Virus record (IMG/VR): IMGVR_UViG_3300027971_000046
Coordinates: 1-64,000 of that record
Reading direction: 5' to 3' (one strand)
DNA length: 64,000 nucleotides
Source of the DNA: a virus
Part shown: piece after piece, positions 1 through 64,000 of the stretch
How the letters are laid out: every line of letters starts with the position of its first letter
How positions within the stretch are numbered: position 1 is the stretch's first letter
Notes under the pieces: generated by a model
Databases searched by the model: none
What the model saw: the letters and a program-made list of their open reading frames with translations, nothing else
What the model was told of the DNA's origin: nothing
Made by a program: the position numbers and the translations under genes

Positions 1-106
1 CTTTAATGGTCAAATTGGCGCGGTCAAAATATACAATCGTGTTTTGTCTACAAACGAAATAGAAACAAACTACCAACGCTCCAAGAAACGCTATGGTCAC
101 ACATAA
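1..106 (+). CDS. C-terminal end of a LamG/concanavalin-like fibre protein (partial)
   Basis: The reading frame is open from the left edge (codons in phase from base 2) and stops with TAA at 104-106. The 34 visible residues include IGAVKIYNRVLS followed by a basic tail. This is the usual last strand of LamG-like jelly-roll domains (IxxVxIYNRxLS) found in phage tail fibres and adsorption proteins. The role in carbohydrate binding is inferred from the family. The next gene starts inside its last codons. Confidence 0.6.
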   Translation, partial: FNGQIGAVKIYNRVLSTNEIETNYQRSKKRYGHT

Positions 107-347
107 CACTCCCATCTTCTACGCAGTGATTCCTTCCGCAACGGTGGACTCCGTGGACTATGGGCAGACTCTATGCACACGAGAAGGTGTTCGTTTTTCA
201 CTTGACGGCAGCAAGTGTATTGTAAAGTGGGTAGGAAACACTGTACCGTCTTCAATTTCTGCAATTGGTGAACACGAAGGACCGTATACCGCAAATGAAC
301 TATTAGCCATTGTTTCTGGTACGGATTGGGAGCCTCCCGAAGCGTAA
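93..347 (+). CDS. small hypothetical protein, 84 aa, coupled to the fibre gene
   Basis: The ATG at 93 overlaps the end of the upstream fibre frame by 14 nt, so translation is probably coupled. The product is a small soluble protein with no membrane segment and an acidic tail (TDWEPPEA). It is followed at once by a strong terminator. Its place behind a fibre gene would suit a fibre chaperone or accessory part, but no motif shows this and I do not recognise the family. Confidence 0.6.
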   Translation: MVTHNTPIFYAVIPSATVDSVDYGQTLCTREGVRFSLDGSKCIVKWVGNTVPSSISAIGEHEGPYTANELLAIVSGTDWEPPEA

Positions 348-371
348 ACCAAATACTCAAGGCAATACTTT

Positions 372-394
372 AGAGGGGCGAAAGCCCCTCTTTG
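372..394 (+). terminator. rho-independent terminator
   Basis: A GC-rich stem (AGAGGGGC/GCCCCTCT) with a GAAA-type loop is followed by TTTG. It closes the fibre transcription unit before the reductase gene. Confidence 0.8.
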
Positions 395-442
395 TGTTAT
401 GCTGCACTCTACATACTCTACCTAATAACCAAGGAGTTACAC

Positions 443-2362
443 ATGAAGCGACTGCCCACTCTCTACCAAGAGTTTATTCACTTGTCCCGTTACTCGCGCT
501 GGCTTGATTCTGAAATGCGGCGCGAGACTTGGGAGGAAACGGTTGACCGTTACTTCCGCTTTTTTGATGAGCATTTCACCGAGAAGGGCGTGAAGATAAA
601 TAAGGCAGTCCGCGAAGAACTCCGTGAAGCCGTCCTGAATCTTGAAGTCATGCCGTCCATGCGCTCACTAATGACCGCAGGGGAAGCACTCAAGCGGGAC
701 AACACAGCAGGCTACAACTGCTCCTATGTCGCGGTCAACAAGGTTCGCGCATTTGATGAGATCCTGTATGTTCTCATGTGCGGAACTGGTGTAGGCTTTA
801 GCGTGGAGAGGCAGTATGTTGAAAAACTTCCTACAATTGCTGAAGAGTTCACTAACAGCGATACGCTCATTGTGGTCAAGGACTCCAAGGAAGGTTGGGC
901 AAAAGCCTACCGAGAACTGGTATCCCTACTTATTGGAGGTCAAATCCCCCGATGGGATTTGTCTCACATTCGTCCTCTTGGTGCGCGCCTCAAGACTTTC
1001 GGTGGACGCGCAAGTGGACCGCAGCCACTGGAAGACCTGTTCCGATTTACCGTCAGTACTTTTAAGAAGAGTGCTGGTCGCAAACTCACCTCTATTGAAT
1101 GCCACGACATTATCTGTAAGATTGCAGAAATTGTCGTTGTCGGAGGAGTGCGTAGATCGGCTCTTATCTCGCTTTCCAATCTCACGGACGAGCGGATGCG
1201 TGATGCTAAGGTGGGGCAGTGGTGGGTGGAAAATCCACAACGCGCACTAGCCAACAACTCGGTTGCCTTCAAGGAGAAGCCCGAGATCGGCACATTCATG
1301 GAGGAGTGGGTGTCGCTGTACAAGTCCAAGAGCGGTGAGCGTGGACTGTTCAACCGCGAAGCGTGTCGGAAGACCGTGGAGAAACTGGGCGACCGCCGTG
1401 ACGCATCTTATGAGTTCGGCACAAACCCCTGCTCCGAGATCATTCTGCGCGACAAGGAGTTCTGCAATCTGAGCGAAGTCATTGTTCGCGCAGACGACAC
1501 TCCTGATACCCTGAAGCGCAAGGTGCGGCTTGCAGCCATTCTTGGCACTTGGCAGGCTTCTCTCACGAACTTCCCGTACCTCAGCAGTGAGTGGCGCAAG
1601 AACTGCGAAGAAGAGTGCTTGCTTGGTGTGTCGCTCACAGGCATCTTGGACAACCACTTCATGCGGACACAGGGCGACAACCTGAATGTGCTGCTTGAAC
1701 TGCTGAAGGCGGATGCCGTAGCCACCAATAAGGAGTGGGCAAAGCGGATCGGCATCAACCCTGCGGCTGCAATCACCTGTGTCAAGCCAAGCGGCACGGT
1801 GTCTCAGTTGACAGACGCTGCTTCAGGCATCCACGCCCGTCACAACGAGTACTACATCCGCACTGTTCGTGCAGACCGCAAAGACCCCATGTGTCAATTT
1901 ATGATTGACAAGGGATTCCCTGCGGAGCCGTGTGTCATGCGCCCCGACCACACAATGGTGTTCTCGTTCCCGCAGAAGGCTGTGGGATCGGTGACGCGCA
2001 ACGACATGACGGCTATTGAACACCTTGAACTGTGGCTCACCTATCAGCGGCACTGGTGCGAACACAAGCCGTCCATTACTGTTACCGTGAAGGAGCATGA
2101 GTGGATGGAAGTGGGTGCGTGGGTGTACGCGCACTTTGACGAGATCAGCGGCATTTCGTTCCTGCCCCATTCCGATCACACCTATCAGCAGGCTCCGTAT
2201 CAGGACTGCACAGCGGAGCAGTACGAGGCTGCTGCTGCGGCACTGCCCAAGAGCATTGAGTGGAGCGAACTCACCCAATACGAGAAGACCGACACCACGA
2301 AGGGCACACAGACCTTTGCGTGCAGCGGAGACAAGTGCGAAGTGGTTGACCTCACTACATAA
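443..2362 (+). CDS. nrdJ: adenosylcobalamin-dependent ribonucleoside-triphosphate reductase (class II)
   Basis: The product reduces ribonucleotides to deoxyribonucleotides for phage DNA synthesis, using coenzyme B12 for radical generation. It is 639 aa, about 100 shorter than the Lactobacillus-type monomeric enzyme. Visible marks are the first redox cysteine in YNCSYVAV (C93), the CGTGVGFSV stretch, the active-site loop NPCSEI (C330), the CVKPSGTVS phosphate-binding loop, and the C-terminal swivelling redox pair C627-x4-C632 in CSGDKCEVVDL. The ATG at 443 was chosen because AAGGAGTTACAC lies just upstream. The gene stands alone between two terminators. No thioredoxin/glutaredoxin partner is adjacent. 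Confidence 0.95.
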   Translation: MKRLPTLYQEFIHLSRYSRWLDSEMRRETWEETVDRYFRFFDEHFTEKGVKINKAVREELREAVLNLEVMPSMRSLMTAGEALKRDNTAGYNCSYVAVNKVRAFDEILYVLMCGTGVGFSVERQYVEKLPTIAEEFTNSDTLIVVKDSKEGWAKAYRELVSLLIGGQIPRWDLSHIRPLGARLKTFGGRASGPQPLEDLFRFTVSTFKKSAGRKLTSIECHDIICKIAEIVVVGGVRRSALISLSNLTDERMRDAKVGQWWVENPQRALANNSVAFKEKPEIGTFMEEWVSLYKSKSGERGLFNREACRKTVEKLGDRRDASYEFGTNPCSEIILRDKEFCNLSEVIVRADDTPDTLKRKVRLAAILGTWQASLTNFPYLSSEWRKNCEEECLLGVSLTGILDNHFMRTQGDNLNVLLELLKADAVATNKEWAKRIGINPAAAITCVKPSGTVSQLTDAASGIHARHNEYYIRTVRADRKDPMCQFMIDKGFPAEPCVMRPDHTMVFSFPQKAVGSVTRNDMTAIEHLELWLTYQRHWCEHKPSITVTVKEHEWMEVGAWVYAHFDEISGISFLPHSDHTYQQAPYQDCTAEQYEAAAAALPKSIEWSELTQYEKTDTTKGTQTFACSGDKCEVVDLTT

Positions 2363-2395
2363 AGCAACCCCACAGGAGATCGCATCTCCCGTCCG

Positions 2396-2426
2396 ACAGC
2401 CCCCGTAAATGGGGGCTGTTTCTTTT
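2396..2426 (+). terminator. rho-independent terminator after the reductase gene
   Basis: Stem ACAGCCCCC / GGGGGCTGT with a TAAAT loop, followed by TTCTTTT. Confidence 0.85.
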
Positions 2427-2458
2427 AAATCTGGACATTTTTACTCTGCTGACTGCTC

Positions 2459-2464
2459 TAAATA
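2459..2464 (+). promoter_or_regulatory. late-type -10 element (TAAATA), leaderless
   Basis: CTAAATA ends 5 nt before the ATG of the protease gene, and there is no Shine-Dalgarno sequence between them. TAAATA is the core of T4-type late promoters. The spacing predicts a transcript starting at or within a base or two of the start codon. Confidence 0.6.
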
Positions 2465-2469
2465 TTTGC

Positions 2470-3225
2470 ATGAAGAGACACGGTGTCTATTCTCTTCTGC
2501 TGGCTCTCGCACTCGTCTTGCTGCAAGCCTGTGCCGTAGATGTAGCCGCCAACGCGCCGAAGAGCGCGACCCCGCCGAAGAGCGGGGAGACTAACAGCGT
2601 AAACGCCGAGCCTCCGTTCATGCGGGGGTTCTCTCGTTTGGATGAATGCTCCGAACCACAGGTAGGCTCACTTGCGATTGAGGACGGCAGCACCTACGGC
2701 AGTGGGGTTCTCATTGATCCCACCCATGTGCTGACCGCAGGGCACTGCGCGGACGGGGTAATCCCGTACTGGTTTATTTCGGGGAACGAATTCTTTAAAG
2801 TTCACGGGGTGTCAATCCATCCGCATTATAAAATTGCGGGAGTGGTGTTTGCGGATCTTGCGGTGCTTACCCTTGAAACCCCGTGCCCTGCCACGCCGTC
2901 CACGCTGCTGTCCAGAGGCTACGGATTTGCCCGTGGTGACGAGTTTACCACTGTGGGCTACGGTGGGGGCATCAAGCGTAAAAGCAATCCTGGTGTGTTC
3001 TGGTACTACGGAACCACTGTAGAGGAGCCGTCCACCTTCAAGTTCCTGCCCCTAGAAGGCACTATTTGGTTTGGTGACTCAGGCGGGGCTGTGTACAACG
3101 ACAGCGGAGTTCTCGTTGGGATCATCTCCTCGCTTTCAATTACGAGGGGACATCTCTTTGAGAACTCCGCTGTCAGGTTGGACCTATTTTTAGATTGGAT
3201 ACAGGAGACAACCGAATGCAACTAA
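2470..3225 (+). CDS. secreted trypsin-like serine protease, predicted lipoprotein
   Basis: The protein is 251 aa with a hydrophobic signal peptide ending in a lipobox (LLQA before C21). It should therefore be exported and lipid-anchored in the host envelope. The chymotrypsin-fold catalytic triad is complete: H92 in LTAGHCADG, D129 in ADLAVL and S204 in GDSGGA. It stands alone behind a late-type promoter with no ribosome binding site. A host-envelope protease expressed late could help lysis, block superinfection or process surface proteins. None of these is shown by the sequence. Confidence 0.88.
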   Translation: MKRHGVYSLLLALALVLLQACAVDVAANAPKSATPPKSGETNSVNAEPPFMRGFSRLDECSEPQVGSLAIEDGSTYGSGVLIDPTHVLTAGHCADGVIPYWFISGNEFFKVHGVSIHPHYKIAGVVFADLAVLTLETPCPATPSTLLSRGYGFARGDEFTTVGYGGGIKRKSNPGVFWYYGTTVEEPSTFKFLPLEGTIWFGDSGGAVYNDSGVLVGIISSLSITRGHLFENSAVRLDLFLDWIQETTECN

Positions 3226-3263
3226 ACAAAACTCAACGAGTCTTGCTGTGTGCTTGCAGTTTT

Positions 3264-3464
3264 TTATTCGGTGTCCTGCTCGCCCGTTGGTGCGGGCTGT
3301 AACGCAGCGTCCAGTCGCTTCTGCAATTCAGCCTTTTCCTTCAGAGCAATCTGAAGTTTGGCTTCAAGCACGATTGTCTGCGTGGTAAGGTCATTCACCT
3401 TGTTCTGAAGAATAGGGATCAGAACTGTTTCATTGTAATTCTCCGTCTGCACATTTGGAATCAT
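3264..3464 (-). CDS. small coiled-coil protein, 66 aa
   Basis: The start at 3464 (MIPNVQTEN) is preceded on the minus strand by AAAGGAGGAATCC, a good ribosome binding site, so the longer frame to 3500 is not needed. The centre is a heptad-like stretch (KVNDLTTQTIVLEAKLQIALKE) that should form a coiled coil. The tail is proline-rich and acidic. It is convergent with the protease gene. I do not recognise the family. Confidence 0.65.
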   Translation of the reverse strand: MIPNVQTENYNETVLIPILQNKVNDLTTQTIVLEAKLQIALKEKAELQKRLDAALQPAPTGEQDTE

Positions 3465-3501
3465 AGTTGGATTCCTCCTTTCATACTGTATGTATGCCAC
3501 C

Positions 3502-3507
3502 TAAATA
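3502..3507 (+). promoter_or_regulatory. late-type -10 element (TAAATA), leaderless
   Basis: CTAAATA ends 5 nt before the ATG at 3513 with no Shine-Dalgarno sequence. The layout is the same as upstream of the protease gene. Confidence 0.6.
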
Positions 3508-3512
3508 CGGGT

Positions 3513-4091
3513 ATGGTGATAGCAGGTATTGATTATTCTCTGTGCGGTCCTGCCGTGTGCTTGTTCCGCACCAATGCAACAGGAAAATTCTCGTACAGTG
3601 GCTGCTCGTTTTATTTTCTCACCGACAACAAGCGGCAAAGCGAAGTGCGCTCCATGAATGTGTTTGGAGAGCGGTTGACTGATTGGAACTCTGATGAACA
3701 CCGCTACGAAACCATTGCTGATTGGGCAATAGACATTGTGATGGGCTGCTCCCATGTTGCACTAGAAGGCTATGCGTACTCGGCTAGCGGCAAGGTGTTT
3801 CAGATTGCGGAGAACACAGGCATTCTCAAGTACAAACTGTACGAGTTGAGCATTCCTGTCACCATTATTCCGCCCACCGAAGTCAAGAAGTTTGCTACAG
3901 GCAAGGGCAACGCAGACAAGAACGCCATGTACGCAGCGTGGTCACACGAAACAGGTGTGGACTTGAAGACTCTGCTCACGCCAAAGCGTGCAGATTCCGT
4001 GAGTCCCGTGAGTGACATCGTGGACTCGTACTATATCTGCAAGCGTATGTTTGAGTCTTTGCCTGAAGACTTGCGCTGCGATACCGATTAA
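3513..4091 (+). CDS. RuvC-like Holliday-junction resolvase
   Basis: This 192-aa protein has an RNase H-fold nuclease pattern. The first catalytic aspartate is in the N-terminal strand (MVIAGIDYS, D7), a glutamate follows the fourth strand (LEGYAY, E85), and acidic residues lie in the C-terminal helix (SDIVDSYYI). The stretch TEVKKFATGKGNADK matches the usual RuvC-family P-x-x-V-K-x-x-x-T-G-x-G-x-A-x-K pattern. In large phages such enzymes resolve branched DNA before packaging, in place of T4 endonuclease VII. Its 3' end overlaps the convergent membrane-lipoprotein gene by 4 nt. Confidence 0.8.
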   Translation: MVIAGIDYSLCGPAVCLFRTNATGKFSYSGCSFYFLTDNKRQSEVRSMNVFGERLTDWNSDEHRYETIADWAIDIVMGCSHVALEGYAYSASGKVFQIAENTGILKYKLYELSIPVTIIPPTEVKKFATGKGNADKNAMYAAWSHETGVDLKTLLTPKRADSVSPVSDIVDSYYICKRMFESLPEDLRCDTD

Positions 4092-4390
4092 GGAACCGTG
4101 GTGGTGTCGTCCTGTGGAGCAGGCTGTGTGGGCTGCTCGGGTTCTGCCTTGTCGTCAAGACGCAGAGGCTTGTTCACGAATTCCTTCCAAGCCCACGCAA
4201 GAATCAGCAGCAGGATGGGCACATACCACAGTATCCATCCCCAATTGCTTGTGATCTTGTCGCCGTTCAGAATGTCGTGCTTGAGTTTCAGCATGACAGG
4301 GCTGTCCGATGTGGTGTCAGGAACGATAGCAGGCGCGGTGTTACACGCTGCAAGGCAGAGAAGAGACAAGATGTATGCTAGTTTACGCAT
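4088..4390 (-). CDS. small membrane lipoprotein, 100 aa
   Basis: The N-terminus is a lipoprotein signal (LLCLAAC). A central segment (WILWYVPILLLILAWAW) should span the membrane, and the tail is acidic and proline-rich. The ribosome binding site TTAAGGAGAAGCC precedes the ATG. It lies 9 nt downstream of another membrane-protein gene. The pair may form a lysis cassette (holin/spanin-like). That is inference from topology and position only. Confidence 0.7.
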   Translation of the reverse strand: MRKLAYILSLLCLAACNTAPAIVPDTTSDSPVMLKLKHDILNGDKITSNWGWILWYVPILLLILAWAWKEFVNKPLRLDDKAEPEQPTQPAPQDDTTTVP

Positions 4391-4399
4391 GGCTTCTCC

Positions 4400-4837
4400 T
4401 TAAGACTTGTTGGAAGCAGCGGCTGAACCAAAGTAGAATCCTACGATGCTCACCAAGATTTGACGAGTTTCAGACGCAAACAGGAAGCCGTTGATCTCTA
4501 CGAAATACTTGCGGGTGGACTGCGGAATAAGTCCGAACAGCCCCTCGGGAGTGGTTGCGTCCACTTCCACGAATGTGGGTAGACCGAAGAACGGCAGGAT
4601 AAAGGGAGCCATCAGGGTGGCAAACAGCACAGCCAGCACGATGAGTTGCCGAATGCCTTTGCCCGTGTCAAGCGGAACTCGTACTGCGGCTTTGTCTTGG
4701 TTTTCTGTGGTCTGCTTGTTTGCCGCTATGAGGCGTTCAAAGATTTCCTTTTGATCCTGACTCTTCTGAGCCATGTATCGAAACAGGAATCCTGTAGCCG
4801 CGCCACCAACGAGCGAAATGAGTTCAGTGCTAATCAT
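4400..4837 (-). CDS. multi-pass membrane protein, holin candidate
   Basis: The 145-aa protein has an N-terminal hydrophobic helix (LVGGAATGFLFRY), a charged coiled segment (KSQDQKEIFERLIAANKQ), a strong central helix (LIVLAVLFATLMAPFILPFF) and a C-terminal helix (ILVSIVGFYFGSAAA). Three membrane segments and a short length suit a three-TM holin. It is preceded by AAAGGAAGTGACC and a late-type promoter. No lysozyme/endolysin gene is visible nearby. Confidence 0.7.
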   Translation of the reverse strand: MISTELISLVGGAATGFLFRYMAQKSQDQKEIFERLIAANKQTTENQDKAAVRVPLDTGKGIRQLIVLAVLFATLMAPFILPFFGLPTFVEVDATTPEGLFGLIPQSTRKYFVEINGFLFASETRQILVSIVGFYFGSAAASNKS

Positions 4838-4869
4838 GTGGTCACTTCCTTTCTTGAAGCCGCTATTAC

Positions 4870-4875
4870 TATTTA
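4870..4875 (-). promoter_or_regulatory. late-type promoter -10 (TAAATA, minus strand)
   Basis: CCTAAATAG on the minus strand lies 32 nt upstream of the ATG of the holin-like gene, inside the 3' end of the preceding small gene. Confidence 0.55.
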
Positions 4876-5070
4876 GGTCTGCGGGGGCTTACGGCGACCA
4901 ATATTTTGCTTCTTCTTTCGCTGTGCGGCTGTGGACACAGGCGGAAGATCAGGGGGAAGTCCTGCAATACTGCCACCGCCTGCGATATTCGTGGGTGGCG
5001 GGGACGACACTGCTGGCGGAATTTCTTCTGTCACAAACGAGGAAAACGGCTTTAGTTTACGGTTGCCCAT
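4873..5070 (-). CDS. small proline-rich protein with capsid-targeting-like N-terminus
   Basis: The 65-aa product begins with a basic, aromatic stretch LKPFSSFVTE followed by a second E. This resembles the T4 internal-protein leader that ends in an (L/I)xE prohead-protease site, with V in place of L/I. The rest is low complexity: proline-rich, then a very basic tail (RKKKQNIGRRK). The ATG overlaps the stop of the upstream fibre gene by 14 nt. The role as a packaged internal protein is inferred. Confidence 0.6.
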   Translation of the reverse strand: MGNRKLKPFSSFVTEEIPPAVSSPPPTNIAGGGSIAGLPPDLPPVSTAAQRKKKQNIGRRKPPQT

Positions 5071-6616
5071 ATGTGGCTCCTCCGAACACCATGAAGTGTA
5101 TGCGCTCCGTGAATCCCAGTTGAAAAATTGAAGCCGACCTGTTCCATGAATTGTCTGTGGAGTTCTGCTTCAGTGAAACCGCTCGGAAGCCACCTGTGTC
5201 CTTTTTGCGTCTGTCCACCATGAGCATGGAATACTCTAGTAGAGCGGTGTAGTCGGTTGCCGTTGTTGCAGCCGCTGTAGGCTCGTACTCTCCGCAAAGA
5301 ATCACACAGTAGTTGCTGTTGGTCATGGTCTTCACGAATGAAATATCAAACTCGGAGTTGCTGCCTGCTGACACGCCCTTGACATTAAAGCCGTTCTCAA
5401 TGTACGCGCTCAACGGACTGCTGTAGCCCTTGTTCGGTGGAATCACAATGGTTCCGTATGCGGTGGCAGTGCGCTTGGACAGCAGATTGGTGAGTGCAGA
5501 TGTGTAGGTTGCACCCGTTACACCAAAGCCACTTGCGCCAGGCACAAGACTCTTGCGTGCGTCTTGGTTGCCCAAAACGGGAGCAGTACTTTCCGTTTTG
5601 ATGTACGGAGTAGCCACGGAGCCTTCTTCTAGTTGTGCGCCCCAAAGGTAGAAGACTTTGCTTTGTCCTTGATAGTTAAGCGCGCCAGTATCATCGGCTA
5701 TATTTACGAATATTCCAGTTTGGTTGTTGTTAATAGCAACAGTACCATTGAAATATCCACTCACCGTAATTCGGAACCATCCGCCACCAACATCAGTAAT
5801 AGACGATGACACTATAGTTGCGCCGTTGGTAACAGTACTCAATGTTTTGGTCTGCAAGTTAAAGGTTGCACCAAAATACACGGAACCAGCATCATAAACA
5901 ATAACTCGTCCACGATATCGTGTTCCCGCTTTAACATAAACACTACCAGTAAATGGTTTGTTTACTAGCGACACAGAATAGTTGCCAGTGTACTGCTGTG
6001 TGCCTTTTTGACTAGAACCATCCGCAGTTCCTTCATTCAATACAGATGCAGTGTTTCCATTGGGTGCTTTGGTTCCATCCGTAGCAAGCGTAGTAGTTGT
6101 ACTGTATCCACTCCATGCTGAATTGCTTAAGTCTTCACTCCACTTGAGTACATTCAGTACCGAAGGAGAACGCAGATCGGTATCTCGCGCAAGGGCAAAT
6201 GACGCAAAATTGATGTACAGATTTCCAGAAGGAAAATCCTGTTGAGTTGCGGTGTTTCCGCCAGCACCAACAGGTCCAGGAAATCCCCAAGTGGCAATCT
6301 GTACGCCTGCGGTTTTTCCCGCTGCGGTCGCACCACCCGCGCCTGCCATGTCTCGCATGGAACTCAACAAACAAGGCGCATTGAATGAACTCACTTCGGG
6401 AGTGTACACCGTGACATATCCACCGCCACCAAATCTTTGGGGATTGGAAAAGGTGATGCCGTGCAGCCCAGTCGAAAGGCGCAGCACGGAAGAAACACCT
6501 GATGAGTCCATTAATTGCGAGACAACCTGTGATGTCCCTGCCTGAATGTTTGCCCATGCATCACAAGTTGGAACAGGCGTGGTGTTTGATGTGAAGTTTG
6601 AAGCAGAACTTGCCAT
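5057..6616 (-). CDS. fibre/head-decoration protein with jelly-roll-like domain
   Basis: The protein is 519 aa, starting at the ATG at 6616, which overlaps the TAA of the upstream gene. Its middle (WSEDLSNSAW ... SVYVKAGTRYRGRV ... GGGWFRITVSG) is the repeated beta-sandwich motif found in many phage spike, fibre and head-fibre proteins. Glycine/serine-rich beta structure surrounds it. The C-terminus (QLGFTERIHFMVFGGATYG) looks like a terminal beta strand. It forms an operon with the next two upstream structural genes. A receptor- or surface-glycan-binding role is inferred. Confidence 0.75.
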   Translation of the reverse strand: MASSASNFTSNTTPVPTCDAWANIQAGTSQVVSQLMDSSGVSSVLRLSTGLHGITFSNPQRFGGGGYVTVYTPEVSSFNAPCLLSSMRDMAGAGGATAAGKTAGVQIATWGFPGPVGAGGNTATQQDFPSGNLYINFASFALARDTDLRSPSVLNVLKWSEDLSNSAWSGYSTTTTLATDGTKAPNGNTASVLNEGTADGSSQKGTQQYTGNYSVSLVNKPFTGSVYVKAGTRYRGRVIVYDAGSVYFGATFNLQTKTLSTVTNGATIVSSSITDVGGGWFRITVSGYFNGTVAINNNQTGIFVNIADDTGALNYQGQSKVFYLWGAQLEEGSVATPYIKTESTAPVLGNQDARKSLVPGASGFGVTGATYTSALTNLLSKRTATAYGTIVIPPNKGYSSPLSAYIENGFNVKGVSAGSNSEFDISFVKTMTNSNYCVILCGEYEPTAAATTATDYTALLEYSMLMVDRRKKDTGGFRAVSLKQNSTDNSWNRSASIFQLGFTERIHFMVFGGATYGQP

Positions 6617-7083
6617 TAGATTACCACCACTCCTAGACTTGATGCAGCATTGCTCCACAGCACAATGTTGTGAACCTGATTGCTTGTTCTGCCACTTCCG
6701 CTGAAAGGAGCGGTGGAAGCACTGTTACAAATGAATCCAACACGCACCCAAAATGAAGTAGTTGTTTTGGGGTACAGGGCAGAGTTCAGCACATGGGCAA
6801 ACTGTGGATACAGCGGACTGGTCCATCCGTATGCCTGCACCATTACTTTGTACTTGGTGTCGCGCATGGGAGTAATAAAGGAGAACTTCAATGCTCCTGC
6901 TCCACCATTTCCACCCATTCCTGTCTGTGTGGCGTAGTCTAGCCGCAGGTTGTACCCGTCTACGAAGTTCTTGGCATCAAAATCTGCTTGGGTGGTTGCG
7001 GTGATAATGTGATTGCCAGTAACGCACCACGCCTTCACGGTGTTGTTGTGTGCAAAGAATGGAAGTACAGGTGAGTTTGCCAT
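6616..7083 (-). CDS. putative virion structural protein, 155 aa
   Basis: This is a beta-rich, glycine/asparagine-rich protein with no catalytic motif. It starts MANSPVLPFFAHNN and overlaps both neighbours by 1 nt (TAATG junctions). It is therefore translated as a unit with the fibre gene downstream. It is probably part of the same fibre or decoration structure. The family is not recognised. Confidence 0.65.
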   Translation of the reverse strand: MANSPVLPFFAHNNTVKAWCVTGNHIITATTQADFDAKNFVDGYNLRLDYATQTGMGGNGGAGALKFSFITPMRDTKYKVMVQAYGWTSPLYPQFAHVLNSALYPKTTTSFWVRVGFICNSASTAPFSGSGRTSNQVHNIVLWSNAASSLGVVVI

Positions 7084-7466
7084 TACAGTTGCCTTAGAAT
7101 CTGTGCCAATTTTCCGTCCATTGGGATGTCCGAGACTACGATGCCGTCAAACATCATCCCTTCCTCTATGTATTCCAAATACAGGAGGACGGTCTTGAGT
7201 GCGGGGTGGGTGTCCCGTTCCAATTTGTGAAACAACATACGCGCAGCAGGAGTACGCCCAAACACATTTCCAAGCACCACCAAGTGGTTCAGCAGCAGAA
7301 TGGTGCGGAGATTGCCGCTTCTCATGTACCGCTTCAGCAACCGCTTCACATACTTGATTTTTGAAATGTCTTCCAAGAATTCAGGCATACCCATGCAATC
7401 AGGATTGGTGTAGTTCCCCATCGCATACAGAGTGAAATTTTCCTTGGTCAAGATTTTGAAATCCAT
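7083..7466 (-). CDS. conserved T4-superfamily protein, 127 aa
   Basis: The sequence (DFKILTKENFTLYAMGNYTNP...KRLLKRYMRSGNLRTILLLNHL) looks like a short helical protein that is common in T4-type cyanophages and has no assigned function. The RTILLLNHL...VFG helix pair and a late position next to structural genes suggest a virion or assembly role. I know of no direct function. Confidence 0.7.
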   Translation of the reverse strand: MDFKILTKENFTLYAMGNYTNPDCMGMPEFLEDISKIKYVKRLLKRYMRSGNLRTILLLNHLVVLGNVFGRTPAARMLFHKLERDTHPALKTVLLYLEYIEEGMMFDGIVVSDIPMDGKLAQILRQL

Positions 7467-7484
7467 GATAAAGAAGTGCTGAGA

Positions 7485-9185
7485 TTACCAGCGCATTCCG
7501 TGCTTGTTGAGCATATCTTTGATTGCCTTCTGCTTTCCAATCACATTGGCTGCGCCTGTGTGTGGTGAAGGCTTCTTGACGGGCTTCTTGGTTGCGGCTT
7601 CCTTGACGGTCTTCTTGATGCGCTTGGTTCCCTTGCCGCTCTGGTCGGCAATGTTGGAGCCAAGAGCAGGTTCCATCACGGGAAGACCCGTGGTGAACTC
7701 GGTGGTGACATCTTCCTTGACCGCCTTCTTCTTGTTGCGGAGCATGGTGAAGTCCTGTGCGTCAAGTCGCTTGTTCTTGTTGACATCAAGTCGCTTCTGA
7801 CCGCCGATGAGGGCTTCGTCAACGACTTGTTCCTTCACAACCTTGTGACCAGGAACAGTGATGCTGCCGTACTCGCCAACATCAACCACATAGCCACCGC
7901 CGTGCTGCTGTGCTTTTCCGCTTCCGCCGTTGTCGTGGCGAACAATCTTGCCCTTTACCATCTTGCCCTTGTGGGGAACCTTCACTCTGTCTCCCGCCTT
8001 GAGCATTTCTTCAATCTGCTCAACCTCTTCTCTCATGCCGTGTTCAGCCTTGCGCCACTTGTTCAGTTCACGCTTGTTTACCTGATACGGACTGCCTTCT
8101 TTGTCCGACTTGCGTCCGTACTTGTGTACAAGTTCAAGGTAGTTGATGCGCGAACCACGGGCGTATCCTCTGTCCCGTTCTTTGGCAGTCTTACCCTTGT
8201 TCAGAGCCTTTGAAGCCTTTTCCTTCTCACGATCAATTATAGCCTGACGAGCAGGAGTGAGTTCTTCATCAAGTTCGGCGGCTTCCTTCACGGGCTTGCG
8301 CTTGCCCTTCACGATCTTGCCGCCGCGACCGTACAGTTTTTCAGACTCGTATTCCTTGGTATCACGCGCAATCAGACGGCGCACAGCAGTATCGTGCTTG
8401 TCTTCCAGTTTGCGTCCACGCTCCGCAGCCTTGCCCGTCTTGTTCATCTTGGCTTCGTAGCCGCGTTGAGCCTTGACATCGTGCCGCTGAATCGCGTGTT
8501 CCATGTCTCGCTGACGAGCAGGAGTCTGTGCCATCTCGTCAATGCTGTCGCCGTCATGCTCCACGCCTTCTTCAGCCACAACAGGCTCGGTCTTGGGAGC
8601 CATTTTGGCGGTGACGCGATACAGCCCGTCTTCTGCCATTTCAATGGAAGCCAGCAGAGTGAACTCTTGCAGTCCTGCGGTGGGATTAGCCTTGCCGTTC
8701 ATCACGACATTGCCTGTGTTGCCGTCAATGCCGTCAACGCGACCGAACAGGGTCACGGTGAGAGTAACAGGACCAGTGCCACCATCCTGCCACAGATACG
8801 GTGTCCACGGGAAATCCAGCATGAGCAGATTCAGGCGCGTCTTGATGCGGATGAACGCTTCGTTGGGAGACTGAAAGGTGCTGCGGCTGATGGCATTCAA
8901 CATGGCGTTGATCTGTGCCATGCGCTCAGGACGAAAGTTGACGGGTCCGTCTTCGGTGTTGATGCCACGATTGGGATAGCCCGTGAGGGTTTCCTTGTAC
9001 TCGCTCTCACTCAGTGTGTTGCGGAAATCCTTGAAACGCTTGGTGTTCTCTTTCATGTGCTTTGCCTTTGAAATTTCAATAGCAGCAAGTTGTTTGGCTG
9101 CCTTCTCTTTTGATGGATGTGTGCCTAGAACTTTTGTTCCGCTCTTGTCTGTGACTACGAACTTGCTGCCGCTCTTCTTGATCAT
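7485..9185 (-). CDS. large basic/charged protein, possible internal head protein
   Basis: The 566-aa protein opens with a 35-residue lysine-rich module (SKFVVTDKSGTKVLG...KAAKQLAAIE), typical of T4-type marine phage proteins. A stretch at residues 50-60 (RFKDFRNTLSE) then resembles a capsid-targeting/cleavage site. A compact beta region follows (TVTLFGRVDGIDGN). The rest is highly charged helix (RQRDMEHAIQRH, ARQAIIDREKEK). Near residue 480 an EF-hand-like loop, DVNKNKRLDAQD, could bind calcium. The function is unknown. Charge and position suit a head-core or packaged protein. Confidence 0.65.
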   Translation of the reverse strand: MIKKSGSKFVVTDKSGTKVLGTHPSKEKAAKQLAAIEISKAKHMKENTKRFKDFRNTLSESEYKETLTGYPNRGINTEDGPVNFRPERMAQINAMLNAISRSTFQSPNEAFIRIKTRLNLLMLDFPWTPYLWQDGGTGPVTLTVTLFGRVDGIDGNTGNVVMNGKANPTAGLQEFTLLASIEMAEDGLYRVTAKMAPKTEPVVAEEGVEHDGDSIDEMAQTPARQRDMEHAIQRHDVKAQRGYEAKMNKTGKAAERGRKLEDKHDTAVRRLIARDTKEYESEKLYGRGGKIVKGKRKPVKEAAELDEELTPARQAIIDREKEKASKALNKGKTAKERDRGYARGSRINYLELVHKYGRKSDKEGSPYQVNKRELNKWRKAEHGMREEVEQIEEMLKAGDRVKVPHKGKMVKGKIVRHDNGGSGKAQQHGGGYVVDVGEYGSITVPGHKVVKEQVVDEALIGGQKRLDVNKNKRLDAQDFTMLRNKKKAVKEDVTTEFTTGLPVMEPALGSNIADQSGKGTKRIKKTVKEAATKKPVKKPSPHTGAANVIGKQKAIKDMLNKHGMRW

Positions 9186-9194
9186 GGATGGATC

Positions 9195-10391
9195 TCAATA
9201 ATCGTCTGCATTTATTGAATGTTTCGATCCTTGCGAATAGTAATCGTCTTTGCTTTTACGATTCGCGTCTTGCTTTTTCTTGTTTTCTGCGGAGCGGCGG
9301 GCTTCTTCTTCTCTCTTCTTTACCGAAGCAGCCGCAGCAGCAGCCGCACGGCGGGAGCGGCGGGCTTCGGAAGCAGCCGCAGCAGCAGCCGCAGCGATTC
9401 CTACTATGCCCTCATCTACTGTAACGGCTTTCTTGCTCTTGCCCTTCTTTGTGCTGAAGGTCTTTGCAGCAGGAATGTCTGTGGTCTTCATTGTCTCGCT
9501 TGCGGTTGTCATGTAATCACTGGACTCTTTCACAGGCTTCTTGGTCGGCTTTGGCTTTTCAAGTTCATCGCGCAACTTGCGAGCCTGCTCCCGTGCCTTC
9601 TTGTTTTCCTGTGGGCTTTTGCGATTCATGGTGGTCATGTATTCGTTGAGTTCGCGCTGAAGATCAAAGAATGTCTTGCCTTCACTCACGCTCTTCCAAC
9701 TACCGCCCTGCTCGTTGTACCACTTCACTGCCCAACCGTTGGCGTAAGCCGATGGGTACACATCAAACTTGGAGCGAGCCTTGGACTTGGCTTTCGCCCA
9801 CAGTCCAGGATTGGTTGGCGTGTTCTTTTCCATGAGTTCCTGTGCGGCTTCAAGCAAACCAAACTCGTCCATGCTTTCGGTGTTGGGAGTCTCAAACGAC
9901 TCTTCCACGCTCTGATTGCCCAGAGTCTTCTTGAAGGCATTGAACAGGGTGGGGGAACCAGTGATCTTCTTGACCATAGAGTCCATCATGTCAATCATCA
10001 GGTCACGGTACACCTTGGACGCGCTCATCTTGACGGCGGTTTCAGGCGACTGTAGAGCGCGGCGGGCAGACAGCACATCCTTCTTCTTGACCAATCCGCT
10101 GCGGAGCAGGGTCTTGGTGCGTTCGGTTTCCACGCCCTCGGTGGTCATGCTGGGTTCTTTGGACAGGCTGGCACGGAGGGCGGTGTACAGGTTGCGGTTG
10201 TTTAGTACACGATCCACCACATCAACCAGAATCTCCTGCATGAGCATACGATACGCAGGGTTCTTCATTGCCTTCTCGGGGTCTTGCAGCAGAGCGGCAG
10301 CGCGGCGCACATTGTTCTTGGAAACCAAGCCAAGGCGCAGCAGCGAATTGAGTTTCGATGAGATGGCACTCTCTTTTCCGATTCCGTCCAT
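9195..10391 (-). CDS. hypothetical protein with poly-alanine/coiled C-terminus, 398 aa
   Basis: The N-terminal half contains two similar helical units (LRLGLVSKNNVRRAAALLQDPEKA and LRSGLVKKKDVLSARRALQSPETA), which indicates an internal duplication. A basic linker and two poly-alanine runs with RRSRR and EEARRS follow, coded by GCN-rich low-complexity DNA. The ATG is preceded by AAGGGAGAACCC and a late-type promoter. No enzyme motif is visible. A structural or packaged role is inferred from the context. Confidence 0.65.
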   Translation of the reverse strand: MDGIGKESAISSKLNSLLRLGLVSKNNVRRAAALLQDPEKAMKNPAYRMLMQEILVDVVDRVLNNRNLYTALRASLSKEPSMTTEGVETERTKTLLRSGLVKKKDVLSARRALQSPETAVKMSASKVYRDLMIDMMDSMVKKITGSPTLFNAFKKTLGNQSVEESFETPNTESMDEFGLLEAAQELMEKNTPTNPGLWAKAKSKARSKFDVYPSAYANGWAVKWYNEQGGSWKSVSEGKTFFDLQRELNEYMTTMNRKSPQENKKAREQARKLRDELEKPKPTKKPVKESSDYMTTASETMKTTDIPAAKTFSTKKGKSKKAVTVDEGIVGIAAAAAAAASEARRSRRAAAAAAASVKKREEEARRSAENKKKQDANRKSKDDYYSQGSKHSINADDY

Positions 10392-10410
10392 AGTGGGTTC
10401 TCCCTTTTCT

Positions 10411-11463
10411 TTATTTAGACGATTTAGAGTGGCTGGTCATGTGGGGAGAGTTACCTTTTCCACTCCGCTGAGTCTCGGGTTCGACCCGTCTTTTTTGAAT
10501 CACAGCCCGCTTGCGCTCTTTGGGGGTCATTTCACCCACCGTTTCAGGGGTTTTGCTGCTCACCTTGTTGACAGGGCGGCACTTGGGGTACTTGCCGCTA
10601 GAGGTGTCGTGGCGACCACACGGCGGATACTGCCCTGTCTTGGGGTCTTTCTTGCCGCCAATGTCTACCCACTTCTCTTTGAACCACCGCGCCAAGTCTT
10701 CGTCAATCTTGCACGGGGGAGTGGGGAATATTTTATTGTGCTTAGAGAAGCCGCCAGTTTGACCAGGCGTATCAGGTCTGCGCTTAGTCTTGTCGCTTTC
10801 CATGAGACGAACCGCAGCAGCGGAATAGATGCTGCCGTAGTCGATGCCTTCCTTGACACTGGTCTTCATGCCGTGCTGAATGTCTTGGAACAGTGCCTTC
10901 ACATCAGCAGCGTTTGCGCGGCGTGGCATTCCGCTCCTGAAAGTCTTGAAGTCGTTCTCCGCAGCGGCTGCGCGTAGTTTGGATGCGCTCATGCCTTGCA
11001 CACCTGTAGCACTCTCGTCCCGCTTGCCTGCAATCACAATATTCAGGCTCTTGAGTTTCAGGCGGTCTTTCCTGCGACTCGGCTCCATCAATTCCTTGAA
11101 GGCTTCGTATTTTTCTTGCCGATCTTCTCCACCAACAATATGCACATGGTCGTAGCCCTTTTCGGCAAGCCAGTACAACATATCAAACGGAGTCTTGATT
11201 TGGGGAATGTCCTTGAAGTTTGCGTCAGGAAAGAACCGCTTCAGGTACTTGAACTTCTGACGCGGCGAGAGTGGGTTCTTCTTGGGATCGTTTGTGCGAC
11301 TGCTGAACATCGCGTAGTCCGCACCCAAACTCTTTGCCGTACTAACTACCTTATCGACTAGCAGTTGGTGTCCTGAAGTTGGTGGCTGAAAGCGACCAAA
11401 GGCAACCACGATGGATTTGCCCTGGGTCTTGGGTTTCGAAATATCTCTAACCGTTTTTGCCAC
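10411..11463 (-). CDS. NMN adenylyltransferase-like nucleotidyltransferase fused to a DUF5872-like domain
   Basis: The N-terminal ~200 aa form a HIGH-superfamily nucleotidyltransferase. FGRFQPPTSGH (residues 22-32) carries the T/HxGH ATP-binding motif and MSASKLR (158-164) matches the ISSTxxR motif, as in NadM/NMNAT enzymes that make NAD. The C-terminal part (WFKEKWVDIG...YPPCGR...YPKCRP...) matches, from memory, the cysteine-bearing DUF5872 module of phage proteins. The start is GTG at 11463 with GGAGGTGATCTAA upstream. The enzyme could raise NAD pools or use another nucleotide substrate. The fusion partner has no known activity. Confidence 0.8.
   Translation of the reverse strand: MAKTVRDISKPKTQGKSIVVAFGRFQPPTSGHQLLVDKVVSTAKSLGADYAMFSSRTNDPKKNPLSPRQKFKYLKRFFPDANFKDIPQIKTPFDMLYWLAEKGYDHVHIVGGEDRQEKYEAFKELMEPSRRKDRLKLKSLNIVIAGKRDESATGVQGMSASKLRAAAAENDFKTFRSGMPRRANAADVKALFQDIQHGMKTSVKEGIDYGSIYSAAAVRLMESDKTKRRPDTPGQTGGFSKHNKIFPTPPCKIDEDLARWFKEKWVDIGGKKDPKTGQYPPCGRHDTSSGKYPKCRPVNKVSSKTPETVGEMTPKERKRAVIQKRRVEPETQRSGKGNSPHMTSHSKSSK
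10412..10417 (-). promoter_or_regulatory. late-type promoter -10 (TAAATA, minus strand)
   Basis: TCTAAATAAAG on the minus strand lies 20 nt upstream of the ATG at 10391. It overlaps the 3' end of the nucleotidyltransferase gene. Confidence 0.55.
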
Positions 11464-11504
11464 TTAGATCACCTCCCGTATGCACTTCGGACACCAACTG
11501 CCAG

Positions 11505-12710
11505 TCAAGTTTTCTTCCAAGTTTTTTCAACAGTAAAGTTGCTGCGTGAGAAGTCCAATCGGTCTACTAGTTTCACTGCCTTGTTGCTCATGCGGTCGAT
11601 TGCCACGAAACCTTCGGGTGTCGTGACGCGATATCCCTTGCCGTCCTTGATGAAGGTCGAAACCTCACCCTCAAGGGATGCAAGTTTGTCGCGCACAACC
11701 AACTTCAACTGCGCGACAGAGTTATGTAGGGCGAACACCCGACCGATCTGATTACGGTTTTTCCGTATCCATTCCATCGTGGGTGTTGGCTTTGTGCTTG
11801 GTTTCTTCCTGACGAGTGCCGATTTTGATTGCAGGAATGCAATCAATTGATTCACATCAGCGTGTGAACTGGCAATCCCTTTAGATACAAGAGAGTTGAT
11901 GTATCCTTTGATAGCCTGTTTCACCCCATCGTTCTTTCCGATGGCGTTGAGTATTGCTTTCAGAGATTCGGCAGTGCGCGTGAGCGATTGGATTGAGGCT
12001 TCAATTGTTCTACGATCCGTTGGGCTGAACAGTGCCGAGCCAGAGGCAACACGAAGTGTGGCGTTGTCGAACCACACATCCTTGCTCTTCTTCAAGTACG
12101 AGATATCGGGGTTGAACCGCGCACTCATGTCCTGCATGGTGTTGCCTTCGTATGCAGTATGGAACACGATTCCCATCTTGGCTGCACTCATGCGCTTCGC
12201 CAAATCGCTGTTGGCACTCACTGCGTACCTGATGGTGTTTGCTTGGAAAGTGAGATAGGCTTTTCCGTCAATCTTTTCCCGTTGCAGAGTATCGTGCTTG
12301 AACAAGAAGTCTCCTTGCAGCACACCACGCACACCTAGTTTAGACAGGTGCTTCAGAGCGAGTTTCAGTTTTTCGTTTAGTCCACCCTCGGGGTGGTTTG
12401 CGTCTATGTCCGCATCAGTGAAGTTTAACTTGGGTGTCACATTGAACACGCTCTTCGTACCAACGAAGAACTTGCCAGTTGATGGATCTGTTCCGCAGAA
12501 TATTGCGGGTGCGCCGTCCCACTTCACGGTGACATCGTATGCGCTTGGTTCGTTTGCGCCCAAAGCGTCCATCAAACCAGTGATGGACTTCATGCTGCTG
12601 ACAAAGCCAGAGTATCCGCTGTTCAGCATCTCGTCTTCAAGATGCTCCAAGTGGACATTCTTTCCAGTCTTTTTTACAGCCTCAACCAGATGTTCCGTGA
12701 ATCGTATCAA
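11505..12710 (-). CDS. DUF6267-type protein with ligase/nucleotidyltransferase-like motifs and capsid-targeting leader
   Basis: The 401-aa protein starts at TTG 12710 with GGAGG upstream. The first ten residues, MIRFTEHLVE, match a capsid-targeting leader with an LxE site. The body carries motifs in the order of covalent nucleotidyltransferases: KWDG at 63-66 (motif I, K-x-D-G), VGTKS at 83-87, LQGDFLF at 131-137 (like motif III GE/GD), EGFVAID at 366-372 (like motif IV) and NKAVKLVD at 376-383 (like motif V). I assign it from memory to the DUF6267 family of T4-type phages. The ligase or capping-type activity is inference. Confidence 0.7.
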   Translation of the reverse strand: MIRFTEHLVEAVKKTGKNVHLEHLEDEMLNSGYSGFVSSMKSITGLMDALGANEPSAYDVTVKWDGAPAIFCGTDPSTGKFFVGTKSVFNVTPKLNFTDADIDANHPEGGLNEKLKLALKHLSKLGVRGVLQGDFLFKHDTLQREKIDGKAYLTFQANTIRYAVSANSDLAKRMSAAKMGIVFHTAYEGNTMQDMSARFNPDISYLKKSKDVWFDNATLRVASGSALFSPTDRRTIEASIQSLTRTAESLKAILNAIGKNDGVKQAIKGYINSLVSKGIASSHADVNQLIAFLQSKSALVRKKPSTKPTPTMEWIRKNRNQIGRVFALHNSVAQLKLVVRDKLASLEGEVSTFIKDGKGYRVTTPEGFVAIDRMSNKAVKLVDRLDFSRSNFTVEKTWKKT

Positions 12711-12728
12711 AGGCGTCCTCCGCTTCCG

Positions 12729-12734
12729 TATTTA
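12729..12734 (-). promoter_or_regulatory. late-type promoter -10 (TAAATA, minus strand)
   Basis: CCTAAATACGG on the minus strand lies 18 nt upstream of the TTG start of the DUF6267-type gene, in the intergenic junction. Confidence 0.55.
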
Positions 12735-13400
12735 GGAAACGCGGACGGGCTGCTCGGCGCGATAAGTCTGTATTGCTTCCACCAAATCAGGAACATAGTC
12801 CATTGGATCAGCGGTGAATACCTGACAGCCTCCGTCTTCCACCCCAATCAGAATGGCAATATTTCGCAATTCCTGTCCAGTGCGATCCTGCCACATAAGG
12901 GAATACGCGGTAGCCTGCATGAAGTAATCCTGAATTGCGTCTTCCGACTTCGGGTAATTGGATGACTTGAAGTCAATAACGGACGGAACGCCGTCAAACT
13001 CCCCGATGCAGTCGGTGCGCCCTGCCAAGCCCACACGCTTCGACCAGAGCGGTACTTCAATGGCGAATATCTTGCCGATACGGTCAATGTCTTCCCGCAT
13101 GGCGACAAACAGATCCGCCTCACTCGTCCCTGCTGCTTCAGCGAGCGTAGTTGGCGTAAGATCGTTGCGGAGATAGGTTTCAATGATCGAATGTAGTTTG
13201 GTTCCACGGGAAAGTACTCGCTTGGATTCTTCGGGATTGTCGCGCCGCCACTTGGCAAAGAACGCACGCTTTTTCCATCCCGTCACGGTGGTGACAGACG
13301 GAAAAATACCGTCAGGAGTGCTGTATCTCCTGCCTCCGTTGCTTTCTACGCTTTCAATATTTTCTTCAAGCGTCACTAGTTCATGCTGAAAGGTCTTCAT
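12732..13400 (-). CDS. PD-(D/E)XK superfamily exonuclease
   Basis: The product is 222 aa from the ATG at 13400 (MKTFQHELVTLEE). The nuclease core is visible: an N-terminal helix with RGTKLHSIIE, then GLAGRTDCIGEFDGVPSVID followed by FKSS. The latter gives the paired acidic residues and the (D/E)xK lysine (IDFK). A QATAYSLMW helix is also present, as in RecB/MGME1-type exonucleases. In T4-type phages these act in DNA repair or host DNA degradation. The first residues resemble a weak capsid-targeting leader. The ATG is 2 nt from the stop of the small upstream gene. Confidence 0.85.
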   Translation of the reverse strand: MKTFQHELVTLEENIESVESNGGRRYSTPDGIFPSVTTVTGWKKRAFFAKWRRDNPEESKRVLSRGTKLHSIIETYLRNDLTPTTLAEAAGTSEADLFVAMREDIDRIGKIFAIEVPLWSKRVGLAGRTDCIGEFDGVPSVIDFKSSNYPKSEDAIQDYFMQATAYSLMWQDRTGQELRNIAILIGVEDGGCQVFTADPMDYVPDLVEAIQTYRAEQPVRVS

Positions 13401-13402
13401 GT

Positions 13403-13582
13403 TTAATCGTCTGGTGTCTCGTCCACTACTTCCGCGCCTTCGGGAAGTCCGTTGGGCTGCTGCGTTTCCTTGGGTGGAACCGCAGACTGATTGCGGTTCT
13501 GCCACTGATTTGCAGCCTTCCATTCAGGATTGTTCTTTTGATTCTGCTGAACCCAAGCCAAGTACTGTCTCATGTTGCTCAT
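13403..13582 (-). CDS. small glutamine/asparagine-rich protein, 59 aa
   Basis: The frame runs from ATG at 13582 to TAA at 13403-13405. It begins MSNMRQYLAWVQQNQ and ends in an acidic tail (GAEVVDETPDD). GGAGAACACC precedes the start on the minus strand. The gene exactly fills the gap between the nuclease and the next gene upstream, which supports it. Function unknown. Confidence 0.65.
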   Translation of the reverse strand: MSNMRQYLAWVQQNQKNNPEWKAANQWQNRNQSAVPPKETQQPNGLPEGAEVVDETPDD

Positions 13583-13614
13583 GGTGTTCTCCTAGTAGTA
13601 TGTAGGGGCGTTTC

Positions 13615-14433
13615 TCAATCTGAAGAATTGCGTTCCAATATTTCGGCGTATTCAGAAATGAATTCCGTACACGCTCCCGTATATTCCGATGCGGCAGAAG
13701 AAAATTGGGTGAATATCTGCTGTGTGAACGGGTGTGCGCTTCCAAGACGAACCACTGCGGGCAACAAGATTGCCGTGGTGGCTTCCTGAATATACGAGTA
13801 CTTGGTGTCGAAGCCGTGTTCACACGATTGGCGCAGGGCAAGTACTTGCAATGCTTCGCGGAAGGGCTGTTGCTGTCGCTCGGTGAGAGATTGCAAGCAT
13901 TCCGTAGCAGAGCGTATGAGTGCTTCCACACACGCAGCGGATGTACTCTTGATGCTGTAGTCACACTCTTCCTTGATGGTCAAGAACTCAAAGGGCGTGG
14001 TCTTTTTGCGAAGATCGTTCATTACTGCGCGGTATTCGTAGAACTCCATCTCTTCCCCGATCACCTTTACGATATCGGTGTTGTGCATGGCATACGACAG
14101 ACTGCAAATGCGATTAAACATTTCGCGGGACGAGAACGCCTCTGCGTACACAGACTGATGAGCATTGCTCCAACACTTGAACAGCGAATGCACCTTGGGC
14201 TTGTAGCGTGTCTCGGTGTGCTTGGCAGTCACACACAGTACCGTAGGAGCGAATCGCTCTGTAAGGCTGTCCACCACCGCGTTTACGAGTGCAGGATCAG
14301 ATGCGTCAGATGCCTTGCACCACAGCGAAAGCGTGGACTGCGGGTTGGAATACAGATATGAAATCGAAGCAAGTCCTTGAGCGGACTTCACTGTAACCGA
14401 TCCACCACCATCGGTTTGCTCATGTTGAATCAT
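13615..14433 (-). CDS. hypothetical protein, 272 aa
   Basis: Mostly helical and soluble, it starts at the ATG at 14433 (MIQHEQTDGGG), 4 nt downstream of the preceding gene. Features are a beta start (SVTVKSAQGLASISYLYS), scattered cysteines and a long helical C-terminal half (EALIRSATECLQSLTERQQQPF). I do not recognise a family. Its place in the late operon suggests a virion-associated or assembly role. Confidence 0.65.
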   Translation of the reverse strand: MIQHEQTDGGGSVTVKSAQGLASISYLYSNPQSTLSLWCKASDASDPALVNAVVDSLTERFAPTVLCVTAKHTETRYKPKVHSLFKCWSNAHQSVYAEAFSSREMFNRICSLSYAMHNTDIVKVIGEEMEFYEYRAVMNDLRKKTTPFEFLTIKEECDYSIKSTSAACVEALIRSATECLQSLTERQQQPFREALQVLALRQSCEHGFDTKYSYIQEATTAILLPAVVRLGSAHPFTQQIFTQFSSAASEYTGACTEFISEYAEILERNSSD

Positions 14434-14437
14434 GTTG

Positions 14438-14980
14438 TTATCTTTTCTTGCTACGCGGACGCAATCCAAATGTCAAACGCTTACGCATTGAAAGTTTACG
14501 CTTTCGCTTGGCTTGTGATCTCTTGCCACGAGCCTTTCGTGCTGCTCGTTTTGCAGTGAGTTTCATTTTACGCAATTGACTCGTAGCCCGCTTCACACAG
14601 GTACGCGGTCCTCTTTTCTTGAAGCCAGGAGCGCACTTGAAGATGATGCGCTTGCGTCCCTTGCGAACCACGATCTTGCGCTTGGCAGCGGCTTCGTTTA
14701 GTTCTTCGCCTTGAATGTCAACCGATTCTTCAATCTCTTCTGCGTCATCGTCTTCAATGCTGATCTCGGCTTCTTCCACCGCGTCAAGAATGTAGATGAC
14801 ACCATCTTTTTCTTCCCACTCCACCTCGTTCTCGTCAAGGTAGTCTACCACATCTTCATAGGAAAGCGAGGGCATATCCAAAACAATCTTCTCTTCCGTG
14901 AGTTCAGCGTCAAACTCCTCAAAGACAATTCTTTGAAGTGAGCAGAATGCGTGGTCGCGTAGTTCTTTGAATGGCTTCAT
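14438..14980 (-). CDS. bipartite acidic/very basic protein, 180 aa
   Basis: Residues 1-95 are acidic (YEDVVDYLDENEVEWEEKDG, then EEAEISIEDDDAEEIEES). Residues 100-180 are extremely basic (KLTAKRAARKARGKRSQAKR), with a CAPGFKKRGPRTCVKR segment that may bind metal or nucleic acid. The start, MKPFKELRDHAF, is only loosely like a capsid-targeting leader. Such a charge split suits a packaged DNA-binding protein whose acidic half could be removed by the prohead protease. This is inference. Confidence 0.65.
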   Translation of the reverse strand: MKPFKELRDHAFCSLQRIVFEEFDAELTEEKIVLDMPSLSYEDVVDYLDENEVEWEEKDGVIYILDAVEEAEISIEDDDAEEIEESVDIQGEELNEAAAKRKIVVRKGRKRIIFKCAPGFKKRGPRTCVKRATSQLRKMKLTAKRAARKARGKRSQAKRKRKLSMRKRLTFGLRPRSKKR

Positions 14981-15882
14981 GTTTGGAATCCTGGTTTCTC
15001 GGCTCGCTTCTCGCCTGCTTCTCTTCCCTTACCACGGAAATACACGCGAGGCTTTATGTCTTCTTTGCTTGGAACGCGCTTCAGGCTCTTGCCATCCTCA
15101 AATATTATGTCTACCCCGTCATTCACGCGGTCATACACGGGAGTTCCACCATCCAATCCAAACTTGATGAAATTCAACTCTCCGTTTTCTATTGCAAGCC
15201 AGAACAAGTCATTCATCTGATTTCCAAAAGGATTGCCTTTGTCTTTGGTGATGTCTTCAAAAATGGTTTCACACATAACCTTTTTCGTGAACTTCTTATC
15301 TGGTACATCACGCACGGACTTGGACTGCAAGAACTCCATTGCAATCTGAGAACCTTCATTCGTGCTGTTTTCAGAAATGATACGCACGAACTGATATGCA
15401 GTCTTCAAGTTCTGTGGAATCTCTGCTCCCTCCAGCAATTTCAATATGTCGCCAGGCTTTACCGTGTTGGACTTTCCTGTTTTTGCTTTTGCAGACAGTT
15501 TTTTCCACGACTTTCCACGATTGAAAGACATCATGTAGTCATACATTCCCTGATTCTGTGCAGCAGGATATTTAATCAGTACATCATCGGGTCGTCCATC
15601 AAACAACTTGAACTTGACAACACCAAGAGGACCAAGAGTTTCACCGAAATCAGTCAGAATCTTTCTCTTGTGCGATTGCACCGAAGGCTTTTTCAAATGC
15701 TTCTTGAGGTTGTCATCGGTGACTCCTTCTCCTTTGAGATAAGAAACCACCATGTCAAGATAGACACCGAGATCCTTTGGCAATTTGCTGATTCCCGCAT
15801 CAAGAAGTTTCTGATACTCCTTGAATGTCAGGGCATCGCCTGCCATTTTGAATGTGCGTGGATCTAGTTTTGCTTCAGCCAC
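14977..15882 (-). CDS. conserved hypothetical protein, 301 aa
   Basis: The start is GTG at 15882 after GAGGTGAATC, and the gene overlaps the next one by 4 nt. The N-terminal half is helical and basic (LKKHLKKPSVQSHKRKIL). The C-terminal half has alternating strands (GQIAMEFLQS..., VYDRVNDGVDIIFEDGKSL). It resembles large uncharacterised proteins of T4-type cyanophages. No active-site motif is recognised. Confidence 0.65.
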   Translation of the reverse strand: MAEAKLDPRTFKMAGDALTFKEYQKLLDAGISKLPKDLGVYLDMVVSYLKGEGVTDDNLKKHLKKPSVQSHKRKILTDFGETLGPLGVVKFKLFDGRPDDVLIKYPAAQNQGMYDYMMSFNRGKSWKKLSAKAKTGKSNTVKPGDILKLLEGAEIPQNLKTAYQFVRIISENSTNEGSQIAMEFLQSKSVRDVPDKKFTKKVMCETIFEDITKDKGNPFGNQMNDLFWLAIENGELNFIKFGLDGGTPVYDRVNDGVDIIFEDGKSLKRVPSKEDIKPRVYFRGKGREAGEKRAEKPGFQT

Positions 15883-15890
15883 GATTCACC

Positions 15891-17984
15891 TCACTTTTTT
15901 GCTTGGGAATCCGTCTTCTTGTTCATAGTTTCGCGTTGCTTTATATCAACCTTCATCAGATCCCAATCAGATAGTTTTCTCTTCTGTGGCATCTTGGATT
16001 GGGTTTCGGTAATGCAGATCATACCAACATCGGTGAAGTCAGCAGACTCCCAAATCAAATCCGCTCCGCGATCAAGCAGCATACGGTGGCTCTTCTTGCC
16101 GATCACTTGCAGCCCTGTGCCTGCAACGCGCAACTCTACTTCGTTGGTTCCCACCATGTACACCACATTGCCCATGTAGCGAACCTTCTTTACCTTCACG
16201 GATGTTTCTTTGCCGTTCTTGGAGCCGTAGATTTCAAAAGTGGTGCCTTCAGGCTTCTTGTTCATGGTGGCGAGTAGATCCTGGGCGGTCTTCTCGTTCT
16301 TCTGAACTTCGTTACTAGCACGGGCATCGCGGTTTACCTGCTGTGCAAGCGATGCAACAGGATTGCCCTTCTTGTCAACTTTGCGGTCGTTGTTGCCGCG
16401 CTGAAGCACCGCACCGTATCCGAATGTGTCAGGCTCGTCACTGGCAATTCGGGGCTTCTTGAACTTGGCTTTGGCGGCTTCGTTCAGCGACTCAACAAGA
16501 TTCTGTATACGCTTTGTGCCGAATTTGCTCATGGTCCATTCCTTCTGTGTTTTGGCTTCAGGCTTCTTCTCGGGAACAGTTTGTCCCTTGTTGCTTTGGC
16601 TTAGTAGTCCGCTGTCCTTCTGAAACTTGTTGGAGAACGCAATGATTTCATCAATAGGAACAGGCTTGCCGTTCTTGCTGATGGTGCGTGTTCGCATTGT
16701 GGCGTTTGCGCCCGAGCCATTAGCAATGTCCACGGCGCACTGCGCTGCCCAACGGTGGTGACCGTCAACCACATATCCATCACTCACATAGATGGGATCA
16801 AGCAGACGCTTGGCTGCTTTTCCGTAGGTGTCGGGATCGGCTTGTGCTGCAAGCAGTGAACCGTACATTGCCACTACCTTGCTGCCTTGAAGTTGTCCCT
16901 GAATAGGCTTCAGAGATGTGACATCCACATCTTTTTCCTCAATGGTGTATCCTGCACCTTCAAGAGCCGCACGATACTCTTTCTCCAAGTTGATTTCTGC
17001 CTTCAGGTCTTCGGGAGTAACCTGATCGGGAGAAGTGTATCCCTTGCCTGCCATCAGTGCCTTGAACGCGGTGCTGTCCTTGCGTTCAGGGTTTACGAAA
17101 GACGAGAACTGCGGCATCTGAATGCGTTCAATGCCCTTGCTGACCTTCTCACCTGTTTCGGGATCAAAGCAGAATCCCAACTGCGCGAATGTCTTGGAAC
17201 ACAACTCAAACTCGTATCCCACTTCTCCACGCATAGCCGATAGCGCAGCGTGGTTCATCTCGTCAACGAAACGCCGCTCTTCTTCAGGTCGCCCAAACAC
17301 AGACTCCTTGGTGTTTTGCGGACCAGTGAACTGCCTGTTCTTGATGGCTCCTGCAACCACATTGGCTTTGCGGATGTCCTTCTTGGCTTTTGCGTCAGCA
17401 GTGGCTTTTTCGTCAGGCTTGACTTCCGCATCGTATTCGGTTGCAGGATTCTCTTTTCCTACTTCCGCGTGTTGGACTTCAGGCTGCGCTGCTGGTTCTT
17501 TTTTTGCACCCGCTTCGCCACCTTGCGGTTGTGCTTGACGCTGCGTATTACTGGTTGTCGCTTGCGCTTGGGGAGTTCCTGCTCCTCCTGCTGCGGGTCG
17601 GGCTGTTGGCTGTGCTGTTGGCTGTGCTGCATTCGGTTTAGGTTCTGCCTTTCCACCCTGTGGGGCTGCTGTGGGCTTCTTCTCGTATCCGTCCGCGTCC
17701 AATTCAACCTTGCGCGAGGTGTCGCCTGGATTGTCCACTCGTCCCGCAGGACCAGCCTTGCCAGCAAGCCACGCCTTCGCGTTGTCTTCGGAATCAAAGT
17801 ATTCAGTCTGTCCGTCCTTGTTCTTTGCACCCCAATTGCCACTGGCAGTCTGCCACGGCTCGCCCACCTTGTGCGCCGTCTTGGCAGCAGGCTTCTTGTC
17901 TGCGGGCTTTACAGGCACAGCAGCGGCTTGCACTTCAAAGATTGCGGAACGAAGGCTCTTGTAAGGTTCAATGTCCATGTTCAT
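15891..17984 (-). CDS. ParB/sulfiredoxin-like domain protein with low-complexity linker, 697 aa
   Basis: Residues 40-76 form a small W/G module (GEPWQTASGNWG...EYFDSEDNAKAW) that also occurs in the protein at 48466-49317. Residues ~80-200 are proline/alanine/glutamine-rich linker. Around residues 385-405, PIYVSDGYVVDGHHRWAAQ matches the ParB-like nuclease/Srx signature (G-x-H-R). In ParB this fold binds or hydrolyses nucleotides; here the substrate is unknown. The N-terminus (SLRSAIFE) is a borderline prohead-protease site. The stop is 9 nt from the next gene downstream. Confidence 0.75.
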   Translation of the reverse strand: MNMDIEPYKSLRSAIFEVQAAAVPVKPADKKPAAKTAHKVGEPWQTASGNWGAKNKDGQTEYFDSEDNAKAWLAGKAGPAGRVDNPGDTSRKVELDADGYEKKPTAAPQGGKAEPKPNAAQPTAQPTARPAAGGAGTPQAQATTSNTQRQAQPQGGEAGAKKEPAAQPEVQHAEVGKENPATEYDAEVKPDEKATADAKAKKDIRKANVVAGAIKNRQFTGPQNTKESVFGRPEEERRFVDEMNHAALSAMRGEVGYEFELCSKTFAQLGFCFDPETGEKVSKGIERIQMPQFSSFVNPERKDSTAFKALMAGKGYTSPDQVTPEDLKAEINLEKEYRAALEGAGYTIEEKDVDVTSLKPIQGQLQGSKVVAMYGSLLAAQADPDTYGKAAKRLLDPIYVSDGYVVDGHHRWAAQCAVDIANGSGANATMRTRTISKNGKPVPIDEIIAFSNKFQKDSGLLSQSNKGQTVPEKKPEAKTQKEWTMSKFGTKRIQNLVESLNEAAKAKFKKPRIASDEPDTFGYGAVLQRGNNDRKVDKKGNPVASLAQQVNRDARASNEVQKNEKTAQDLLATMNKKPEGTTFEIYGSKNGKETSVKVKKVRYMGNVVYMVGTNEVELRVAGTGLQVIGKKSHRMLLDRGADLIWESADFTDVGMICITETQSKMPQKRKLSDWDLMKVDIKQRETMNKKTDSQAKK

Positions 17985-18463
17985 ACTCCGTAACTGCGCG
18001 TGATGGCGGTGATCTTGTCAATCTGTGCAGCAATCTTTTCTGCACGACCTTCCCACTTGATGTACGGCTTTTCGGGATTCTTCATAAGATTAGTTAGGAG
18101 AGGCAGAATCATCCGCTCAAGCGTCTGCAATTTTTCCTTGCACTCGTCCCGTGTGGCGTTAGCCCGTTCTTCCACCTCGTTCAGCACACTAGACAGGCTT
18201 TCGCCTTGCGACTGCACCGCTGCATTCAGTTCGTGCAGTTCCATGTTCAGTACACGATCAATCTTTTCTTCCACTCGTGTCATCTGTGTGAGGGACACAG
18301 GCTTCAGTGCAGCAACAGCATTTTTTAGTTCAGTGATCTGTGCTGCAATGGCTGCAACTGCATCAGGTGAAACAGACGGAAGGGGAGGAGTTGGTGGTGT
18401 CACCACCAGACCCAACTCCTCCCCTGTTACCGCCGTGAAGCCAAAATCAAACTCTTCAGCCAT
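17981..18463 (-). CDS. coiled-coil protein conserved in T4-type phages, 160 aa
   Basis: It starts EEFDFGFTAV and contains a long helix with heptads (VEEKIDRVLNMELHELNAAV, then LNEVEERANATRDECKEKLQ). It ends NPEKPYIKWEGRAEKI...IT. From memory, this beginning and end pattern is shared by a family in T4-type cyanophages of unknown role. The gene overlaps the ParB-like gene by 4 nt (ATGA). Confidence 0.7.
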   Translation of the reverse strand: MAEEFDFGFTAVTGEELGLVVTPPTPPLPSVSPDAVAAIAAQITELKNAVAALKPVSLTQMTRVEEKIDRVLNMELHELNAAVQSQGESLSSVLNEVEERANATRDECKEKLQTLERMILPLLTNLMKNPEKPYIKWEGRAEKIAAQIDKITAITRSYGV

Positions 18464-18469
18464 TGTGGA

Positions 18470-19198
18470 TTACGAAACTACCCAAGTTCCGCTCCCGCCC
18501 GATGGGGTGTTGAAGTAAACCGATGCGGTGAATCCGCCGTTGACGACTCCTCTGCCTTGGAAGTTCTCAAATGTGCTTCCTACAACACCTGATGTTCCAC
18601 GGGTAACACCAACAGCATCAAGGTTGAACGCTGCACCTGTAGCGTAAGTGGTGGCAATGGTTGACCACACGCCGATGTGAGCGGTTTCGCCTGCTGCGGC
18701 AGAAGTGAATCCGCGAACAATATACACGGTTCCATCACCGAACGACAACTGATCGTAGGTGGAAACAGCAACAGGACCACGAGCCACGAAAGTTGTTCCT
18801 GCTCCGCTGGTTGCTCCCGCTGCAAGTGTAGCACCTGTGGCTAGCCGCCGTGCATATCCTGCACCGCTGTTCACAAACTTTTTGATGAAGATGCCCACGG
18901 TCTGTCCTTCGATTGCTCCAAGACTGAAGCCGCTTGCCATTGTCTCACCGCGAGGGTTCTGCAATGCAGCCTCAGTTCCTGAAGCCAAAGACGAGGTAAT
19001 ACTGCCGAATGGGGGGAATCCTGTACCCGTGGTGAGTCCAGTGATGCCGAAGCCAAGTCGCTTGGCATACCGTTCGATTAGAAGTGCGCCAGTGCGTCCT
19101 GCCGCGCCTGCGGTACCGTGTGCGCTGAACAAGTGGGCAAGTTGGTTGCCGAGTTTGTTAGCCTTTCCGAGTTCTACTGATCCTGCTGTGAATGCCAT
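18470..19198 (-). CDS. putative virion structural protein, 242 aa, Gly/Ala/Thr-rich
   Basis: This is a beta-rich, low-charge protein (GITGLTTGTGFPPFGSITS..., GTTFVARGPVAVSTYDQLSF) with no membrane helix or catalytic motif. The ATG is preceded by AAAAGGAGAACTC and a late-type promoter. Composition suits a capsid decoration, neck or fibre part. Confidence 0.7.
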   Translation of the reverse strand: MAFTAGSVELGKANKLGNQLAHLFSAHGTAGAAGRTGALLIERYAKRLGFGITGLTTGTGFPPFGSITSSLASGTEAALQNPRGETMASGFSLGAIEGQTVGIFIKKFVNSGAGYARRLATGATLAAGATSGAGTTFVARGPVAVSTYDQLSFGDGTVYIVRGFTSAAAGETAHIGVWSTIATTYATGAAFNLDAVGVTRGTSGVVGSTFENFQGRGVVNGGFTASVYFNTPSGGSGTWVVS

Positions 19199-19235
19199 AA
19201 GAGTTCTCCTTTTGAGCGATTTTGGCTGTCGGTAT

Positions 19236-19241
19236 TATTTA
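19236..19241 (-). promoter_or_regulatory. late-type promoter -10 (TAAATA, minus strand)
   Basis: ACTAAATAATACC on the minus strand lies 37 nt upstream of the ATG at 19198, in the gap after the HNH gene. Confidence 0.6.
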
Positions 19242-19286
19242 GTATCCGCAGCGAGTAGCCACGGGTACACTTCAATATTCAAAAAA

Positions 19287-20099
19287 TCACCGCCACTTGT
19301 TGTTGTCTTTGGAACGATTGGTGTGGCGAGACACGAGCCGTATGTTCTTTTTCCCGTTGTTCAGCGCGTTTCCGTCCTTGTGGTCAATCTCGCGTCCATC
19401 GGTGCTTTTTCCTTCGCGTCCCATTTTGCGAAGAATACGCTTGCGCGAAGTTTTCTTCTTCATGGCTTTACGCTGCTTGGGCGTGGGGTTGTCGCCGCCG
19501 TACATCTTGGCGTATTCAGCCTTGTAGTCACGGGCTTCGGGAACCATGCCGCGCAGCGGATTGAGCGGATCTTTCCACTTCATACCCTTGGGTGGATGGG
19601 CAGACGCTTCCACTTTGCTCCACGGTAGCACAGCCAGTTTAGCCGTGGTCACCGTGCGCTTGTTCTGAAGCGGTCCTTGACCGCTCACCATGCGATCTGT
19701 AATCTCATAACCGTACTGCTTGCCAAACCGCCGCATCATGGCACTGTAAACGGCATCGCGCTTGCCTTCGGATGTCTTGGACACCATGTCAAACTGTTTG
19801 GGCAATTCCTCAAATGTTTCGGTATGCCACTTCAAGAACATCTTTACGGCTTCAATCACCGTTGCCAGTATGCGGTACGGCTTGCCTGCGTGGGTGAGTT
19901 CATGTGAGCCGTCAAGCGTGAAGTTGATTTCCCACCCGTTGTTGATCTTTGTAATATCAATGTTCAGGTACTGACCGTTTTCGGTCTGTGCTTGATAGGT
20001 GACTTCAATGGTTGTCATGCCGTGACCGATCCGCTTCATTTCACGCACAGGAAGCGGACGATCAAACAGTTCAGTGAGATAGGAGCGAAATGTGTTCAC
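19287..20099 (-). CDS. HNH endonuclease-like protein with capsid-targeting leader
   Basis: The start is GTG at 20099, overlapping the upstream TGA. The leader NTFRSYLTELFD fits the T4 internal-protein pattern, with a predicted cut after LTE, and also echoes the LITELFDE leader of T4 Alt. The C-terminus (residues ~236-264) is an HNH-type zinc/metal nuclease motif, REIDHKDGNALNNGKKNIRLV...HTNRSK. The middle is beta-rich and unknown. The gene could be taken for a homing endonuclease, but its leader and its place inside the coupled late operon suggest a packaged nuclease delivered with the DNA. Confidence 0.8.
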   Translation of the reverse strand: MNTFRSYLTELFDRPLPVREMKRIGHGMTTIEVTYQAQTENGQYLNIDITKINNGWEINFTLDGSHELTHAGKPYRILATVIEAVKMFLKWHTETFEELPKQFDMVSKTSEGKRDAVYSAMMRRFGKQYGYEITDRMVSGQGPLQNKRTVTTAKLAVLPWSKVEASAHPPKGMKWKDPLNPLRGMVPEARDYKAEYAKMYGGDNPTPKQRKAMKKKTSRKRILRKMGREGKSTDGREIDHKDGNALNNGKKNIRLVSRHTNRSKDNNKWR

Positions 20100-20842
20100 G
20101 CTTTACCTCCCTGATACAACTCACCAAACTTGTGCTGTTTGTCCAACCAAACAATGGTGGGTGCTGCCATGCCCCCACGCGCAATGTCCAACTCATGCAC
20201 CGTGCCGCCCACTGCGGCGGCTGCTTTACGCGCAAGTGCTTTGTAGATGCGACCACGCGCAGGATTGGCACTGGTCTTGGTTCCAATGATGATTCCGCGA
20301 ACGGGATGGTTGTTCTTGACGAATTCACGCGAAGCGTCCACCACCGCGCCAAGCACAGAAGCAGCACCGCCTGTACTCAACCAATTCAGGTCTTCATCTG
20401 TGCCGCCGCTATCAAATTTCCAATAGAACTTGCTGATGTCCTTGGGTTTTGAGCCAACTGGGTACGGACGGGGCGGCATACGCTCAAGCGATGTTGCGTG
20501 GCGAGAAAACGACAACTCGTAGATGCCGTCAGGCTCCAAGCCGTAGAACAGCAAAAATTCAGGGTATTCGTTTCGGATCTGCACAAGTGGAGTAAACTCC
20601 ACCGAGTACACATACACTCTTGCTTTTTTTGTGTAGAACTTGTGCAGGCTGTCAAAGTGATTCTCTGGCGTGACTTCCAATTCCTTTTCCACCCACTGCG
20701 TGAGTTTGCTTCCACGATCAGGAACAGGTATCAAGCGACCGTCTTTTTCCTGCACATGAAAAATGAATTGATTGTAGCCCATGCGTTGCAGGGAAAACTT
20801 TGTGTCAAACAGTTCGGTGAGATATGAGCGGAAGTCTATCAT
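20096..20842 (-). CDS. hypothetical protein with capsid-targeting leader, 248 aa
   Basis: The leader MIDFRSYLTELFD is almost the same as that of the next gene downstream, although the bodies differ. That indicates a swapped or conserved N-terminal tag. The body has a strand-rich middle (ARVYVYSVEFTPLVQI) and a C-terminal segment PVRGIIIGTKTSANPARGR ... KALARKAAAAVGG that could be an acetyltransferase-like P-loop region. This is uncertain. It overlaps both neighbours by 4 nt. Confidence 0.7.
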   Translation of the reverse strand: MIDFRSYLTELFDTKFSLQRMGYNQFIFHVQEKDGRLIPVPDRGSKLTQWVEKELEVTPENHFDSLHKFYTKKARVYVYSVEFTPLVQIRNEYPEFLLFYGLEPDGIYELSFSRHATSLERMPPRPYPVGSKPKDISKFYWKFDSGGTDEDLNWLSTGGAASVLGAVVDASREFVKNNHPVRGIIIGTKTSANPARGRIYKALARKAAAAVGGTVHELDIARGGMAAPTIVWLDKQHKFGELYQGGKA

Positions 20843-21849
20843 ACGGCTTTACGCTTCACCTTTCCGTGCAGTTGACGGGAGAAAATTTCGGAGCGGTAGT
20901 CCACAGCCTTGTCGGAGTATGTGGTGTAGCCGCCCTTTACCCACGAATCAGCGTAGGTCATCTGATTTCCGCCTGTCATCTGCGACAACTTCAAATTCGT
21001 GACTTCAACGGTGTCACCCAAACGAATGGGCGGCAACCCTTCCTTGCGATCCGCTGTGCCAATGTAGCCCATGAGCATCCAGCCTTCATCGGTCTGAATG
21101 CGAACACGCCATCGCCACACGCTCATCTTGGCATCATACGCTTTCTGACCAGGAGTATCCACATACGGACTCTTCCCATCTCGTTCTCCAATGCGGAAGC
21201 GCGTGTTCCTGTACTTCTTGGTCTTTACGGGAATATCAAACACAGGATGCAACTGCACAATCTTGCCGCTGATGTTGAACGGCTTACGAAAGTACTCGGG
21301 TTTGGGCTGCGGTGTGTCGCCTTGTTCCACGCCTTCTTTCACGGTTTTCTTCTGACCAATCCCGTACTTCTTCAAAATTGCATCTCGCTTGGCTTGCAGT
21401 TCTCGCTGCCGTGGTGAAGCGGGCATGGTTTTCAGGATTTTAATTGTCAGGCGATTTGCTTCTTTGCGGTCTTCAGGCGACATCACAGCCCACGGATCTT
21501 TGAAATCCTTGAAGTCATGTGAGGTTTCATTTTTGACCCACTGCATTACCATAGCCTTGGCTTTCGCTAGTGTATCCACGACCTCATCAGGCTGTCCACC
21601 TTCACGCACTCTGCGAATGAGATTTGCTTCGGGACCACCATCCTCTTCATACGATGCACCACTGCCATCGTATATGCAGTATAACTTCTTGCCTATCGGG
21701 GCATACCCGCGATACTCGTTGCATTTGGAAATCATGTACTTGCCGTGGCTTGTGATCCATGTGTTTGGACGCTTGCCTTTCACGATGGTAACCGCAGCAG
21801 CCTCTGTGATTTCTACGCGCTCCTGCATGAAATGCGAAAACCCTTTCAT
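20839..21849 (-). CDS. hypothetical protein with capsid-targeting leader, 336 aa
   Basis: The first 16 residues (MKGFSHFMQERVEITE) end in an ITE site suitable for the prohead protease. The body contains a basic helical segment (SPRQRELQAKRDAILKKYGI) and a C-terminal beta domain (WRWRVRIQTDEGWMLMGYIG, then LGDTVEVTNLKLSQM). The latter looks like an OB/SH3-like barrel by strand pattern. No family is recognised. It overlaps both neighbours by 4 nt. Confidence 0.7.
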   Translation of the reverse strand: MKGFSHFMQERVEITEAAAVTIVKGKRPNTWITSHGKYMISKCNEYRGYAPIGKKLYCIYDGSGASYEEDGGPEANLIRRVREGGQPDEVVDTLAKAKAMVMQWVKNETSHDFKDFKDPWAVMSPEDRKEANRLTIKILKTMPASPRQRELQAKRDAILKKYGIGQKKTVKEGVEQGDTPQPKPEYFRKPFNISGKIVQLHPVFDIPVKTKKYRNTRFRIGERDGKSPYVDTPGQKAYDAKMSVWRWRVRIQTDEGWMLMGYIGTADRKEGLPPIRLGDTVEVTNLKLSQMTGGNQMTYADSWVKGGYTTYSDKAVDYRSEIFSRQLHGKVKRKAV

Positions 21850-22415
21850 ATCGCGCCCTCCACATCCATGTCAACCACTGTGTAGCCAGGGAACATACGC
21901 GCCAGATTGTTTGCCACGCGATTCTTGCCGCGTTGAAGCGCACGATCACGCAGCAGATTTTGTCCTGTTGCCGCAGAGATAAGCGAAACGGTCTTGCGGA
22001 AACGGTCAACGCGACCCTGATAGTCAGGCATACCGCTTCCGTTGGTTGATCGTTCAACCGCACTACGATATTCAGGAATATCGTGGTGTATCACATCAGC
22101 GGTTTGGTGTGGCGGAATTTCCCACACTATGATCTTGCCGCCGTCCCACCACCACAACAGCGGCAAGTACTGGCGCAGAGTCTTGACATCATTGGTTGGC
22201 GGCAGTCCCCACTTCTCAAGCCAACGAGCGTTGGGATTGTCGTGACCTGTTGAATCGTAAGCCGCATAGGTCTTGCCGTCATAGGTGGTTTCAGCACGCA
22301 AACGCTGAAGCGTCTTTGCAGCGGTTTTCTTGTAGCCGCGTGGCTTCCGTGCGCCCTTTACGGCTTTGGTCTTGGAGATCACGGCTTCGCGTAGATGTTG
22401 AGTAAAAGACTTCAT
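21846..22415 (-). CDS. hypothetical protein with capsid-targeting leader, 189 aa
   Basis: The leader MKSFTQHLREAV fits the aromatic-basic pattern with an LxE site. A very basic segment follows (KAVKGARKPRGYKKTAAK). The core contains YLPLLWWWDGGKIIVWEIPPHQTADV and ends acidic. No recognised fold. It overlaps both neighbours by 4 nt in the same operon. Confidence 0.7.
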   Translation of the reverse strand: MKSFTQHLREAVISKTKAVKGARKPRGYKKTAAKTLQRLRAETTYDGKTYAAYDSTGHDNPNARWLEKWGLPPTNDVKTLRQYLPLLWWWDGGKIIVWEIPPHQTADVIHHDIPEYRSAVERSTNGSGMPDYQGRVDRFRKTVSLISAATGQNLLRDRALQRGKNRVANNLARMFPGYTVVDMDVEGAI

Positions 22416-22924
22416 GCGATTTTCCTTGCGCGTTTTACTATTTCAGAGTGATCGAATGCAAGTTGAGGCATTTTGTTCACGGGAAACCACTCTGCTGCGC
22501 TTGCATCATCTGCACCGCGAACCCGTGGATTGAAGCCCTTCGGAAGCGTAACGGTGAACGCATGGGAGCGCGACCACGATTCTGCACTGTCGCGTGGATC
22601 GCGTCCACCACCCTCGAAAACTCCGATATGCTTTATCATTCGCTGCTGTGCAGGGGTGAGTCGCAGTCCTGTTTCTTCTTCCAATTCACGAACCGCTGCT
22701 TGCAGAGGCGATTCCGCCCCACCCTTCCACTCTTCTCCGCGCTGTGCCGTGGTGTTGATGAAGCCACCAGGGATTGCCCACTTGCCGCCTTCCACGCTGC
22801 CAGTCTTGCGCTTGATGAGCAGCAGTTCTTTTCCGTTCGCGCCTTCACGAAACACCACAAGATCCACCGTGGGATTTGCACCACGAAAAAAGTATTCTGT
22901 GATGTGGACGCGAAACGACTTCAC
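22412..22924 (-). CDS. NUDIX hydrolase with capsid-targeting leader
   Basis: I chose GTG at 22924 (VKSFRVHITEYF) because it overlaps the upstream TGA by 4 nt like the rest of the operon. A GTG 15 nt earlier is possible. The leader ends in ITE. The NUDIX box is clear: GAESPLQAAVRELEEETGL, with the E-x7-REUxEExGU core. It is preceded by a GKWAIPGGFIN strand as in nucleotide- or sugar-diphosphate hydrolases. Packaging of such an enzyme is predicted from the leader. Its substrate cannot be told from sequence. Confidence 0.9.
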   Translation of the reverse strand: MKSFRVHITEYFFRGANPTVDLVVFREGANGKELLLIKRKTGSVEGGKWAIPGGFINTTAQRGEEWKGGAESPLQAAVRELEEETGLRLTPAQQRMIKHIGVFEGGGRDPRDSAESWSRSHAFTVTLPKGFNPRVRGADDASAAEWFPVNKMPQLAFDHSEIVKRARKIA

Positions 22925-23646
22925 GATGCGGTTCTCCACTCGTTTGGATTGTACCGCTTGAAATCCGATAGTCCGCGATTCAGTCCAACGCGCTCCACCA
23001 CGACTGTGTTGAAGTTGCCACCGCTCTCGCTGATCTCGCGCAGTGCTGCACGAATGGAGTCGCCGTTGATGCCTTCCAGTGACGGTGAATTTCGTGCGCT
23101 TCCCGAGTACACCTTCAGCCAGCCCTTCATGTACGCAAGCCGCTGCACTTCATACGCCAGATCAATGTCTGTCTTCAGAATGCTGTCGCGCACACTTTCG
23201 GCTGTGTGTGCCTGTGGAGTGCCTTCGCTGTCGTACCAATTCATGTGGCGCGACACCAAATGCTCTGCTTCCTTCAGCAGTCCCCCATTCAGTTCTGCGG
23301 TGGAGATGCCGAATGCCCGTGGAGTCTTTACAATCTGCGTGACATGGAAGCCACTGGTGAACAGGAACCACTGCTTGGTGGGATGCCACCAGCCTGGCTT
23401 CATGTTGTAGCCGCCACCGCTCCACGGAAACGGCTGACGCGCCGACTGTGTGCGGTGCTGTGCTTGCGACTTTGCAAGAGCCTTTGCGGCTACCCGTGCC
23501 ATGACTCCACCGTAAAGCCGTGCTTGCCGCCGCTCGTATGCAATATCTGCACGACTACGCGCTCCACTGGTAGCGGGTGGCGTGTACGCATTGGGGTTGT
23601 CCTCAATGGCGAGGCGTTCGGTAATGTACTGGCGGAATGTCTTCAT
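22921..23646 (-). CDS. hypothetical protein with capsid-targeting leader, 241 aa
   Basis: This is the first gene of the coupled run. ATG 23646 (MKTFRQYITERL) follows a late-type -10 element by only 5 nt with no Shine-Dalgarno sequence, so a leaderless message is expected. The leader is very close to T4 IPIII (MKTYQEFIAE). The body has a Gly/Trp-rich patch (GGGYNMKPGWWHPTKQWFLF) and helical C-terminus. Family unknown. Confidence 0.75.
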   Translation of the reverse strand: MKTFRQYITERLAIEDNPNAYTPPATSGARSRADIAYERRQARLYGGVMARVAAKALAKSQAQHRTQSARQPFPWSGGGYNMKPGWWHPTKQWFLFTSGFHVTQIVKTPRAFGISTAELNGGLLKEAEHLVSRHMNWYDSEGTPQAHTAESVRDSILKTDIDLAYEVQRLAYMKGWLKVYSGSARNSPSLEGINGDSIRAALREISESGGNFNTVVVERVGLNRGLSDFKRYNPNEWRTAS

Positions 23647-23651
23647 ACGGA

Positions 23652-23657
23652 TATTTA
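23652..23657 (-). promoter_or_regulatory. late-type -10 element (TAAATA, minus strand), leaderless
   Basis: TCTAAATATCCGTATG on the minus strand: the hexamer ends 5 nt before the ATG at 23646. It drives the capsid-targeted operon. Confidence 0.65.
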
Positions 23658-23667
23658 GACCCAAAGA

Positions 23668-23690
23668 AAAACCCCCTTGCGGGGGTTGAT
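23668..23690 (-). terminator. rho-independent terminator (minus strand)
   Basis: The stem AACCCCC / GGGGGTT with a GCAA loop is followed on the minus strand by TTTTTC. It separates the genes above 23.7 kb from the operon promoter. Confidence 0.8.
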
Positions 23691-23712
23691 CGTTTGCCAA
23701 GGTGGACTGCAT

Positions 23713-24258
23713 TTATTTACTCTTCAGCACTGCGCCTATCGTCTTGTGGAGCCGCTTGTGGGCTGCTTCACCCGCCGCGCCCCCCACCATGCGCGATTCG
23801 TCCAGGTCACCGTGGAAGGTGTCCCAGTTGTCGATCACGATCTGTGCAGACGAGCCGCCCAGTACCATGCTGGGAACGCCGTTGCGCTTCAGGATTGCCC
23901 CTACCTTCGCACGGAGTGTGCCCCCACGGATGGAGGAGTCGCCCATCACGGGACGCAGTGCGCCGACCGCCTTCGGGGGAAGCCCTTCCATGAAATCGTG
24001 CAGTGCGGCTTTCACCCCGCCTTCGTGGAGTACGCTTTCGGTCTTCAGGGGTTCGCTCACGCGGGGAGTGGTGGGGTTCGCCTTTGTGGGCACAGGCTTC
24101 TTGCCCAATTTGTCCCCGTACTTGTCGTACCGTGTGCCAGCCTTGCTTGGCGGAATGGGAGCAGGAGTCTTTTCCGTTGTGATTTCAGCAATTACCGCTG
24201 CCAGATCGCTGCGGTTTTCGGGGGTACGGAACGGGAATGGGTCAAGAAATGGTTTCAT
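23713..24258 (-). CDS. hypothetical protein, 181 aa
   Basis: It starts at the ATG at 24258 (MKPFLDPFPFRTPEN) with GAGGAGAAGCCACA upstream. The first residues are basic-aromatic but lack a clear (L/I)xE site. A proline/threonine-rich linker leads to a C-terminal domain (RAKVGAILKRNGVPSMVLGG, DNWDTFHGDLDESRM). Not recognised. It overlaps the gene upstream by 4 nt and ends at the terminator. Confidence 0.6.
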   Translation of the reverse strand: MKPFLDPFPFRTPENRSDLAAVIAEITTEKTPAPIPPSKAGTRYDKYGDKLGKKPVPTKANPTTPRVSEPLKTESVLHEGGVKAALHDFMEGLPPKAVGALRPVMGDSSIRGGTLRAKVGAILKRNGVPSMVLGGSSAQIVIDNWDTFHGDLDESRMVGGAAGEAAHKRLHKTIGAVLKSK

Positions 24259-24488
24259 TGTGGCTTCTCCTCTTGTGAAATTATGTAGGCTTCCACAGGG
24301 TCTTCTGCCTGTGACCACTGCCACAGTCTGTTGAACAATTCTCGCCGTTTCTCACAGCCATCACACTCCCGAATGCCTAGAGCGTGTGTCAGAGCGTGTA
24401 CAGCGTCACCTAGACCGCGAACCGCGTTCTGGGCGTCTGGCAGGGGTTTCGTCCCATTATTTGAAATTTCACCCCCACTTTCACCCAC
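24255..24488 (-). CDS. small CxxC protein, 77 aa
   Basis: The start is GTG at 24488. The core is GLGDAVHALTHALGIRECDGCEKRRELFNRL, a short module with a CxxC pair that occurs widely in phage small proteins, often beside tail or lysis genes. It probably binds zinc or forms a disulphide. Role unknown. Confidence 0.65.
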   Translation of the reverse strand: MGESGGEISNNGTKPLPDAQNAVRGLGDAVHALTHALGIRECDGCEKRRELFNRLWQWSQAEDPVEAYIISQEEKPQ

Positions 24489-24542
24489 CTTCTCCCACCC
24501 TTCGGAAACGGTGTAGAAATAGGGGAGCGTGTGTGGTGGCGT

Positions 24543-24827
24543 TCATTGGGGTCCGTACTTCCTACCACGCAGCGATGCAGCGCGATCCAGATTTTCACGG
24601 TAACGCTTGGGTAGACCCGCCCCCATTTTCCGCGTTAATTCTTTGAATTGCGAGCCTGGTCCTGCCGTAGCGTCTGCTCCCATCACAGGAACGCTGATGC
24701 CGCGCTGCACACCACGCTTCTTGCAAGCGGGACACGGCTGCTTGCACGGCAGGTCGCGGTCGTCTATTTTATGAATGGTTTCGAAAGCGTGGGCGCACTT
24801 CGCGCAAGAGTACTCATAGGTGGGCAT
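24543..24827 (-). CDS. FmdB-type zinc-ribbon protein
   Basis: The N-terminal 45 residues follow the FmdB zinc-ribbon pattern: MPTYEYSCAKCAHAFETIHKI, then CPACKKRGVQRGIS, with paired CxxC motifs. The 94-aa protein ends in a basic tail. FmdB-like proteins are proposed regulators. A DNA- or RNA-binding role is inferred. Confidence 0.8.
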   Translation of the reverse strand: MPTYEYSCAKCAHAFETIHKIDDRDLPCKQPCPACKKRGVQRGISVPVMGADATAGPGSQFKELTRKMGAGLPKRYRENLDRAASLRGRKYGPQ

Positions 24828-24863
24828 AGTGTAGTCTCCTCTACACTATGTATGGCTACGGGA

Positions 24864-25283
24864 TCAGCACCCCCGTGCGAGTTTCCTCATGTACTTGCGG
24901 TGTTCCCGCATCAGTACACGGCGTGGAATAGGCAATTTAAATTGCTTGCACAGTTCTAGAGCCTCGCGCTCGGTCTGTCGCTCTAGTGTCAGGTAGTCCT
25001 GTTCCCACCAAATAGGGTCGTCCCGCATCCACTGCTGAAAGTGGGCGTACTCATGGGCTAGGGTGTACAGCCAGTCGGAAGCCTTGCGACCGCCCACGGC
25101 TACACGCAGTTGACCGCTCTGCCCCTTGCGATGCCACGGCTCAATGAAATACCCTTGGCAGCGTTCACCGCCGCCGTTGACTTCGTAGCCACTAGACAGG
25201 GTAAAGCGCACATTGCACTTTTTGCACTGTGAGCGAACGGTCTTGAGAAAGTGTTGAACTCGGGGATTGGTCATGTAAGCCAT
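24864..25283 (-). CDS. SprT-like zinc metallopeptidase-type protein
   Basis: The 139-aa product has an HExxH motif in LAHEYAHFQQW, a downstream acidic helix (EREALELCKQF) that may give the third ligand, and an N-terminal pair of cysteines (QCKKCNVRF). It resembles the small SprT/WLM-like proteins of phages. It is the most upstream gene of the minus-strand block, facing the divergent CobT-like gene. MTNPRVQHF at 25274 is an alternative start. Confidence 0.7.
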   Translation of the reverse strand: MAYMTNPRVQHFLKTVRSQCKKCNVRFTLSSGYEVNGGGERCQGYFIEPWHRKGQSGQLRVAVGGRKASDWLYTLAHEYAHFQQWMRDDPIWWEQDYLTLERQTEREALELCKQFKLPIPRRVLMREHRKYMRKLARGC

Positions 25284-25606
25284 TGGGAATCCTCCTGTTA
25301 TGCCTACTGTATGTTGCTATTCTACCGCACCCAAAATTTCAAGAATAGGGGTGGATCAATACTTGAATGCGAAACAATATTTGAAAGGTATGGGTTTCGA
25401 GATCGAGAGTGTCGAGCGGGGTTCTTGAGGCATTGCGGGAATGGGTGAAGTGTGTCGCGGCTCGTGCGCTCGTGCAGGCGCGTGCGGGCAGCCGCCCCCC
25501 GTACAGGTTATCGGACTCGCTGTCCCCGTAAGTCCTGTATTCCCAAGGGTTTACGCAATCTATATTTGAATCCCCTGTTTCGCTTGCAAATATGCCCATT
25601 TTCCAG
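25284..25606. other. divergent intergenic control region
   Basis: These ~320 bp hold no gene. They contain an inverted copy of the TTTCAAATATT motif found three times at 31.6 kb (25376-25386), a GC-rich palindromic stretch around 25455-25495, the TTATCGGAC element and a sigma70-type promoter for the plus-strand module. Confidence 0.5.
25508..25528 (+). promoter_or_regulatory. shared upstream element (TTATCGGAC ... GCTGTCCCCG)
   Basis: This 21-bp element is identical at 20 of 21 positions to 28060-28080, upstream of the CobS-like gene. The TTATCGGACT core also occurs at 37995, upstream of another leaderless gene. It is a candidate operator for co-regulation. Confidence 0.55.
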
Positions 25607-25612
25607 TACAAT
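25584..25612 (+). promoter_or_regulatory. sigma70-type promoter, leaderless
   Basis: TTGCAA, a 17-bp spacer and TACAAT; the -10 ends 6 nt before the ATG at 25619 and no Shine-Dalgarno sequence is present. Confidence 0.7.
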
Positions 25613-25618
25613 TTGGGT

Positions 25619-28000
25619 ATGTCTACGCCTCTCGTTTCCACCGTCCCGACCGCACCCACCACCGCCAAGTCCATGCTGGCGCGTCTGCTGGCTACCGAAA
25701 ACATTTCGGTGCAGCATGAGAACATTCCCACGGCATTTTTTGATCTGAAGGCGCGTAGCCTCCACCTGCCCATGTGGTCGGGTGTGAGCATGAACCTGTA
25801 CGATATGCTTGTGGGTCACGAAGTGGCTCACGCCCTGTTCACGCCGCAGGACGGTTGGCGCGATGCCATCGACTCCGTGAGCGCGGCTACGGGTTGCAAC
25901 AAGACCCTTGCCAAGTCGTACCTGAACATCGTGGAAGATGCGCGTATTGAGCGCATGATCAAGGCGAAGTTTCCTGGTCTCCGCGCTGACTTCATCAAGG
26001 GCTACGCCACGCTGAACGAGCGCAAGTTCTTTGGCGATCTTTCGAATATTGGCGAGATGTGCTTTGCTGACCGCATGAACCTGCACTACAAGTGCGGCGT
26101 TCACATTGGCACGGCGATCCGCTTCAGCGCGGAAGAGCAGGTGTTCGTTAGCCGCGTGGACGCTGCCAAGACTTGGGCGGATGTGGTGAGCATTGCCGAA
26201 GACATTATCCGTTGGGAGCAGTCGCAGCAGCAGGAGCAGGGCAACCAGCCCCAGCCGCAGGACGGCACTGACAGCGAGGGCGAGGGCGAGGCGCTGCCGT
26301 CCGACAATGACGGCGAGAACGGTGACGCGCAGGACAGCAGCGCGGACGGCATGGACATTGACGGCGAGGAGTCGCAGGAGCAGAACGGTTCTGGCAAGTC
26401 TACTTCGGACACCACCGAAGGCAAGGAGCAGAAGCAGCAGGACGGCAAGGCTTCGAACAACGGCGGCAATGACAGCGCACAGAGCGGCAGCGACAACGCT
26501 GTTGCTGACGGCAAGCCTGAAATGGGCGAAGACGCTGGCGATGACGCTCCCATGCCCACCACGAACAATGCGCTTGAGGAATCGCTCAAGACGCTGAACG
26601 CTGATGAGGGCGACTCGCCCAACCGCGTGATTCGTCTGCCCATGCCGTCCACTGATGCCAAGGAAATCGTGATTGATTTCACCCGCATCATGGCTGACCT
26701 GAAGGCTACGGGTTTCTCGCAGTACATGAACGGCAAGTTCAACATCGCGGACTACACCTCCGCTACCGCTACGATGGCGACCGCGTTCAACCGCAAGAAG
26801 GCGGCTGATGTGTTCCGCCGCTCCACCGTGGCAAAGACGGGTGCATTGGATACGCTCCGCATGAACCAGTACAAGTGGACGGACGACATCTTCCGCCGCA
26901 CCACCCGCGTGGCTGAAGGCAAGAACCACGGCATCGTGATTCTGCTTGACTGGTCGGGTTCAATGAGCGGCATCATGCAGTCCACCATTGGTCAGTTGCT
27001 TATTCTCACGGACTTCTGCCGCAAGGTGGGCGTTCCGTTCGAAGTGTACGCTTTCACGAACACGCCGTACATCAAGGCGGAAAAGGTTCCGCACTACGGC
27101 ACTCCCGAGTACGACCAGTATTGGAAGAACGAACACGCGAAGCAGGACGCTCGTACCGATGCGCTTTCGTTTGCCGCGATGAATCTGCTGAACTTCCTGT
27201 CCTCGCGCATGAAGGCTAACGAGTACGAGGCTATGAAGTCGGCTATGTGGAATTGGTCGCGCATGAGCGGCTACGATCTCCGCTTCGCCATGAACAGCAC
27301 CCCCACCCATGCGGCTCTGCTGTACGCATCGGAGATCGTTGGCAACTTCATCAAGCGCAACGGCATTCAGATTGCCCACACGGTGGTGCTGACTGACGGC
27401 GAACCCACGGACGACATTGATTTCTCGTTCAACCGTTGGGCGCGTTCGCAGGGCAAGGAAGCCTACGGTTCGGATTGGCGTGACTCGTACCGCAGCGCGG
27501 TGGTGATGAATGACCCCGTGACTGGCGCGTCTTACGATGTGCAGCGTGTGCATGGCAAGACGGGCAAGTACTACACCTACGGCAATGTGGTGTTCACTGG
27601 CGAAGGACGCAACCACACCACGCAGGTCGCGCTCGACATTCTGCGCCGCCGCACTGGCTCCAAGATCCATTGGATCGGTCTGACCGAGCGTAGCCGTGCC
27701 ATCCAAGCGGAGAACTACGGCATGACTGCCGCCAAGGGCAGCAATTGGAAGCGTGACGGTTTCATCCGTGGCGCGGTTGCGGGTTGGGATTCGGCGGTGA
27801 TTGTGAACGCCGAGCGTTTCCTCCGCAACACGGACGGCAGCGTGTCGGCAACCGCGCAGAAGTTCCTGACTGCTGCGGAGTCCAAGATGGACAACGCTGC
27901 CACGAAGTCCACGCTTGCCAATGCGTTCATGGAAACGCAGATCGCGCAGGGTTCGCTCCGCACGGTCGCGTCCATCATCGGAGACTACCTCGCGGTCTAA
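25619..28000 (+). CDS. CobT-like von Willebrand factor A protein with N-terminal HExxH domain
   Basis: The 793-aa protein has three parts. Residues 1-200 hold a zinc-peptidase-like motif HEVAH (67-71) followed by a helix NIVEDARIERM that could provide a third ligand. Residues ~205-335 are a long, very acidic Q/E/D/S-rich linker. The C-terminal half is a VWA domain with the MIDAS motif DWSGSMSG (D444) and ...VVLTDGEPTDD. CobT-type VWA proteins work with CobS/MoxR AAA+ ATPases as metal-insertion or remodelling machines. The matching ATPase is the next gene. The start follows a -10 element by 6 nt. Confidence 0.88.
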   Translation: MSTPLVSTVPTAPTTAKSMLARLLATENISVQHENIPTAFFDLKARSLHLPMWSGVSMNLYDMLVGHEVAHALFTPQDGWRDAIDSVSAATGCNKTLAKSYLNIVEDARIERMIKAKFPGLRADFIKGYATLNERKFFGDLSNIGEMCFADRMNLHYKCGVHIGTAIRFSAEEQVFVSRVDAAKTWADVVSIAEDIIRWEQSQQQEQGNQPQPQDGTDSEGEGEALPSDNDGENGDAQDSSADGMDIDGEESQEQNGSGKSTSDTTEGKEQKQQDGKASNNGGNDSAQSGSDNAVADGKPEMGEDAGDDAPMPTTNNALEESLKTLNADEGDSPNRVIRLPMPSTDAKEIVIDFTRIMADLKATGFSQYMNGKFNIADYTSATATMATAFNRKKAADVFRRSTVAKTGALDTLRMNQYKWTDDIFRRTTRVAEGKNHGIVILLDWSGSMSGIMQSTIGQLLILTDFCRKVGVPFEVYAFTNTPYIKAEKVPHYGTPEYDQYWKNEHAKQDARTDALSFAAMNLLNFLSSRMKANEYEAMKSAMWNWSRMSGYDLRFAMNSTPTHAALLYASEIVGNFIKRNGIQIAHTVVLTDGEPTDDIDFSFNRWARSQGKEAYGSDWRDSYRSAVVMNDPVTGASYDVQRVHGKTGKYYTYGNVVFTGEGRNHTTQVALDILRRRTGSKIHWIGLTERSRAIQAENYGMTAAKGSNWKRDGFIRGAVAGWDSAVIVNAERFLRNTDGSVSATAQKFLTAAESKMDNAATKSTLANAFMETQIAQGSLRTVASIIGDYLAV

Positions 28001-28059
28001 AAACCGCAGTTTTTCACTAATAGCGTAAAGTCCTTTACTACAAGGGGTTACAGCAGATA

Positions 28060-28080
28060 TTATCGGACGCGCTGTCCCCG
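28060..28080 (+). promoter_or_regulatory. shared upstream element, second copy
   Basis: Identical to the element at 25508-25528 except one base. It lies 63 nt upstream of the CobS-like start codon. The partial third copy at 37995 lies at the same distance from its ATG. Confidence 0.55.
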
Positions 28081-28086
28081 CAAGCC

Positions 28087-28115
28087 TTGAAATACAGGCA
28101 GAAATGCAGTAGAAT
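28087..28115 (+). promoter_or_regulatory. sigma70-type promoter, leaderless
   Basis: TTGAAA, a 17-bp spacer and TAGAAT, ending 7 nt before the ATG at 28123; no Shine-Dalgarno sequence. Confidence 0.65.
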
Positions 28116-28122
28116 AAACCAC

Positions 28123-29469
28123 ATGAAGACCGCTTCTTTCAACATGACCTCTTCCCAGTTCGCCTTTATCGCTGCTGTTCGTCCGCACCTCGCGGCGTTC
28201 GGCATCACTGCCAAGACTTCCTGCAATGGGCAGTCGGTGCAGTTCTCGCCCCTGTTCCGCGCCGCGCACAAGGCGGGCTACGCTGCTGTTCCCGCGTGGT
28301 GCATGGACAAGACCCGCAAGTGTGGGCGTGGCGTGTACGCGCTGCCTGAACTCTTCGCGGACGATGCCGCGTTCACGATCACCGAAGTGAAGCGTGGTCG
28401 CCCTGCGGGTGCAAAGACCGCGAAGCCCGTGAAGAGCGCGAAGCCGAAGACTGTCGCGGCTGTGGAGCCGAAGACTGTCGCGGCTCCTGCCGCGCAGGTC
28501 GAAGAGTGCAGCGCGGTTGCGCTCACTGCGGGTACGGACACCGTGAGCCTTGCGCGTCAGGTCACGCAGGGCGAGGCGGACTCGTTCATTCCGTCCACCG
28601 ACTCCAACTATGTGGCATGGGGTTACCACAGCGAAATCAAGGACATCGTGAAGAAGGGCATTTTCGCGCCCGTGTTCATCACGGGTCTGAGCGGCAACGG
28701 TAAGACCACGATGGTGGAGCAGGTGTGCGCCTCGCTGAAGCGCGAGTGCATCCGCGTGAACTTCACCGCGCAGACGGACGAAGACGAACTCATCGGTGGC
28801 TTCCGCCTCATCAACGGCGAAACCAAGTTCGTGCCTGGTCCCGTGCTTGTGGCGATGGAGCGCGGCGCGATCCTGCTGCTTGACGAGATCGACCTTGGTG
28901 GTCACCTCATCATGTGCTTGCAGTCCGTGCTTGAGGGCAAGGGCAAGTACATCCCGAAGATCGGCAAGTATGTGCGTCCTGCCAAGGGCTTCAATGTGTT
29001 CGCTACCGCGAACACGAAGGGCAAGGGCGACAACGAAGGTCGCTTTGTCGGCACGAACATGATGAACGAGGCGTTCCTTGAGCGTTTCGACTTCACCTAC
29101 GAGCAGGACTACGCTTCCAACGCGGTGGAGAAGAAGATTCTCGCCAAGTACGCGGAGTCGCTTGGTGTGGACGAAGACGCTTTCATCGACAACCTTGTGT
29201 CGTGGGCTGACATCATCCGCAAGTCGTTCAAGCAGCAGGTGGTGAGCGAGATCATCACCACTCGCCGTCTGCTCCACATCATCAAGGCGTTCTCCATCTT
29301 TGGCGACAAGATGAAGAGCATTGAGCGGTGCGTGGCGCGTTTCGATGAGGACACGAAGGAGTCGTTCCTCCAGTTCTACACGAAGGTGGACGCGGACGCG
29401 CAGCCCAAGCCGCAGGTGCAGGACGCGCCCACGGCGAAGTCCAATGACCCCAACGCTTGCCCGTTCTAA
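28123..29469 (+). CDS. cobS: CobS/MoxR-type AAA+ ATPase
   Basis: The 448-aa protein has an N-terminal ~85-aa domain shared with the small protein at 29823, then an Ala/Lys/Pro linker, then an AAA+ core. The core has Walker A GLSGNGKTT (188-196), Walker B LLLDEID (D254-E255), sensor-1 ATANT and an arginine-finger region LERFDFTY. The pattern is that of CobS, the ATPase subunit of aerobic cobaltochelatase, which is common in T4-type cyanophages. With the VWA partner upstream it probably forms a two-component remodelling complex. A real role in cobalamin synthesis is unproven, as no CobN-like chelatase is in the window. Confidence 0.9.
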   Translation: MKTASFNMTSSQFAFIAAVRPHLAAFGITAKTSCNGQSVQFSPLFRAAHKAGYAAVPAWCMDKTRKCGRGVYALPELFADDAAFTITEVKRGRPAGAKTAKPVKSAKPKTVAAVEPKTVAAPAAQVEECSAVALTAGTDTVSLARQVTQGEADSFIPSTDSNYVAWGYHSEIKDIVKKGIFAPVFITGLSGNGKTTMVEQVCASLKRECIRVNFTAQTDEDELIGGFRLINGETKFVPGPVLVAMERGAILLLDEIDLGGHLIMCLQSVLEGKGKYIPKIGKYVRPAKGFNVFATANTKGKGDNEGRFVGTNMMNEAFLERFDFTYEQDYASNAVEKKILAKYAESLGVDEDAFIDNLVSWADIIRKSFKQQVVSEIITTRRLLHIIKAFSIFGDKMKSIERCVARFDEDTKESFLQFYTKVDADAQPKPQVQDAPTAKSNDPNACPF

Positions 29470-29483
29470 TAGGAGGCGCACAC

Positions 29484-29804
29484 ATGGACGACACCTTCAA
29501 GGGCAGCATCGTGATACGGCACACGCCTAGCGGCAAAGTAGTGCCAGACCACAATCAGATCAAGATTGTGTTTCCCAATCGGTACACGGTCAGCATCGTG
29601 TACGGCGCATCGGTGTACTCCACGAACCGCAGCGGTTCGCGGTTCGATCAAAAAATTCTTTCAGACGATTACGCTACGAGCGTAGAGATCGCCATCCTGA
29701 ACCCCGAAGGGCTGTTCGTGCCCTTCAAGGACGGCGAAGACATCAAGGGATTCGTCCCGCTCACTGAACTGTTCGGCATTCTCAACTGGGTTTCTACCCG
29801 CTAA
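29484..29804 (+). CDS. hypothetical protein, 106 aa
   Basis: It starts at the ATG at 29484 after AGGAGGCGCACAC, 14 nt behind the ATPase gene and in the same operon. It is a small beta-rich protein (SIVIRHTPSGKVVPDHNQIK, RYTVSIVYGASVYS) ending GILNWVSTR. Family unknown. Operon position links it to the CobS/CobT-like pair. Confidence 0.7.
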   Translation: MDDTFKGSIVIRHTPSGKVVPDHNQIKIVFPNRYTVSIVYGASVYSTNRSGSRFDQKILSDDYATSVEIAILNPEGLFVPFKDGEDIKGFVPLTELFGILNWVSTR

Positions 29805-29822
29805 CACAAGGAAATGACTTCA

Positions 29823-30200
29823 ATGACTACCAACAACAACACGCTTCCCCTTCTCGCCTCTTACACCCCTGGTCAGATTGAATTCATCAAGTTTCTTCAG
29901 ACGAATCGCGGCGCGCTGACGGTGTACGACACCTGCACCGTGAGCCGCAAGGACTTGGTGACCCTGCTGTCCAAGAGCGTGTATGTGGCTGTGCCCGCGT
30001 GGATCGCCGCTGCGAAGGCTCGTCGTGCGGGTCGCGGCAACTACTACATTCCTGAACTCCACGCAGAGATCGCCGCTCTCACTGTGAACACCAACAACCG
30101 CGGTCGCAAGGCAGGATCGCGCAACAAGAAGGGCGTGGTCGCCCCGCCCACCCCGCCGCAGACTCCCGCGCAGCCCCAGTTTGCCGCCACCACCGCCTAA
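29823..30200 (+). CDS. free-standing homologue of the CobS-like N-terminal domain
   Basis: The 125-aa product aligns by eye with residues ~8-95 of the ATPase. Shared pieces are QxxFIxx near the start, YVAVPAWI versus YAAVPAWC, AGRGNYYIPEL versus CGRGVYALPEL, and RGRKAGSRNKK versus RGRPAGAKTAK. It thus looks like a duplicated substrate- or partner-binding domain without the AAA+ core. The start at 29823 was preferred because the ATG at 29814 is too close to AAGGA. Confidence 0.75.
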   Translation: MTTNNNTLPLLASYTPGQIEFIKFLQTNRGALTVYDTCTVSRKDLVTLLSKSVYVAVPAWIAAAKARRAGRGNYYIPELHAEIAALTVNTNNRGRKAGSRNKKGVVAPPTPPQTPAQPQFAATTA

Positions 30201-30220
30201 TTTCTCAAAGGAACCACACA

Positions 30221-30451
30221 ATGGCACTCGGAACCATCACCATCAAGATTCTCCGCGCTCGGGTTGCGTGTCTCATGTCGGAAAACGCCGCTCTGCACCG
30301 CGAAAACAAGCGTCTCCGCGCTGCGTGTGAAGTGTTTGACTACAAGCCAGCCGCCGAAATCCCCGTGACCGACCCCACTGAACGGGACTACGGGCTTGGT
30401 GGAGACGAATGGATTGATTCGCGCAGCGGTCGGGACACCTGGCACTCGTAA
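30221..30451 (+). CDS. small coiled-coil protein, 76 aa
   Basis: AAAGGAACCACACA precedes the ATG. The first half is a helix with leucine heptads (ILRARVACLMSENAALHREN), which suits dimerisation. The second half is acidic. It sits at the end of the ATPase operon, 7 nt before a tRNA gene. Function unknown. Confidence 0.65.
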   Translation: MALGTITIKILRARVACLMSENAALHRENKRLRAACEVFDYKPAAEIPVTDPTERDYGLGGDEWIDSRSGRDTWHS

Positions 30452-30457
30452 AAATCA

Positions 30458-30531
30458 GTCCCTGTAACTCAGCAGGATAGAGTAGCCGCCTTCTAAGTGG
30501 CAAGTCAGTGGTTCGAATCCACTCAGGGACG
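30458..30531 (+). tRNA. tRNA-Arg (anticodon TCT)
   Basis: Full cloverleaf: acceptor GTCCCTG/CAGGGAC, D arm with GAGT, anticodon stem GCCGC/GTGGC with loop CTTCTAA, and T arm AGTGG-TTCGAAT-CCACT. CCA is not encoded. It reads AGA codons. Confidence 0.93.
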
Positions 30532-30545
30532 CTAGAAACACGAAA

Positions 30546-30755
30546 ATGAACGCAAATTACGCAACAATTCGCAACGGAGTAGTGCTGCTGTGGCGCAGTG
30601 GGTGGAATTCACCCCTCTGCACGGTGTGTCGGGACGCGCAAAACGCTCAAGTCTACGGCAATGAACTCGTAGTAGCGTTCCGAAACGGCTCCACCACGGT
30701 TTTTCGCATTACTCCGAACGGTTCCAACGCATTTCCTGTCCGCACTACTCGCTAA
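30546..30755 (+). CDS. small hypothetical protein, 69 aa
   Basis: The ATG lies 14 nt after the tRNA-Arg. The sequence is beta-rich (GVVLLWRSGWNSPLCTVCRD, GNELVVAFRNGSTTVFRI) with a CTVC pair. No obvious ribosome binding site precedes it, so it may be translated from the tRNA-processed transcript. Family unknown. Confidence 0.55.
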   Translation: MNANYATIRNGVVLLWRSGWNSPLCTVCRDAQNAQVYGNELVVAFRNGSTTVFRITPNGSNAFPVRTTR

Positions 30756-30768
30756 AAGAGAAAAAATC

Positions 30769-30933
30769 ATGCCCCGACTCGCCGTGCTTGAATGTGACCT
30801 CCGTGACGACACCATTAATTGGGCGGAATTCGATAATTCCATCCGCTCGGACGCTGATCCGCGTGAAATCCGCCGCCCCACTGACGAAGACGAGTGGGAA
30901 GACGAGGATGACAGCGACAACGACCGCCGCTAA
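30769..30933 (+). CDS. small acidic protein, 54 aa
   Basis: Frame from ATG 30769 (MPRLAVLECDLRDD) to TAA 30931-30933, with an AAAAGAGAAAA leader. The C-terminal half is strongly acidic (PTDEDEWEDEDDSDN). It fills the gap between two tRNAs. Function unknown. Confidence 0.55.
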   Translation: MPRLAVLECDLRDDTINWAEFDNSIRSDADPREIRRPTDEDEWEDEDDSDNDRR

Positions 30934-30946
30934 TCACTAAACTCTT

Positions 30947-31019
30947 GGCACTGTAGCCCAATGGCAGAGGCATTCGACTCAAAATCGAACTAGTGTGGGT
31001 TCGACTCCCACCAGTGCTA
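30947..31019 (+). tRNA. tRNA with CAA anticodon and short variable loop
   Basis: All stems form: acceptor GGCACTG/CAGTGCT (first pair G-T), anticodon stem TTCGA/TCGAA with loop CTCAAAA, T arm GTGGG-TTCGACT-CCCAC, discriminator A. The anticodon CAA would read UUG (Leu). The variable loop has only 5 nt, whereas leucine tRNAs normally have a long variable arm. The charging identity is therefore uncertain. Confidence 0.8.
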
Positions 31020-31029
31020 CTAAAAAACT

Positions 31030-31350
31030 ATGAAAACTCACGAATTCCGCAACACCGTAGCCAAGCACCGCTGCCACCGCTTTGTCACCCTCATGCAGCC
31101 GTACAGCCAGGGACGCACCACTGTGACCTTCCACTACGATCCCGATGGCGCGTTTGCATTCGTGTGGCTCACTGCCACTAGCGCGGACGGCAAGCCCGTG
31201 TATGTGTCTGATGGGCACTACGCGCTAGAGAGCGACTGGCATATCTCCCTGTTCACTGAGAACGCACGGCGCGTGTGGGGTGATCTGCGCTCAGAGGGAT
31301 GGGTAGAGATTGCACAGGGCAGCATTGGTGCGCCTGTGAGTACTAAATAA
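31030..31350 (+). CDS. hypothetical protein, 106 aa
   Basis: The ATG lies 11 nt after the tRNA with no ribosome binding site visible. The protein is mixed alpha/beta (RTTVTFHYDPDGAFAFVWLT, DWHISLFTENARRVWGDL). Its stop overlaps a late-type TAAATA element. Not recognised. Confidence 0.6.
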   Translation: MKTHEFRNTVAKHRCHRFVTLMQPYSQGRTTVTFHYDPDGAFAFVWLTATSADGKPVYVSDGHYALESDWHISLFTENARRVWGDLRSEGWVEIAQGSIGAPVSTK

Positions 31351-31427
31351 ATCGTAGCCGTGTGGGATTCGTCCCGTGCATCGCTACAACGCCCCTGTCC
31401 GCCTACGCACGGACAGGGGCTTTTTTT
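31344..31427 (+). ncRNA. candidate small late RNA: TAAATA promoter, UUCG hairpin, terminator
   Basis: TAAATA at 31344-31349 is followed by a sequence that folds as GTAGC ... GGGA-TTCG-TCCC ... GCTAC. A strong terminator then follows (GCCCCTGTCCG / CGGACAGGGGC, then seven T) at 31391-31427. No reading frame of note lies between. A ~70-nt stable RNA is predicted. It may instead just be a leader-less terminator region. Confidence 0.4.
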
Positions 31428-31860
31428 ATTTCTACACCGCGTACTCCCCCGCACAACGCAGTCGGACAACAGTGCCAGGCGAAACCGTGGGGGGTTTAGT
31501 GGGCGCGTTAGCACCTCAACCCAAAATCCTCAAATCGCATTTCAAAAAATCACGGTGGGACTCCACCCTACCATACTTTTCAAATATTCACCGTGGGGTT
31601 TCCACCCCACCCAAGTTTTCAAATATTGGGTTCCCATACGCCCCTCCCACACTTTTCAAATATTGGAGCCTCCCCTTGGAGCCTCCCCGTGCCGCCTTCC
31701 CGCCCACGCGCCCCTGTGCCGCCTGTAGCCCCGTGCAGCCCCGTACAGCCTCCCCACGCCACACCGAAACGCTTACAGCCACACCGAAACCCTTACCACA
31801 CGCCCCCCATATCCCGAAACGCTTACGGATTGAAATATGGAAGAATGGGCACACGGGTCT
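31428..31860. repeat. gene-free repeat region (two iteron-like families)
   Basis: I see no convincing gene in ~430 bp. TTTTCAAATATT occurs at 31577-31588, 31616-31627 and 31653-31664 (spacing 39 and 37). CCGAAACGCTTAC-type 13-mers occur at 31764-31776, 31784-31796 and 31814-31826 (spacing 20 and 30, i.e. near whole helical turns). A C-rich pyrimidine tract separates them. This is a candidate operator cluster or replication-linked site. Confidence 0.55.
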
Positions 31861-31887
31861 TGACCTCTCCACCCCATACCGTATACT
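31860..31887 (+). promoter_or_regulatory. sigma70-type promoter, leaderless
   Basis: TTGACC, a 16-bp spacer and TATACT. The -10 ends 6 nt before the ATG at 31894. Confidence 0.7.
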
Positions 31888-31893
31888 TGGGGT

Positions 31894-32028
31894 ATGAAAG
31901 AGCAATTCCTGTTTAGTTGGGTTTTACCTGCCACCGCAGCAATCACCGCGCTGCTCCTGTTTGTGCTGCTGCTGAGTGTGGTGTGGGACTACATGAGCGC
32001 AGAAGGAGGAAGCCGCCGTGAACGCTGA
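31894..32028 (+). CDS. small single-pass membrane protein, 44 aa
   Basis: The frame MKEQFLFSWVLP... to TGA at 32026-32028 has one strong hydrophobic helix (AAITALLLFVLLLSVVW) and a basic tail (GGSRRER). It starts 6 nt after a -10 element. The next gene starts inside its end with a GGAGGAAG ribosome binding site. The role is unknown; possibilities include superinfection exclusion or lysis control. Confidence 0.65.
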   Translation: MKEQFLFSWVLPATAAITALLLFVLLLSVVWDYMSAEGGSRRER

Positions 32029-32419
32029 TCCCTCTCAACAGGTGCAGTCCTATGCGTTTCGTTCCCGCTACGGTGTGCTGCGGTCGCTGTCCCCGTGTGG
32101 ATGGGGTGATGACGGCTACCGCCACTACATTGTGGACGGTGTGTCTGCGTATGTGCGCGGCGGCGAGGGCATGATTGATTTTGAGGGCGGACCGTTTGTC
32201 CACACAGGTGAATTTATTAATCCCGAATCTCCTCAACCCGTGTACTTGGTGGAGTGCTTGGGCGCGTTCCCGTGCATTGGCGCGGATGAAATCATTGTGG
32301 GCGTGGAGTGGGTGGACGGCGAGAGCGCGGCGCGGCTTCGCCGCGCCTCCCTATATTCCAAGGCGGACGGACACTACTACGCACACATTTGGACGCGGCG
32401 CGTATCTGACAACTCGTAA
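32018..32419 (+). CDS. hypothetical protein, 133 aa
   Basis: The start is GTG at 32018 behind GAAGGAGGAAGCC, overlapping the upstream gene by 11 nt. It is a beta-rich protein (YAFRSRYGVLRSLSPCGWGD, GADEIIVGVEWVDGESAARL). No family is recognised. Confidence 0.65.
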   Translation: MNADPSQQVQSYAFRSRYGVLRSLSPCGWGDDGYRHYIVDGVSAYVRGGEGMIDFEGGPFVHTGEFINPESPQPVYLVECLGAFPCIGADEIIVGVEWVDGESAARLRRASLYSKADGHYYAHIWTRRVSDNS

Positions 32420-32476
32420 CACTTTTTAGGTGATGGCTGCGGTGTTTGCCCGTTCTCGCAACCGAAAGGCTTAAAT

Positions 32477-32797
32477 ATGGACTCACAACACACTTGGGAT
32501 TTTCGCGTACTGCAACACGACGGATTTTACGCTGTTCACGAAGTGTACTACACAGACGGCGTGGCAACCACCTGCTCGCTTGACCCCATTCAGATTATGG
32601 GTGATGACTTGAGCGATCTGCGGGGCGAACTCAACCTCATGGCAGAAGCGTTCAGCAAGCCTGTTCTGGCGTACAGTGATTTTGTAAACACCACAATTGG
32701 AGACTCACATGAAGAAGTCACGGAAATCACCGAAGAAGACCGCGCCGAAGGCAACGCCAACAATGCCGCGTTCCGCGCCCACCCAAACGGCGGCTGA
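32477..32797 (+). CDS. hypothetical protein, 106 aa
   Basis: It resembles a common small phage protein with an N-terminal strand pair (WDFRVLQHDGFYAVHEVYYT), an acidic centre (DDLSDLRGELNLMAEAF) and an acidic C-terminus. It overlaps the next gene by 89 nt in another frame, which is long but both frames look coding. Function unknown. Confidence 0.65.
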   Translation: MDSQHTWDFRVLQHDGFYAVHEVYYTDGVATTCSLDPIQIMGDDLSDLRGELNLMAEAFSKPVLAYSDFVNTTIGDSHEEVTEITEEDRAEGNANNAAFRAHPNGG

Positions 32798-33023
32798 ACT
32801 GGCGGCTGAAAACGCCGCGCTCCGCGCACAACTACAGGAACAGGAAGAAGTAGCGTTCTACTGTTGGGCGCGACTGGTGGACTATGACGGGTACTACAAT
32901 CCGCAGACCCGCAAGGGGGATGTGGAAGGGCTTGCACGAATCATTGATGATGTGCTTGAAACCCTCAAGACAGGAAAGACTCCCATGCAGCGACTGGAGG
33001 AATCCGATGAGCCAATCCTTTGA
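32709..33023 (+). CDS. hypothetical protein with basic N-terminus, 104 aa
   Basis: The ATG at 32709 follows TTGGAGACTCAC. A lysine/proline/threonine-rich start is followed by an alanine-leucine helix (AELAAENAALRAQLQEQ) and a small domain (LARIIDDVLETLKTGKTPMQ). It overlaps both neighbours. Not recognised. Confidence 0.6.
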   Translation: MKKSRKSPKKTAPKATPTMPRSAPTQTAAELAAENAALRAQLQEQEEVAFYCWARLVDYDGYYNPQTRKGDVEGLARIIDDVLETLKTGKTPMQRLEESDEPIL

Positions 33024-33249
33024 CAGCCTGGTGCGCGAGATTGCCGCGCTGCGAACACAGTGCGAAGAGTTTCGTGTTCGCAACGAAATGCTACAGTACC
33101 ACTTGGATCGTGAACGCCGCGCAGTGCGGGAACTAGAGCGCGAACTTCAGGAGTACTACGGAGTACGGGGTGTTCGCACTCCTGATTTTTCACTCCCTGA
33201 ATACGATCCCCCCGCGCCGCTTGGGTGGGGCAAGGACAAGGACGAATGA
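33007..33249 (+). CDS. coiled-coil protein, 80 aa
   Basis: Residues 5-50 are one long helix with heptads (SLVREIAALRTQCEEFRVRN ... RERRAVRELERELQE), then a proline-rich tail. The ATG at 33007 lies behind CTGGAGGAATCCG. It overlaps both neighbours (the last by ATGA). Unknown role. Confidence 0.65.
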   Translation: MSQSFDSLVREIAALRTQCEEFRVRNEMLQYHLDRERRAVRELERELQEYYGVRGVRTPDFSLPEYDPPAPLGWGKDKDE

Positions 33250-33647
33250 ACGCACCACCACAGGCACAATACGCCATCCACCGCATCACGGACGCGAACA
33301 GCAACGAGTGGAGTTTCCTTGTGTACTCCGCAGCGTGTCCTGATGTGCTTGTGGAGGCACGACCACAACGCCCCACCAATACAGGCTTTCCGTTTATGTG
33401 GGTGCATCAGATGGTTTTCAGCAACGCACTGCTGAGACAGTTGCCATCGGGCGCGAGATACGCAGAGTACGAACGCGCCACGCTGTTCAAGAACAAATAC
33501 CCTGAAGTCATTGCATTCAGCCGTGATGACGCGGTAACCGACACCATGACGGTGGGCATTCGTATTACATTCAACCGCGACAACACCGTGCGGTTAGCCA
33601 AGAGCGATGCGCGGCTGCTGTGGGAGCGTCTGTCCGCTGCGCGATAA
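33246..33647 (+). CDS. hypothetical protein, 133 aa
   Basis: It starts at the ATGA overlap at 33246. It is mixed alpha/beta (NEWSFLVYSAACPDVLVEAR, MTVGIRITFNRDNTVRLAKS). It ends at the late-type -10 of the phosphoesterase gene. Not recognised. Confidence 0.6.
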   Translation: MNAPPQAQYAIHRITDANSNEWSFLVYSAACPDVLVEARPQRPTNTGFPFMWVHQMVFSNALLRQLPSGARYAEYERATLFKNKYPEVIAFSRDDAVTDTMTVGIRITFNRDNTVRLAKSDARLLWERLSAAR

Positions 33648-33650
33648 ATA
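33645..33650 (+). promoter_or_regulatory. late-type -10 element (TAAATA), leaderless
   Basis: GATAAATA overlaps the upstream stop codon and ends 6 nt before the ATG at 33657; no Shine-Dalgarno sequence. Confidence 0.6.
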
Positions 33651-33656
33651 CGGGCG

Positions 33657-34418
33657 ATGCACTACCGCGCTGTTTTCATTTCCGATATGCACCTTGCTTC
33701 CAAAAAAGCAAAAGCCAAACCACTGAATGATTTTTTAAAGCACAACACATTTGAAACCATTTATTTGGTGGGCGATGTGATTGACATTTGGCGATTCAAG
33801 CAAGCGTTTGCCATGTCGGCGGAAAAACAAAACGAGCATCTAGAGGTGGTGGAGCGGCTACTGAAACACGCCCGTAAGGGAACGGCAGTGCATTATATTT
33901 GGGGCAACCACGATGAGTTCATGGCAAAGTTCCGTGGACACCAAATATTCGGATCGGTGTCGCTGCACGAACGCATGGATCACACCACCGCGAACGGCAC
34001 ACGATTTCTTGTGCTGCACGGACACCAGTTTGATCTGCTCACCAAGTATCCCGTTTCAGGCTTTATCTACAAAGCAGGAGACTGGGCATACGAGGTGCTG
34101 CTTAATATTAATGAAGCGTTTAATTGGTGCAGACGCGCAATTGGTATGCGCTACTGGAGCGTGTCCAAGTACATCAAGGTGAAAGTAAAGCGGGCTACTC
34201 AATTCATTGAAAGTTTTGAGTCCGTGGTGTGCCGCTATGCCAAGGAGCGCGGATACAGTGGTGTGATCTGCGGACACCTGCACGATCCCAAAATCAAAAG
34301 CGTGGACGGAATCGTGTACGCCAACTGTGGGTGCTGGACTGAAAAAGACAACTGCACCTTTCTGTACGAAGACGAGAACGGCTGTTTGAAAGTAGGCTCG
34401 TATGCGAGAACTCATTGA
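33657..34418 (+). CDS. LpxH-like metallophosphoesterase
   Basis: All five calcineurin-type metal motifs are visible in 253 aa: SDMH near residue 9, GDVID, GNHDE, HGHQFD and GHLHDP. The layout, with an FKQAF segment and a ...VYANCGCWTEKD end, matches the UDP-2,3-diacylglucosamine hydrolase (LpxH) branch, which acts on lipid A precursors. In a phage it could alter host LPS or act on another phosphodiester. The substrate is inferred from family only. Confidence 0.85.
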   Translation: MHYRAVFISDMHLASKKAKAKPLNDFLKHNTFETIYLVGDVIDIWRFKQAFAMSAEKQNEHLEVVERLLKHARKGTAVHYIWGNHDEFMAKFRGHQIFGSVSLHERMDHTTANGTRFLVLHGHQFDLLTKYPVSGFIYKAGDWAYEVLLNINEAFNWCRRAIGMRYWSVSKYIKVKVKRATQFIESFESVVCRYAKERGYSGVICGHLHDPKIKSVDGIVYANCGCWTEKDNCTFLYEDENGCLKVGSYARTH

Positions 34419-34542
34419 CAATGCACGGGATACGGTGATCCTGTGCGTGTGTATTGCAATCATCACACCCATCATGCTGTTTGGCACGGTGGAAGGCATG
34501 ATACGGCGGTGGTTCACCAAAGAGTCCAGAACAGGCTGTTGA
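34402..34542 (+). CDS. small single-pass membrane protein, 46 aa
   Basis: The frame runs from ATG 34402 to TGA 34540-34542. After MRELIDNARD it has a hydrophobic helix (TVILCVCIAIITPIMLFGTV), then a basic end (IRRWFTKESR). It overlaps the phosphoesterase gene by 17 nt. Function unknown. Confidence 0.6.
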   Translation: MRELIDNARDTVILCVCIAIITPIMLFGTVEGMIRRWFTKESRTGC

Positions 34543-34548
34543 GATTAA

Positions 34549-34554
34549 TAAATA
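34549..34554 (+). promoter_or_regulatory. late-type promoter -10 (TAAATA)
   Basis: TTAATAAATAGTG lies 18 nt before the ATG at 34573, with GGAGG between them, so this one gives a short leader. Confidence 0.6.
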
Positions 34555-34572
34555 GTGCATGGAGGATTGCTC

Positions 34573-35091
34573 ATGCGCTTTAGATCAAATCAGTATCGTC
34601 ATATCACCGAAGCCACCAGTAGTGGAGTGGAGGGCGACTACGAGGGCGAGATGTCCCGTAGCGAACTCAAGTCCACCATTGCCAACTGCAAAGAACTGCT
34701 TGACATGATTGGCGAGGACGACGAGATTGAAGCGTGGGTGCAGTCCAAGATCACCAAGGCAGCAGACTACATTTCAAGCGTTCGCAACTACATGGTGGGC
34801 GACACCGTGAACGAAGCCGTGGGTGCATGGCAGCGCAAGGAAGGCAAGAACCCCGAGGGCGGATTGAACAAGAAGGGCGTGGCTTCGTACCGCCGCGAGA
34901 ATCCAGGCTCCAAACTGCAAACAGCAGTCACTACGAAGCCATCCAAACTGAAGCCAGGCTCCAAGAGCGCAAATCGCCGCAAGTCGTTCTGCTCACGCAT
35001 GAAGGGCATGAAGGCTAAACTCACCTCCGCAGAGACTGCGCGTGACCCTGATTCGCGCATCAACAAATCTTTGCGAAAATGGAACTGCTAG
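34573..35091 (+). CDS. DUF6321-type protein with capsid-targeting leader
   Basis: The ATG at 34573 follows GGAGGATTGCTC. The first 13 residues (MRFRSNQYRHITE) end in an ITE prohead-protease-like site. The C-terminal half (GAWQRKEGKNPEGGLNKKG ... ANRRKSFCSRMKGMKAKL ... DPDSRINKSLRKWNC) is a strongly conserved basic phage module, DUF6321 from memory. A late promoter plus leader suggests a packaged DNA-associated protein. Its activity is unknown. Confidence 0.8.
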   Translation: MRFRSNQYRHITEATSSGVEGDYEGEMSRSELKSTIANCKELLDMIGEDDEIEAWVQSKITKAADYISSVRNYMVGDTVNEAVGAWQRKEGKNPEGGLNKKGVASYRRENPGSKLQTAVTTKPSKLKPGSKSANRRKSFCSRMKGMKAKLTSAETARDPDSRINKSLRKWNC

Positions 35092-35105
35092 TAAGTTCCC
35101 GCGTA

Positions 35106-35230
35106 CTAAATACTTGTGTCATCGGGCGGTGGTCGTAGGACAGTGCGAACTGGATTACGCTACTCATGCGTTGCGGGAACTTCGCTACCTGTTGACCGTC
35201 AGAGAGGGGAGCCGCAAGGCTCCCCTTTCG
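35106..35230 (+). ncRNA. candidate late small RNA with terminator
   Basis: TAAATA at 35106-35111 (start predicted near 35118) is followed by about 85 nt without a credible gene. A terminator stem GGGGAGCC-GCAA-GGCTCCCC then follows at 35206-35225 with a T-rich tail. The transcript would be ~110 nt. No known RNA family is recognised. Confidence 0.35.
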
Positions 35231-35308
35231 CTTTTAAATATACCCGTGAAGAATTCAAACTGAATACTTCATACCGCTCACCCAATTTGTGAGAGACTAG
35301 ATATAGCA

Positions 35309-35332
35309 CCCCCTCAATTCCGAGGGGATTTT
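35309..35332 (+). terminator. rho-independent terminator / leader hairpin before the barrel gene
   Basis: Stem CCCCTC / GAGGGG with loop AATTCC, then ATTTTTG. It lies 17 nt before the next start codon, so it could act as an attenuator. Confidence 0.6.
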
Positions 35333-35349
35333 TGAAAAGGAGAGTCTTA

Positions 35350-36093
35350 ATGAAGACACTACTCACATCTCTGGCAGCCGCATCGGTTGCCGCCTCTGCT
35401 GCTGCTCAAGACGCAAAGCCTGTTGCTCCTGCGTCTGCGCCACTCTTCAGTGATATCACCCTCACAGAAAATGTTGGCGTGTACGACAAGAAGGGTGACA
35501 CCAGCACTGTTGCTGCTCTGAACACCCTGCTTGGTGTAAAGGCTATTGGACTTGACTGGCACTTGCTTGCGCCCGTCTATGTGTCTGATGCCAGTGGTTA
35601 CGGCAGCATTGAACTCGGCACTTCGTGGGATGCACTCAAGGACGCGGCGTTCCTTGGCAGCAAGACCACGGTGAGTGTTGAGGGTGGTCTGTGGATGCCT
35701 ACTGGCTCTGCAAACTACGAGAACACGGAACTTGCTCCCCACATTGGCGCGGCTGCACTGATGAACTGGGGCGAGTGGTCTTTCAATCAGACCTTTGACT
35801 GGCGTTTCGTGACGGGTTCCATGTACGACCCGCTGCTTGACCGCTTCTCCACCGATCTTGCCACGGCTGTTTCTAGCCTGGACTACAAGTGGAGCGATAC
35901 CGTGAAGTTTGGTGTTGATTTCGGTCAGTACTATTTTGTTGACGGCGGCGGCACGGTTCTTGTTACTCCCAATGTGGAGTGGACCCCCGCGCAGTCCGTG
36001 GTTGTGTCTGGCGGCGTGGGCGTTCCTGTTTGGCAGGATCTCGCTGTTGAGAACAACCTTGTTGTGAATGCTGGCGTTTCGTTCAAGTTCTAA
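35350..36093 (+). CDS. predicted outer-membrane beta-barrel protein
   Basis: The 247-aa protein starts at ATG 35350 behind AAAAGGAGAGTCTTA. It has a signal peptide (MKTLLTSLAAASVAASAAAQ, cut after AQ). The mature part is alternating amphipathic strands (SDITLTENVGVYDKKGD, TVKFGVDFGQYYFVDGG, NLVVNAGVSFKF) and ends in phenylalanine, the usual outer-membrane insertion signal. Phage-encoded outer-membrane proteins often block receptors or change permeability; that role is inferred. Confidence 0.75.
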   Translation: MKTLLTSLAAASVAASAAAQDAKPVAPASAPLFSDITLTENVGVYDKKGDTSTVAALNTLLGVKAIGLDWHLLAPVYVSDASGYGSIELGTSWDALKDAAFLGSKTTVSVEGGLWMPTGSANYENTELAPHIGAAALMNWGEWSFNQTFDWRFVTGSMYDPLLDRFSTDLATAVSSLDYKWSDTVKFGVDFGQYYFVDGGGTVLVTPNVEWTPAQSVVVSGGVGVPVWQDLAVENNLVVNAGVSFKF

Positions 36094-36113
36094 TTATAAA
36101 AGGAGATACTACT

Positions 36114-36281
36114 ATGGCTACTACCACTAATACCGTCAAGTCCTGCCCCGTCACTGGTTCTTTCTCGTGGAAGAACCCCCTTCATCTGGTTGCATTCTTT
36201 GCAGTGCTTCCGTTTGCCATCAAGGGCGCAGTGTTCCTCTACCATGCTGTAGAGAACGCAGTCGGCACACTCGTTAAGTAA
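36114..36281 (+). CDS. small membrane protein, 55 aa
   Basis: The frame MATTTNTVKSCPVTG... to TAA at 36279-36281 follows AAAAGGAGATACTACT, 20 nt behind the barrel gene. A hydrophobic stretch (LHLVAFFAVLPFAIKGAVFLY) should span the membrane. A terminator follows. It is probably co-expressed with the barrel protein. Function unknown. Confidence 0.65.
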   Translation: MATTTNTVKSCPVTGSFSWKNPLHLVAFFAVLPFAIKGAVFLYHAVENAVGTLVK

Positions 36282-36308
36282 TTCTCTTAACGACTTAATT
36301 TCTGAAGA

Positions 36309-36330
36309 AGAGGGCGAAAGCCCTCTTTTT
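36309..36330 (+). terminator. rho-independent terminator
   Basis: Stem GAGGGC / GCCCTC with a GAAA loop, then TTTTT. Confidence 0.85.
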
Positions 36331-36356
36331 CATTTGCACTAAAATATTCGTGGGGC

Positions 36357-36384
36357 TTGCATCCGTGATGGGATGCTGTATACT
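36357..36384 (+). promoter_or_regulatory. sigma70-type promoter, leaderless
   Basis: TTGCAT, a 16-bp spacer and TATACT, ending 7 nt before the ATG at 36392. Confidence 0.65.
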
Positions 36385-36391
36385 TTGGGAT

Positions 36392-36904
36392 ATGAACGAA
36401 ACACACAAGCCATCCATTCTTGCATCACAGCACTACTTGTATGAAGTTTCAGGGCAAGCAGTGGTGGGTTACTTTCCGTGGCGTGAATCCGTGATCGTGG
36501 TGGAGTTTGATGCGTCCCGTGGTGCGTCCCGTGGTGAGTGCGTTGATCCTGATTACATCCGACACAACAGCAGTGTGCGATTGAAGTCGGTGGAAGAAGC
36601 ACGGCGTGATTGGATTTGGCGTGAGCGCAACACCGACGATACACATTCGCTACAGTGGTGCCGTGTGCTTGCGATTCCAAATTTCTCCGAAATTGAAGGG
36701 CATCTGAGGATTGTGTGCATTGGACTCGCCATTGGGTTCCGCGACCAAGAGGAAGCGCGTATTGGTCGCCAACAGCAGTCGGCAACCAACACAGAAACCT
36801 TTACCACTGTATTGGACAGAATCATCAAGCAGATGAAGGTGGAAGACAAAACTTCCCCTGTCATCGCAGAATACCCCAACTACAACTACGCAATGGAGGC
36901 TTGA
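36392..36904 (+). CDS. hypothetical protein, 170 aa
   Basis: It starts 7 nt after a -10 element without Shine-Dalgarno. Mixed alpha/beta (SGQAVVGYFPWRESVIVVEF, LRIVCIGLAIGFRDQEEARI) with an acidic C-terminus. It is 2 nt from the next gene. No family recognised. Confidence 0.6.
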   Translation: MNETHKPSILASQHYLYEVSGQAVVGYFPWRESVIVVEFDASRGASRGECVDPDYIRHNSSVRLKSVEEARRDWIWRERNTDDTHSLQWCRVLAIPNFSEIEGHLRIVCIGLAIGFRDQEEARIGRQQQSATNTETFTTVLDRIIKQMKVEDKTSPVIAEYPNYNYAMEA

Positions 36905-36906
36905 AC

Positions 36907-37341
36907 ATGGACGCAACAGAACAGTACGAAAAGTGGAAGGCACAGTTTCCTCTGTGCTTTGAGCGCACGGGTTCGTGCATGGATTTTGGACTACAGTGTG
37001 GCAGCGGATGGTTCCCGCTGCTTGAGCGACTGCTCGCAAAGATTGAAGCCCACCTTGCGGAAAAGTACGCCGCAGGATTTCACGATCCCGAATACGGATT
37101 TCGCATTGACCAAATCAAGGAAAAGTTTGGAACGCTGCGGTTCTATGTGGGTGGCGGGGACGACACAATCTTTAGGTGGATCGTGGACGCTGAACGCGAA
37201 AGCGCACAGACCTGCGAAATGAGCGGCGCGCCAGGCACCCTGCACTGCAAGCGCGGTGGGTTCTGGCTGCGAACGCTGTCCCCCGAAAAGGCTGCGGAGT
37301 ACGACTACGAGCCGTACAAGGATGACGAATCATTCATTTGA
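36907..37341 (+). CDS. widespread phage small protein (QIKEKFGTLRFY family), 144 aa
   Basis: The core DQIKEKFGTLRFYVGGGDD followed by a helix ERESAQTCEMSGAPG and a C-terminal aromatic segment is a pattern I know from many unrelated phages, always without assigned function. It normally has a CxxCG zinc-like pair; here one position is altered (CEMSG), so metal binding is doubtful. Confidence 0.75.
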   Translation: MDATEQYEKWKAQFPLCFERTGSCMDFGLQCGSGWFPLLERLLAKIEAHLAEKYAAGFHDPEYGFRIDQIKEKFGTLRFYVGGGDDTIFRWIVDAERESAQTCEMSGAPGTLHCKRGGFWLRTLSPEKAAEYDYEPYKDDESFI

Positions 37342-37350
37342 GGAAACCCC

Positions 37351-37932
37351 ATGACCTTGCCGTATGAAGAAGTCAACAGCCTGAAAGCCGTTCGCAAGTT
37401 TCTGTACGATCTGCTTGACCCGTCCAAGACTCCGCGTGTGCCAAAGGCAATCCGCCTACGCGCACACCGCCTATCCAAGCACTACCCGATGGACCACAGC
37501 ATTACGGAGCGGTATCCTGATGTTGCGGAAGTGTCAGACACCCGTTTGCGGGACGCAATGAATCGCGTTACGGCTCAATACGAAAACACATTTAAAAGAC
37601 TCGCACAATCAGAACAGGAAGACGCAATGACTGAAGACAATACCACGACCACCACTCGCAAGAACTATCTCGCAGAAATCACCGAACAATATCTCAAGAA
37701 CGGTGAAACCATTACCGTTACCTTCACCAAGAAGGACGGCACGGAGCGCGTCATGCTCTGCACTCGCAACATGGCAGCGATCCCCGAGGACAAGCACCCG
37801 AAGGGCGATGGCAAGACGAAGGCGGCGCACCTGATTGTAGCCTTTGATTTGGAAAAGGGTGAGTGGCGATCATTCGGTGAAGAGTCCGTGCTGTCTGTGC
37901 AGCGCGGTTCCATGCTCCACGAATCGGTCTAA
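37351..37932 (+). CDS. two-domain protein: BPSL0761-like plus SH3-barrel-like
   Basis: Residues 1-70 (MTLPYEEVNSLKAVRKFLYD ... PRVPKAIRLRAHRLSKHYP) match the BPSL0761-type phage family. Residues ~105-193 (TVTFTKKDGTERVMLCTRNM ... FDLEKGEWRSFGEESVLSVQ) match a separate SH3-like phage family that is usually a protein on its own. An internal ATG at 37627 with AGGAAGACGCA upstream could start the second domain separately, so two products are possible. Confidence 0.7.
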   Translation: MTLPYEEVNSLKAVRKFLYDLLDPSKTPRVPKAIRLRAHRLSKHYPMDHSITERYPDVAEVSDTRLRDAMNRVTAQYENTFKRLAQSEQEDAMTEDNTTTTTRKNYLAEITEQYLKNGETITVTFTKKDGTERVMLCTRNMAAIPEDKHPKGDGKTKAAHLIVAFDLEKGEWRSFGEESVLSVQRGSMLHESV

Positions 37933-37960
37933 AATATTGCAGATTTCGTACCCCGCGCAG

Positions 37961-37984
37961 AACCCCTGTTTTTACAGGGGTTTC
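37961..37984 (+). terminator. rho-independent terminator
   Basis: Stem AACCCCTGT / ACAGGGGTTT with a short T loop. Confidence 0.75.
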
Positions 37985-37994
37985 TGTGTATAAG

Positions 37995-38049
37995 TTATCG
38001 GACTTTGTAAATCAGCCTCTTGACGGAAACCCCTGTTTTCCAGTACAAT
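37995..38049 (+). promoter_or_regulatory. TTATCGGACT element and sigma70-type promoter, leaderless
   Basis: TTATCGGACT at 37995 matches the first ten bases of the 25.5 kb element. TTGACG (38020), an 18-bp spacer and TACAAT (38044) follow, ending 8 nt before the ATG at 38058. The stretch TTTTCCAGTACAAT also precedes the CobT-like gene (TTTTCCAGTACAAT at 25599), which shows shared promoter ancestry. Confidence 0.65.
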
Positions 38050-38057
38050 GGTGGTCT

Positions 38058-38840
38058 ATGGCAACCGCCTCAACTATCGCACCCACGCGCCGTTCCGCCC
38101 GTTCGCCCATGCAGTACAAGCCCTACACGCTCAACCCGTCCGCAGTTCCCTACGGTCTGTGGATTGACATTCCGTTCCGCAAGCGCGGCAGCACGGCTAT
38201 CCGCTCCGAAGCGAAGGGTCGCGGTGCGCGTTTCTGCCCCGCCGCCAAGGGCACGATCAAGTGGTGGATGCCCAACAACCGCCTGACTGCGGACACCGTG
38301 AATTGGCTCAATCAGTACGAAATGATTCGCGGTGAGCGCAAGGCTCCCGTGTTCAACCCCAACGCCATGACGGTCGCGGACATCAACCTCGCGTACCCGT
38401 TCCGCGTGTACCTTGCCGTGCCGTTCGCAGACAAGGACTTTGCGAAGAACGCGGGTGCGCTGTGGAGCAGCGAGGACAAGCGGTGGTACTACAATGCCAC
38501 CAACCTCACGCAGCACCGCTTTGACGAAATGCTGAAGAAGCAGTGGGTGTTCTCGTTCCACGGTGTGCTGAAGAGCGACCCCACGCACACCGCTGTGGGT
38601 GTGTACTTCTTCAAGGAAGACTTTGGTGGAGGAGTTGCGGTGCAGAGTGTTGCCGCGCCGTTCGTGCCGCAAGTGTGGACTTTCGTGAAGAACGGATTGA
38701 TGATCACGATGAACACGATGGCAGACGGTCGCATCGCTCTTGAATCCGAGGATCAGTCCTATGTGGACGGTACTTATACGAAGGACGAAGCGCGTATCAC
38801 TTGGAACGCGCTCCTCTCTGACGGTTGGGTGCTTGCCTAA
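38058..38840 (+). CDS. protein with DUF5710-like repeats, 260 aa
   Basis: Residues ~114-145 (YLAVPFADKDFAKNAGALWS ... RWYYN) match the DUF5710 pattern (LxVPFxxKDxAKxxGAxWxxxxKxWY). An N-terminal stretch (DIPFRKRGS ... AKGRGARFCPAAKGTIKWWMP) looks like a degenerate first copy. DUF5710-type modules occur in phage and plasmid proteins that handle DNA (for example primase- or topoisomerase-like). A nucleic-acid role is inferred. Confidence 0.7.
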   Translation: MATASTIAPTRRSARSPMQYKPYTLNPSAVPYGLWIDIPFRKRGSTAIRSEAKGRGARFCPAAKGTIKWWMPNNRLTADTVNWLNQYEMIRGERKAPVFNPNAMTVADINLAYPFRVYLAVPFADKDFAKNAGALWSSEDKRWYYNATNLTQHRFDEMLKKQWVFSFHGVLKSDPTHTAVGVYFFKEDFGGGVAVQSVAAPFVPQVWTFVKNGLMITMNTMADGRIALESEDQSYVDGTYTKDEARITWNALLSDGWVLA

Positions 38841-38856
38841 AAGGAGAATGACACAA

Positions 38857-39120
38857 ATGTGCAATTACGAACACTGTGACAGTTGCGGTTGCCGCGTCCA
38901 CGCCAAGGCGCGGATGGTGGTGGAGTCCCTGCCGTGTGATGTGGCTTCCGCCAATGTGGGCGAGAGCGCGACCCTGTGCCGCCGTTGCTACGGCATCGTG
39001 TCGGGCAAGGACGCGCCTGTGCCTGATGACAACGCGAACCCGTGCCGCTGCTGCGGCGAAATCGTTTACGACACCGACTACGACACCTGTGACACCTGTG
39101 AGGAGACTGACAATGGCTAA
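38857..39120 (+). CDS. cysteine-rich putative zinc protein, 87 aa
   Basis: AAAAGGAGAATGACACAA precedes the ATG. Twelve cysteines fall in clusters (CDSCGC, CRRCYG, CRCCGE, CDTCEE), which suggests two or three zinc sites. The next gene starts inside its end. Function unknown. Confidence 0.65.
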   Translation: MCNYEHCDSCGCRVHAKARMVVESLPCDVASANVGESATLCRRCYGIVSGKDAPVPDDNANPCRCCGEIVYDTDYDTCDTCEETDNG

Positions 39121-39364
39121 CACCAAGACCAAGAAGAAGATTCGTAAGCCCGCAATTTTCCGCACCCGCAACATATACGCTGAAGCCTTTGTTGAGATCA
39201 GCGGTCGGCGTACCGTTCGCTTCTACGACAGAGGCAGCGTAGGGATGTGGTCGGATGTGGGAGTCACCGTCCCGAGCATTGCGGAATTCACCAAGTTCAC
39301 CGAGTGGATGAAGAAGGCACGGGCATGGACGCGACAGAGGAACTTCAAGGAGGAAACCAAGTGA
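39113..39364 (+). CDS. small basic protein, 83 aa
   Basis: The ATG at 39113 overlaps the upstream gene by 8 nt. Very basic start (NTKTKKKIRKPAIFRTRN), central strands (AEAFVEISGRRTVRFYD) and a C-terminus NFKEETK. The last codons are the AAGGAGG ribosome binding site of the next gene. Unknown role. Confidence 0.6.
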   Translation: MANTKTKKKIRKPAIFRTRNIYAEAFVEISGRRTVRFYDRGSVGMWSDVGVTVPSIAEFTKFTEWMKKARAWTRQRNFKEETK

Positions 39365-39567
39365 GCGACGAAGAGCGCGAGTACCTGAACGAAACGATCA
39401 GGAACCTCAACAATCAACTCGTTGATGCGTTGCGTGAGCGTGACGAGGCGAGGCGGATGTGCTGTGAGCGAGCCGCTATGGATGAGAGCGGATATGTGAA
39501 GCATGGAACCATGCTCCACTTCGCAGAGTCTCGCGGCTGGGACTGCTACAAGGAGGACTGCAAGTGA
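39361..39567 (+). CDS. small-gene array member 1, 68 aa
   Basis: The start is GTG at 39361, overlapping the upstream TGA (GTGA). The helix EEREYLNETIRNLNNQLVD followed by ALRERDEARR is repeated nearly exactly in 40445-40651. It ends RGWDCYKEDCK, again encoding the next ribosome binding site. It is predicted to be an alpha-helical, coiled-coil-like peptide. Confidence 0.65.
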   Translation: MSDEEREYLNETIRNLNNQLVDALRERDEARRMCCERAAMDESGYVKHGTMLHFAESRGWDCYKEDCK

Positions 39568-39782
39568 GCGAATACAAATGGGAAAAACTCAAAGGCAAGC
39601 GGCTACTGCTGACTGACAGGATCACGCGAATCCAACGCAGCGAATGGACTCTGCTTGAAATCTCCCCAAACGGCAAGGTGGGGAAGTTCCGCAACGAACT
39701 TGCCGACACCTGTTTTTGGACTGACCTTGATGATCTTGTTGTGGTGGATGTGCTTCCACCTAACAAGGAGGACGGCAAGTGA
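39564..39782 (+). CDS. small-gene array member 2, 72 aa
   Basis: GTG start at 39564 in a GTGA overlap. A small beta-rich protein (KGKRLLLTDRITRIQRSEWT, GKVGKFRNELADTCFW), SH3-like by strand pattern, ending NKEDGK. It differs from the helical members around it. Unknown. Confidence 0.6.
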   Translation: MSEYKWEKLKGKRLLLTDRITRIQRSEWTLLEISPNGKVGKFRNELADTCFWTDLDDLVVVDVLPPNKEDGK

Positions 39783-40009
39783 ACGAACACGATGCCATCG
39801 CAAGGATCAAGAGGCTGTCTCACAACATTAACTGTGCCGATGAGATCTGGAACTGTGCCGATGAGATCGCAGAAGTGATTGAGCGGCTAATCAATGAGCG
39901 TGATGAGGCGAGGCGGATGTATTGCGGGCGGGCATCCCGCGATGTGCCGCTTGATGCGTTTGATATTGCGAAGAACCACGGTTGGGATTGCTTCAAGGAG
40001 AACACATGA
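39779..40009 (+). CDS. small-gene array member 3, 76 aa
   Basis: GTG start in a GTGA overlap. It contains a 7-residue tandem repeat (NCADEIW / NCADEIA), then the array signature NERDEARRMYCGRAS and ending NHGWDCFKENT, like members 1 and 5. The end encodes the ribosome binding site of the next gene. Confidence 0.6.
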   Translation: MNEHDAIARIKRLSHNINCADEIWNCADEIAEVIERLINERDEARRMYCGRASRDVPLDAFDIAKNHGWDCFKENT

Positions 40010-40164
40010 AGATTAGAGCAGGAAAGTTCGTACACGATGCGCTCCGCGAGGGGCAACGCTTGCGCCCGAAGACATGGGGCAAGAAGGATCGCTGTCCCCG
40101 CAAAGCACGGCGTGATGCCAAGCGCGAGGTGCGCGGCTGGGACTGTTTCAAAGATAATGCTTGA
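40006..40164 (+). CDS. small-gene array member 4, 52 aa
   Basis: ATG at 40006 overlaps the upstream TGA. Very basic (RLRPKTWGKKDRCPRKARRD) and ends RGWDCFKDNA, identical to the end of 40445-40651. Its last codons run into a promoter (TTGACA at 40161). Confidence 0.55.
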   Translation: MKIRAGKFVHDALREGQRLRPKTWGKKDRCPRKARRDAKREVRGWDCFKDNA

Positions 40165-40189
40165 CAACACCAATAGACTGTACTATACT
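40161..40189 (+). promoter_or_regulatory. sigma70-type promoter (first of two near-identical copies)
   Basis: TTGACA, 17-bp spacer and TATACT, followed by ACAACAAGGAGATTGACA and the ATG at 40209. The block is repeated at 40648-40676. Confidence 0.8.
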
Positions 40190-40208
40190 AACAACAAGGA
40201 GATTGACA

Positions 40209-40448
40209 ATGACTAAGACTAAGACCGCAACCAAGACCAAGAATAGGACTAATCACATGAAGACCGCAACCAAGACCAAGACCAAGAAGAACCTCGTCAG
40301 CCTCCACGACCGCATGGATAAGATTCAAGAAATGATTGAGTTTTTGTCCAACGACATCATGGACGGTACGATCACCAACAACGAGATCACCGACAAGTTG
40401 GACGAGATTGTTACCAAGATTGAGAACTTCAAGGAGGACGGCAAGTGA
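40209..40448 (+). CDS. small lysine-rich protein, array member, 79 aa
   Basis: The start is a repetitive KTKTATKTKNR tract, with MKTATKTKTKKN repeating 16 residues later. A helix (LHDRMDKIQEMIEFLSNDI) and end NFKEDGK follow. A good AAGGAG site precedes the ATG. It encodes the ribosome binding site of the next gene. Function unknown. Confidence 0.6.
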   Translation: MTKTKTATKTKNRTNHMKTATKTKTKKNLVSLHDRMDKIQEMIEFLSNDIMDGTITNNEITDKLDEIVTKIENFKEDGK

Positions 40449-40651
40449 ACGAAGAAGAGCGCGAGTACCTGAATGAAATGATCCGAAGTCTCAACAATCA
40501 ACTCGTTGATGCGTTGCGTGAGCGTGACGAGGCGAGGCGGGAAGCGGCAACATTTTACGCACGTCAGTTCTATAAGGATGACGCTGTTGATCGAATGTCT
40601 CGCATTTATGCGGAAGAGTGTGGTTGGGACTGTTTCAAAGATAACGCTTGA
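40445..40651 (+). CDS. small-gene array member 5, 68 aa (paralogue of member 1)
   Basis: GTG start in a GTGA overlap. EEREYLNEMIRSLNNQLVD differs from member 1 at only two residues. ALRERDEARR and the terminal CGWDCFKDNA are also shared. A clear duplication product. Confidence 0.65.
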   Translation: MNEEEREYLNEMIRSLNNQLVDALRERDEARREAATFYARQFYKDDAVDRMSRIYAEECGWDCFKDNA

Positions 40652-40676
40652 CAACACCAATAGACTGTGCTATACT
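40648..40676 (+). promoter_or_regulatory. sigma70-type promoter (second copy)
   Basis: TTGACA, 17-bp spacer and TATACT, with AACAACAAGGAGAATAACA leading to the ATG at 40701. Nearly identical to 40161-40189 including flanks. Confidence 0.8.
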
Positions 40677-40700
40677 ATACCAACAACAAGGAGAATAACA

Positions 40701-41054
40701 ATGACTAATCACAACAAGATCGCAGCAGATGAGTTTTGCAACAAGACGCACACTTCACCGATTGAGGCTTATGTCGCCAATCGAATCTATGAGTTGGAGA
40801 CGCAGGTGAATCGGCTGAAGCAGGAGCGGGATGAAGCCTGTGCAGCCATTGAGAAGCCTGCACAGAAGGCAAGCAAGTTCCGCAACCTGACTCAACAGGT
40901 CAACGATGTGCTTGACCTTACCCGTGGCTATGACCCCAACTCTCTTGTGGGACGGATGGCTGCTCTTTTGGAGCAGACCACATTCTACAAGGATCTCTAC
41001 TACAACACCCTGACTCCCGCACAGCGTGAGAACCCCGTGCCTCCAAAGGAGTAA
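40701..41054 (+). CDS. helical hypothetical protein, 117 aa
   Basis: Ribosome binding site AAGGAG precedes it. A central coiled helix (YVANRIYELETQVNRLKQER followed by DEACAAIEKPAQ) resembles the helices of the array members, and the C-terminus is proline-rich. Its last codons (CCAAAGGAG) form the ribosome binding site of the next gene. Confidence 0.6.
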   Translation: MTNHNKIAADEFCNKTHTSPIEAYVANRIYELETQVNRLKQERDEACAAIEKPAQKASKFRNLTQQVNDVLDLTRGYDPNSLVGRMAALLEQTTFYKDLYYNTLTPAQRENPVPPKE

Positions 41055-41057
41055 AAT

Positions 41058-41711
41058 ATGAAAACTTTGATCGCAACTTTTGCTATTACCACTTCCGCAT
41101 CCGCTGGCATTGTCACCTTCGACAATATCAATCCTCCTGCACCCACCGATCAGACAAGCAATCCTGGCGTTCAATTGACCATGGATGTGGATGGATTTGC
41201 CTTCACTAGCACGAACACCTATTATGGTGACCGCCTATGGTACTACTACACTTTTTGCCCTGCCGTTTGGAGCAGCGGAACTGCTCTTCCCATCGGCATT
41301 CGTGGAACCACAGCAGTCTTTAGCGGGTACTACCAAAACGCTGCTCCAACCTACAATGTCAGTCGAAGCGATGGAAGTTTGTGGGCATTCAACAAGGCAT
41401 ACTTTACCGCTCTTTGGAGTACAGGGGCGATTCATCTTGTTGGTTTGCGTGGTGGAGTTGAGGTTTTCAACTTCACTCAATCCATCAGTAATACGCAGCA
41501 GACGATGGTTAGTTTGTCATCCTACCCAGGTCCAATCAACTGGATTGACACTTTGAAGATCACAAATGAATCAAATGATCTGTATGGTCGTAGGAACTTC
41601 ATCATGGACGATATGTTCTACACCCTTCCTGCTCCAGGTGCATTGGCTCTCATGGGGTGTGGTTTGTTTGGCATTCGCAATCGTCGTCGCTACGAGGAGG
41701 ACGGCAAGTGA
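41058..41711 (+). CDS. secreted protein with PEP-CTERM-like sorting tail
   Basis: The 217-aa protein has a signal peptide (MKTLIATFAITTSASA), a beta-rich mature domain (GIVTFDNINPP ...), and a C-terminal tail LPAPGALALMGCGLFGIRN followed by RRR. This has the PEP-CTERM layout: a proline motif, a hydrophobic helix and an arginine cluster, recognised by exosortase. PAPGALAL-type tails are typical of planctomycetes. The final EEDGK shows the coding end was modified by the same SD-bearing cassette as the upstream array. It was probably acquired from a host. Its function is unknown. Confidence 0.75.
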   Translation: MKTLIATFAITTSASAGIVTFDNINPPAPTDQTSNPGVQLTMDVDGFAFTSTNTYYGDRLWYYYTFCPAVWSSGTALPIGIRGTTAVFSGYYQNAAPTYNVSRSDGSLWAFNKAYFTALWSTGAIHLVGLRGGVEVFNFTQSISNTQQTMVSLSSYPGPINWIDTLKITNESNDLYGRRNFIMDDMFYTLPAPGALALMGCGLFGIRNRRRYEEDGK

Positions 41712-41742
41712 GCGACAGCACAGACCGTCCACGAAAACAAGA

Positions 41743-41770
41743 AGCCGCTCCTCACGGGGCGGCTTTCTTT
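41743..41770 (+). terminator. terminator, left copy of a 24-bp direct repeat
   Basis: AGCCGC-TCCTCAC-GGGGCGGCT hairpin followed by TTCTTTTT. The 24-bp sequence 41743-41766 recurs exactly at 42439-42462. Confidence 0.8.
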
Positions 41771-41795
41771 TTGGCTTTAGAACAAGTTGGTCGGT

Positions 41796-42380
41796 TCACT
41801 TCTTTTTTCCCATCACTACCAATCTGATGTTTTCACCAAACTTGTCATTGTATACGATTGAATCGTGCTTGTCTGGATTGTATTTGTCTATAGTCGCAAT
41901 TTTGTTCTTTCTTTGTGATGTATCAACTGCGGATACCTGTCTCATCTTTGCCAATGTTGCCCACAATGAACGGGAACCTGCCGATTGGGTGGGTCCACTT
42001 ATGACACCACCAAACCTGTCTGCAATCATTCCATAGACCTTTGCAGCCAATCCACTCACCTTTGCGTTTCCGCCACGATGGGACGGATGAATGTTTGGTG
42101 TGTCCACAGCAACAATACTTCTTCCATTTCGCCTACCACCGTCAACCAATGGAAATACCCCAATCTGTTTCCCCTCATGGTGTACGGTTACTGTGTCGGC
42201 TCCCATATCGTCTTGAATATGATGAACTTCATATGGACCGATATTTCCCAAATGTGCTATATGCTTGGTGTTCGGATCTGCATTCGGTTTTGTTGAATGC
42301 ACATATCTGCGAGAAGCCGCCCACGGGCGTTCTACTGGCATCTCCGACAAATATTCAACGAACTGCGAGAAGGACTTCAT
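41796..42380 (-). CDS. GNAT-like acetyltransferase-fold protein with capsid-targeting leader
   Basis: The 194-aa product starts at ATG 42380 (MKSFSQFVEYLSE), a capsid-targeting leader with an LSE cleavage site. The core SIVAVDTPNIHPSHRGG ... GLAAKVYGMIADRFGG ... SLWATLA fits GNAT motif A (R-G-x-G/N-x-A) and the following helix. It is the only minus-strand gene in this region, and a direct terminator repeat flanks it on both sides. It is probably an inserted cassette. A packaged protein-modifying enzyme is predicted. Confidence 0.7.
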   Translation of the reverse strand: MKSFSQFVEYLSEMPVERPWAASRRYVHSTKPNADPNTKHIAHLGNIGPYEVHHIQDDMGADTVTVHHEGKQIGVFPLVDGGRRNGRSIVAVDTPNIHPSHRGGNAKVSGLAAKVYGMIADRFGGVISGPTQSAGSRSLWATLAKMRQVSAVDTSQRKNKIATIDKYNPDKHDSIVYNDKFGENIRLVVMGKKK

Positions 42381-42438
42381 AGATTGCACCTATTCATTTT
42401 ATGTATACCGATTTTTACTTTCCATTCTTCGTAACCAC

Positions 42439-42466
42439 AGCCGCTCCTCACGGGGCGGCTTTTTTC
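42439..42466 (+). terminator. terminator, right copy of the 24-bp direct repeat
   Basis: Exact repeat of 41743-41766, here followed by TTTTTTC. Confidence 0.8.
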
Positions 42467-42489
42467 ATAGATACTTTCGGAGGTTCGTC

Positions 42490-42810
42490 ATGCTTGACAG
42501 TGAAAAAATCCTCGGCATTGACTTGGTTCGCATTGACGGCGAACACGGCATCTACGGAATATACGAATCCGTGAACGGCGGGGAAGAGTGGCGCAAACTT
42601 GCAGAGTCTAAAAAGATTTACGAACTGCTACAGTTTGCAAAAACCAAGTTTTCAGACGCAACACCAATGGTGTTGCCACAGCAGATTCAAAATATTTTGA
42701 CTTATGAAATCATGGAAGAGGCGGCAGATATGAAGCGGAAGGCAGCAGAAGAAAAAGCAAACCGAAATTGGTTTACGCGACTTCTACATTTCTTTAAACG
42801 CAGGAGATAG
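42490..42810 (+). CDS. hypothetical protein, 106 aa
   Basis: GGAGGTTCGTC precedes the ATG. A short beta domain (ILGIDLVRIDGEHGIYGIYE) is followed by helices and a very basic C-terminus (WFTRLLHFFKRRR), which may touch membrane or nucleic acid. Unknown. Confidence 0.65.
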   Translation: MLDSEKILGIDLVRIDGEHGIYGIYESVNGGEEWRKLAESKKIYELLQFAKTKFSDATPMVLPQQIQNILTYEIMEEAADMKRKAAEEKANRNWFTRLLHFFKRRR

Positions 42811-42812
42811 CC

Positions 42813-42986
42813 ATGAAGAAAACCGAGAAGGAACTCAACGAGGATTTGCTCAACGCAGCAGCACTAGCAGTCCACTCGTATGAGGAATACCTTCTTGATG
42901 TGGTGGGGTGGCGCGAATTGGCTCAAGTCATGGACGGGCTACGCAAGAGCATAACAGCCGTAGACAAACACAAACTATCCAAATAG
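42813..42986 (+). CDS. small helical protein, 57 aa
   Basis: Frame from ATG 42813 to TAG 42984-42986, 2 nt behind the previous gene with CAGGAGATAGCC upstream. Fully helical (MKKTEKELNEDLLNAAALAV ... VDKHKLSK). Unknown. Confidence 0.6.
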   Translation: MKKTEKELNEDLLNAAALAVHSYEEYLLDVVGWRELAQVMDGLRKSITAVDKHKLSK

Positions 42987-43148
42987 TGTTTCGGAGTGAA
43001 GTATAGACTTTTATATTGGGTCTAATTTTCCACTCGTATAAGTATCTGTGTCCAGTGTGAAGGGATAAACTCTTTAGAGTAACACCAGAGTACCATTGAG
43101 TACCAGAGGGACACCCCAAATCAAATATGAGAATAGTGGTAGTGGGGG
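42987..43148. other. intergenic, no gene seen
   Basis: About 160 bp, A/T-rich, without a credible frame or stable hairpin. Short direct pieces (GAGTACCA twice around 43088-43106) are the only structure noticed. Confidence 0.4.
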
Positions 43149-43176
43149 TTGCATCTCAACGCCCACACGCTACAAT
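43149..43176 (+). promoter_or_regulatory. sigma70-type promoter, leaderless
   Basis: TTGCAT, a 16-bp spacer and TACAAT, ending 6 nt before the ATG at 43183. Confidence 0.7.
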
Positions 43177-43182
43177 AGGTGC

Positions 43183-43287
43183 ATGACGAACGACAAGCCA
43201 AGCAATCTGTGGACGGTTGCACTGCTCATCGTGGCAGGGTTCTGCCTGTACCGCATCGTGTTCCGCCCCAAGGGGAGCAAGTGGTAA
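43183..43287 (+). CDS. tiny single-pass membrane protein, 34 aa
   Basis: MTNDKPSNLW followed by a hydrophobic helix (TVALLIVAGFCLYRIVF) and basic end. It starts 6 nt after a -10 element. Its TAA overlaps the ATG of the next gene (TAATG), so the two are coupled. Unknown role. Confidence 0.6.
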   Translation: MTNDKPSNLWTVALLIVAGFCLYRIVFRPKGSKW

Positions 43288-43547
43288 TGTTCCGCCTCCA
43301 TATCGACATCCCAATGGGCACAGACGAAGCCACCGCCGCTGCTGTGGCGCAGACTGTGCTGTCTGCTCTACAAACTCCCGAACTACTGTCTGCGCTCCGC
43401 ACACACGGCATCCCGTCTGTAAACTACCGATTAGGACACGACACAGACCGTCAGCGAAGCAATTATTTCGTGAAGACTCCAAGTGGTCATGTGACCAATC
43501 AAAAGTCTCGCATCACTCTTTCCACCGAGGAAACCCATGAAGACTGA
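43287..43547 (+). CDS. hypothetical protein, 86 aa
   Basis: Starts in a TAATG overlap with AGGGGAGCAAGTGG upstream. N-terminal strand and helix (FRLHIDIPMGTDEATAAAVA) resemble small dimeric alpha/beta proteins. It overlaps the next gene by 11 nt. Not recognised. Confidence 0.6.
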   Translation: MFRLHIDIPMGTDEATAAAVAQTVLSALQTPELLSALRTHGIPSVNYRLGHDTDRQRSNYFVKTPSGHVTNQKSRITLSTEETHED

Positions 43548-43740
43548 AACCAAGAAGCCTGTGAAGAAGACGGCAAAGAAGACTGCCACGCCTGTGAAGT
43601 TCAAGACGAAGCCCGTGATCATCAAGCCGTATACCGCAGAGCAGATTGAAACGGTTTTCCTTGCCGTGCTGCTTGGCGCGGTGAGCATTGCAGCCGTGCT
43701 GCTCACGCTCACGCTGTTCATCTCTGTTCTCAAGAACTAA
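43537..43740 (+). CDS. small membrane protein with basic N-terminus, 67 aa
   Basis: A lysine/threonine-rich start (KTETKKPVKKTAKKTATPVK) is followed by one strong membrane helix (FLAVLLGAVSIAAVLLTLTLF). CGAGGAAACCC precedes the ATG. Topology: basic side inside. Function unknown. Confidence 0.65.
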   Translation: MKTETKKPVKKTAKKTATPVKFKTKPVIIKPYTAEQIETVFLAVLLGAVSIAAVLLTLTLFISVLKN

Positions 43741-43746
43741 ACCACT

Positions 43747-43817
43747 GGGCGGTGGGCGGACGGCTTCGCAGACCTGCTTATACCAGGTTCATTCAGGATC
43801 GACACCTGAACCGCCTA
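43747..43817 (+). tRNA. probable tRNA-Ile (anticodon TAT), divergent
   Basis: Acceptor GGGCGGT/ACCGCCT (7 pairs, first G-T), anticodon stem ACCTG/CAGGT with loop CTTATAC, and T arm TCAGG-ATCGACA-CCTGA all form. The D stem is only 3 bp (GCG/CGC) and the whole is 71 nt. Loop base 33 is T as required. It would read AUA, a rare codon often covered by phage tRNAs. Confidence 0.6.
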
Positions 43818-43832
43818 TTTACGAAAACTACC

Positions 43833-44132
43833 ATGCACTACAACAACACCAATCCCGACAGTGAATTCAACGGCAGCAACCCCACGCAAAACGATCAGAT
43901 GGCTTTCATTGATTACGAAGGCGATGGGTTGTGGATGTTTGGCATTGCCACTCCCAATTATCAAATTCAGGATTTCGCTGTTTCAGAAATCATTGATCGT
44001 GACTCCGACCTAAATAAGTTGGTGAAGAGAGCAGTACTGGATTGGGGTGTTGACCCGCATGAACTGTGGGTTTCCCCATGTGGGCGTGAGATTGCGCTGC
44101 TTGCTCTCAACGGCAAGAAGATTGGAGAGTAA
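43833..44132 (+). CDS. hypothetical protein, 99 aa
   Basis: ATG 43833 (MHYNNTNPDSEF). Asn-rich start, then FIDYEGDGLWMFGIATPNYQ and helices. No ribosome binding site is clear after the tRNA. Unknown. Confidence 0.55.
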   Translation: MHYNNTNPDSEFNGSNPTQNDQMAFIDYEGDGLWMFGIATPNYQIQDFAVSEIIDRDSDLNKLVKRAVLDWGVDPHELWVSPCGREIALLALNGKKIGE

Positions 44133-44135
44133 ACC

Positions 44136-44348
44136 ATGAGTACACCCAAGAAGACCACAAGCATTACCCTTGACATGAACATCGGGGACGCTGCGTTCCT
44201 GAAGATTGCCAAGGCGGCTCATGCGAACAACCGCACCTTTAACGATCAGATTAATCGCATCGTGCAGGACGCGGTGGCGAATCTTGATCGTCCTGCGGTC
44301 GCTGTCCCCGCACAACCGTTTGGTTTCTCTGCCAAGCCCCAAGTGTAA
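44136..44348 (+). CDS. ribbon-helix-helix-like small protein, 70 aa
   Basis: Residues ~8-48 (TSITLDMNIGDAAFLKIAKA ... RTFNDQINRIVQDAV) have the strand-helix-helix layout of Arc/MetJ-type DNA-binding proteins. The tail is proline-rich. The ATG is 3 nt after the previous stop. A transcription-regulator role is inferred. Confidence 0.6.
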   Translation: MSTPKKTTSITLDMNIGDAAFLKIAKAAHANNRTFNDQINRIVQDAVANLDRPAVAVPAQPFGFSAKPQV

Positions 44349-44396
44349 ACGGAGAGCGGCAGTGCCACACGACTTGGGCTGTACAGGAGGTGTGCG

Positions 44397-44633
44397 ATGC
44401 GTGAACGAGACACTAGAGAACTTGAAGCCCTTCGGGACTTGGCGAAAGCCTTTGATAGCCTATGCGGAGACTTGCCGCGACTTGAGAAATACAGACGAGA
44501 TCAACGGGGTCGTATTGGATACACCCCTCACACCCTCGCTCTATTTCGAACCGCGTGGCGATGCTTGAGTGAGTGGAAGCGAGACTTTAAACGGGACACT
44601 AGTGGTTCCGACACAGAGGAGAGTACACCATGA
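44397..44633 (+). CDS. hypothetical protein, 78 aa
   Basis: ACAGGAGGTGTGCG precedes the ATG. Helical, charged (RERDTRELEALRDLAKAFDS, EWKRDFKRDTSG). It overlaps a downstream start codon by 4 nt (44630). Unknown. Confidence 0.6.
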   Translation: MRERDTRELEALRDLAKAFDSLCGDLPRLEKYRRDQRGRIGYTPHTLALFRTAWRCLSEWKRDFKRDTSGSDTEESTP

Positions 44634-44646
44634 AAGGAGCAATGCA

Positions 44647-44844
44647 ATGGGTGGTAAACACGCTGCGGGCAAAGGCGACCGCTATCGTCCAGTGGATCAA
44701 GCGGCTTGGGATCGGAATTGGGAAGCAGTCTTCGGAGACAAAACACGCCGATCTCCCGCCATGCGGAGTAGCCGCAAAGGGAAAACTACAGGGAAAAGAA
44801 ATTCACCGAAAGATTCTGCTGCGCGTGATGCGCGACCTGAGTGA
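44647..44844 (+). CDS. conserved small phage protein (KGDRYRPVD family), 65 aa
   Basis: The start MGGKHAAGKGDRYRPVDQAA and WDRNWEAVFGDK match a small protein family I know from many phages; function unknown. AAAGGAGCAATGCA lies just upstream of the ATG. A longer frame from 44630 in another phase crosses this gene but looks non-coding until 44828. Confidence 0.7.
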   Translation: MGGKHAAGKGDRYRPVDQAAWDRNWEAVFGDKTRRSPAMRSSRKGKTTGKRNSPKDSAARDARPE

Positions 44845-45067
44845 GCAGTACTACGGTTGTGGATGGATCGTGGGACTGGAACACTACCTGTGGACGCTTG
44901 CACTGCGTCAGGACACCGAAGAAGGACAGATTCTGCTGTACTGCGCGGAAATGAGCGGCGGGTGGTGGATGTGGGACGACAAGCAGGAAGCAGCGGTGTT
45001 TGTGCCTCTTCCAATTTGGCGTTCCGCGTACAACGAAAACGAGATGGCGGAATCAGTCAGTCCATAA
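44828..45067 (+). CDS. small phage protein, 79 aa
   Basis: I chose the ATG at 44828, which overlaps the end of the previous gene by 17 nt. The core LSEQYYGCGWIVGLEHYLWT is typical of small phage proteins of unknown role. Aromatic-rich centre (GGWWMWDDKQEA). The stop codon is part of the TAAATA in front of the tmRNA. Confidence 0.65.
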   Translation: MRDLSEQYYGCGWIVGLEHYLWTLALRQDTEEGQILLYCAEMSGGWWMWDDKQEAAVFVPLPIWRSAYNENEMAESVSP

Positions 45068-45070
45068 ATA
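45065..45070 (+). promoter_or_regulatory. late-type -10 element (TAAATA) in front of the tmRNA
   Basis: CATAAATA overlaps the upstream stop codon and would start transcription near 45077, just before the acceptor piece of the tmRNA. Confidence 0.5.
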
Positions 45071-45412
45071 CCTACGGCATTGTTGATCGTGGACGAAAAC
45101 GCATACAGCACGGGGGTTCAACTCCCCCCGACTCCATTACTCAGATGCGCGAACGCGGAGTGACTGCATCACCCGCCTCTTCCCGCAGTCAAGCCCTCCG
45201 TTTGCAGCGGGGGCAAAACATAAGGGGTCGATTCGGAATCGACTGGTGCGGAGTACTGAAGCAGGAGATGTCCGAGGCGTGTATCAGATCCTCGTTAAAA
45301 AAACTGGTGCAACAATAATTGCTAACCAATTAGCAATGGCGGCTTGAAGCCGTGGGGACTAGCCCTCCCGCATCTGAACGGGCTGAAAAAGGAGCCGCAA
45401 GGCTCCTTTTTC
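45071..45412 (+). ncRNA. ssrA: circularly permuted (two-piece type) tmRNA with its terminator
   Basis: tmRNA rescues stalled ribosomes and tags the nascent peptide. The 3' acceptor part comes first: T arm GGGGG-TTCAACT-CCCCC and CGACTCC-A at 45129-45136. The 5' part follows: GGGGTCG at 45224-45230 then GGAATCGACTGG. The two pair perfectly as the acceptor stem, with the alanine-identity G-T pair at position 3. Downstream, CCGAGG ... CCTCG (pseudoknot 1), a TTAAAAAAAC stretch, the tag frame, a hairpin CGGCT-TGA-AGCCG with the stop in its loop and a second pseudoknot-like fold follow. A terminator closes it at 45386-45412. The order acceptor-spacer-coding is that of alphaproteobacterial and cyanobacterial permuted genes. 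No CCA is encoded. Confidence 0.88.
45309..45347 (+). other. tmRNA tag reading frame
   Basis: From the resume codon GCA at 45309 the frame reads A-T-I-I-A-N-Q-L-A-M-A-A and stops at TGA 45345-45347. The terminal -AA and hydrophobic end fit ClpXP-type tags, although the usual -ALAA/-VAA is replaced by -AMAA. Other frames stop at once. Confidence 0.75.
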
Positions 45413-45442
45413 CATTTATACATACTAGACGGAGGAAATGGC

Positions 45443-45691
45443 ATGACTTATCTTTTCAACGAAGCAATACAGTTTGGTGGCACAGGTGGACAGTTTGGCG
45501 GAAAGAACAAAGGCGTTCTGCTCACCAATCTCATCGGTAGCGGAAATACTGTAGACATTTACACCTACAAGGCTAACGGCACAACACTTGCAAATCGCGT
45601 GTCGTTGCTGGGCAACGAGTCCAAGATTTTTCAAATTCGTGCTTGGGGTATTTCTTGTGGTGCTGGTATCACAGGCGCACTCCTGTCGTAA
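45443..45691 (+). CDS. small Gly-rich protein, possibly structural, 82 aa
   Basis: GGAGGAAATGGC precedes the ATG. Beta-rich with Gly/Asn (FGGTGGQFGGKNKGVLLTNL, TTLANRVSLLGNESKIFQI). It has the look of a small decoration or fibre-tip protein. Not recognised. Confidence 0.6.
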   Translation: MTYLFNEAIQFGGTGGQFGGKNKGVLLTNLIGSGNTVDIYTYKANGTTLANRVSLLGNESKIFQIRAWGISCGAGITGALLS

Positions 45692-45719
45692 TTAAATAAT
45701 TGGGAATTGCTTCCTCCTC

Positions 45720-45747
45720 TTGACACGCCCGCCGCACACGCTATACT
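45720..45747 (+). promoter_or_regulatory. sigma70-type promoter, leaderless
   Basis: TTGACA, a 16-bp spacer and TATACT, ending 6 nt before the ATG at 45754. Confidence 0.8.
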
Positions 45748-45753
45748 GTGTGC

Positions 45754-45954
45754 ATGGCAAAGCGAATCCTAGACCCCATAGACATTGAAGCCGAGCGGCA
45801 GGGCGCAGCAGTAGCCCGAGGACGGCAGCAGCAGTGCAAGCCGTTCGGTTTCAACAAGCGTACCCACAAGGAGCGCAAGGCGCGGCTAGACGGCGAGTTC
45901 CGTCAGCAGTGCCGTGTAGTGAAGAACAGCCTTTTTATTGTGGAGGCACAGTAA
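45754..45954 (+). CDS. small basic protein, 66 aa
   Basis: Starts 6 nt after a -10 element (a GTG 6 nt earlier would abut it). Charged, Gln/Arg/Lys-rich (ARGRQQQCKPFGFNKRTHKE). The stop overlaps the next ATG (TAATG). Unknown. Confidence 0.65.
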   Translation: MAKRILDPIDIEAERQGAAVARGRQQQCKPFGFNKRTHKERKARLDGEFRQQCRVVKNSLFIVEAQ

Positions 45955-46169
45955 TGCCCCGCATCTGCGACAACTGCAACACAGTGATTCCTCCTGCGCG
46001 TCTTGAGGCTCTGCCCCACACCACCACTTGCGTGGCGTGTTCGCGTGTCACCACATTCGTTGGGTTCATGGACTGGTCGCACAAGACCGCCCCTGAACTG
46101 GTCATGGTTGACAGTGCTGATTCAGAGAACCTGCGCCGCGCACGGCGCATTAGTGAACGATCACGATAA
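45954..46169 (+). CDS. DksA/TraR-like C4 zinc-finger protein, 71 aa
   Basis: RICDNCNTVIPPARLEALPH followed by TTTCVAC gives the C-x2-C-x17-C-x2-C pattern and the I-P-x-x-R-L-E-A-L-P core of the DksA/TraR zinc finger. The coiled-coil DxxDxA part is absent, as in many short phage forms. It may modulate host RNA polymerase. Its stop is directly followed by a tRNA. Confidence 0.8.
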   Translation: MPRICDNCNTVIPPARLEALPHTTTCVACSRVTTFVGFMDWSHKTAPELVMVDSADSENLRRARRISERSR

Positions 46170-46241
46170 GCGGGTTTCGTATAGTGGCTATTACGCAGGT
46201 TTTCCAAACCTGACAGGAGAGTTCAATTCTCTCAATCCGCA
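46170..46241 (+). tRNA. tRNA-Gly (anticodon TCC)
   Basis: Acceptor GCGGGTT/AATCCGC, anticodon stem CAGGT/ACCTG with loop TTTCCAA, T arm GAGAG-TTCAATT-CTCTC. No encoded CCA. Starts on the base after the upstream stop codon. Confidence 0.9.
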
Positions 46242-46256
46242 TTAGGAGAAACACAC

Positions 46257-46496
46257 ATGAGCAAGCGAGAACTAAAGACCGACATGGATTTCTTCATCAC
46301 TATCAATCCACACTATCCTGACGAACCTGCCCTGCACATCAAGGGTGTGGACACGGCGGAACAGGTGGATACATACAGTATTGACGAGGTGGAAGACCTG
46401 ATTGACCGCCTCCATCTAGTGCTTGGTGAAATGGTTCACAAGCAGCAGATCATGGAGTTGTCCAAGACTCCCACTCTGTGGGACGGCATTGATTGA
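46257..46496 (+). CDS. hypothetical acidic protein, 79 aa
   Basis: TAGGAGAAACACAC precedes the ATG (the GGAG lies just after tRNA-Gly). Strand then acidic helix (DFFITINPHYPDEPALHIKG, SIDEVEDLIDRLHLVLGEM). Unknown. Confidence 0.65.
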   Translation: MSKRELKTDMDFFITINPHYPDEPALHIKGVDTAEQVDTYSIDEVEDLIDRLHLVLGEMVHKQQIMELSKTPTLWDGID

Positions 46497-46502
46497 CACA
46501 TC

Positions 46503-46575
46503 GCCTTGGTAACTCAGTTGGTAGAGTAAGAGACTTTTAATCTCTAAGTCGCGGGTTCGACCCCCGCCCAAGGCA
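46503..46575 (+). tRNA. tRNA-Lys (anticodon TTT)
   Basis: Acceptor GCCTTGG/CCAAGGC, anticodon stem AGAGA/TCTCT with loop CTTTTAA, T arm GCGGG-TTCGACC-CCCGC. No encoded CCA. Confidence 0.94.
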
Positions 46576-46594
46576 CGATACAAAGGAAACACAA

Positions 46595-47089
46595 ATGGCA
46601 AAGAAGAAGAACACAAAGAAGCCTGTCAGCAAACGCACAACTCGCGCCACTCTTGACGAACGCAACGAGCGTCTTGGCAAGACCGATGCGCCCAAGCCTC
46701 GCAAGCCCCGCACACAGAAGCCCAAGGTTGTCGTGACCACCGAACCCGCTATCAACACTGTTTGGCGCGAAGGAACCGCCGAAGAGTTCCTTGGCGAAAC
46801 GCAGACAGTTACCCCTCCTGCGGAAGAGGTTCGCCCGTACACGCATTCGTATATTTTCTCACCCCCCGTGGAATATACTAAAGTCAACAAGAATTTTATT
46901 GATTCCGCTTGGGAATGGATTAATTTCAAGTTGGATGATGCCAAGGTGTATTGGAAGAAGCACGACCCAATTACAGTGATTACGGATTTTTCATTTTCAC
47001 ATCCTATATTTTTTGCAATTGTGTTCAGTACCGCTGTACTGATCGTGGTGTTGGCATTCGGTATCGCCGCTCGTATTTTTGGATGGTGA
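46595..47089 (+). CDS. membrane-anchored protein with basic N-terminal region, 164 aa
   Basis: The first ~50 residues are lysine/arginine/proline-rich. The middle is aromatic and acidic, and the C-terminus has a clear membrane helix (PIFFAIVFSTAVLIVVLAFG). CAAAGGAAACACAA precedes the ATG. The end is more A/T-rich than the neighbours. Unknown function. Confidence 0.65.
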   Translation: MAKKKNTKKPVSKRTTRATLDERNERLGKTDAPKPRKPRTQKPKVVVTTEPAINTVWREGTAEEFLGETQTVTPPAEEVRPYTHSYIFSPPVEYTKVNKNFIDSAWEWINFKLDDAKVYWKKHDPITVITDFSFSHPIFFAIVFSTAVLIVVLAFGIAARIFGW

Positions 47090-47123
47090 TCCAAAACAAA
47101 TAATAGAAAACCGCTCGTAGGGG

Positions 47124-47151
47124 TTGACATACCCCACAGACCTGTTACAAT
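47124..47151 (+). promoter_or_regulatory. sigma70-type promoter with structured leader
   Basis: TTGACA, a 16-bp spacer and TACAAT. The ~73-nt leader that follows contains a hairpin GGATGT-TGGGCTG-ACATCC (47172-47190) and then a GGAGATATCGT ribosome binding site, so this unit is not leaderless. Confidence 0.8.
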
Positions 47152-47230
47152 CTACTCATCGAAACGCCGAAGGATGTTGGGCTGACATCCGAAGCGTAAA
47201 CTTCTGAAGCCCACTATTGGAGATATCGTA

Positions 47231-47506
47231 ATGGCTACTACCAAGATTTCGAACCGTCGTCGCGTCCTTAACTTCCTCGCATCGGGCAAGACCCTCACCT
47301 CCGCTCAGGCTGCAAGCAAGTTCGGTGTGAAGAACTTCCGCGCCATGATCAGCGACATTCGTTCGCAGGTTGAGGCGTTCGGCAACTGGGAAGTGACGCA
47401 GACCGTTCGCAACGGCGAGACTGTCTACGGCATGGAAGATACCCACGATGGTGATCGTGTGTACGGCTTCAAGCAGGACGGTTCGCGCTACATGATCAAC
47501 GCCTAA
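47231..47506 (+). CDS. winged-helix-like DNA-binding protein, 91 aa
   Basis: RRRVLNFLASGKTLTSAQAA followed by SKFGVKNFRAMISDIR is a helix-turn-helix of the winged type used in small phage regulators. A beta hairpin (GETVYGMEDTHDGDRVYGF) follows. Its own strong promoter with a structured leader and a terminator make it a single-gene unit. Confidence 0.75.
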   Translation: MATTKISNRRRVLNFLASGKTLTSAQAASKFGVKNFRAMISDIRSQVEAFGNWEVTQTVRNGETVYGMEDTHDGDRVYGFKQDGSRYMINA

Positions 47507-47530
47507 TTCGTTGATCTACTGACTGCCCTT

Positions 47531-47570
47531 GGGGTGGCTGCGACCGATTGGCGTAGTCACCCCTTTGGGT
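47531..47570 (+). terminator. terminator-like long hairpin
   Basis: GGGGTGGCTGCG ... CGTAGTCACCCC forms a 12-bp stem with a short loop, followed by TTTGGGTTTC. Confidence 0.6.
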
Positions 47571-47598
47571 TTCTACACTCCATCAAAAAGGAAACAGC

Positions 47599-48000
47599 AT
47601 GATTCATTTTGGAAACAACAAGTCTTCGATTTTCGTTACTTACGCTGCTCTGTGTGTGGTTGGTTTTGCGGGTGTCACGCTTCTGTCCTTCACGGGCAAG
47701 AGCAATGACCTTGCGGCAGTGGTTGCGTTCTTTGCTTTCTACGGCTTCTTCTGCACTACTTCTGTGTTCTATGTGCTTGGTAAGCAGAAGGCGTGGATGG
47801 AAGCAATCAACACTAGTGTGGATCGTTCGCATGACAGACTGAACGAGTGCATGAACGATGTGTATCGTCAGATGTCAGAAGAGTCTCGCGCTCTGAACGA
47901 TACGATGCACAGCACCACGGACGACCTGTGGCGCGAGGTTGGTCGCATTGGCGACAAGGTTGAAGACTGCTGCGAGAGCAGCAAGTACTGCAAGAAGTAA
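47599..48000 (+). CDS. membrane protein with cytoplasmic helical tail, 133 aa
   Basis: AAAAAGGAAACAGC precedes the ATG. Two membrane helices (FVTYAALCVVGFAGVTLLSF, AAVVAFFAFYGFFCTTSVFY), then a long helical tail with heptads (VDRSHDRLNECMNDVYRQMS) and a cysteine-rich end (DCCESSKYCKK). Unknown. Confidence 0.7.
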   Translation: MIHFGNNKSSIFVTYAALCVVGFAGVTLLSFTGKSNDLAAVVAFFAFYGFFCTTSVFYVLGKQKAWMEAINTSVDRSHDRLNECMNDVYRQMSEESRALNDTMHSTTDDLWREVGRIGDKVEDCCESSKYCKK

Positions 48001-48050
48001 ATACACTCTAGCAATTGGTGGGTGAAACATCCCCCCAATTGTTTTTCACT

Positions 48051-48491
48051 ATGAACGCAAAGCGAATTCAAAGACTCCTTGGGATCGCGTATCCCCTGTG
48101 CTTGGACAATCCCCGTCCCAAGAAGCACATTTCAATTATTCTCCGCAAGGGGTCGGTTGAAGCCATTGGGTCTAATGTAATGAAGACCCATCCAATGGCA
48201 GTGCAGCACGGCTACCTGTTCGGGGAAATGCACTCTGAATTGGATGCATTTTTGAAAGTCAATACTGCTGCCAAGCGCGGTCTAGTCCTGTTTAATGTGC
48301 GGTTCAACCGCTTTGGGCAGATGCGTATGGCGCGTCCGTGTGTGCGCTGTATGCCGTGGTGCGTGGGCTGTTTTGACGAGATTTGGTACACCACGGACGC
48401 AGGGGTAATGCTGCACGGTGAGGGGTTGACTCCTATAAATATAGGGATACCCAAGGAGAAACTGCATGAAAAAGTTCACCCAATATCTTGA
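48051..48491 (+). CDS. cytidine-deaminase-fold protein
   Basis: The 146-aa product carries the zinc-deaminase signature: MHSELDAF (H-x-E) and RPCVRCMPWC (P-C-x-x-C). In between is a strand (RGLVLFNVRFNRFG), and after it FDEIWYTTDAGV, as in dCMP/cytidine deaminase-like folds. It could convert dCMP to dUMP for thymidine synthesis or deaminate nucleic acid. Its tail overlaps the next gene by 26 nt and contains that gene's late promoter. Confidence 0.78.
   Translation: MNAKRIQRLLGIAYPLCLDNPRPKKHISIILRKGSVEAIGSNVMKTHPMAVQHGYLFGEMHSELDAFLKVNTAAKRGLVLFNVRFNRFGQMRMARPCVRCMPWCVGCFDEIWYTTDAGVMLHGEGLTPINIGIPKEKLHEKVHPIS
48434..48441 (+). promoter_or_regulatory. late promoter (full TATAAATA)
   Basis: TATAAATA is the exact T4 late consensus, 24 nt before the ATG at 48466 with CAAGGAGAAACTGC between. 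Confidence 0.8.
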
Positions 48492-49317
48492 TTCGGCTGC
48501 ACTAAACGAAGCACTGTCCCGTAAGGACACGGACGAGGTTCCACTCGTTGAGTCCAAACTGTCTCGTGTATTTCAGTACATTGAAGACGACAAGCGCGAC
48601 TTTGGAATTATGAGTGCATTCCGTGGAGCCAACTCCGACAAGGAGAACAAGGCAAAGCACGAAGAACTCAAGCAGATGGTGCGTGGCATGGGCTACGGCT
48701 TCATTGAACTGCGTGGTGGTTACAAGGGCGATGAAGGCTTCAATGAAGAATTGAGTCTGCTTATTCCGAACATCACCAAGAAGGAAATTGTTGCGCTTGG
48801 TCGCAAGTTTGCACAGCACTCCGTGATGTACAAGAATGACGAGGACTTTTACTATATCGGCACAAACGAAGAAGCAGGTGTAGGCAAGGTTCTTATGAAG
48901 TTCAAGAAGGGCGAAGGACAGCACAATCTGGAACTCGCCAAGCACAAGGTTGTGGATTTCTTCTCGCAACTTCGCAAGGGCGCACACAACGACAAGAAGT
49001 TCGTGTTTAATGCCAAGGATGAGACTCCTGCCCAAACCGCTCAAGCAGCACAGACAGACAAGGCTGCTGCTGCGCGTCACCGTCCAGGTGATGTGTGGAA
49101 GACCTCTAGCGGCTTGTGGGGCGGCATGGACGCATCAGGCAACTACGAGTACTTTGACGACAAGGAAAGCGCACAGAAGTACGCCAAGAAGCACCGCGCA
49201 GGATACAAGATCCAAGAGCGCGAGGAGTGGGGATTCAACAAGGCTGCATATCTTCGTCGTGGCGAACAACCCAAGTGGATCACGATTTATGAAGATTCTA
49301 CCGAGGAAAATGCCTAA
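48466..49317 (+). CDS. DUF3293-like protein with capsid-targeting leader and W/G module
   Basis: The first 15 residues (MKKFTQYLDSAALNE) end in an LNE prohead-protease site. Residues ~45-145 (GIMSAFRGANSDKENKAKHE ... GYGFIELRGGYK ... LGRKFAQHSVMY) follow the DUF3293 layout. Residues 206-242 (PGDVWKTSSGLWGG ... YEYFDDKESAQKY) are the same W/G module seen at residues 40-76 of the ParB-like protein. A perfect late promoter supports a virion role. Confidence 0.75.
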   Translation: MKKFTQYLDSAALNEALSRKDTDEVPLVESKLSRVFQYIEDDKRDFGIMSAFRGANSDKENKAKHEELKQMVRGMGYGFIELRGGYKGDEGFNEELSLLIPNITKKEIVALGRKFAQHSVMYKNDEDFYYIGTNEEAGVGKVLMKFKKGEGQHNLELAKHKVVDFFSQLRKGAHNDKKFVFNAKDETPAQTAQAAQTDKAAAARHRPGDVWKTSSGLWGGMDASGNYEYFDDKESAQKYAKKHRAGYKIQEREEWGFNKAAYLRRGEQPKWITIYEDSTEENA

Positions 49318-49320
49318 ATA
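49315..49320 (+). promoter_or_regulatory. late-type promoter -10 (TAAATA)
   Basis: CCTAAATAAG overlaps the upstream stop, 14 nt before the ATG at 49335. Confidence 0.55.
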
Positions 49321-49334
49321 AGTTTGGAGGGCAA

Positions 49335-49451
49335 ATGCCTAAAAACACAAATTCCAAGCAAGCATTGAAGAATTCATTGCTGCGGAGTGCAATTGATAAA
49401 TTGCGCCGTGAGGCTGTTGGACGGATAAAAGCAAACAGCAAATCAAATAAA
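49335..49451 (+). CDS. tiny basic protein, 38 aa
   Basis: Frame MPKNTNSKQALKNS ... to TAA at 49449-49451, behind TTTGGAGGGCAA. Very basic helix (IDKLRREAVGRIKANSK), which suits DNA or RNA binding. It has its own late-type promoter. Unknown. Confidence 0.55.
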
Positions 49452-49471
49452 CGATCATCGTGATCGTGTAT

Positions 49472-49499
49472 TGACACCGCCTGTGGTTTTGCTACAATA
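49472..49499 (+). promoter_or_regulatory. sigma70-type promoter
   Basis: TTGACA, a 16-bp spacer and TACAAT, followed by a short leader with AAAGGAGTTCATA. Confidence 0.85.
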
Positions 49500-49519
49500 G
49501 TAACTGAAAGGAGTTCATA

Positions 49520-49966
49520 ATGAACTTTAAGACACTGGTTTCTTCGCTCGTGGTTTCTCTCTCGCTCACTGCTGCTGCCTCGGCGCAGTGGTCTAACAGT
49601 GGTACTGGCATCAACATCGGCGTTGGTGGTTCCTACGGAAAGTACAAGGTTAACGAGACTGGTCCGAACGGACGGACCTACAGCCGCACAGTCACGAACA
49701 ACGATCTGCGTTGGGGTGTTGGTGTGGGTAGTTACTCCAACACCAACAACGGCTACTACGGTGGCGGCTACGGTGGTGGATACGGTTACGGTGGCGGCTG
49801 CTATGGTGGTGCGGTCTACGCTCCTACTGTCATGCCGTACTACGGTGGTTGCGTGACTCCTGTGGTGGTTCCGTACTCGCCCTTCACGGGCTGCTACGGC
49901 AATCCGTACTACGCTCCGCAGGTGATCGCTCCTGCCGCATACTGCCCGCAGTTCATTGTTCGCTAA
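49520..49966 (+). CDS. secreted Gly/Tyr-rich protein, 148 aa
   Basis: Signal peptide (LVVSLSLTAAASAQ). The mature part is low complexity: GYYGGGYGGGYGYGGGCYGG, then Tyr/Pro/Cys-rich repeats up to QFIVR. Such sequences occur in surface or envelope proteins of planctomycetes and related bacteria. It has a near-consensus host-type promoter, so it is probably expressed early. Function unknown. Confidence 0.7.
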   Translation: MNFKTLVSSLVVSLSLTAAASAQWSNSGTGINIGVGGSYGKYKVNETGPNGRTYSRTVTNNDLRWGVGVGSYSNTNNGYYGGGYGGGYGYGGGCYGGAVYAPTVMPYYGGCVTPVVVPYSPFTGCYGNPYYAPQVIAPAAYCPQFIVR

Positions 49967-50166
49967 AGGTTAACAGAATGGTTAATTAAACTCGTTTATA
50001 TTGTTAATTGCCTATCCCTTCCTGCACCGATGATCACGGTCGGCTGATCTCCATCAAACGCAGGATAAAGACTTTGTTTCGTCAAAGGAACGCAAGAGAA
50101 GATCGGGCTTCTTGCAACGGTGGCTTCAGAGTACCGTGGCACAACGCACTCATCTGAAAATGGTTT
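49967..50166. other. intergenic, no gene seen
   Basis: About 200 bp with an A/T-rich start (GGTTAATTAAAC, TTGTTAATTG) and no credible frame. Nothing further recognised before the terminator. Confidence 0.4.
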
Positions 50167-50197
50167 GGCGGCTCCATTCAAAAGCCGCCGCTTTTTT
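50167..50197 (+). terminator. rho-independent terminator
   Basis: GGCGGCT ... AGCCGCC stem followed by GCTTTTTTT, just before tRNA-Glu. Confidence 0.8.
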
Positions 50198-50198
50198 T

Positions 50199-50271
50199 GG
50201 TCCTGTCGTCTAGTTGGCTAGGATACCGCCCTTTCACGGCGAGAACACGGGTTCAAATCCCGTCAGGATCA
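50199..50271 (+). tRNA. tRNA-Glu (anticodon TTC)
   Basis: Acceptor GGTCCTG/CAGGATC, anticodon stem CCGCC/GGCGA (outer pair mismatched) with loop CTTTCAC, T arm ACGGG-TTCAAAT-CCCGT. No encoded CCA. Confidence 0.9.
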
Positions 50272-50314
50272 CTGTTAAAAACCTGTTCAAGCACAGCACA
50301 AATGAACATAGGGT

Positions 50315-50512
50315 ATGGAAACACTAGCAATACTTCTCTACGGGATCGGGGCTGTAGCCGCCTTTACAGCGGCTGCGCTAAAAATTCACGCACACGGATA
50401 CGCCGCAGGGTATGAAGACGGCAAGAAGTACGGTTTCGCTGATGGGCTGAATCGGGCAAAGGTAACGATGACCAAGGGACAGCCACAAAAGCGGGAGACT
50501 GTGGGAGCCTAA
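50315..50512 (+). CDS. small membrane protein, 65 aa
   Basis: N-terminal membrane helix (ILLYGIGAVAAFTAAALKI) and a charged tail with GYEDGKKYGFADGLNRAK. No clear ribosome binding site. The stop overlaps a late-type element. Unknown. Confidence 0.6.
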   Translation: METLAILLYGIGAVAAFTAAALKIHAHGYAAGYEDGKKYGFADGLNRAKVTMTKGQPQKRETVGA

Positions 50513-50515
50513 ATA
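50510..50515 (+). promoter_or_regulatory. late-type promoter -10 (TAAATA)
   Basis: CCTAAATACG, 16 nt before the ATG at 50532, with TTGGAGGC between. Confidence 0.55.
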
Positions 50516-50531
50516 CGAATTGGAGGCTTCT

Positions 50532-50906
50532 ATGATTATTCCAAAACTGCTTGGTCTGCAAAATCAAATTCGCGTACTGCACTGGCAAACCGAGTCGTAT
50601 GCCGAACACAAGGCTCTAGGAAAGGCTTACGAGTCCCTTGACGGACTTGTGGACTCGTTCGTGGAGACTTACTTTGGCGCACACGGACGGCACAGCGCGG
50701 TTCCTGGTGAGGGCACTACCCGCGCACCCATTGAGGTTGTGGACTACGGTGATGCCAAGCCCCTTCCCGTGATTGAAGACGGTATCGTGTTCCTCAAGTC
50801 AGAGGTTCCTGATTATGTGGACGAGACGGATACGGATCTGCTCAACATCCGCGATGAGATGCTTGCGGTACTGAACCACACCAAGTATCTACTCACGCTA
50901 AAGTAA
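50532..50906 (+). CDS. DUF5856-type ferritin-like helical protein
   Basis: The start LLGLQNQIRVLHWQTESYAE followed by HKALGKAYESLDGLVDSFVE matches the T4-type cyanophage DUF5856 family. These resemble Dps/ferritin four-helix bundles (H-W-x-T, E residues). The middle is variable; the end is helical (LLNIRDEMLAVLNHTKYLL). A role in metal handling or in the virion is unproven. Confidence 0.75.
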   Translation: MIIPKLLGLQNQIRVLHWQTESYAEHKALGKAYESLDGLVDSFVETYFGAHGRHSAVPGEGTTRAPIEVVDYGDAKPLPVIEDGIVFLKSEVPDYVDETDTDLLNIRDEMLAVLNHTKYLLTLK

Positions 50907-52313
50907 TCACACCAACAGCAAATCAGCAGTCAGGTTCGGTCTGTTCATCACCGTATACAGGTTGGTGTTCAGACCGATTCTGTTTTCCGATATTGCTGTC
51001 TCATTCAGGTACACACGAACGCGGCTCTGCTTCAGGGTTTCATCGGAAGTAAATTTCACAGTGAATGAGTGTGCGTTTGATGCGGCAGTTCCTGCGCGGT
51101 AATTCACCAACAGGGTTTCGTCCGCCACTAGGGCTGCAACCGCTGCCTTTGTCTGCGTGTCAGGCGATGTGATTTCCAGAATATTGGTTCCCGTGGGAAT
51201 AGTTGAAGTGCCGCTGAACTCTGCGGTAGTGTAGTACTCCGTGATTGCGCCAAGCGAAATGCCTGTGACCACAAGGGGTGATCCTGTGTCGCTGCTTACA
51301 CGATCCACTAGTGTGCAGGTCACGCTGCCAAGCACCACGCCTTGTTCGGTGTCAGGCGAGAAGAAAGTGAATGTAGTGCCTGTGTTTGTGGCAGCACCAA
51401 ATGAATTCCACTGCTGTACTGCGGTGGGGCTTTCGTCTGCAAGCGATACGGTGGTGTTGGAGCCAATGGTAACGAGTACGCGAATGCCTTCAGTGTTCAC
51501 GGAATTGGTGTCACCGCCTGCAAGGAACTTGCAGTTCTGTAGACTGCCGCCGCCGATGGGTGTGTTCTCGCTTTCCCATGAATAAAATTGCGTGACACTG
51601 GAGGAGTTTTCTTCCCCTTGAATCATTACAGCCAGCCGAGTGCTGCCGCGAGCGTCCCAAATATTCAAGAACGGAGTCAGGTCAAACGAAACCGTTGAGC
51701 CGTTCCATGCACCCTTGGGCATTATTTCAGATGCCGCAGGTTCGGTGTCGCCGCCTTGAACCGTCCACCCCGTGGCAGCGGCTTCGGATGGCTTGTACCA
51801 CGACACCGAGTAGTCCACGGCTGTGTCTAGGGGCAGCAGCACGGCTTTCAGCAGCCCACCAGTGGCTCCAGACGAGCGCGTCATGCTCAGCGTGGCATTT
51901 GCTACGGTGTATGCACTGCCTGCGGTGTAGCCTTCAAGGGTATCTACCGCTGCCGCAAAATATTGGCGTGGATTCAACAGGATGACTGTTCTGAATTTCT
52001 CAAGAGCAGTGCCGCCTACTTTCAGATAGTTGCGGGCGCGATACAGCAGGTTGCCGCTGTCCCCACCTGTGTAGTACGGAACCTCTACGGCGGCTTCGTC
52101 TCCCACCGCTGCGGTTGCTTCTCCAATATCACTCAACTGAATAAACTTGGATGATACTCTTTCAAAAACAGGAACCGTGGTTACTGCGCTTTTGTTTGTG
52201 ATATAGGTGTCGCTGTTTCCGTCTGCGCCGTATACCGTAGCCTTCACGGTTGGTGTTATATCGTGAACCAGCCGCGAATGGTAGTAGTTGTTGCGATAAC
52301 TGGAATGCAGCAT
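50907..52313 (-). CDS. large virion structural/fibre protein, 468 aa
   Basis: I chose ATG 52313 (MLHSSYRNNYYHSRLV), with AGGGA upstream and no good protein before it. Beta-rich, Thr/Ser/Gly-rich, with a DNRLRE-like stretch (STVSFDLTPFLNIWDARGST ... LAVMIQGEE) and repeated sandwich-like units. It lies 10 nt downstream of another large fibre-like gene. Probably a tail-fibre or adsorption component. Confidence 0.7.
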   Translation of the reverse strand: MLHSSYRNNYYHSRLVHDITPTVKATVYGADGNSDTYITNKSAVTTVPVFERVSSKFIQLSDIGEATAAVGDEAAVEVPYYTGGDSGNLLYRARNYLKVGGTALEKFRTVILLNPRQYFAAAVDTLEGYTAGSAYTVANATLSMTRSSGATGGLLKAVLLPLDTAVDYSVSWYKPSEAAATGWTVQGGDTEPAASEIMPKGAWNGSTVSFDLTPFLNIWDARGSTRLAVMIQGEENSSSVTQFYSWESENTPIGGGSLQNCKFLAGGDTNSVNTEGIRVLVTIGSNTTVSLADESPTAVQQWNSFGAATNTGTTFTFFSPDTEQGVVLGSVTCTLVDRVSSDTGSPLVVTGISLGAITEYYTTAEFSGTSTIPTGTNILEITSPDTQTKAAVAALVADETLLVNYRAGTAASNAHSFTVKFTSDETLKQSRVRVYLNETAISENRIGLNTNLYTVMNRPNLTADLLLV

Positions 52314-52323
52314 GATGTCCCTA

Positions 52324-54036
52324 TCAGGAAGCGTAGAACGAGAAGGTGATTCCTGTGCCTGTGTTGTGCGGAGCAAATCCTGCCGAGTAAGGCGGGTAGA
52401 ACACCTTGATCTTGTCGATGTTGTCCACTTCAAGGAACAGTTCGTCGCCGTGATACATTGTGAAAGATGCAGTTCCTGCGGTTGATCCATAATTTCCTGC
52501 ATCATCTTCAGAAATCACGCACATGAGTTCGTTCTGCGATGCGTTTGTGCCTGTGGCAATACGCGATACCTTGATGCGAACACCTGTGGCGCAAGTGTAT
52601 CCTGCCGCAGAGTTGTACTCTGTGAGATTCTTTGGAGAATAGCCTACTGTATTCGTGCGTGCGATGAACGAAGGCTGTGTTGCATAGGAGTCAATAGCAA
52701 CGCTGATGGAGCCGCTAGACACCGTATTAGCAAGAGTCTGTAGTTGTGTGTTTACAGCATTCTTGATTAGCGAGTAGATGGAAAGCGAATCGGTGAAGTC
52801 AAATGCGCCCACGCTTACAGTCGGATCGTACAGAGCCTTCTTCGTGGCAATCAAGAAGTCGGTGTTTGTTTTGACCTGACCAATGGTGGCATTCATCGTG
52901 GATGTTGGAGTATCAAGTTTTGCCAATTCAATTGGCATGAATCCACCTGAATAGCCCTTGACAATCACAGGTCCGTTGGCTGTGTCTCCTGCAACCCAAA
53001 GTCCTTGTATTGCACTAGTTGTTCCTGTGACTGGAATTGGTGCATAGGATGGAGCAGTAATACCAATTTGTGCGCTGAATGTGGCGTAAGCATTGAAAGA
53101 GAACCCCGAGTTGACGAGGTATACATTTACTGCCGAGCCGCACCATCCTGCGCCTGTTGTGCCACCCACTTGCGTGAGTGTGCCAGCGGGTCCAACGGCG
53201 GTATTTTGATAAACAGGAATCGTAGCCTTGGACTTATTGTCTGTTGCGCCCTGACCCACAATCGTAACCGTGTCAATAGTGTAGTCAAGGTTACGAATAT
53301 CAAGATCCGCAGCAGACACCGTGATGCCCGCTGAAGTCTTGATGTTTACATTCAGTGCATTGGATTCCGCGTAGATGGCAGCAACACCTGTTCCCGTGAA
53401 TCCGAATAGTCCTGTGGACACGGTGGAAGCAGTTCCGCCGCCGTAAACGGTGATGTTGTCTGTGGCTGCGGTGATGCCGCGAATGCTGAAGTTCGAAGCC
53501 TGCACATACACAGCCGTTGCGCCAGTGACTCCGAATATGCCTAGATTGGAGAAAGACGAAACCGTTACAGGCAGTGCGGCACTAACAGTGATCCCGATGG
53601 GGTATCCGCTGGCAATTCCTTGAATACCCACATAGTCTATTCCAGTGGTACTGCCGAGAGTGTCTCCACCGTACAGGTTTCGAATGCTGAAACTGCTACC
53701 CGCAACATTCAGAGTTCCAACCGTAATACCTACGGCGACTCCTCCTGATACACCCACAACAGTGAGAGATGTTCCTGTAATTCCTACAATAGTTGTGGCT
53801 AGGCTGTAGTAGCCTGATGGAGCAAGATATTCGTACTTGGTCCACGAGCCGCACAGACCCACTGGCAGGGGCGCAGAGGCATTTACATATGTTACTGTGT
53901 CGTTTGCACCATACGCGATCTTGACAATCTGATGATGTGCAGTTTCTCCTGCACCTACAGGCTTGACATAATCGCTGGCTATGGTATAAGTAGTACCACT
54001 GGTAACTATCGTGTAGTTGTCGCTGGTCGCTGCCAT
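52324..54036 (-). CDS. large Gly/Thr/Val-rich fibre-like protein, 570 aa
   Basis: Long series of short strands with repeating I/V-x-V and G motifs (SFSIRNLYGG, NFSIRGIT, DLDIRNLDY), which suggests a beta-helix or stacked-strand fibre. C-terminal domain with DELFLEVDNIDKIKVFYPPY. Start MAATSDNYTIVTSG, with GGAGAAGCAA upstream. Operon with the previous structural gene. Confidence 0.7.
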   Translation of the reverse strand: MAATSDNYTIVTSGTTYTIASDYVKPVGAGETAHHQIVKIAYGANDTVTYVNASAPLPVGLCGSWTKYEYLAPSGYYSLATTIVGITGTSLTVVGVSGGVAVGITVGTLNVAGSSFSIRNLYGGDTLGSTTGIDYVGIQGIASGYPIGITVSAALPVTVSSFSNLGIFGVTGATAVYVQASNFSIRGITAATDNITVYGGGTASTVSTGLFGFTGTGVAAIYAESNALNVNIKTSAGITVSAADLDIRNLDYTIDTVTIVGQGATDNKSKATIPVYQNTAVGPAGTLTQVGGTTGAGWCGSAVNVYLVNSGFSFNAYATFSAQIGITAPSYAPIPVTGTTSAIQGLWVAGDTANGPVIVKGYSGGFMPIELAKLDTPTSTMNATIGQVKTNTDFLIATKKALYDPTVSVGAFDFTDSLSIYSLIKNAVNTQLQTLANTVSSGSISVAIDSYATQPSFIARTNTVGYSPKNLTEYNSAAGYTCATGVRIKVSRIATGTNASQNELMCVISEDDAGNYGSTAGTASFTMYHGDELFLEVDNIDKIKVFYPPYSAGFAPHNTGTGITFSFYAS

Positions 54037-54077
54037 TTGCTTCTCCGCTTTTGCAGTGTCGTGGGCAAGTCAAGGAC

Positions 54078-54083
54078 TAAATA
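54078..54083 (+). promoter_or_regulatory. late-type promoter -10 (TAAATA)
   Basis: ACTAAATAAG lies 13 nt before the ATG at 54097; no Shine-Dalgarno sequence. Confidence 0.55.
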
Positions 54084-54096
54084 AGAGTACCCTTCT

Positions 54097-54339
54097 ATGT
54101 ATATTTCCGAAAGTAAACCTGTCATGGACATCAACAACATCCGTTTCCCCCGTGAAGTAGAAAATCATGTAAAGGTATACGAGGTTTCGTATATTGACGC
54201 AGTGCTTGCTGTGTGCGAACAGTTTGGAATAGAGCCGCAAGTCGCCGCCAAGTTCTTGAGTAAGCCGATTATTGAAAAAATCAAGGCTGAAGGACAAGAA
54301 CTGAATCTGCTTCCGAAAAAGTCAAAACTACCTGTTTGA
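54097..54339 (+). CDS. 33: gp33-like late-transcription accessory protein
   Basis: 80 aa. The core SYIDAVLAVCEQFGIEPQVA followed by AKFLSKPIIEKIKAEGQELN and LLPKKSKLPV matches the T4/cyanophage gp33 pattern. gp33 bridges RNA polymerase and the sliding clamp with gp55 to activate late promoters. Its place directly upstream of gp32 matches T4-type gene order. gp55 itself is not in the window. Confidence 0.75.
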   Translation: MYISESKPVMDINNIRFPREVENHVKVYEVSYIDAVLAVCEQFGIEPQVAAKFLSKPIIEKIKAEGQELNLLPKKSKLPV

Positions 54340-54341
54340 CC

Positions 54342-54369
54342 TTGACACACTGCTATTGTGTGGTACTAT
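54342..54369 (+). promoter_or_regulatory. sigma70-type promoter of gp32
   Basis: TTGACA, a 16-bp spacer and TACTAT. A leader of ~70 nt with CACACATTAACACACACAG and then ACAAGGAGACACGC precedes the ATG; gp32 in T4 binds its own leader, and an unstructured A/C-rich leader here would fit autoregulation. Confidence 0.75.
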
Positions 54370-54443
54370 CCATACATAGTTGTGGCTGATTTCTACATCA
54401 CACACATTAACACACACAGTACAAATAGTACAAGGAGACACGC

Positions 54444-55382
54444 ATGGGATTCAAAGACCTAAAGTCCGCTTCCAAGAACGCATATCAGACTCTTTCGTCC
54501 GAAATGGACAAGATGGCAAAGAAGTCTGAGTCCTACAAGGACGACCGTATGTGGAGAGCGGAAACCGACAAGACTGGCAACGGCTACGCCGAGATTCGCT
54601 TTCTACCCGCACCCGATGGCGAGGATCTGCCGTGGGCGCGTGTTTGGAACCACGGCTTCCGTGGTCCAGGTGGTTGGTACATTGAAAACTCCCTCACGAC
54701 CATTGGTCTGAAGGATCCAGTGTCTGAAATGAACTCGCAGTTGTGGGCTAGCGGATCGGATGACGACAAGAAGATTGCGCGTGATCGCAAGCGCAAGTTG
54801 TCGTATATCAGCAACATTCTTGTTGTGAGCGACCCCAAGAATCCGCAGAACGAGGGCAAGGTGTTCCTGTTCCGCTACGGCAAGAAGATTTTTGAGAAGA
54901 TTCAGGAAGCCATGAATCCGCAGTTCCAAGACGAGAAGCCCATGAATCCGTTTGACTTTTGGAACGGTGCAAACTTCAAGTTGAAGATTCGTCAGGTTGA
55001 GGGCTACACCAACTACGACAAGAGCGAGTTTGCTGCTCCGTCAGCCCTGCTTGGTGGCGATGACGCTGCGCTTGAGAAGTTGTGGAAGACGGAGTTCTCC
55101 CTGAAGGAGTTCACTGATCCCAAGTCCTTCAAGTCGTATGATGAACTCAAGGCTCGTCTGGAGCAGGTGCTTGGCGGTAACATCCGCGCCACCTCTTCAG
55201 AGTCGGGTTTCAAGGGTGGTGCAGAGAAGGCTGCGTTTGATGATGAGGATACGGTTCCCGCTGTGAAGAAGCCTGCGCCGCAGGCGGCTCCAAAGAAGAG
55301 TGTGAAGGAGAGCGTCAGCACGGATGATGACGACACGGAGGATGCACTCTCTTACTTTGAGAAGTTGGCAAGCGAAGACTAA
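54444..55382 (+). CDS. 32: gp32 single-stranded DNA-binding protein
   Basis: 312 aa, binding ssDNA at the replication fork. N-terminal cooperativity region (KSASKNAYQTLSSEM), OB-type core (GNGYAEIRFLPAPDGEDLPW ... GGWYIENSLTTIG ... KRKLSYISNILVVSDPKNP ... FLFRYGKKIFEK), and an acidic C-terminus (STDDDDTEDALSYFEKLASE) that binds partners. It has no cysteine, so it lacks the T4 zinc site, as in cyanophage gp32. Confidence 0.95.
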   Translation: MGFKDLKSASKNAYQTLSSEMDKMAKKSESYKDDRMWRAETDKTGNGYAEIRFLPAPDGEDLPWARVWNHGFRGPGGWYIENSLTTIGLKDPVSEMNSQLWASGSDDDKKIARDRKRKLSYISNILVVSDPKNPQNEGKVFLFRYGKKIFEKIQEAMNPQFQDEKPMNPFDFWNGANFKLKIRQVEGYTNYDKSEFAAPSALLGGDDAALEKLWKTEFSLKEFTDPKSFKSYDELKARLEQVLGGNIRATSSESGFKGGAEKAAFDDEDTVPAVKKPAPQAAPKKSVKESVSTDDDDTEDALSYFEKLASED

Positions 55383-55409
55383 ATAGCAGTGACTTTCGGT
55401 TTCGCAGCA

Positions 55410-55440
55410 AGGGGCGCACTTCGGTGCGCCCCTTTGTTTT
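55410..55440. terminator. bidirectional terminator
   Basis: AAGGGGCGCAC-TTCG-GTGCGCCCCTT between the convergent gp32 and tape-measure genes, T-rich on the plus side. Confidence 0.85.
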
Positions 55441-58330
55441 ATGGAACCATAGAGAATGCTTGCATCTGCTTCTGCGTGGGTTCGTTGTTCCGAATCCGCA
55501 GATCATCATTGAAGTTGTTGTTTGTGGTGCTGATCTTGGTCTGAATGTTTGCGTTATTGTTGGTGTTTCCGCCAGCAGGAGTCGCTGCCGCACTACGAGC
55601 ATCACTCAATGCGTTTTGCTCTGCGGAGTACTGACTCATCATCTTGCCCATTGTGGTGTTGGCTGTAGCAGGGGCAACAATCTTTCCTTGCACATCATTA
55701 CCAGCAGCGGAGGATTTGCCTGCAAGATTCTGTTCCATTTCCTGCTTTTTTTCCCAAGACAATCCGCGTACTTGCTGTCGCCTGATGGTTCTCTCTGTGG
55801 CACTGCCACCTGCCTGTATCCAATTTGCTATATTTGGAGTCTCGGGTGGAACCATCGTGCCATCTTCCATAGGATGCCAGCCAGCATCTTTGAATGGAGA
55901 CATTCCAGCCATAGCGGTCTTTTCGGCGGGATTTTTAGCCGCTCCTACATCATCAGCATAAGGATCAGCAACTTTTCCTCCTGCTGCTATGGATGCATCT
56001 ACCTCAGAATTAAATTTATTCACTCTATCATTTTCAAGGCTCTCTTCTTCTCTATCCCTTCTTCTGCGTGGCATACTAGCAACCATGTTCGCTCTTGACT
56101 TAATTTCGTCGGCGTTCTTCCCCTGCTTTGCCCAATCTTTTAGATTGGGGTAACTATCCCAAAAATAAGTGTTATCAAATACCGATAGATCATCAACGCC
56201 TTCTCCTGTGCTTGATTCATCACCGTCTACTGAAATCAGTGAACCAACACCAGGAATTGCAGCCACCATGTCATAGAACTTGGTGGGACCAATCTGTTCC
56301 GCAAGCAGTTCCGCAATTTTTCCTCCCACCCATGCTCCACCAATAGTACCAATTAGTGTTCCGAGTCCAGGAATTGGAATGAGTGTTCCTAGTGCGCCTC
56401 CTGCAACAGAACCAAGTGCTTCTCCGACTGTTTTAACAATCGTTTTGCCGATTTGTTCTTTCTTCTCTTCTTTAGACAATTCGGTATTGTTCTTGATGGA
56501 TGCAATGTCTATTGCTCCCATGATTCCCGTGATAATTGCTCCAAGACCAGGAATCTTCGCAATCCCCTTTATGATCTTTCCTGCGCCCTTGGCAATTGGA
56601 CCTTGCAGCAATTTTGTTGGATTGAGTTTACCAAGCAGATTTCCTGCTCTACCCAACATATTGCTAAACCATCCTCCTGCTCCTCCTGCTGCTGCTCCGC
56701 TTTCGGATACTCCCTTGATGGCATTCTTGCCAGCATCCCAAACGCTCTTACCAGCACCCATCACTGCTTGTCCTGCTCTGCTTTGCGTTATTCCCTTGAT
56801 GGCATTCTTGCCAGCATTTGAAATGCTTCTACCAGCACTCATCACTGCTTGTCCTGCTTTGCTATTCCTTATTGCCTTGATGGCATTCTTACCTACAATC
56901 CGTGCGCGTCTGCCAGTATCCACCACGGTTTTTCCAAAACCCTTTTTGGATATTTGCTTCGCGGTATTCCTGCCGAAATCCGTGACGCTTTTGCCAGCAG
57001 TTCTCACGGATTCTGTGGCTCTTCTGAATGGAGAAGACACAGCCTTATAGACTGATGTGTTCTGTAGTTTTGTGAGTCCTCGTGTTCCAAGTCTCCTCGT
57101 AGCACCGATACCACCGCTAGTCACAAATGAACCGATACCCGCAATGTTTCCTATGGTTGATAGAATGCCGCCTCCACCGCCACCGCCCGCTGTCCCCGCG
57201 ATGCCTCCCTTTCCACCCAATGCACTCAATACGGAAGCAGCAGAACCATTTCCTCCACCCATAGCGGAACCAGCCGCGCCCTCAAGTTCAGACTCACGAG
57301 CAGCAAGTTCATTTACATCAGCCTGCTTGATAAGCAGTTTTCGTATTTCACGAACTTCTTTATACATTCCATCAAGTGTAGCCAGTACACGGGTTCCTCC
57401 CTTTCCTTGCTCATTGATGCCCAAACCAGGAATATCAGATGCGCGAGTTCCGCCCATCTGTTCGGGACTGCCTGTTCGTGTGTTTCGCGGTTCTCTTGAG
57501 TCTGTACCACTTATGTCTAGTTCAGATCCTCTATTTTCGCCACGCGAGATTTTCGCTCGTAGACGACCAGCATAGTCATCAATCTTTTCTTTTGTTTCGC
57601 GTTTTTCTTTCAGGAATTGACTAATAAGACCGCCGACCACTGGTATTTTTGCAGCGAGCCGTTCAGGCAGAGTCTTTTTGAAGTTCTTTGCCCTATCTTT
57701 GATAAACTCTGAAAAGGATGTTCTCTTTTTCAGTTGTTCTTCGACAGGCTTGATGATTGCATCTAGTTCATTAGCAATACTAGACTGTTCACCTTTTGTT
57801 TTTGCCGCGATTCCTCTTATGAACTTTAGTTGGGCATAGATTTTCTGTGCGTCATCTACGGAAGCACTGAGTGATTCTTCCGAAAGCAAAACGGCTTCTC
57901 TCATCAACTGATACGCAGCCGCTCCCGCTGGATCTTCTCGGTTAAACTTTTCGCGGTTCTCAACAATGAATGCTTCCACTTTGGATCGAACACCCTCTTT
58001 TTGAGATGTTCCAACCACATAATCTTCAAGGGCAGTGGGTTCTGATCCCGTTTCTTTTTGTTGCATACCCAATGCGGTTAGGAGATCAATGTTTTCTCCC
58101 GCTTCCGCATTAGGCGCACCAGCCCCTGCACTTGGTGTTGGTGGGGCGGCTGATTCTGGCGCAGCGGGTGATGCACTTTGTGTTGGTGGGGCGGCTGATT
58201 CTGACGCAGCGGGTGATGCAGTCCTGAATTCTGGCTTTAGCCCACCAAATTGACCACCTGGTCCTCGCTCTTGGCGTTGGGACTTCATTCGTCTGTATTG
58301 TTTGTCGCTGACCTTTTTCTTCCTTGCCAT
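55439..58330 (-). CDS. tape-measure / baseplate-hub-like protein, 963 aa
   Basis: Basic start (MARKKKVSDKQYRRMKSQRQ), Ala/Pro/Ser-rich region, long helical section, Gly-rich hinge, then three ~28-residue repeats (GKNAIKAIRNSKAGQAVMSA / GKNAIKGITQSRAGQAVMGA / GKNAIKGVSES) and a hydrophobic stretch with glycine zippers (GALGTLIPIPGLGTLIGTI). Layout and position next to gp26/gp51 hub genes suit a gp29-like tail-length protein that may insert into the host membrane. Confidence 0.7.
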   Translation of the reverse strand: MARKKKVSDKQYRRMKSQRQERGPGGQFGGLKPEFRTASPAASESAAPPTQSASPAAPESAAPPTPSAGAGAPNAEAGENIDLLTALGMQQKETGSEPTALEDYVVGTSQKEGVRSKVEAFIVENREKFNREDPAGAAAYQLMREAVLLSEESLSASVDDAQKIYAQLKFIRGIAAKTKGEQSSIANELDAIIKPVEEQLKKRTSFSEFIKDRAKNFKKTLPERLAAKIPVVGGLISQFLKEKRETKEKIDDYAGRLRAKISRGENRGSELDISGTDSREPRNTRTGSPEQMGGTRASDIPGLGINEQGKGGTRVLATLDGMYKEVREIRKLLIKQADVNELAARESELEGAAGSAMGGGNGSAASVLSALGGKGGIAGTAGGGGGGGILSTIGNIAGIGSFVTSGGIGATRRLGTRGLTKLQNTSVYKAVSSPFRRATESVRTAGKSVTDFGRNTAKQISKKGFGKTVVDTGRRARIVGKNAIKAIRNSKAGQAVMSAGRSISNAGKNAIKGITQSRAGQAVMGAGKSVWDAGKNAIKGVSESGAAAGGAGGWFSNMLGRAGNLLGKLNPTKLLQGPIAKGAGKIIKGIAKIPGLGAIITGIMGAIDIASIKNNTELSKEEKKEQIGKTIVKTVGEALGSVAGGALGTLIPIPGLGTLIGTIGGAWVGGKIAELLAEQIGPTKFYDMVAAIPGVGSLISVDGDESSTGEGVDDLSVFDNTYFWDSYPNLKDWAKQGKNADEIKSRANMVASMPRRRRDREEESLENDRVNKFNSEVDASIAAGGKVADPYADDVGAAKNPAEKTAMAGMSPFKDAGWHPMEDGTMVPPETPNIANWIQAGGSATERTIRRQQVRGLSWEKKQEMEQNLAGKSSAAGNDVQGKIVAPATANTTMGKMMSQYSAEQNALSDARSAAATPAGGNTNNNANIQTKISTTNNNFNDDLRIRNNEPTQKQMQAFSMVP

Positions 58331-58359
58331 GATGCTACCTCGGTGTCATGGTAAAGGGG

Positions 58360-58506
58360 TCACAGGGGTTTTCTGTTGCCTGCTTTTTCCTTCTCTTGTT
58401 TAAGATGAGAAATAAGCATTTGTATGTATACCTCTCGTTCCCAAGGTAGCATTGCCTCTAATTCGGCAAGGGAATACCCGTGGTGCTGCATGAGGTTGAA
58501 GTTCAT
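58360..58506 (-). CDS. 51: gp51-like baseplate hub assembly protein, 48 aa
   Basis: Frame from ATG 58506 (MNFNLMQHHGYSLAELEAML) to TGA 58360-58362, continuing PWEREVYIQMLISHLKQEKE. This is the short helical pattern of cyanophage gp51-type hub catalysts. The frame stays open upstream through ALCHNDLGAYYQ, so a TTG start a few codons earlier is possible. It sits between gp26 and the tape-measure gene as in related phages. Confidence 0.65.
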   Translation of the reverse strand: MNFNLMQHHGYSLAELEAMLPWEREVYIQMLISHLKQEKEKAGNRKPL

Positions 58507-58541
58507 TTGGTAATACGCCCCCAAGTCGTTATGACAGAGGG

Positions 58542-59252
58542 CTACTGAAAAAAATCAGATACGCTATTCATTTCTACGGTTACTATTTGTTTGCAATTGG
58601 GGCAGTTGTACTTCATCAGATACTTTAGTTCGGGAACGCTCTGTATGAACTCCAACATTTTAGCAAACTGATCTGGCAGCATATTGTCCACAAAATCGGA
58701 TAGAGTCTGCGGGTTGATGTCCTGTACTTGGTACACCTGTTCGTTTAGAATAACCGATTCAATGCACCGCTTGGCTAGTTCAAATGCAATTTCCACTTCA
58801 GTTTTGTCGTAGTCAAAGTCGTGGATGGACGGATACCGCATGATCACGGTGAGTTCGTCTGTCATCTTTATGTTGCTGTCGATCACGGGTTTGTCGGTGG
58901 TCTTGATTGTGATCTCGTCCAGTTTTATTTTGACGCTTGTTTCTTTGCCGCAGTTGGTGCAGACCACCTGTGGCTTGACTTCTTCGCCCACCGACTTGGA
59001 GCGAATCTGCAAGAAAGCGTACTCTGCGTCCGCAGCACACAGTTTGCGGGTGTCTATGCTGCTGTTCGTGCAGGCGAGAATCACATTCCGCATGGCATCG
59101 TTGATCTGATTGATGTTTTTTGACTGCATTGCCATCAGTAGGATTTTTTCTTCCTTGACGACAAATGGTCTGAATTTTGCCAGTATGCCTGATACGGGCA
59201 GAGTCATGCTGTATTGTGGTAACGCTGCGTTTGTCAGATTCAGTTGATTCAT
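58542..59252 (-). CDS. 26: gp26-type baseplate hub subunit
   Basis: The ATG at 59252 (MNQLNLTNAALPQYS) has AAAAGGATCGCC upstream. 236 aa with two zinc-ribbon pairs (VVCTNCGKE and YNCPNCKQ) and the central helical/strand pattern of the T4 gp26 baseplate family. It builds the central hub of the baseplate. Confidence 0.8.
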   Translation of the reverse strand: MNQLNLTNAALPQYSMTLPVSGILAKFRPFVVKEEKILLMAMQSKNINQINDAMRNVILACTNSSIDTRKLCAADAEYAFLQIRSKSVGEEVKPQVVCTNCGKETSVKIKLDEITIKTTDKPVIDSNIKMTDELTVIMRYPSIHDFDYDKTEVEIAFELAKRCIESVILNEQVYQVQDINPQTLSDFVDNMLPDQFAKMLEFIQSVPELKYLMKYNCPNCKQIVTVEMNSVSDFFQ

Positions 59253-59281
59253 GGCGATCCTTTTCAATATAGGGTGTAATC

Positions 59282-59287
59282 TATTTA
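59282..59287 (-). promoter_or_regulatory. late-type promoter -10 (TAAATA, minus strand)
   Basis: AGATAAATAGATT on the minus strand, 29 nt upstream of the gp26 ATG, overlapping the stop of the previous gene. Confidence 0.6.
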
Positions 59288-60025
59288 TCTAGGCAGTGGT
59301 AGGTTGTTTTTCAGTGCATTTGCAAGATCGGGAGCATATAGTCCGTTTACGGTTCCGTCAGATGATACATTGTAAAATTGACCGTTTCGTGCGTATGTGT
59401 TTCGGGTCAACGCTCTCTCTGGAGAGAGGGCGGGTGCTTGCAGCAATTGAGGAACAGTTTGGTTTACCTGTGGTACTGGCGGTAGCCGCACAGGCAGGTA
59501 TTTTCTGAATGCTATGGTGACATCTTGTCGCATGAACTCGTTGTCTTTGTCGTATCCGATTTGGATGTCACCCATAGCCTTGGGATATGCTTCTTCCACT
59601 GCAATCTGATATGTTATCTGACTAGCCCTGTTTAGTATGTTGATCGTCAGTGGAGCAGTGTACTGATCATAGTAGTTGAACTTGTAGTCGTTCGGACTGC
59701 ATACTCCGTTCATCCACTGCTCAAAGAACTCACGCTCCTGTAGGCTCTCGGATAGAATCACCGACATCGTGAGTTCTCCGCTGTATATTGGCTCATATGG
59801 CATATTCCTAGCAGGACCGTAGAACCTATACGGCACGGTGGAGAAGGATCGTCCAGGAATGGATATGGAATCACAGCGCACAGCAATTTGTCGTGCGGCA
59901 TCCGAATTCAGTGTTCTGAAGATATTGGGATAATTGATCAGCACTTCGTAGCGATTGGTGTACGCAAGACCGCTAGAGAATATGCTGCTGAACATCTCGG
60001 TTATGCTTGATGGAATCTGCGACAT
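59285..60025 (-). CDS. tail-tube-fold protein (gp54/gp19-like)
   Basis: 246 aa. NRYEVLINYPNIFRTL, then CDSISIPGRSFSTVPYRFYG, EREFFEQWMNGV and FNYYDQYTAPLTINIL form the T4 gp19-like tail-tube signature (PGR..., R-x-FFE-x-W). Among hub genes it is best read as the tube initiator gp54. The Pro/Gln-rich tail is variable. It overlaps the upstream gene by 1 nt. Confidence 0.75.
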   Translation of the reverse strand: MSQIPSSITEMFSSIFSSGLAYTNRYEVLINYPNIFRTLNSDAARQIAVRCDSISIPGRSFSTVPYRFYGPARNMPYEPIYSGELTMSVILSESLQEREFFEQWMNGVCSPNDYKFNYYDQYTAPLTINILNRASQITYQIAVEEAYPKAMGDIQIGYDKDNEFMRQDVTIAFRKYLPVRLPPVPQVNQTVPQLLQAPALSPERALTRNTYARNGQFYNVSSDGTVNGLYAPDLANALKNNLPLPR

Positions 60026-60618
60026 TATGTTCCCCTGCGGATTACTGCGTTTCTGCTGTCTCTGTATACGGTTACTGGTCTTGCGCCAACGAATTTCTGC
60101 GTGTTTCCATTAATCATGTCTTCCCATAAGTGAAACGGAACAATCACTGGTCTTTTTTTCATCCCTTTCCATAGATATTTTCGATAGCATGGTCTGTAGT
60201 ATTTGAATATTTTTCTAGCATCTAGCCGATCATAGTCAATTTTCAGCCGCGTCTTCCACTCCTCGTTTGCTTTGATTGTGGGTAGTCCGCGCATGATCGT
60301 ATCAAACAGAGCATTTCTGTATTGTGGACTCAAGAAGTGCAGGTTTATACCTTCGAACCCGCCCTTATAGACATCAGTTATCATTACAAGAGGATACGAA
60401 TCATAATATGTATCCTTTGCAATAAAAGATTCGCTGATTGGTTTGTACTTGAAGAACACCAATAAGCCTGGCATTAGGCGGTTCGGTATCAGCAACTGAT
60501 CCTGTTTGCTCAACATTTTCAAGAACTGCACATATGTCTGGTCTGTTCCACCCAATGCGATGGTGGTTTCCTCTAGCAATTCTTCTAGTTCGATCTTGTG
60601 TTTGTCGTTGTCGTTCAT
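60025..60618 (-). CDS. conserved T4-type protein between gp4 and gp54, 197 aa
   Basis: Starts at ATG 60618, overlapping the gp4 stop (ATGA). LLVFFKYKPISESFIAKDTY ... PLVMITDVYKGGFEGINLHF followed by LSPQYRNALFDTI is a pattern I associate with T4-type marine phages near neck/baseplate genes. Function unknown; a structural role is likely from the context. Confidence 0.65.
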   Translation of the reverse strand: MNDNDKHKIELEELLEETTIALGGTDQTYVQFLKMLSKQDQLLIPNRLMPGLLVFFKYKPISESFIAKDTYYDSYPLVMITDVYKGGFEGINLHFLSPQYRNALFDTIMRGLPTIKANEEWKTRLKIDYDRLDARKIFKYYRPCYRKYLWKGMKKRPVIVPFHLWEDMINGNTQKFVGARPVTVYRDSRNAVIRRGT

Positions 60619-61055
60619 GGCTTTTTGTTGAACAGATCGTCTTCGGTCAATATTTTGAATTCCCATCCCTTGGCATCAGACACCCGCTTGGCGGCTTCCC
60701 ACTTGGCTTTGTTGGTTACCCATGTCTTGACTTCGGTGATGTACCCACGAGTGATCCTGCTCTTCTTCTGCGGCTCTTGGCACTGCTTTTTGGGTTTGAT
60801 CTCTACAAGCCAAGTCTTGATGCCCTCTGGTGTGCGTACCTCAACCAAGAAGTCCACAAAGTAGCGGTGGGGCTTGTGGTCGATGGGACTCATGTACGGA
60901 ATCACCACTTCTTCGGATGCCCAACGCAGAACATTCGCGCTGCTGTCGCAGTACTTCATAAACTTGCGTTCCCACATACTTCGGTAGGTGATCTTGGTGG
61001 GATCGCCTATGTATTTGGTGGGGTTCTGTGGTTGAAAAATGCCTTTGTATGCCAT
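60615..61055 (-). CDS. 4: gp4 (gp50/65) head-completion protein
   Basis: 146 aa from ATG 61055 (MAYKGIFQPQNPTKYIGDPT). Closely follows T4 gp4: KITYRSMWERKFMKYCD, WASEEVVIPYMSP, RYFVDFLVEV, WLVEIKPKKQ, KWEAAKRV and FKILTEDDL. D in FVDF and E-x-K in EIKPKK give a nuclease-like core. It completes DNA-filled heads before tail joining. Confidence 0.92.
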   Translation of the reverse strand: MAYKGIFQPQNPTKYIGDPTKITYRSMWERKFMKYCDSSANVLRWASEEVVIPYMSPIDHKPHRYFVDFLVEVRTPEGIKTWLVEIKPKKQCQEPQKKSRITRGYITEVKTWVTNKAKWEAAKRVSDAKGWEFKILTEDDLFNKKP

Positions 61056-61058
61056 ACA

Positions 61059-61064
61059 TAAATA
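61059..61064 (+). promoter_or_regulatory. late-type promoter -10 (TAAATA)
   Basis: ACATAAATATG in the divergent gap between gp4 and gp48, 32 nt before the gp48 ATG. Confidence 0.6.
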
Positions 61065-61096
61065 TGTAGCCAATCCCCCAAAGGAATCCTCCACAT

Positions 61097-62611
61097 ATGT
61101 TAGTACCAGACAAATATGCCCGAAGTCCCGAGGTTGCGCCACAAACAAGCAACGGAAAGCCGTTTGTTGCCAGCAATCGCACAGGACGAATTTCTAGCGA
61201 ACAATTCGCGGAGCAGATTCAGGATCAGATTTCTAGAAATCTTGAGGGCTTCACCCCACTCAAGCGTGGCTCTCGCTCACGCCCATCTCTATTGAAATAT
61301 CCTATTGAAATTGGTTCGGGACAGGTTCCTCATGTCATGCAGTTCAAGGTGTTCTGGCGGTGGGAACAAAAGGACATGAAAGAAACCTTGAACAACGCCA
61401 AGGTGGAGAATGAAAAGAAGATTGGTGATTTGCAGACTCTTCACAGTCTGATTGAGAATGGTGATCTCACAGAAGAAAATCTGATGCGAAGCCCGCTTTC
61501 AGATCAGGGTATTGCTGCACTAAACGAGATCGTGTACAGCAACAAGACTCTGAAGGTGGTTGATCCTAGCATGAACGATAGTCTGGCACAGATGCTGGAC
61601 AACAATCCACAGCGCGCCAAGCAGATTCTTGAACAAACCATTTCGTCGTATCAGACTCGTCTATCAGATATCAATTCTGAAATATCAAACGGCACGGGCA
61701 AGGTTGGATTGGATGAACAGGAAAAACTGCAAGTACAGGGAAGATTCGGTGAGCAGATAGCAGATTCTAGTGCTGGTAGTGCTGCTGTGAGTGTTGGTTC
61801 TGTGGGTGCTGTTATTGGTGGTATTGCTGGATTTTTTCTTGGTGGACCTCCTGGCTTAGTAGTTGGAGCATTGGCGGGTGGTGGTGGCGGCGCACTCGCA
61901 GGGGTTGCGGCACAACAGGGGGCAAAGGCTTTTCAGAATCAAGCAGTGTACGATCAGATGGTGTCCATCTATCTGCCGTTCTGCACAAAAATCAATAACG
62001 AAGACACCTTTCAATATGAAGAGTCCAGTATGAGTGTTGCTGGTGGTATTGGTGATTTTATGAGTAATGGTATGATTTCATCCACCGAGCAGGCTGCACA
62101 GGCAGGACTCAACAAAGGTTCGGAGATGGTTGGTACTGGACAAGCGGGTGCGGCTCTTCAAGGACGAATAATCAATCCGCGCCTTGAAAAAATGTTCAAG
62201 CAAAAGGATTTTAGAAACTTCAATTTCAGTTGGGAGTTCTATCCAAAGACCAAAACGGAAGTGGAATACATTCGAGATATTATTGAAACATTCCGCTATC
62301 ATGCTCACCCTAGTCGTGAGAATGAACCTGGCTCAGACGATCCATCCAAGGTTCAGATCATGCTTCGCGTTCCTGGTGAATTTGAAATTCGCTTTCTGTC
62401 CAGCAATCCCGATCCCAACCAAGCAGGTTTCGTTGAGAACGAGTACCTGCCACAGATTGGTCGCTGTTCTCTCACCTCTATTTCTGTGGATTACACACCA
62501 AACTCCATCTACAGTTCGTTTCAAGACAATTCTCCAACGGCAATTACTTTCTCGCTTCAGTTCACTGAAATGGGACTGCTGACCCGTGAAGCAATAGATA
62601 AGGGCTACTGA
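61097..62611 (+). CDS. 48: gp48 baseplate tail-tube cap
   Basis: 504 aa. N-terminal region with RPSLLKYPIEIGSGQVPHVM, a long helical insert, a Gly-rich hydrophobic segment (GSVGAVIGGIAGFFLGGPPG) and a C-terminal tail-tube-like domain (NFNFSWEFYPKTKTEVEYIR ... GEFEIRF ... FSLQFTEMGLLTREAIDKGY). This matches cyanophage gp48. AAAGGAATCC precedes the ATG. Caps the baseplate and starts tube assembly. The stop overlaps the gp53 start. Confidence 0.85.
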   Translation: MLVPDKYARSPEVAPQTSNGKPFVASNRTGRISSEQFAEQIQDQISRNLEGFTPLKRGSRSRPSLLKYPIEIGSGQVPHVMQFKVFWRWEQKDMKETLNNAKVENEKKIGDLQTLHSLIENGDLTEENLMRSPLSDQGIAALNEIVYSNKTLKVVDPSMNDSLAQMLDNNPQRAKQILEQTISSYQTRLSDINSEISNGTGKVGLDEQEKLQVQGRFGEQIADSSAGSAAVSVGSVGAVIGGIAGFFLGGPPGLVVGALAGGGGGALAGVAAQQGAKAFQNQAVYDQMVSIYLPFCTKINNEDTFQYEESSMSVAGGIGDFMSNGMISSTEQAAQAGLNKGSEMVGTGQAGAALQGRIINPRLEKMFKQKDFRNFNFSWEFYPKTKTEVEYIRDIIETFRYHAHPSRENEPGSDDPSKVQIMLRVPGEFEIRFLSSNPDPNQAGFVENEYLPQIGRCSLTSISVDYTPNSIYSSFQDNSPTAITFSLQFTEMGLLTREAIDKGY

Positions 62612-63516
62612 TGTACTTTTCTAAATTCCCACTACTACAGTATCCTGTCAAGGACGGAACCGCCTTCCGTTATGTGTATGTGCGAAATCTGCTGCGGCGG
62701 GTTGCGTTGAGCGAAGACTTGAAGAGCGGGGAGTCTGCGTTTTTGGAGTACAACATCAAGGACGGAGAACGCCCCGAACACATCGCAGAGCGCGTATACG
62801 GAGATCCTGCGTACCACTGGTTGATTCTACTAACAAACGACATTATTGATCCGTATCACGGGTGGTACAAATCGGGCTTGGCACTAGAAGACTACATTCA
62901 AAAGAAATACGGTGGCTACACTGTCTACATCAGCACCACATCCGATTCTTTCTTTTACAACTCCGCAGTTGGCAGTGGCTCTACTTTTTCACAGGGCGGA
63001 AAGTCGGTGGCAATTGTGGACTATTCGCCTGAACTCTGCAAACTCACTGTGCTTGGAAAGGATATTGCTGAAGGAGCCGCAACGATTGGAGTCTCTGGTG
63101 GAACTAGTTACTCTGTTTATGTCCACCGTGTAGACCCGTCTTTTACTGCCGTGCATCACTTTCAGATTCCTTATTCAAGTGGGCTATGCGGAGCCTCCAC
63201 CGAGTTCACTGTTGACCCATTGAGTCAGCAAACAGACAGTTACTCTGTGGTGGGTGGTGTGGTTGGTCATACAAAAAATGAGTATCCCGCAATAATCACC
63301 GATGGTAAACAATATGCAGGATCGGGAACTGTAGACTTATGGGAAACTTATATTGGTCGTTACATGGGAATTTCTGGCGCACAGTTAAACACCTATGCGG
63401 TATCTAATTACACCTACGAGTTCACGGAAAATGATGCAAAGCGAACCATCAAGGTTCTGCATCCGCGTTTCAAGAAGACTGCCCTGAACGAACTTGAATC
63501 TCTGCTGAGGGTCTAA
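62611..63516 (+). CDS. 53: gp53 baseplate wedge protein
   Basis: 301 aa. Contains the gp53/LysM-like core: AFLEYNIKDGERPEHIAERV, then YGDPAYHWLILLTND and IDPYHGWYKSGLALEDYI, as in T4 gp53 (YGNPQLYWVLLMCND). A beta insert not found in T4 (residues ~105-230) separates it from the C-terminal FKKTALNELESLL. Joins wedges around the hub. Confidence 0.92.
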   Translation: MYFSKFPLLQYPVKDGTAFRYVYVRNLLRRVALSEDLKSGESAFLEYNIKDGERPEHIAERVYGDPAYHWLILLTNDIIDPYHGWYKSGLALEDYIQKKYGGYTVYISTTSDSFFYNSAVGSGSTFSQGGKSVAIVDYSPELCKLTVLGKDIAEGAATIGVSGGTSYSVYVHRVDPSFTAVHHFQIPYSSGLCGASTEFTVDPLSQQTDSYSVVGGVVGHTKNEYPAIITDGKQYAGSGTVDLWETYIGRYMGISGAQLNTYAVSNYTYEFTENDAKRTIKVLHPRFKKTALNELESLLRV

Positions 63517-64000
63517 TGATGGCAGACGAATCAGGATACGGAAACAACAACATGAAGGCGGGAGACTACAAACTAGAAAAGTTTGTTCTCCATTCAATGG
63601 TCAATGGAAGCAGTGTTGATCTCTCTAATCTGTATCGCTACATTGAAATTTATGAAGACCTGTTCTCTCCGTACATCACGGCTAAACTGCATATCGAAGA
63701 CGCTTTCAACTTTCCCGAGCGGTTTCCCATCAGTGGACAGGAAAAGATTGAACTCACCTTCAAGTCAGACATCAATGCACTAAAGCCCGTAGAGTTGGTG
63801 TTTCGTGTCTACAAGTTGGACACCCATGAGATTTCAGACACAGGAAAAACACAGCAGTATGTGCTGCATCTGATGAGTGAGGGCGGATATTTTAACTTCT
63901 CTGAAGTGTGTGGATATTCCGTTCGTGGTACTGTATCTAAAATGGTAGAGACTATATTTGCAAAACACTTTCCTCAATCGGTATGGAAAGACAAATTGGA
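63516..64000 (+). CDS. baseplate hub-type protein, 5' part (runs off the window)
   Basis: Starts in a TAATG overlap with gp53 at 63516 (a second ATG at 63519) and stays open to the end. The visible ~160 residues (DYKLEKFVLHSMVNGSSVDL ... YIEIYEDLFSPYITAKLHIE ... PERFPISGQEKIELTFKSD) match hub proteins of the gp27 type that follow gp53 in T4-type cyanophages. Identification is by pattern and gene order. Confidence 0.65.
   Translation, partial: MMADESGYGNNNMKAGDYKLEKFVLHSMVNGSSVDLSNLYRYIEIYEDLFSPYITAKLHIEDAFNFPERFPISGQEKIELTFKSDINALKPVELVFRVYKLDTHEISDTGKTQQYVLHLMSEGGYFNFSEVCGYSVRGTVSKMVETIFAKHFPQSVWKDKL

Follow-up and report, generated by a model that had tools for sequence, protein, structure and literature searches.

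About ten otherwise unrelated proteins encoded in a 64,000-nucleotide stretch of DNA from a T4-like environmental phage (hereafter the window) carry the same kind of short leader. It is very probable, judging from the sequences and from comparison with T4, that these leaders act as capsid-targeting sequences of the T4 type and mark a packaged proteome that is large and exchangeable and has a SAM-lyase-like protein among its members. Because a T4-like label marks some ten unrelated proteins, an enzyme toolkit is probably delivered into the bacterium with the DNA. A first-pass annotation had proposed a set of about 12 packaged proteins; all twelve N-termini that it quoted were located at the positions given, about ten are well supported, and twelve is the upper limit. 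Its capsid-targeting reading is strongly supported by the T4 positional rules, by the retention of L-x-E, by a protease and a capsid protein of T4 type in a sister phage, by the persistence of leaders where cargo domains differ, and by the presence of leader-bearing proteins in the virions of another T4-like phage.

Leaders were defined by a strict rule, ^M..[FYW]..[FYWHLM][LIVM].E, that is, an aromatic residue at position 4, a bulky residue at 7, L, I, V or M at 8 and Glu at 10, derived from published mutagenesis of T4 IPIII (PMC9026906), whose leader is reported by others to be both needed and sufficient for packaging. The rule was composed after the list of proteins was known, yet it agrees with the independent T4 definition. 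It alone was used for the main statistics because looser regular expressions catch ORFs undetected in virions (gp30, gp71, gp91, gp102 and gp199 of cyanophage S-CREM2). The targeting positions (aromatic 4, bulky 7) are present in the seven strict matches and in the gene at 48466 (g76), which joins the matches when the rule is reduced to positions 4, 7 and 8. Close variants of the strict-rule leader occur in the genes at 48466, 4873 and 42380; the leaders at 34573 and 9050 are weaker and deviate in spacing, and both are retained in relatives. The processing site (L/I)-x-E ends the leader in most members, an exception being V-T-E in the gene at 4873, and the leader of g24 ends in M-Q-E and then I-T-E. 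The genes at 20099 and 22924 begin with GTG and that at 12710 with TTG, and LKPFSSFVTE does not stand at the very start of the gene at 5070, which reads MGNRK-LKPFSSFVTE.

Table 1. Leader-bearing and context genes in the window.
Gene	Description	Coordinates	Strand	Leader (coordinates)	Remarks
g06	65 aa	4873..5070	-	LKPFSSFVTE (5026-5055)	leader five residues past ATG
g10	566 aa	7485..9185	-	MKENTKRFKDFRNTLSE (9006-9056)	internal, leader-like
g13	DUF6267	11505..12710	-	LIRFTEHLVE (12681-12710)	strict rule; TTG start
g17	resembles head scaffolding family	14438..14980	-		phrog_3503, 2.6e-7; context, not a leader protein
g22	C-terminal HNH motif	19287..20099	-	VNTFRSYLTELFD (20061-20099)	strict rule; GTG start
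g23	248 aa	20096..20842	-	MIDFRSYLTELFD (20804-20842)	strict rule
g24	336 aa	20839..21849	-	MKGFSHFMQERVEITE (21802-21849)	strict rule
g25	189 aa	21846..22415	-	MKSFTQHLRE (22386-22415)	strict rule
g26	NUDIX hydrolase	22412..22924	-	VKSFRVHITE (22895-22924)	strict rule; GTG start
g27	241 aa	22921..23646	-	MKTFRQYITE (23617-23646)	strict rule; first gene of operon
g45	DUF6321	34573..35091	+	MRFRSNQYRHITE (34573-34611)	variant leader
	194-aa ORF	41796..42380	-	MKSFSQFVEYLSE (42342-42380)	open frame
g76	SAM-lyase-like	48466..49317	+	MKKFTQYLDSAALNE (48466-48510)

A single coupled operon (19.3-23.6 kb) holds six of the leader genes and encodes, in order, g27, the NUDIX protein, g25, a shuffled-domain protein (g24), g23 and the HNH protein. 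The leader of g27 is retained in relatives, one of which (L007) has MKKYFQFIRNLHE ahead of the same RLxIxDN, and a TAAATA motif lies 5 nt upstream of the gene. The NUDIX assignment of g26 is firm (Pfam 1.2e-17, 64.6 bits against a curated cut-off of 21.1; 4e-14 to solved NUDIX relatives); the protein is 99% identical in the sister phage G001 and missing from the other relatives checked. The g25 leader is retained in every relative with a complete N-terminus, and the core of the g23 leader is invariant across 8 homologues with identity down to 29%. In g24 the C-terminal domain (about residues 170-336) is a shuffled cargo module, which in relatives sits behind different leader-bearing N-termini. 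For g22 the HNH_3 match falls below the Pfam cut-off (1.9e-4), and the sister version lies above it (4e-8). Pfam gave no match for g23, g24, g25, g27 or several replacement cargoes in relatives, and the AlphaFold model of g23 (fair, pLDDT 74) had no PDB match.

Outside the operon, g13 is a clear DUF6267 protein (2.9e-103) whose leader is retained in relatives, and the g06 leader recurs in G001 and a second relative, G002; the forms seen in relatives are IKKFSAFIKE and IKKFSKFISE. The DUF6321 protein g45 (1.6e-19) has a variant leader with different spacing that reads MRFNSQAYRSLTE in the sister phage and MKFNSTKYKNIGE in a further relative, and that is retained while the region behind it changes. 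RFKDFRNTLSE, near 9050, is internal in g10, as first described, but N-terminal in the G001 homologue, which begins MSEHKRFKAFRSELTE; g10 may have an extra domain ahead of the leader or may start at an internal ATG at 9056. The 42380 ORF is the least certain member of the set and has neither a clear ribosome-binding site nor a homologue among the relatives; its earlier label, GNAT-like, was dropped after Pfam and PDB sequence searches gave no GNAT match. A further candidate, g14 (MKTFQHELVTLEE), was rejected because the cleavage Glu is not retained in its L007 homologue (MKTFRHAFVDINGD). Counting against the capsid-targeting reading, cytidylyltransferase g12 has no leader, and neither do its homologues in the T4-like phages HTVC008M and Cr30. 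The scaffolding-like protein g17 contains ELNE|AAAKRK, spotted by eye, at which it may be cut internally. A TAAATA resembling a late promoter stands a short way upstream of 4 of the 7 leader transcription units; among the remaining 88 genes, 9 have one (p = 0.006). This lends weak support since the grouping was chosen once the hits were known.

The SAM-lyase-like protein g76 matches PF23780 (Pfam S-AdoMet_lyase; 1.4e-9, 38.4 bits against a curated cut-off of 28). The top Foldseek matches of its predicted structure were to T3 SAM lyase and Svi3-3 (7ock, 8bb1 and 6znb; probability 0.97-1.00), but with E-values of 0.002-0.009 and a model mean pLDDT of 57. As to the conserved active-site Gly, Tyr, Glu and Gln, E95-x-S97 and Q117-x-S119 resemble E69-x-S71 and Q104-x-S106 of Svi3-3; the Gly-x-Tyr pair has no clear placement. 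The leader is conserved in 17 homologues, and g76 homologues retain L-x-E with a variable x. The Pfam family and predicted fold of g76 are those of the T3 SAMase and Svi3-3. It differs in its packaging-type leader, in the late-promoter-like site upstream of its gene and in having an additional region at the C-terminus; the T3 enzyme is reported to be the earliest viral protein to be made once infection has begun (PMC8406200).

Relatives have swapped cargo domains, with a leader still in front of them. The sister phage has near-identical cargo genes and encodes a T4-type S77 prohead protease and gp23. The record of the phage studied here contains no head genes, which counts against the reading, and gp23 was not found in its 73-kb fragment; a megablast comparison of the cargo region with phage records gave no match. 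A wider survey placed leaders in front of 36 unrelated mature families. It could be argued that such proteins enter the prohead core to help build the head or condense the DNA, without being injected to affect the host, as T4 gp22, gp67 and gp68 also reside in the core and several are processed (PMC9026906), and as one of the recurrent leader families has a match to a PHROG with the name virion structural protein. We regard this as unlikely, since several cargoes belong to enzyme families (NUDIX, HNH, SAM lyase) and cargoes differ among close relatives, which is unusual for assembly parts.

Applied to T4, the strict rule picks 3 of 254 genes, namely ipII, ipIII and one further gene. In S-CREM2 it picks 3 of 219 ORFs, and published mass spectrometry had detected each of these in virions; the contrast involves small numbers, weakens with looser rules and is subject to the caution of the S-CREM2 authors about co-purification. 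The S-CREM2 SAM hydrolase, kinase and cytidylyltransferase all have the leader. Cytidylyltransferases of two cyanophages carry it, whereas jumbo-phage homologues lack it and start at the enzyme domain. The S-SZBM1 virion proteome is mixed, with one strict-match protein undetected. That the motif is instead a tag for some other location or partner in the cell (replication site, membrane or chaperone) is very unlikely: any short binding peptide is conceivable for a leader that structure models predict to be disordered or place with low confidence, but the T4 targeting and processing positions are matched, L-x-E is retained, and the motif marks proteins detected in S-CREM2 virions.

Strict matches number 7 of the 95 window genes (called with a simple script), whereas chance would give 0.025 when estimated at internal positions within these proteins and 0.014 when the N-termini are shuffled (p about 1e-15). 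The nine leader coding segments compared, each of 30 bases, have a mean DNA identity of 51% (maximum 70%) and differ in their codons, so that the leader is a motif of the protein rather than a repeated DNA sequence; it is common to unrelated cargoes, as the window proteins match different Pfam families or none. Its DNA pattern gave at least 120 matches in viral contigs, and the same letters in permuted codon order gave 0. Chance resemblance or recent gene duplication, for which the FRSYLTELFD common to g22 and g23 and a possible segment exchange might speak, is scarcely credible in the face of this expectation, this low DNA identity and the empty permuted search.

Under the capsid-targeting reading, the proteins would be expressed late, and the F4-x-x-(Y/H/F)7-(L/I)8 part would bind the prohead core and bring the cargo into the forming head. 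A gp21-type S77 protease would then cleave after (L/I)-x-E and release the mature proteins, which would stay beside the packaged DNA and probably accompany it into the cell, with effects on the host that may include SAM removal against restriction. The predicted cargo comprises the operon six, the DUF6267, SAM-lyase-like and DUF6321 proteins, and small or uncharacterised proteins. We infer packaging with good support, and we infer that the leaders are cleaved in this phage; injection with the DNA, for host takeover or counter-defence, is plausible by extrapolation from the T4 internal proteins and Alt.

The mechanism is already known from T4; the scale, the cargo modules and the tie to published virion enzymes appear to be new. 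Like T4 IPI, IPII and IPIII (MKTYQEFIAE), the leaders have an aromatic residue at 4, a bulky residue at 7, L or I at 8 and Glu at 10, and both systems have a short removable N-terminal peptide (predicted here) on unrelated cargoes and an S77 protease (here in the sister phage). The window differs in having Phe in place of Tyr at 4, often His or Tyr at 7, enzyme cargoes, a six-gene cargo operon and shuffled cargo domains. In g22 and g23, (Y)LTELFD resembles LITELFD of the T4 Alt ADP-ribosyltransferase leader (MELITELFDE), but the F-R-S-Y targeting part comes first, and Pfam found no ART domain in either protein. Enzymes are present in CsCl-purified virions of S-CREM2, S-SZBM1 and S-SCSM1, and the published accounts consulted draw no tie between these enzymes and any leader; the S-CREM2 enzymes have the same leader as the window proteins, on a partly different cargo set. 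Myovirus ART, Macro and Nudix proteins have also been predicted to be packaged into heads (PMC9503650). NUDIX cargo is proposed for head loading in both cases, but that argument relies on MuF, portal or protease fusions and gene neighbourhood and not on a removable N-terminal leader.

Apart from phage DNA, what T4-like phages inject is mostly uncharted beyond the T-even coliphages. The ten-residue rule, which recovers internal proteins known from T4 and is in agreement with a virion proteome published for a cyanophage, would allow packaged effectors to be predicted from sequence, including those of uncultured phages. The leader offers a ready explanation for puzzling cyanophage virion enzymes, namely the SAM hydrolase, kinase and cytidylyltransferase and perhaps a Cas9-like protein. 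The chances seem to us evenly balanced that such leaders serve environmental T4-like phages as a general code for loading cargo, carried by dozens of enzyme families in exchangeable operons, through which ready-made enzymes would be injected, among them a SAM lyase acting before phage gene expression. A SAM lyase delivered together with the DNA might forestall SAM-dependent restriction.

The strict leader rule (N-terminal M..[FYW]..[FYWHLM][LIVM].E) was derived from published T4 work, in which residues 4 and 7 of IPIII play a part in targeting and residues 8 and 10 in processing, with gp21 cleaving after (L/I)-x-E (PMC9026906). Seven of the 95 window genes match, against a chance expectation of 0.025 (internal positions) or 0.014 (shuffled N-termini), which bears out the first-pass annotation that unrelated proteins here share a leader. 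The same rule matches 3 of 254 genes in T4, used as a control, including ipII and ipIII; the sole other is gp61.1, by its N-terminus possibly an unrecognised T4 internal protein. Reducing the rule to positions 4, 7 and 8 gains g76, whose putative cut site, LNE, lies five residues further on, a longer leader like that of T4 IPI (MKTFKEFTSTTTPVSTITE). Leaders at 4873, 34573 and, internally, 9050 fall outside the strict rule yet are kept in relatives, and the ORF at 42380 is the least certain member.

Because nine 30-base leader-coding segments (the seven strict matches, 42380 and g76) share a mean base identity of 51% and encode the same residues with different codons, the leaders are not a DNA repeat. 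Six leader genes lie in a single run in which neighbours overlap by 4 bases at stop and start. The leader was low-confidence in both AlphaFold models made and is probably flexible.

Comparison among relatives indicates that leader and cargo, the protein part behind it, are separable. The C-terminal ~165 residues of g24 directly follow MKNFSSYFNE in relative L004 and MRGFSGYITE in L196, follow other N-terminal domains whose leaders are MKRFVQHMDE, MKGFSNYLTE or MKDFYSYLNE, and are fused to g25 in L189 and L190 and to an HNH protein in L005 and others. Each relative's protein with this part begins with a leader except that of L007, where none was seen, and cargoes replacing others at the same site are likewise leader-initiated. 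Across 17 g76 homologues, variation falls at residues 10-12 and 14, and residues 1-8 and L13-x-E15 are mostly retained, as predicted for a protease motif; in one distant homologue the leader is shorter. The g23 homologues, down to 29% identity, all keep the F-x-S-Y-L-T-E core unchanged.

Domain matches assign g26 to the NUDIX hydrolases and g22 to the HNH proteins, as first annotated. The predicted SAM-lyase membership of g76 rests on Pfam, on a fold search (T3 SAMase 7ock, 8bb1; Svi3-3 6znb) and on E-x-S and Q-x-S motifs similar to those in the active site of Svi3-3, a similarity covering part of the catalytic set. A short motif, W-K/Q-T-[AS]-S-G-x-W-G ... EYFD, is common to g76 and g19, and tblastn with g76 picks it up in g19 relatives. 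DUF6267 (g13) adjoins a cytidylyltransferase (g12); in the window and in S-SZBM1 only one of the two carries the leader, a different one in each phage, and PHROG 455 matches both proteins, which may be loaded as a complex.

Coordinates of features, and N-termini of virion-detected S-CREM2 proteins
Feature	Record	Position (strand)	N-terminus	Remark
g12, g13	window	10411-12710		cytidylyltransferase, DUF6267
g19	window	15891-17978		motif common with g76
g22-g27	window	19287-23646 (-)		six-gene cargo operon
ATPase, 802-aa protein	window	25592-29469 (+)		AAA_5, 1.6e-20
tmRNA gene	window	45046-45438 (+)		permuted, phage-encoded; Rfam RF04321, 63.4 bits
g76	window	48466-49317		predicted SAM-lyase family
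five leader proteins	L111, 14-kb viral contig	6502-9422 (-)		consecutive
gp61.1	T4, NC_000866	18966-19130 (-)	MKTFKEFIKE	hypothetical protein
gp6	S-CREM2		MKDFDSFLEE	SAM hydrolase; strict
gp14	S-CREM2		MKRFDAFLTE	kinase; strict
gp154	S-CREM2		MKNFSSFLTE	cytidylyltransferase; strict
gp12	S-CREM2		LRFASFMAE	Cas9-like; near-match
gp13	S-CREM2		MKDLHSFLTE	near-match
gp136	S-CREM2		MQTFSMFFSE	near-match

A search for SAM-lyase homologues led to cyanophage S-CREM2, whose published virion proteome comprises 52 detected proteins (PMC10665884, Table 3). Exactly 3 of its 219 ORFs fit the strict rule and all three were detected (p = 0.013; p = 0.003 with known structural proteins excluded); under a wider rule the contrast is weaker (5/8, p = 0.02). 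The authors caution about co-purification, and PMC10665884 makes no mention of a leader. In S-SZBM1 the only enzyme detected was the cytidylyltransferase (PMC9146016), which begins MRFRQFIIE/A; a strict-match 105-aa protein is absent from the detected-protein list. Cytidylyltransferases of S-RIM2 and S-H68 also carry the leader, whereas in jumbo phages SP27 and Paride the protein begins at or near the enzyme domain, and in HTVC008M and Cr30 it lacks the leader.

The window comes from a T4-like phage: it encodes gp32 single-strand binding protein (1.4e-46) and a T4 tail-cap protein, and T4-type baseplate genes were read downstream. The 73,079-base IMG/VR record, of which it is the first 64,000, is probably a fragment; gp23 was not found across it. 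The 149,886-base sister record G001, with g27 97% identical and other cargo genes near-identical, encodes an S77 prohead protease (5e-42) and gp23 (1e-133), with portal, core proteins and scaffold read at 26-33 kb; MLVE/A within its gp23 is a plausible processing site. The window tmRNA has the tag ANQLAMAA (ARAGORN), with six tRNA genes around. The AAA ATPase and the adjoining 802-aa protein, which has no Pfam match, are possibly a CobS/CobT-like pair known from cyanophages.

Viral contigs were searched for the leader, much as first proposed for related phages: a back-translated pattern matched at least 120 stretches, against zero for a control of the same letters with reordered codons. In 75 of the 80 loci retrieved, an ORF of 50 aa or more begins at the match, and among the matches listed 85 leader proteins form 36 families by mature part, with Pfam hits including SAM lyase, ART-PolyVal, HNH, acid-phosphatase-like, cytidylyltransferase and DUF6267. 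The L111 run reads as another cargo array; two of its proteins look ADP-ribosyltransferase-like (IIAYHGSK, FYRGLSD). Among 21 contigs (18 from the survey, three relatives of the window phage), S77 protease and gp23 each occur in nine, absence from shorter fragments being uninformative; the three longest (at least 128 kb) have both, as does G001, but neither gene occurs in two contigs 96 and 110 kb long.

The window leaders are very probably T4-type capsid-targeting sequences, given the T4 positional rule, the retained L-x-E, the swapped cargo and the S-CREM2 virion enzymes. The injection and counter-defence also proposed at first are plausible by analogy with T4, whose Ip1-3 proteins inhibit type IV restriction enzymes (PMC12373910). 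The targeting mechanism is already known, and related T-even phages are reported to have at least 10 internal proteins, identified through this signal (PMC12373910). As far as a literature search shows, its terms meeting in a single paper, a T4 review, the novelty lies in which enzymes the set contains, in the exchangeability of the cargo operon and in the connection to enzymes already published from cyanophage virions.
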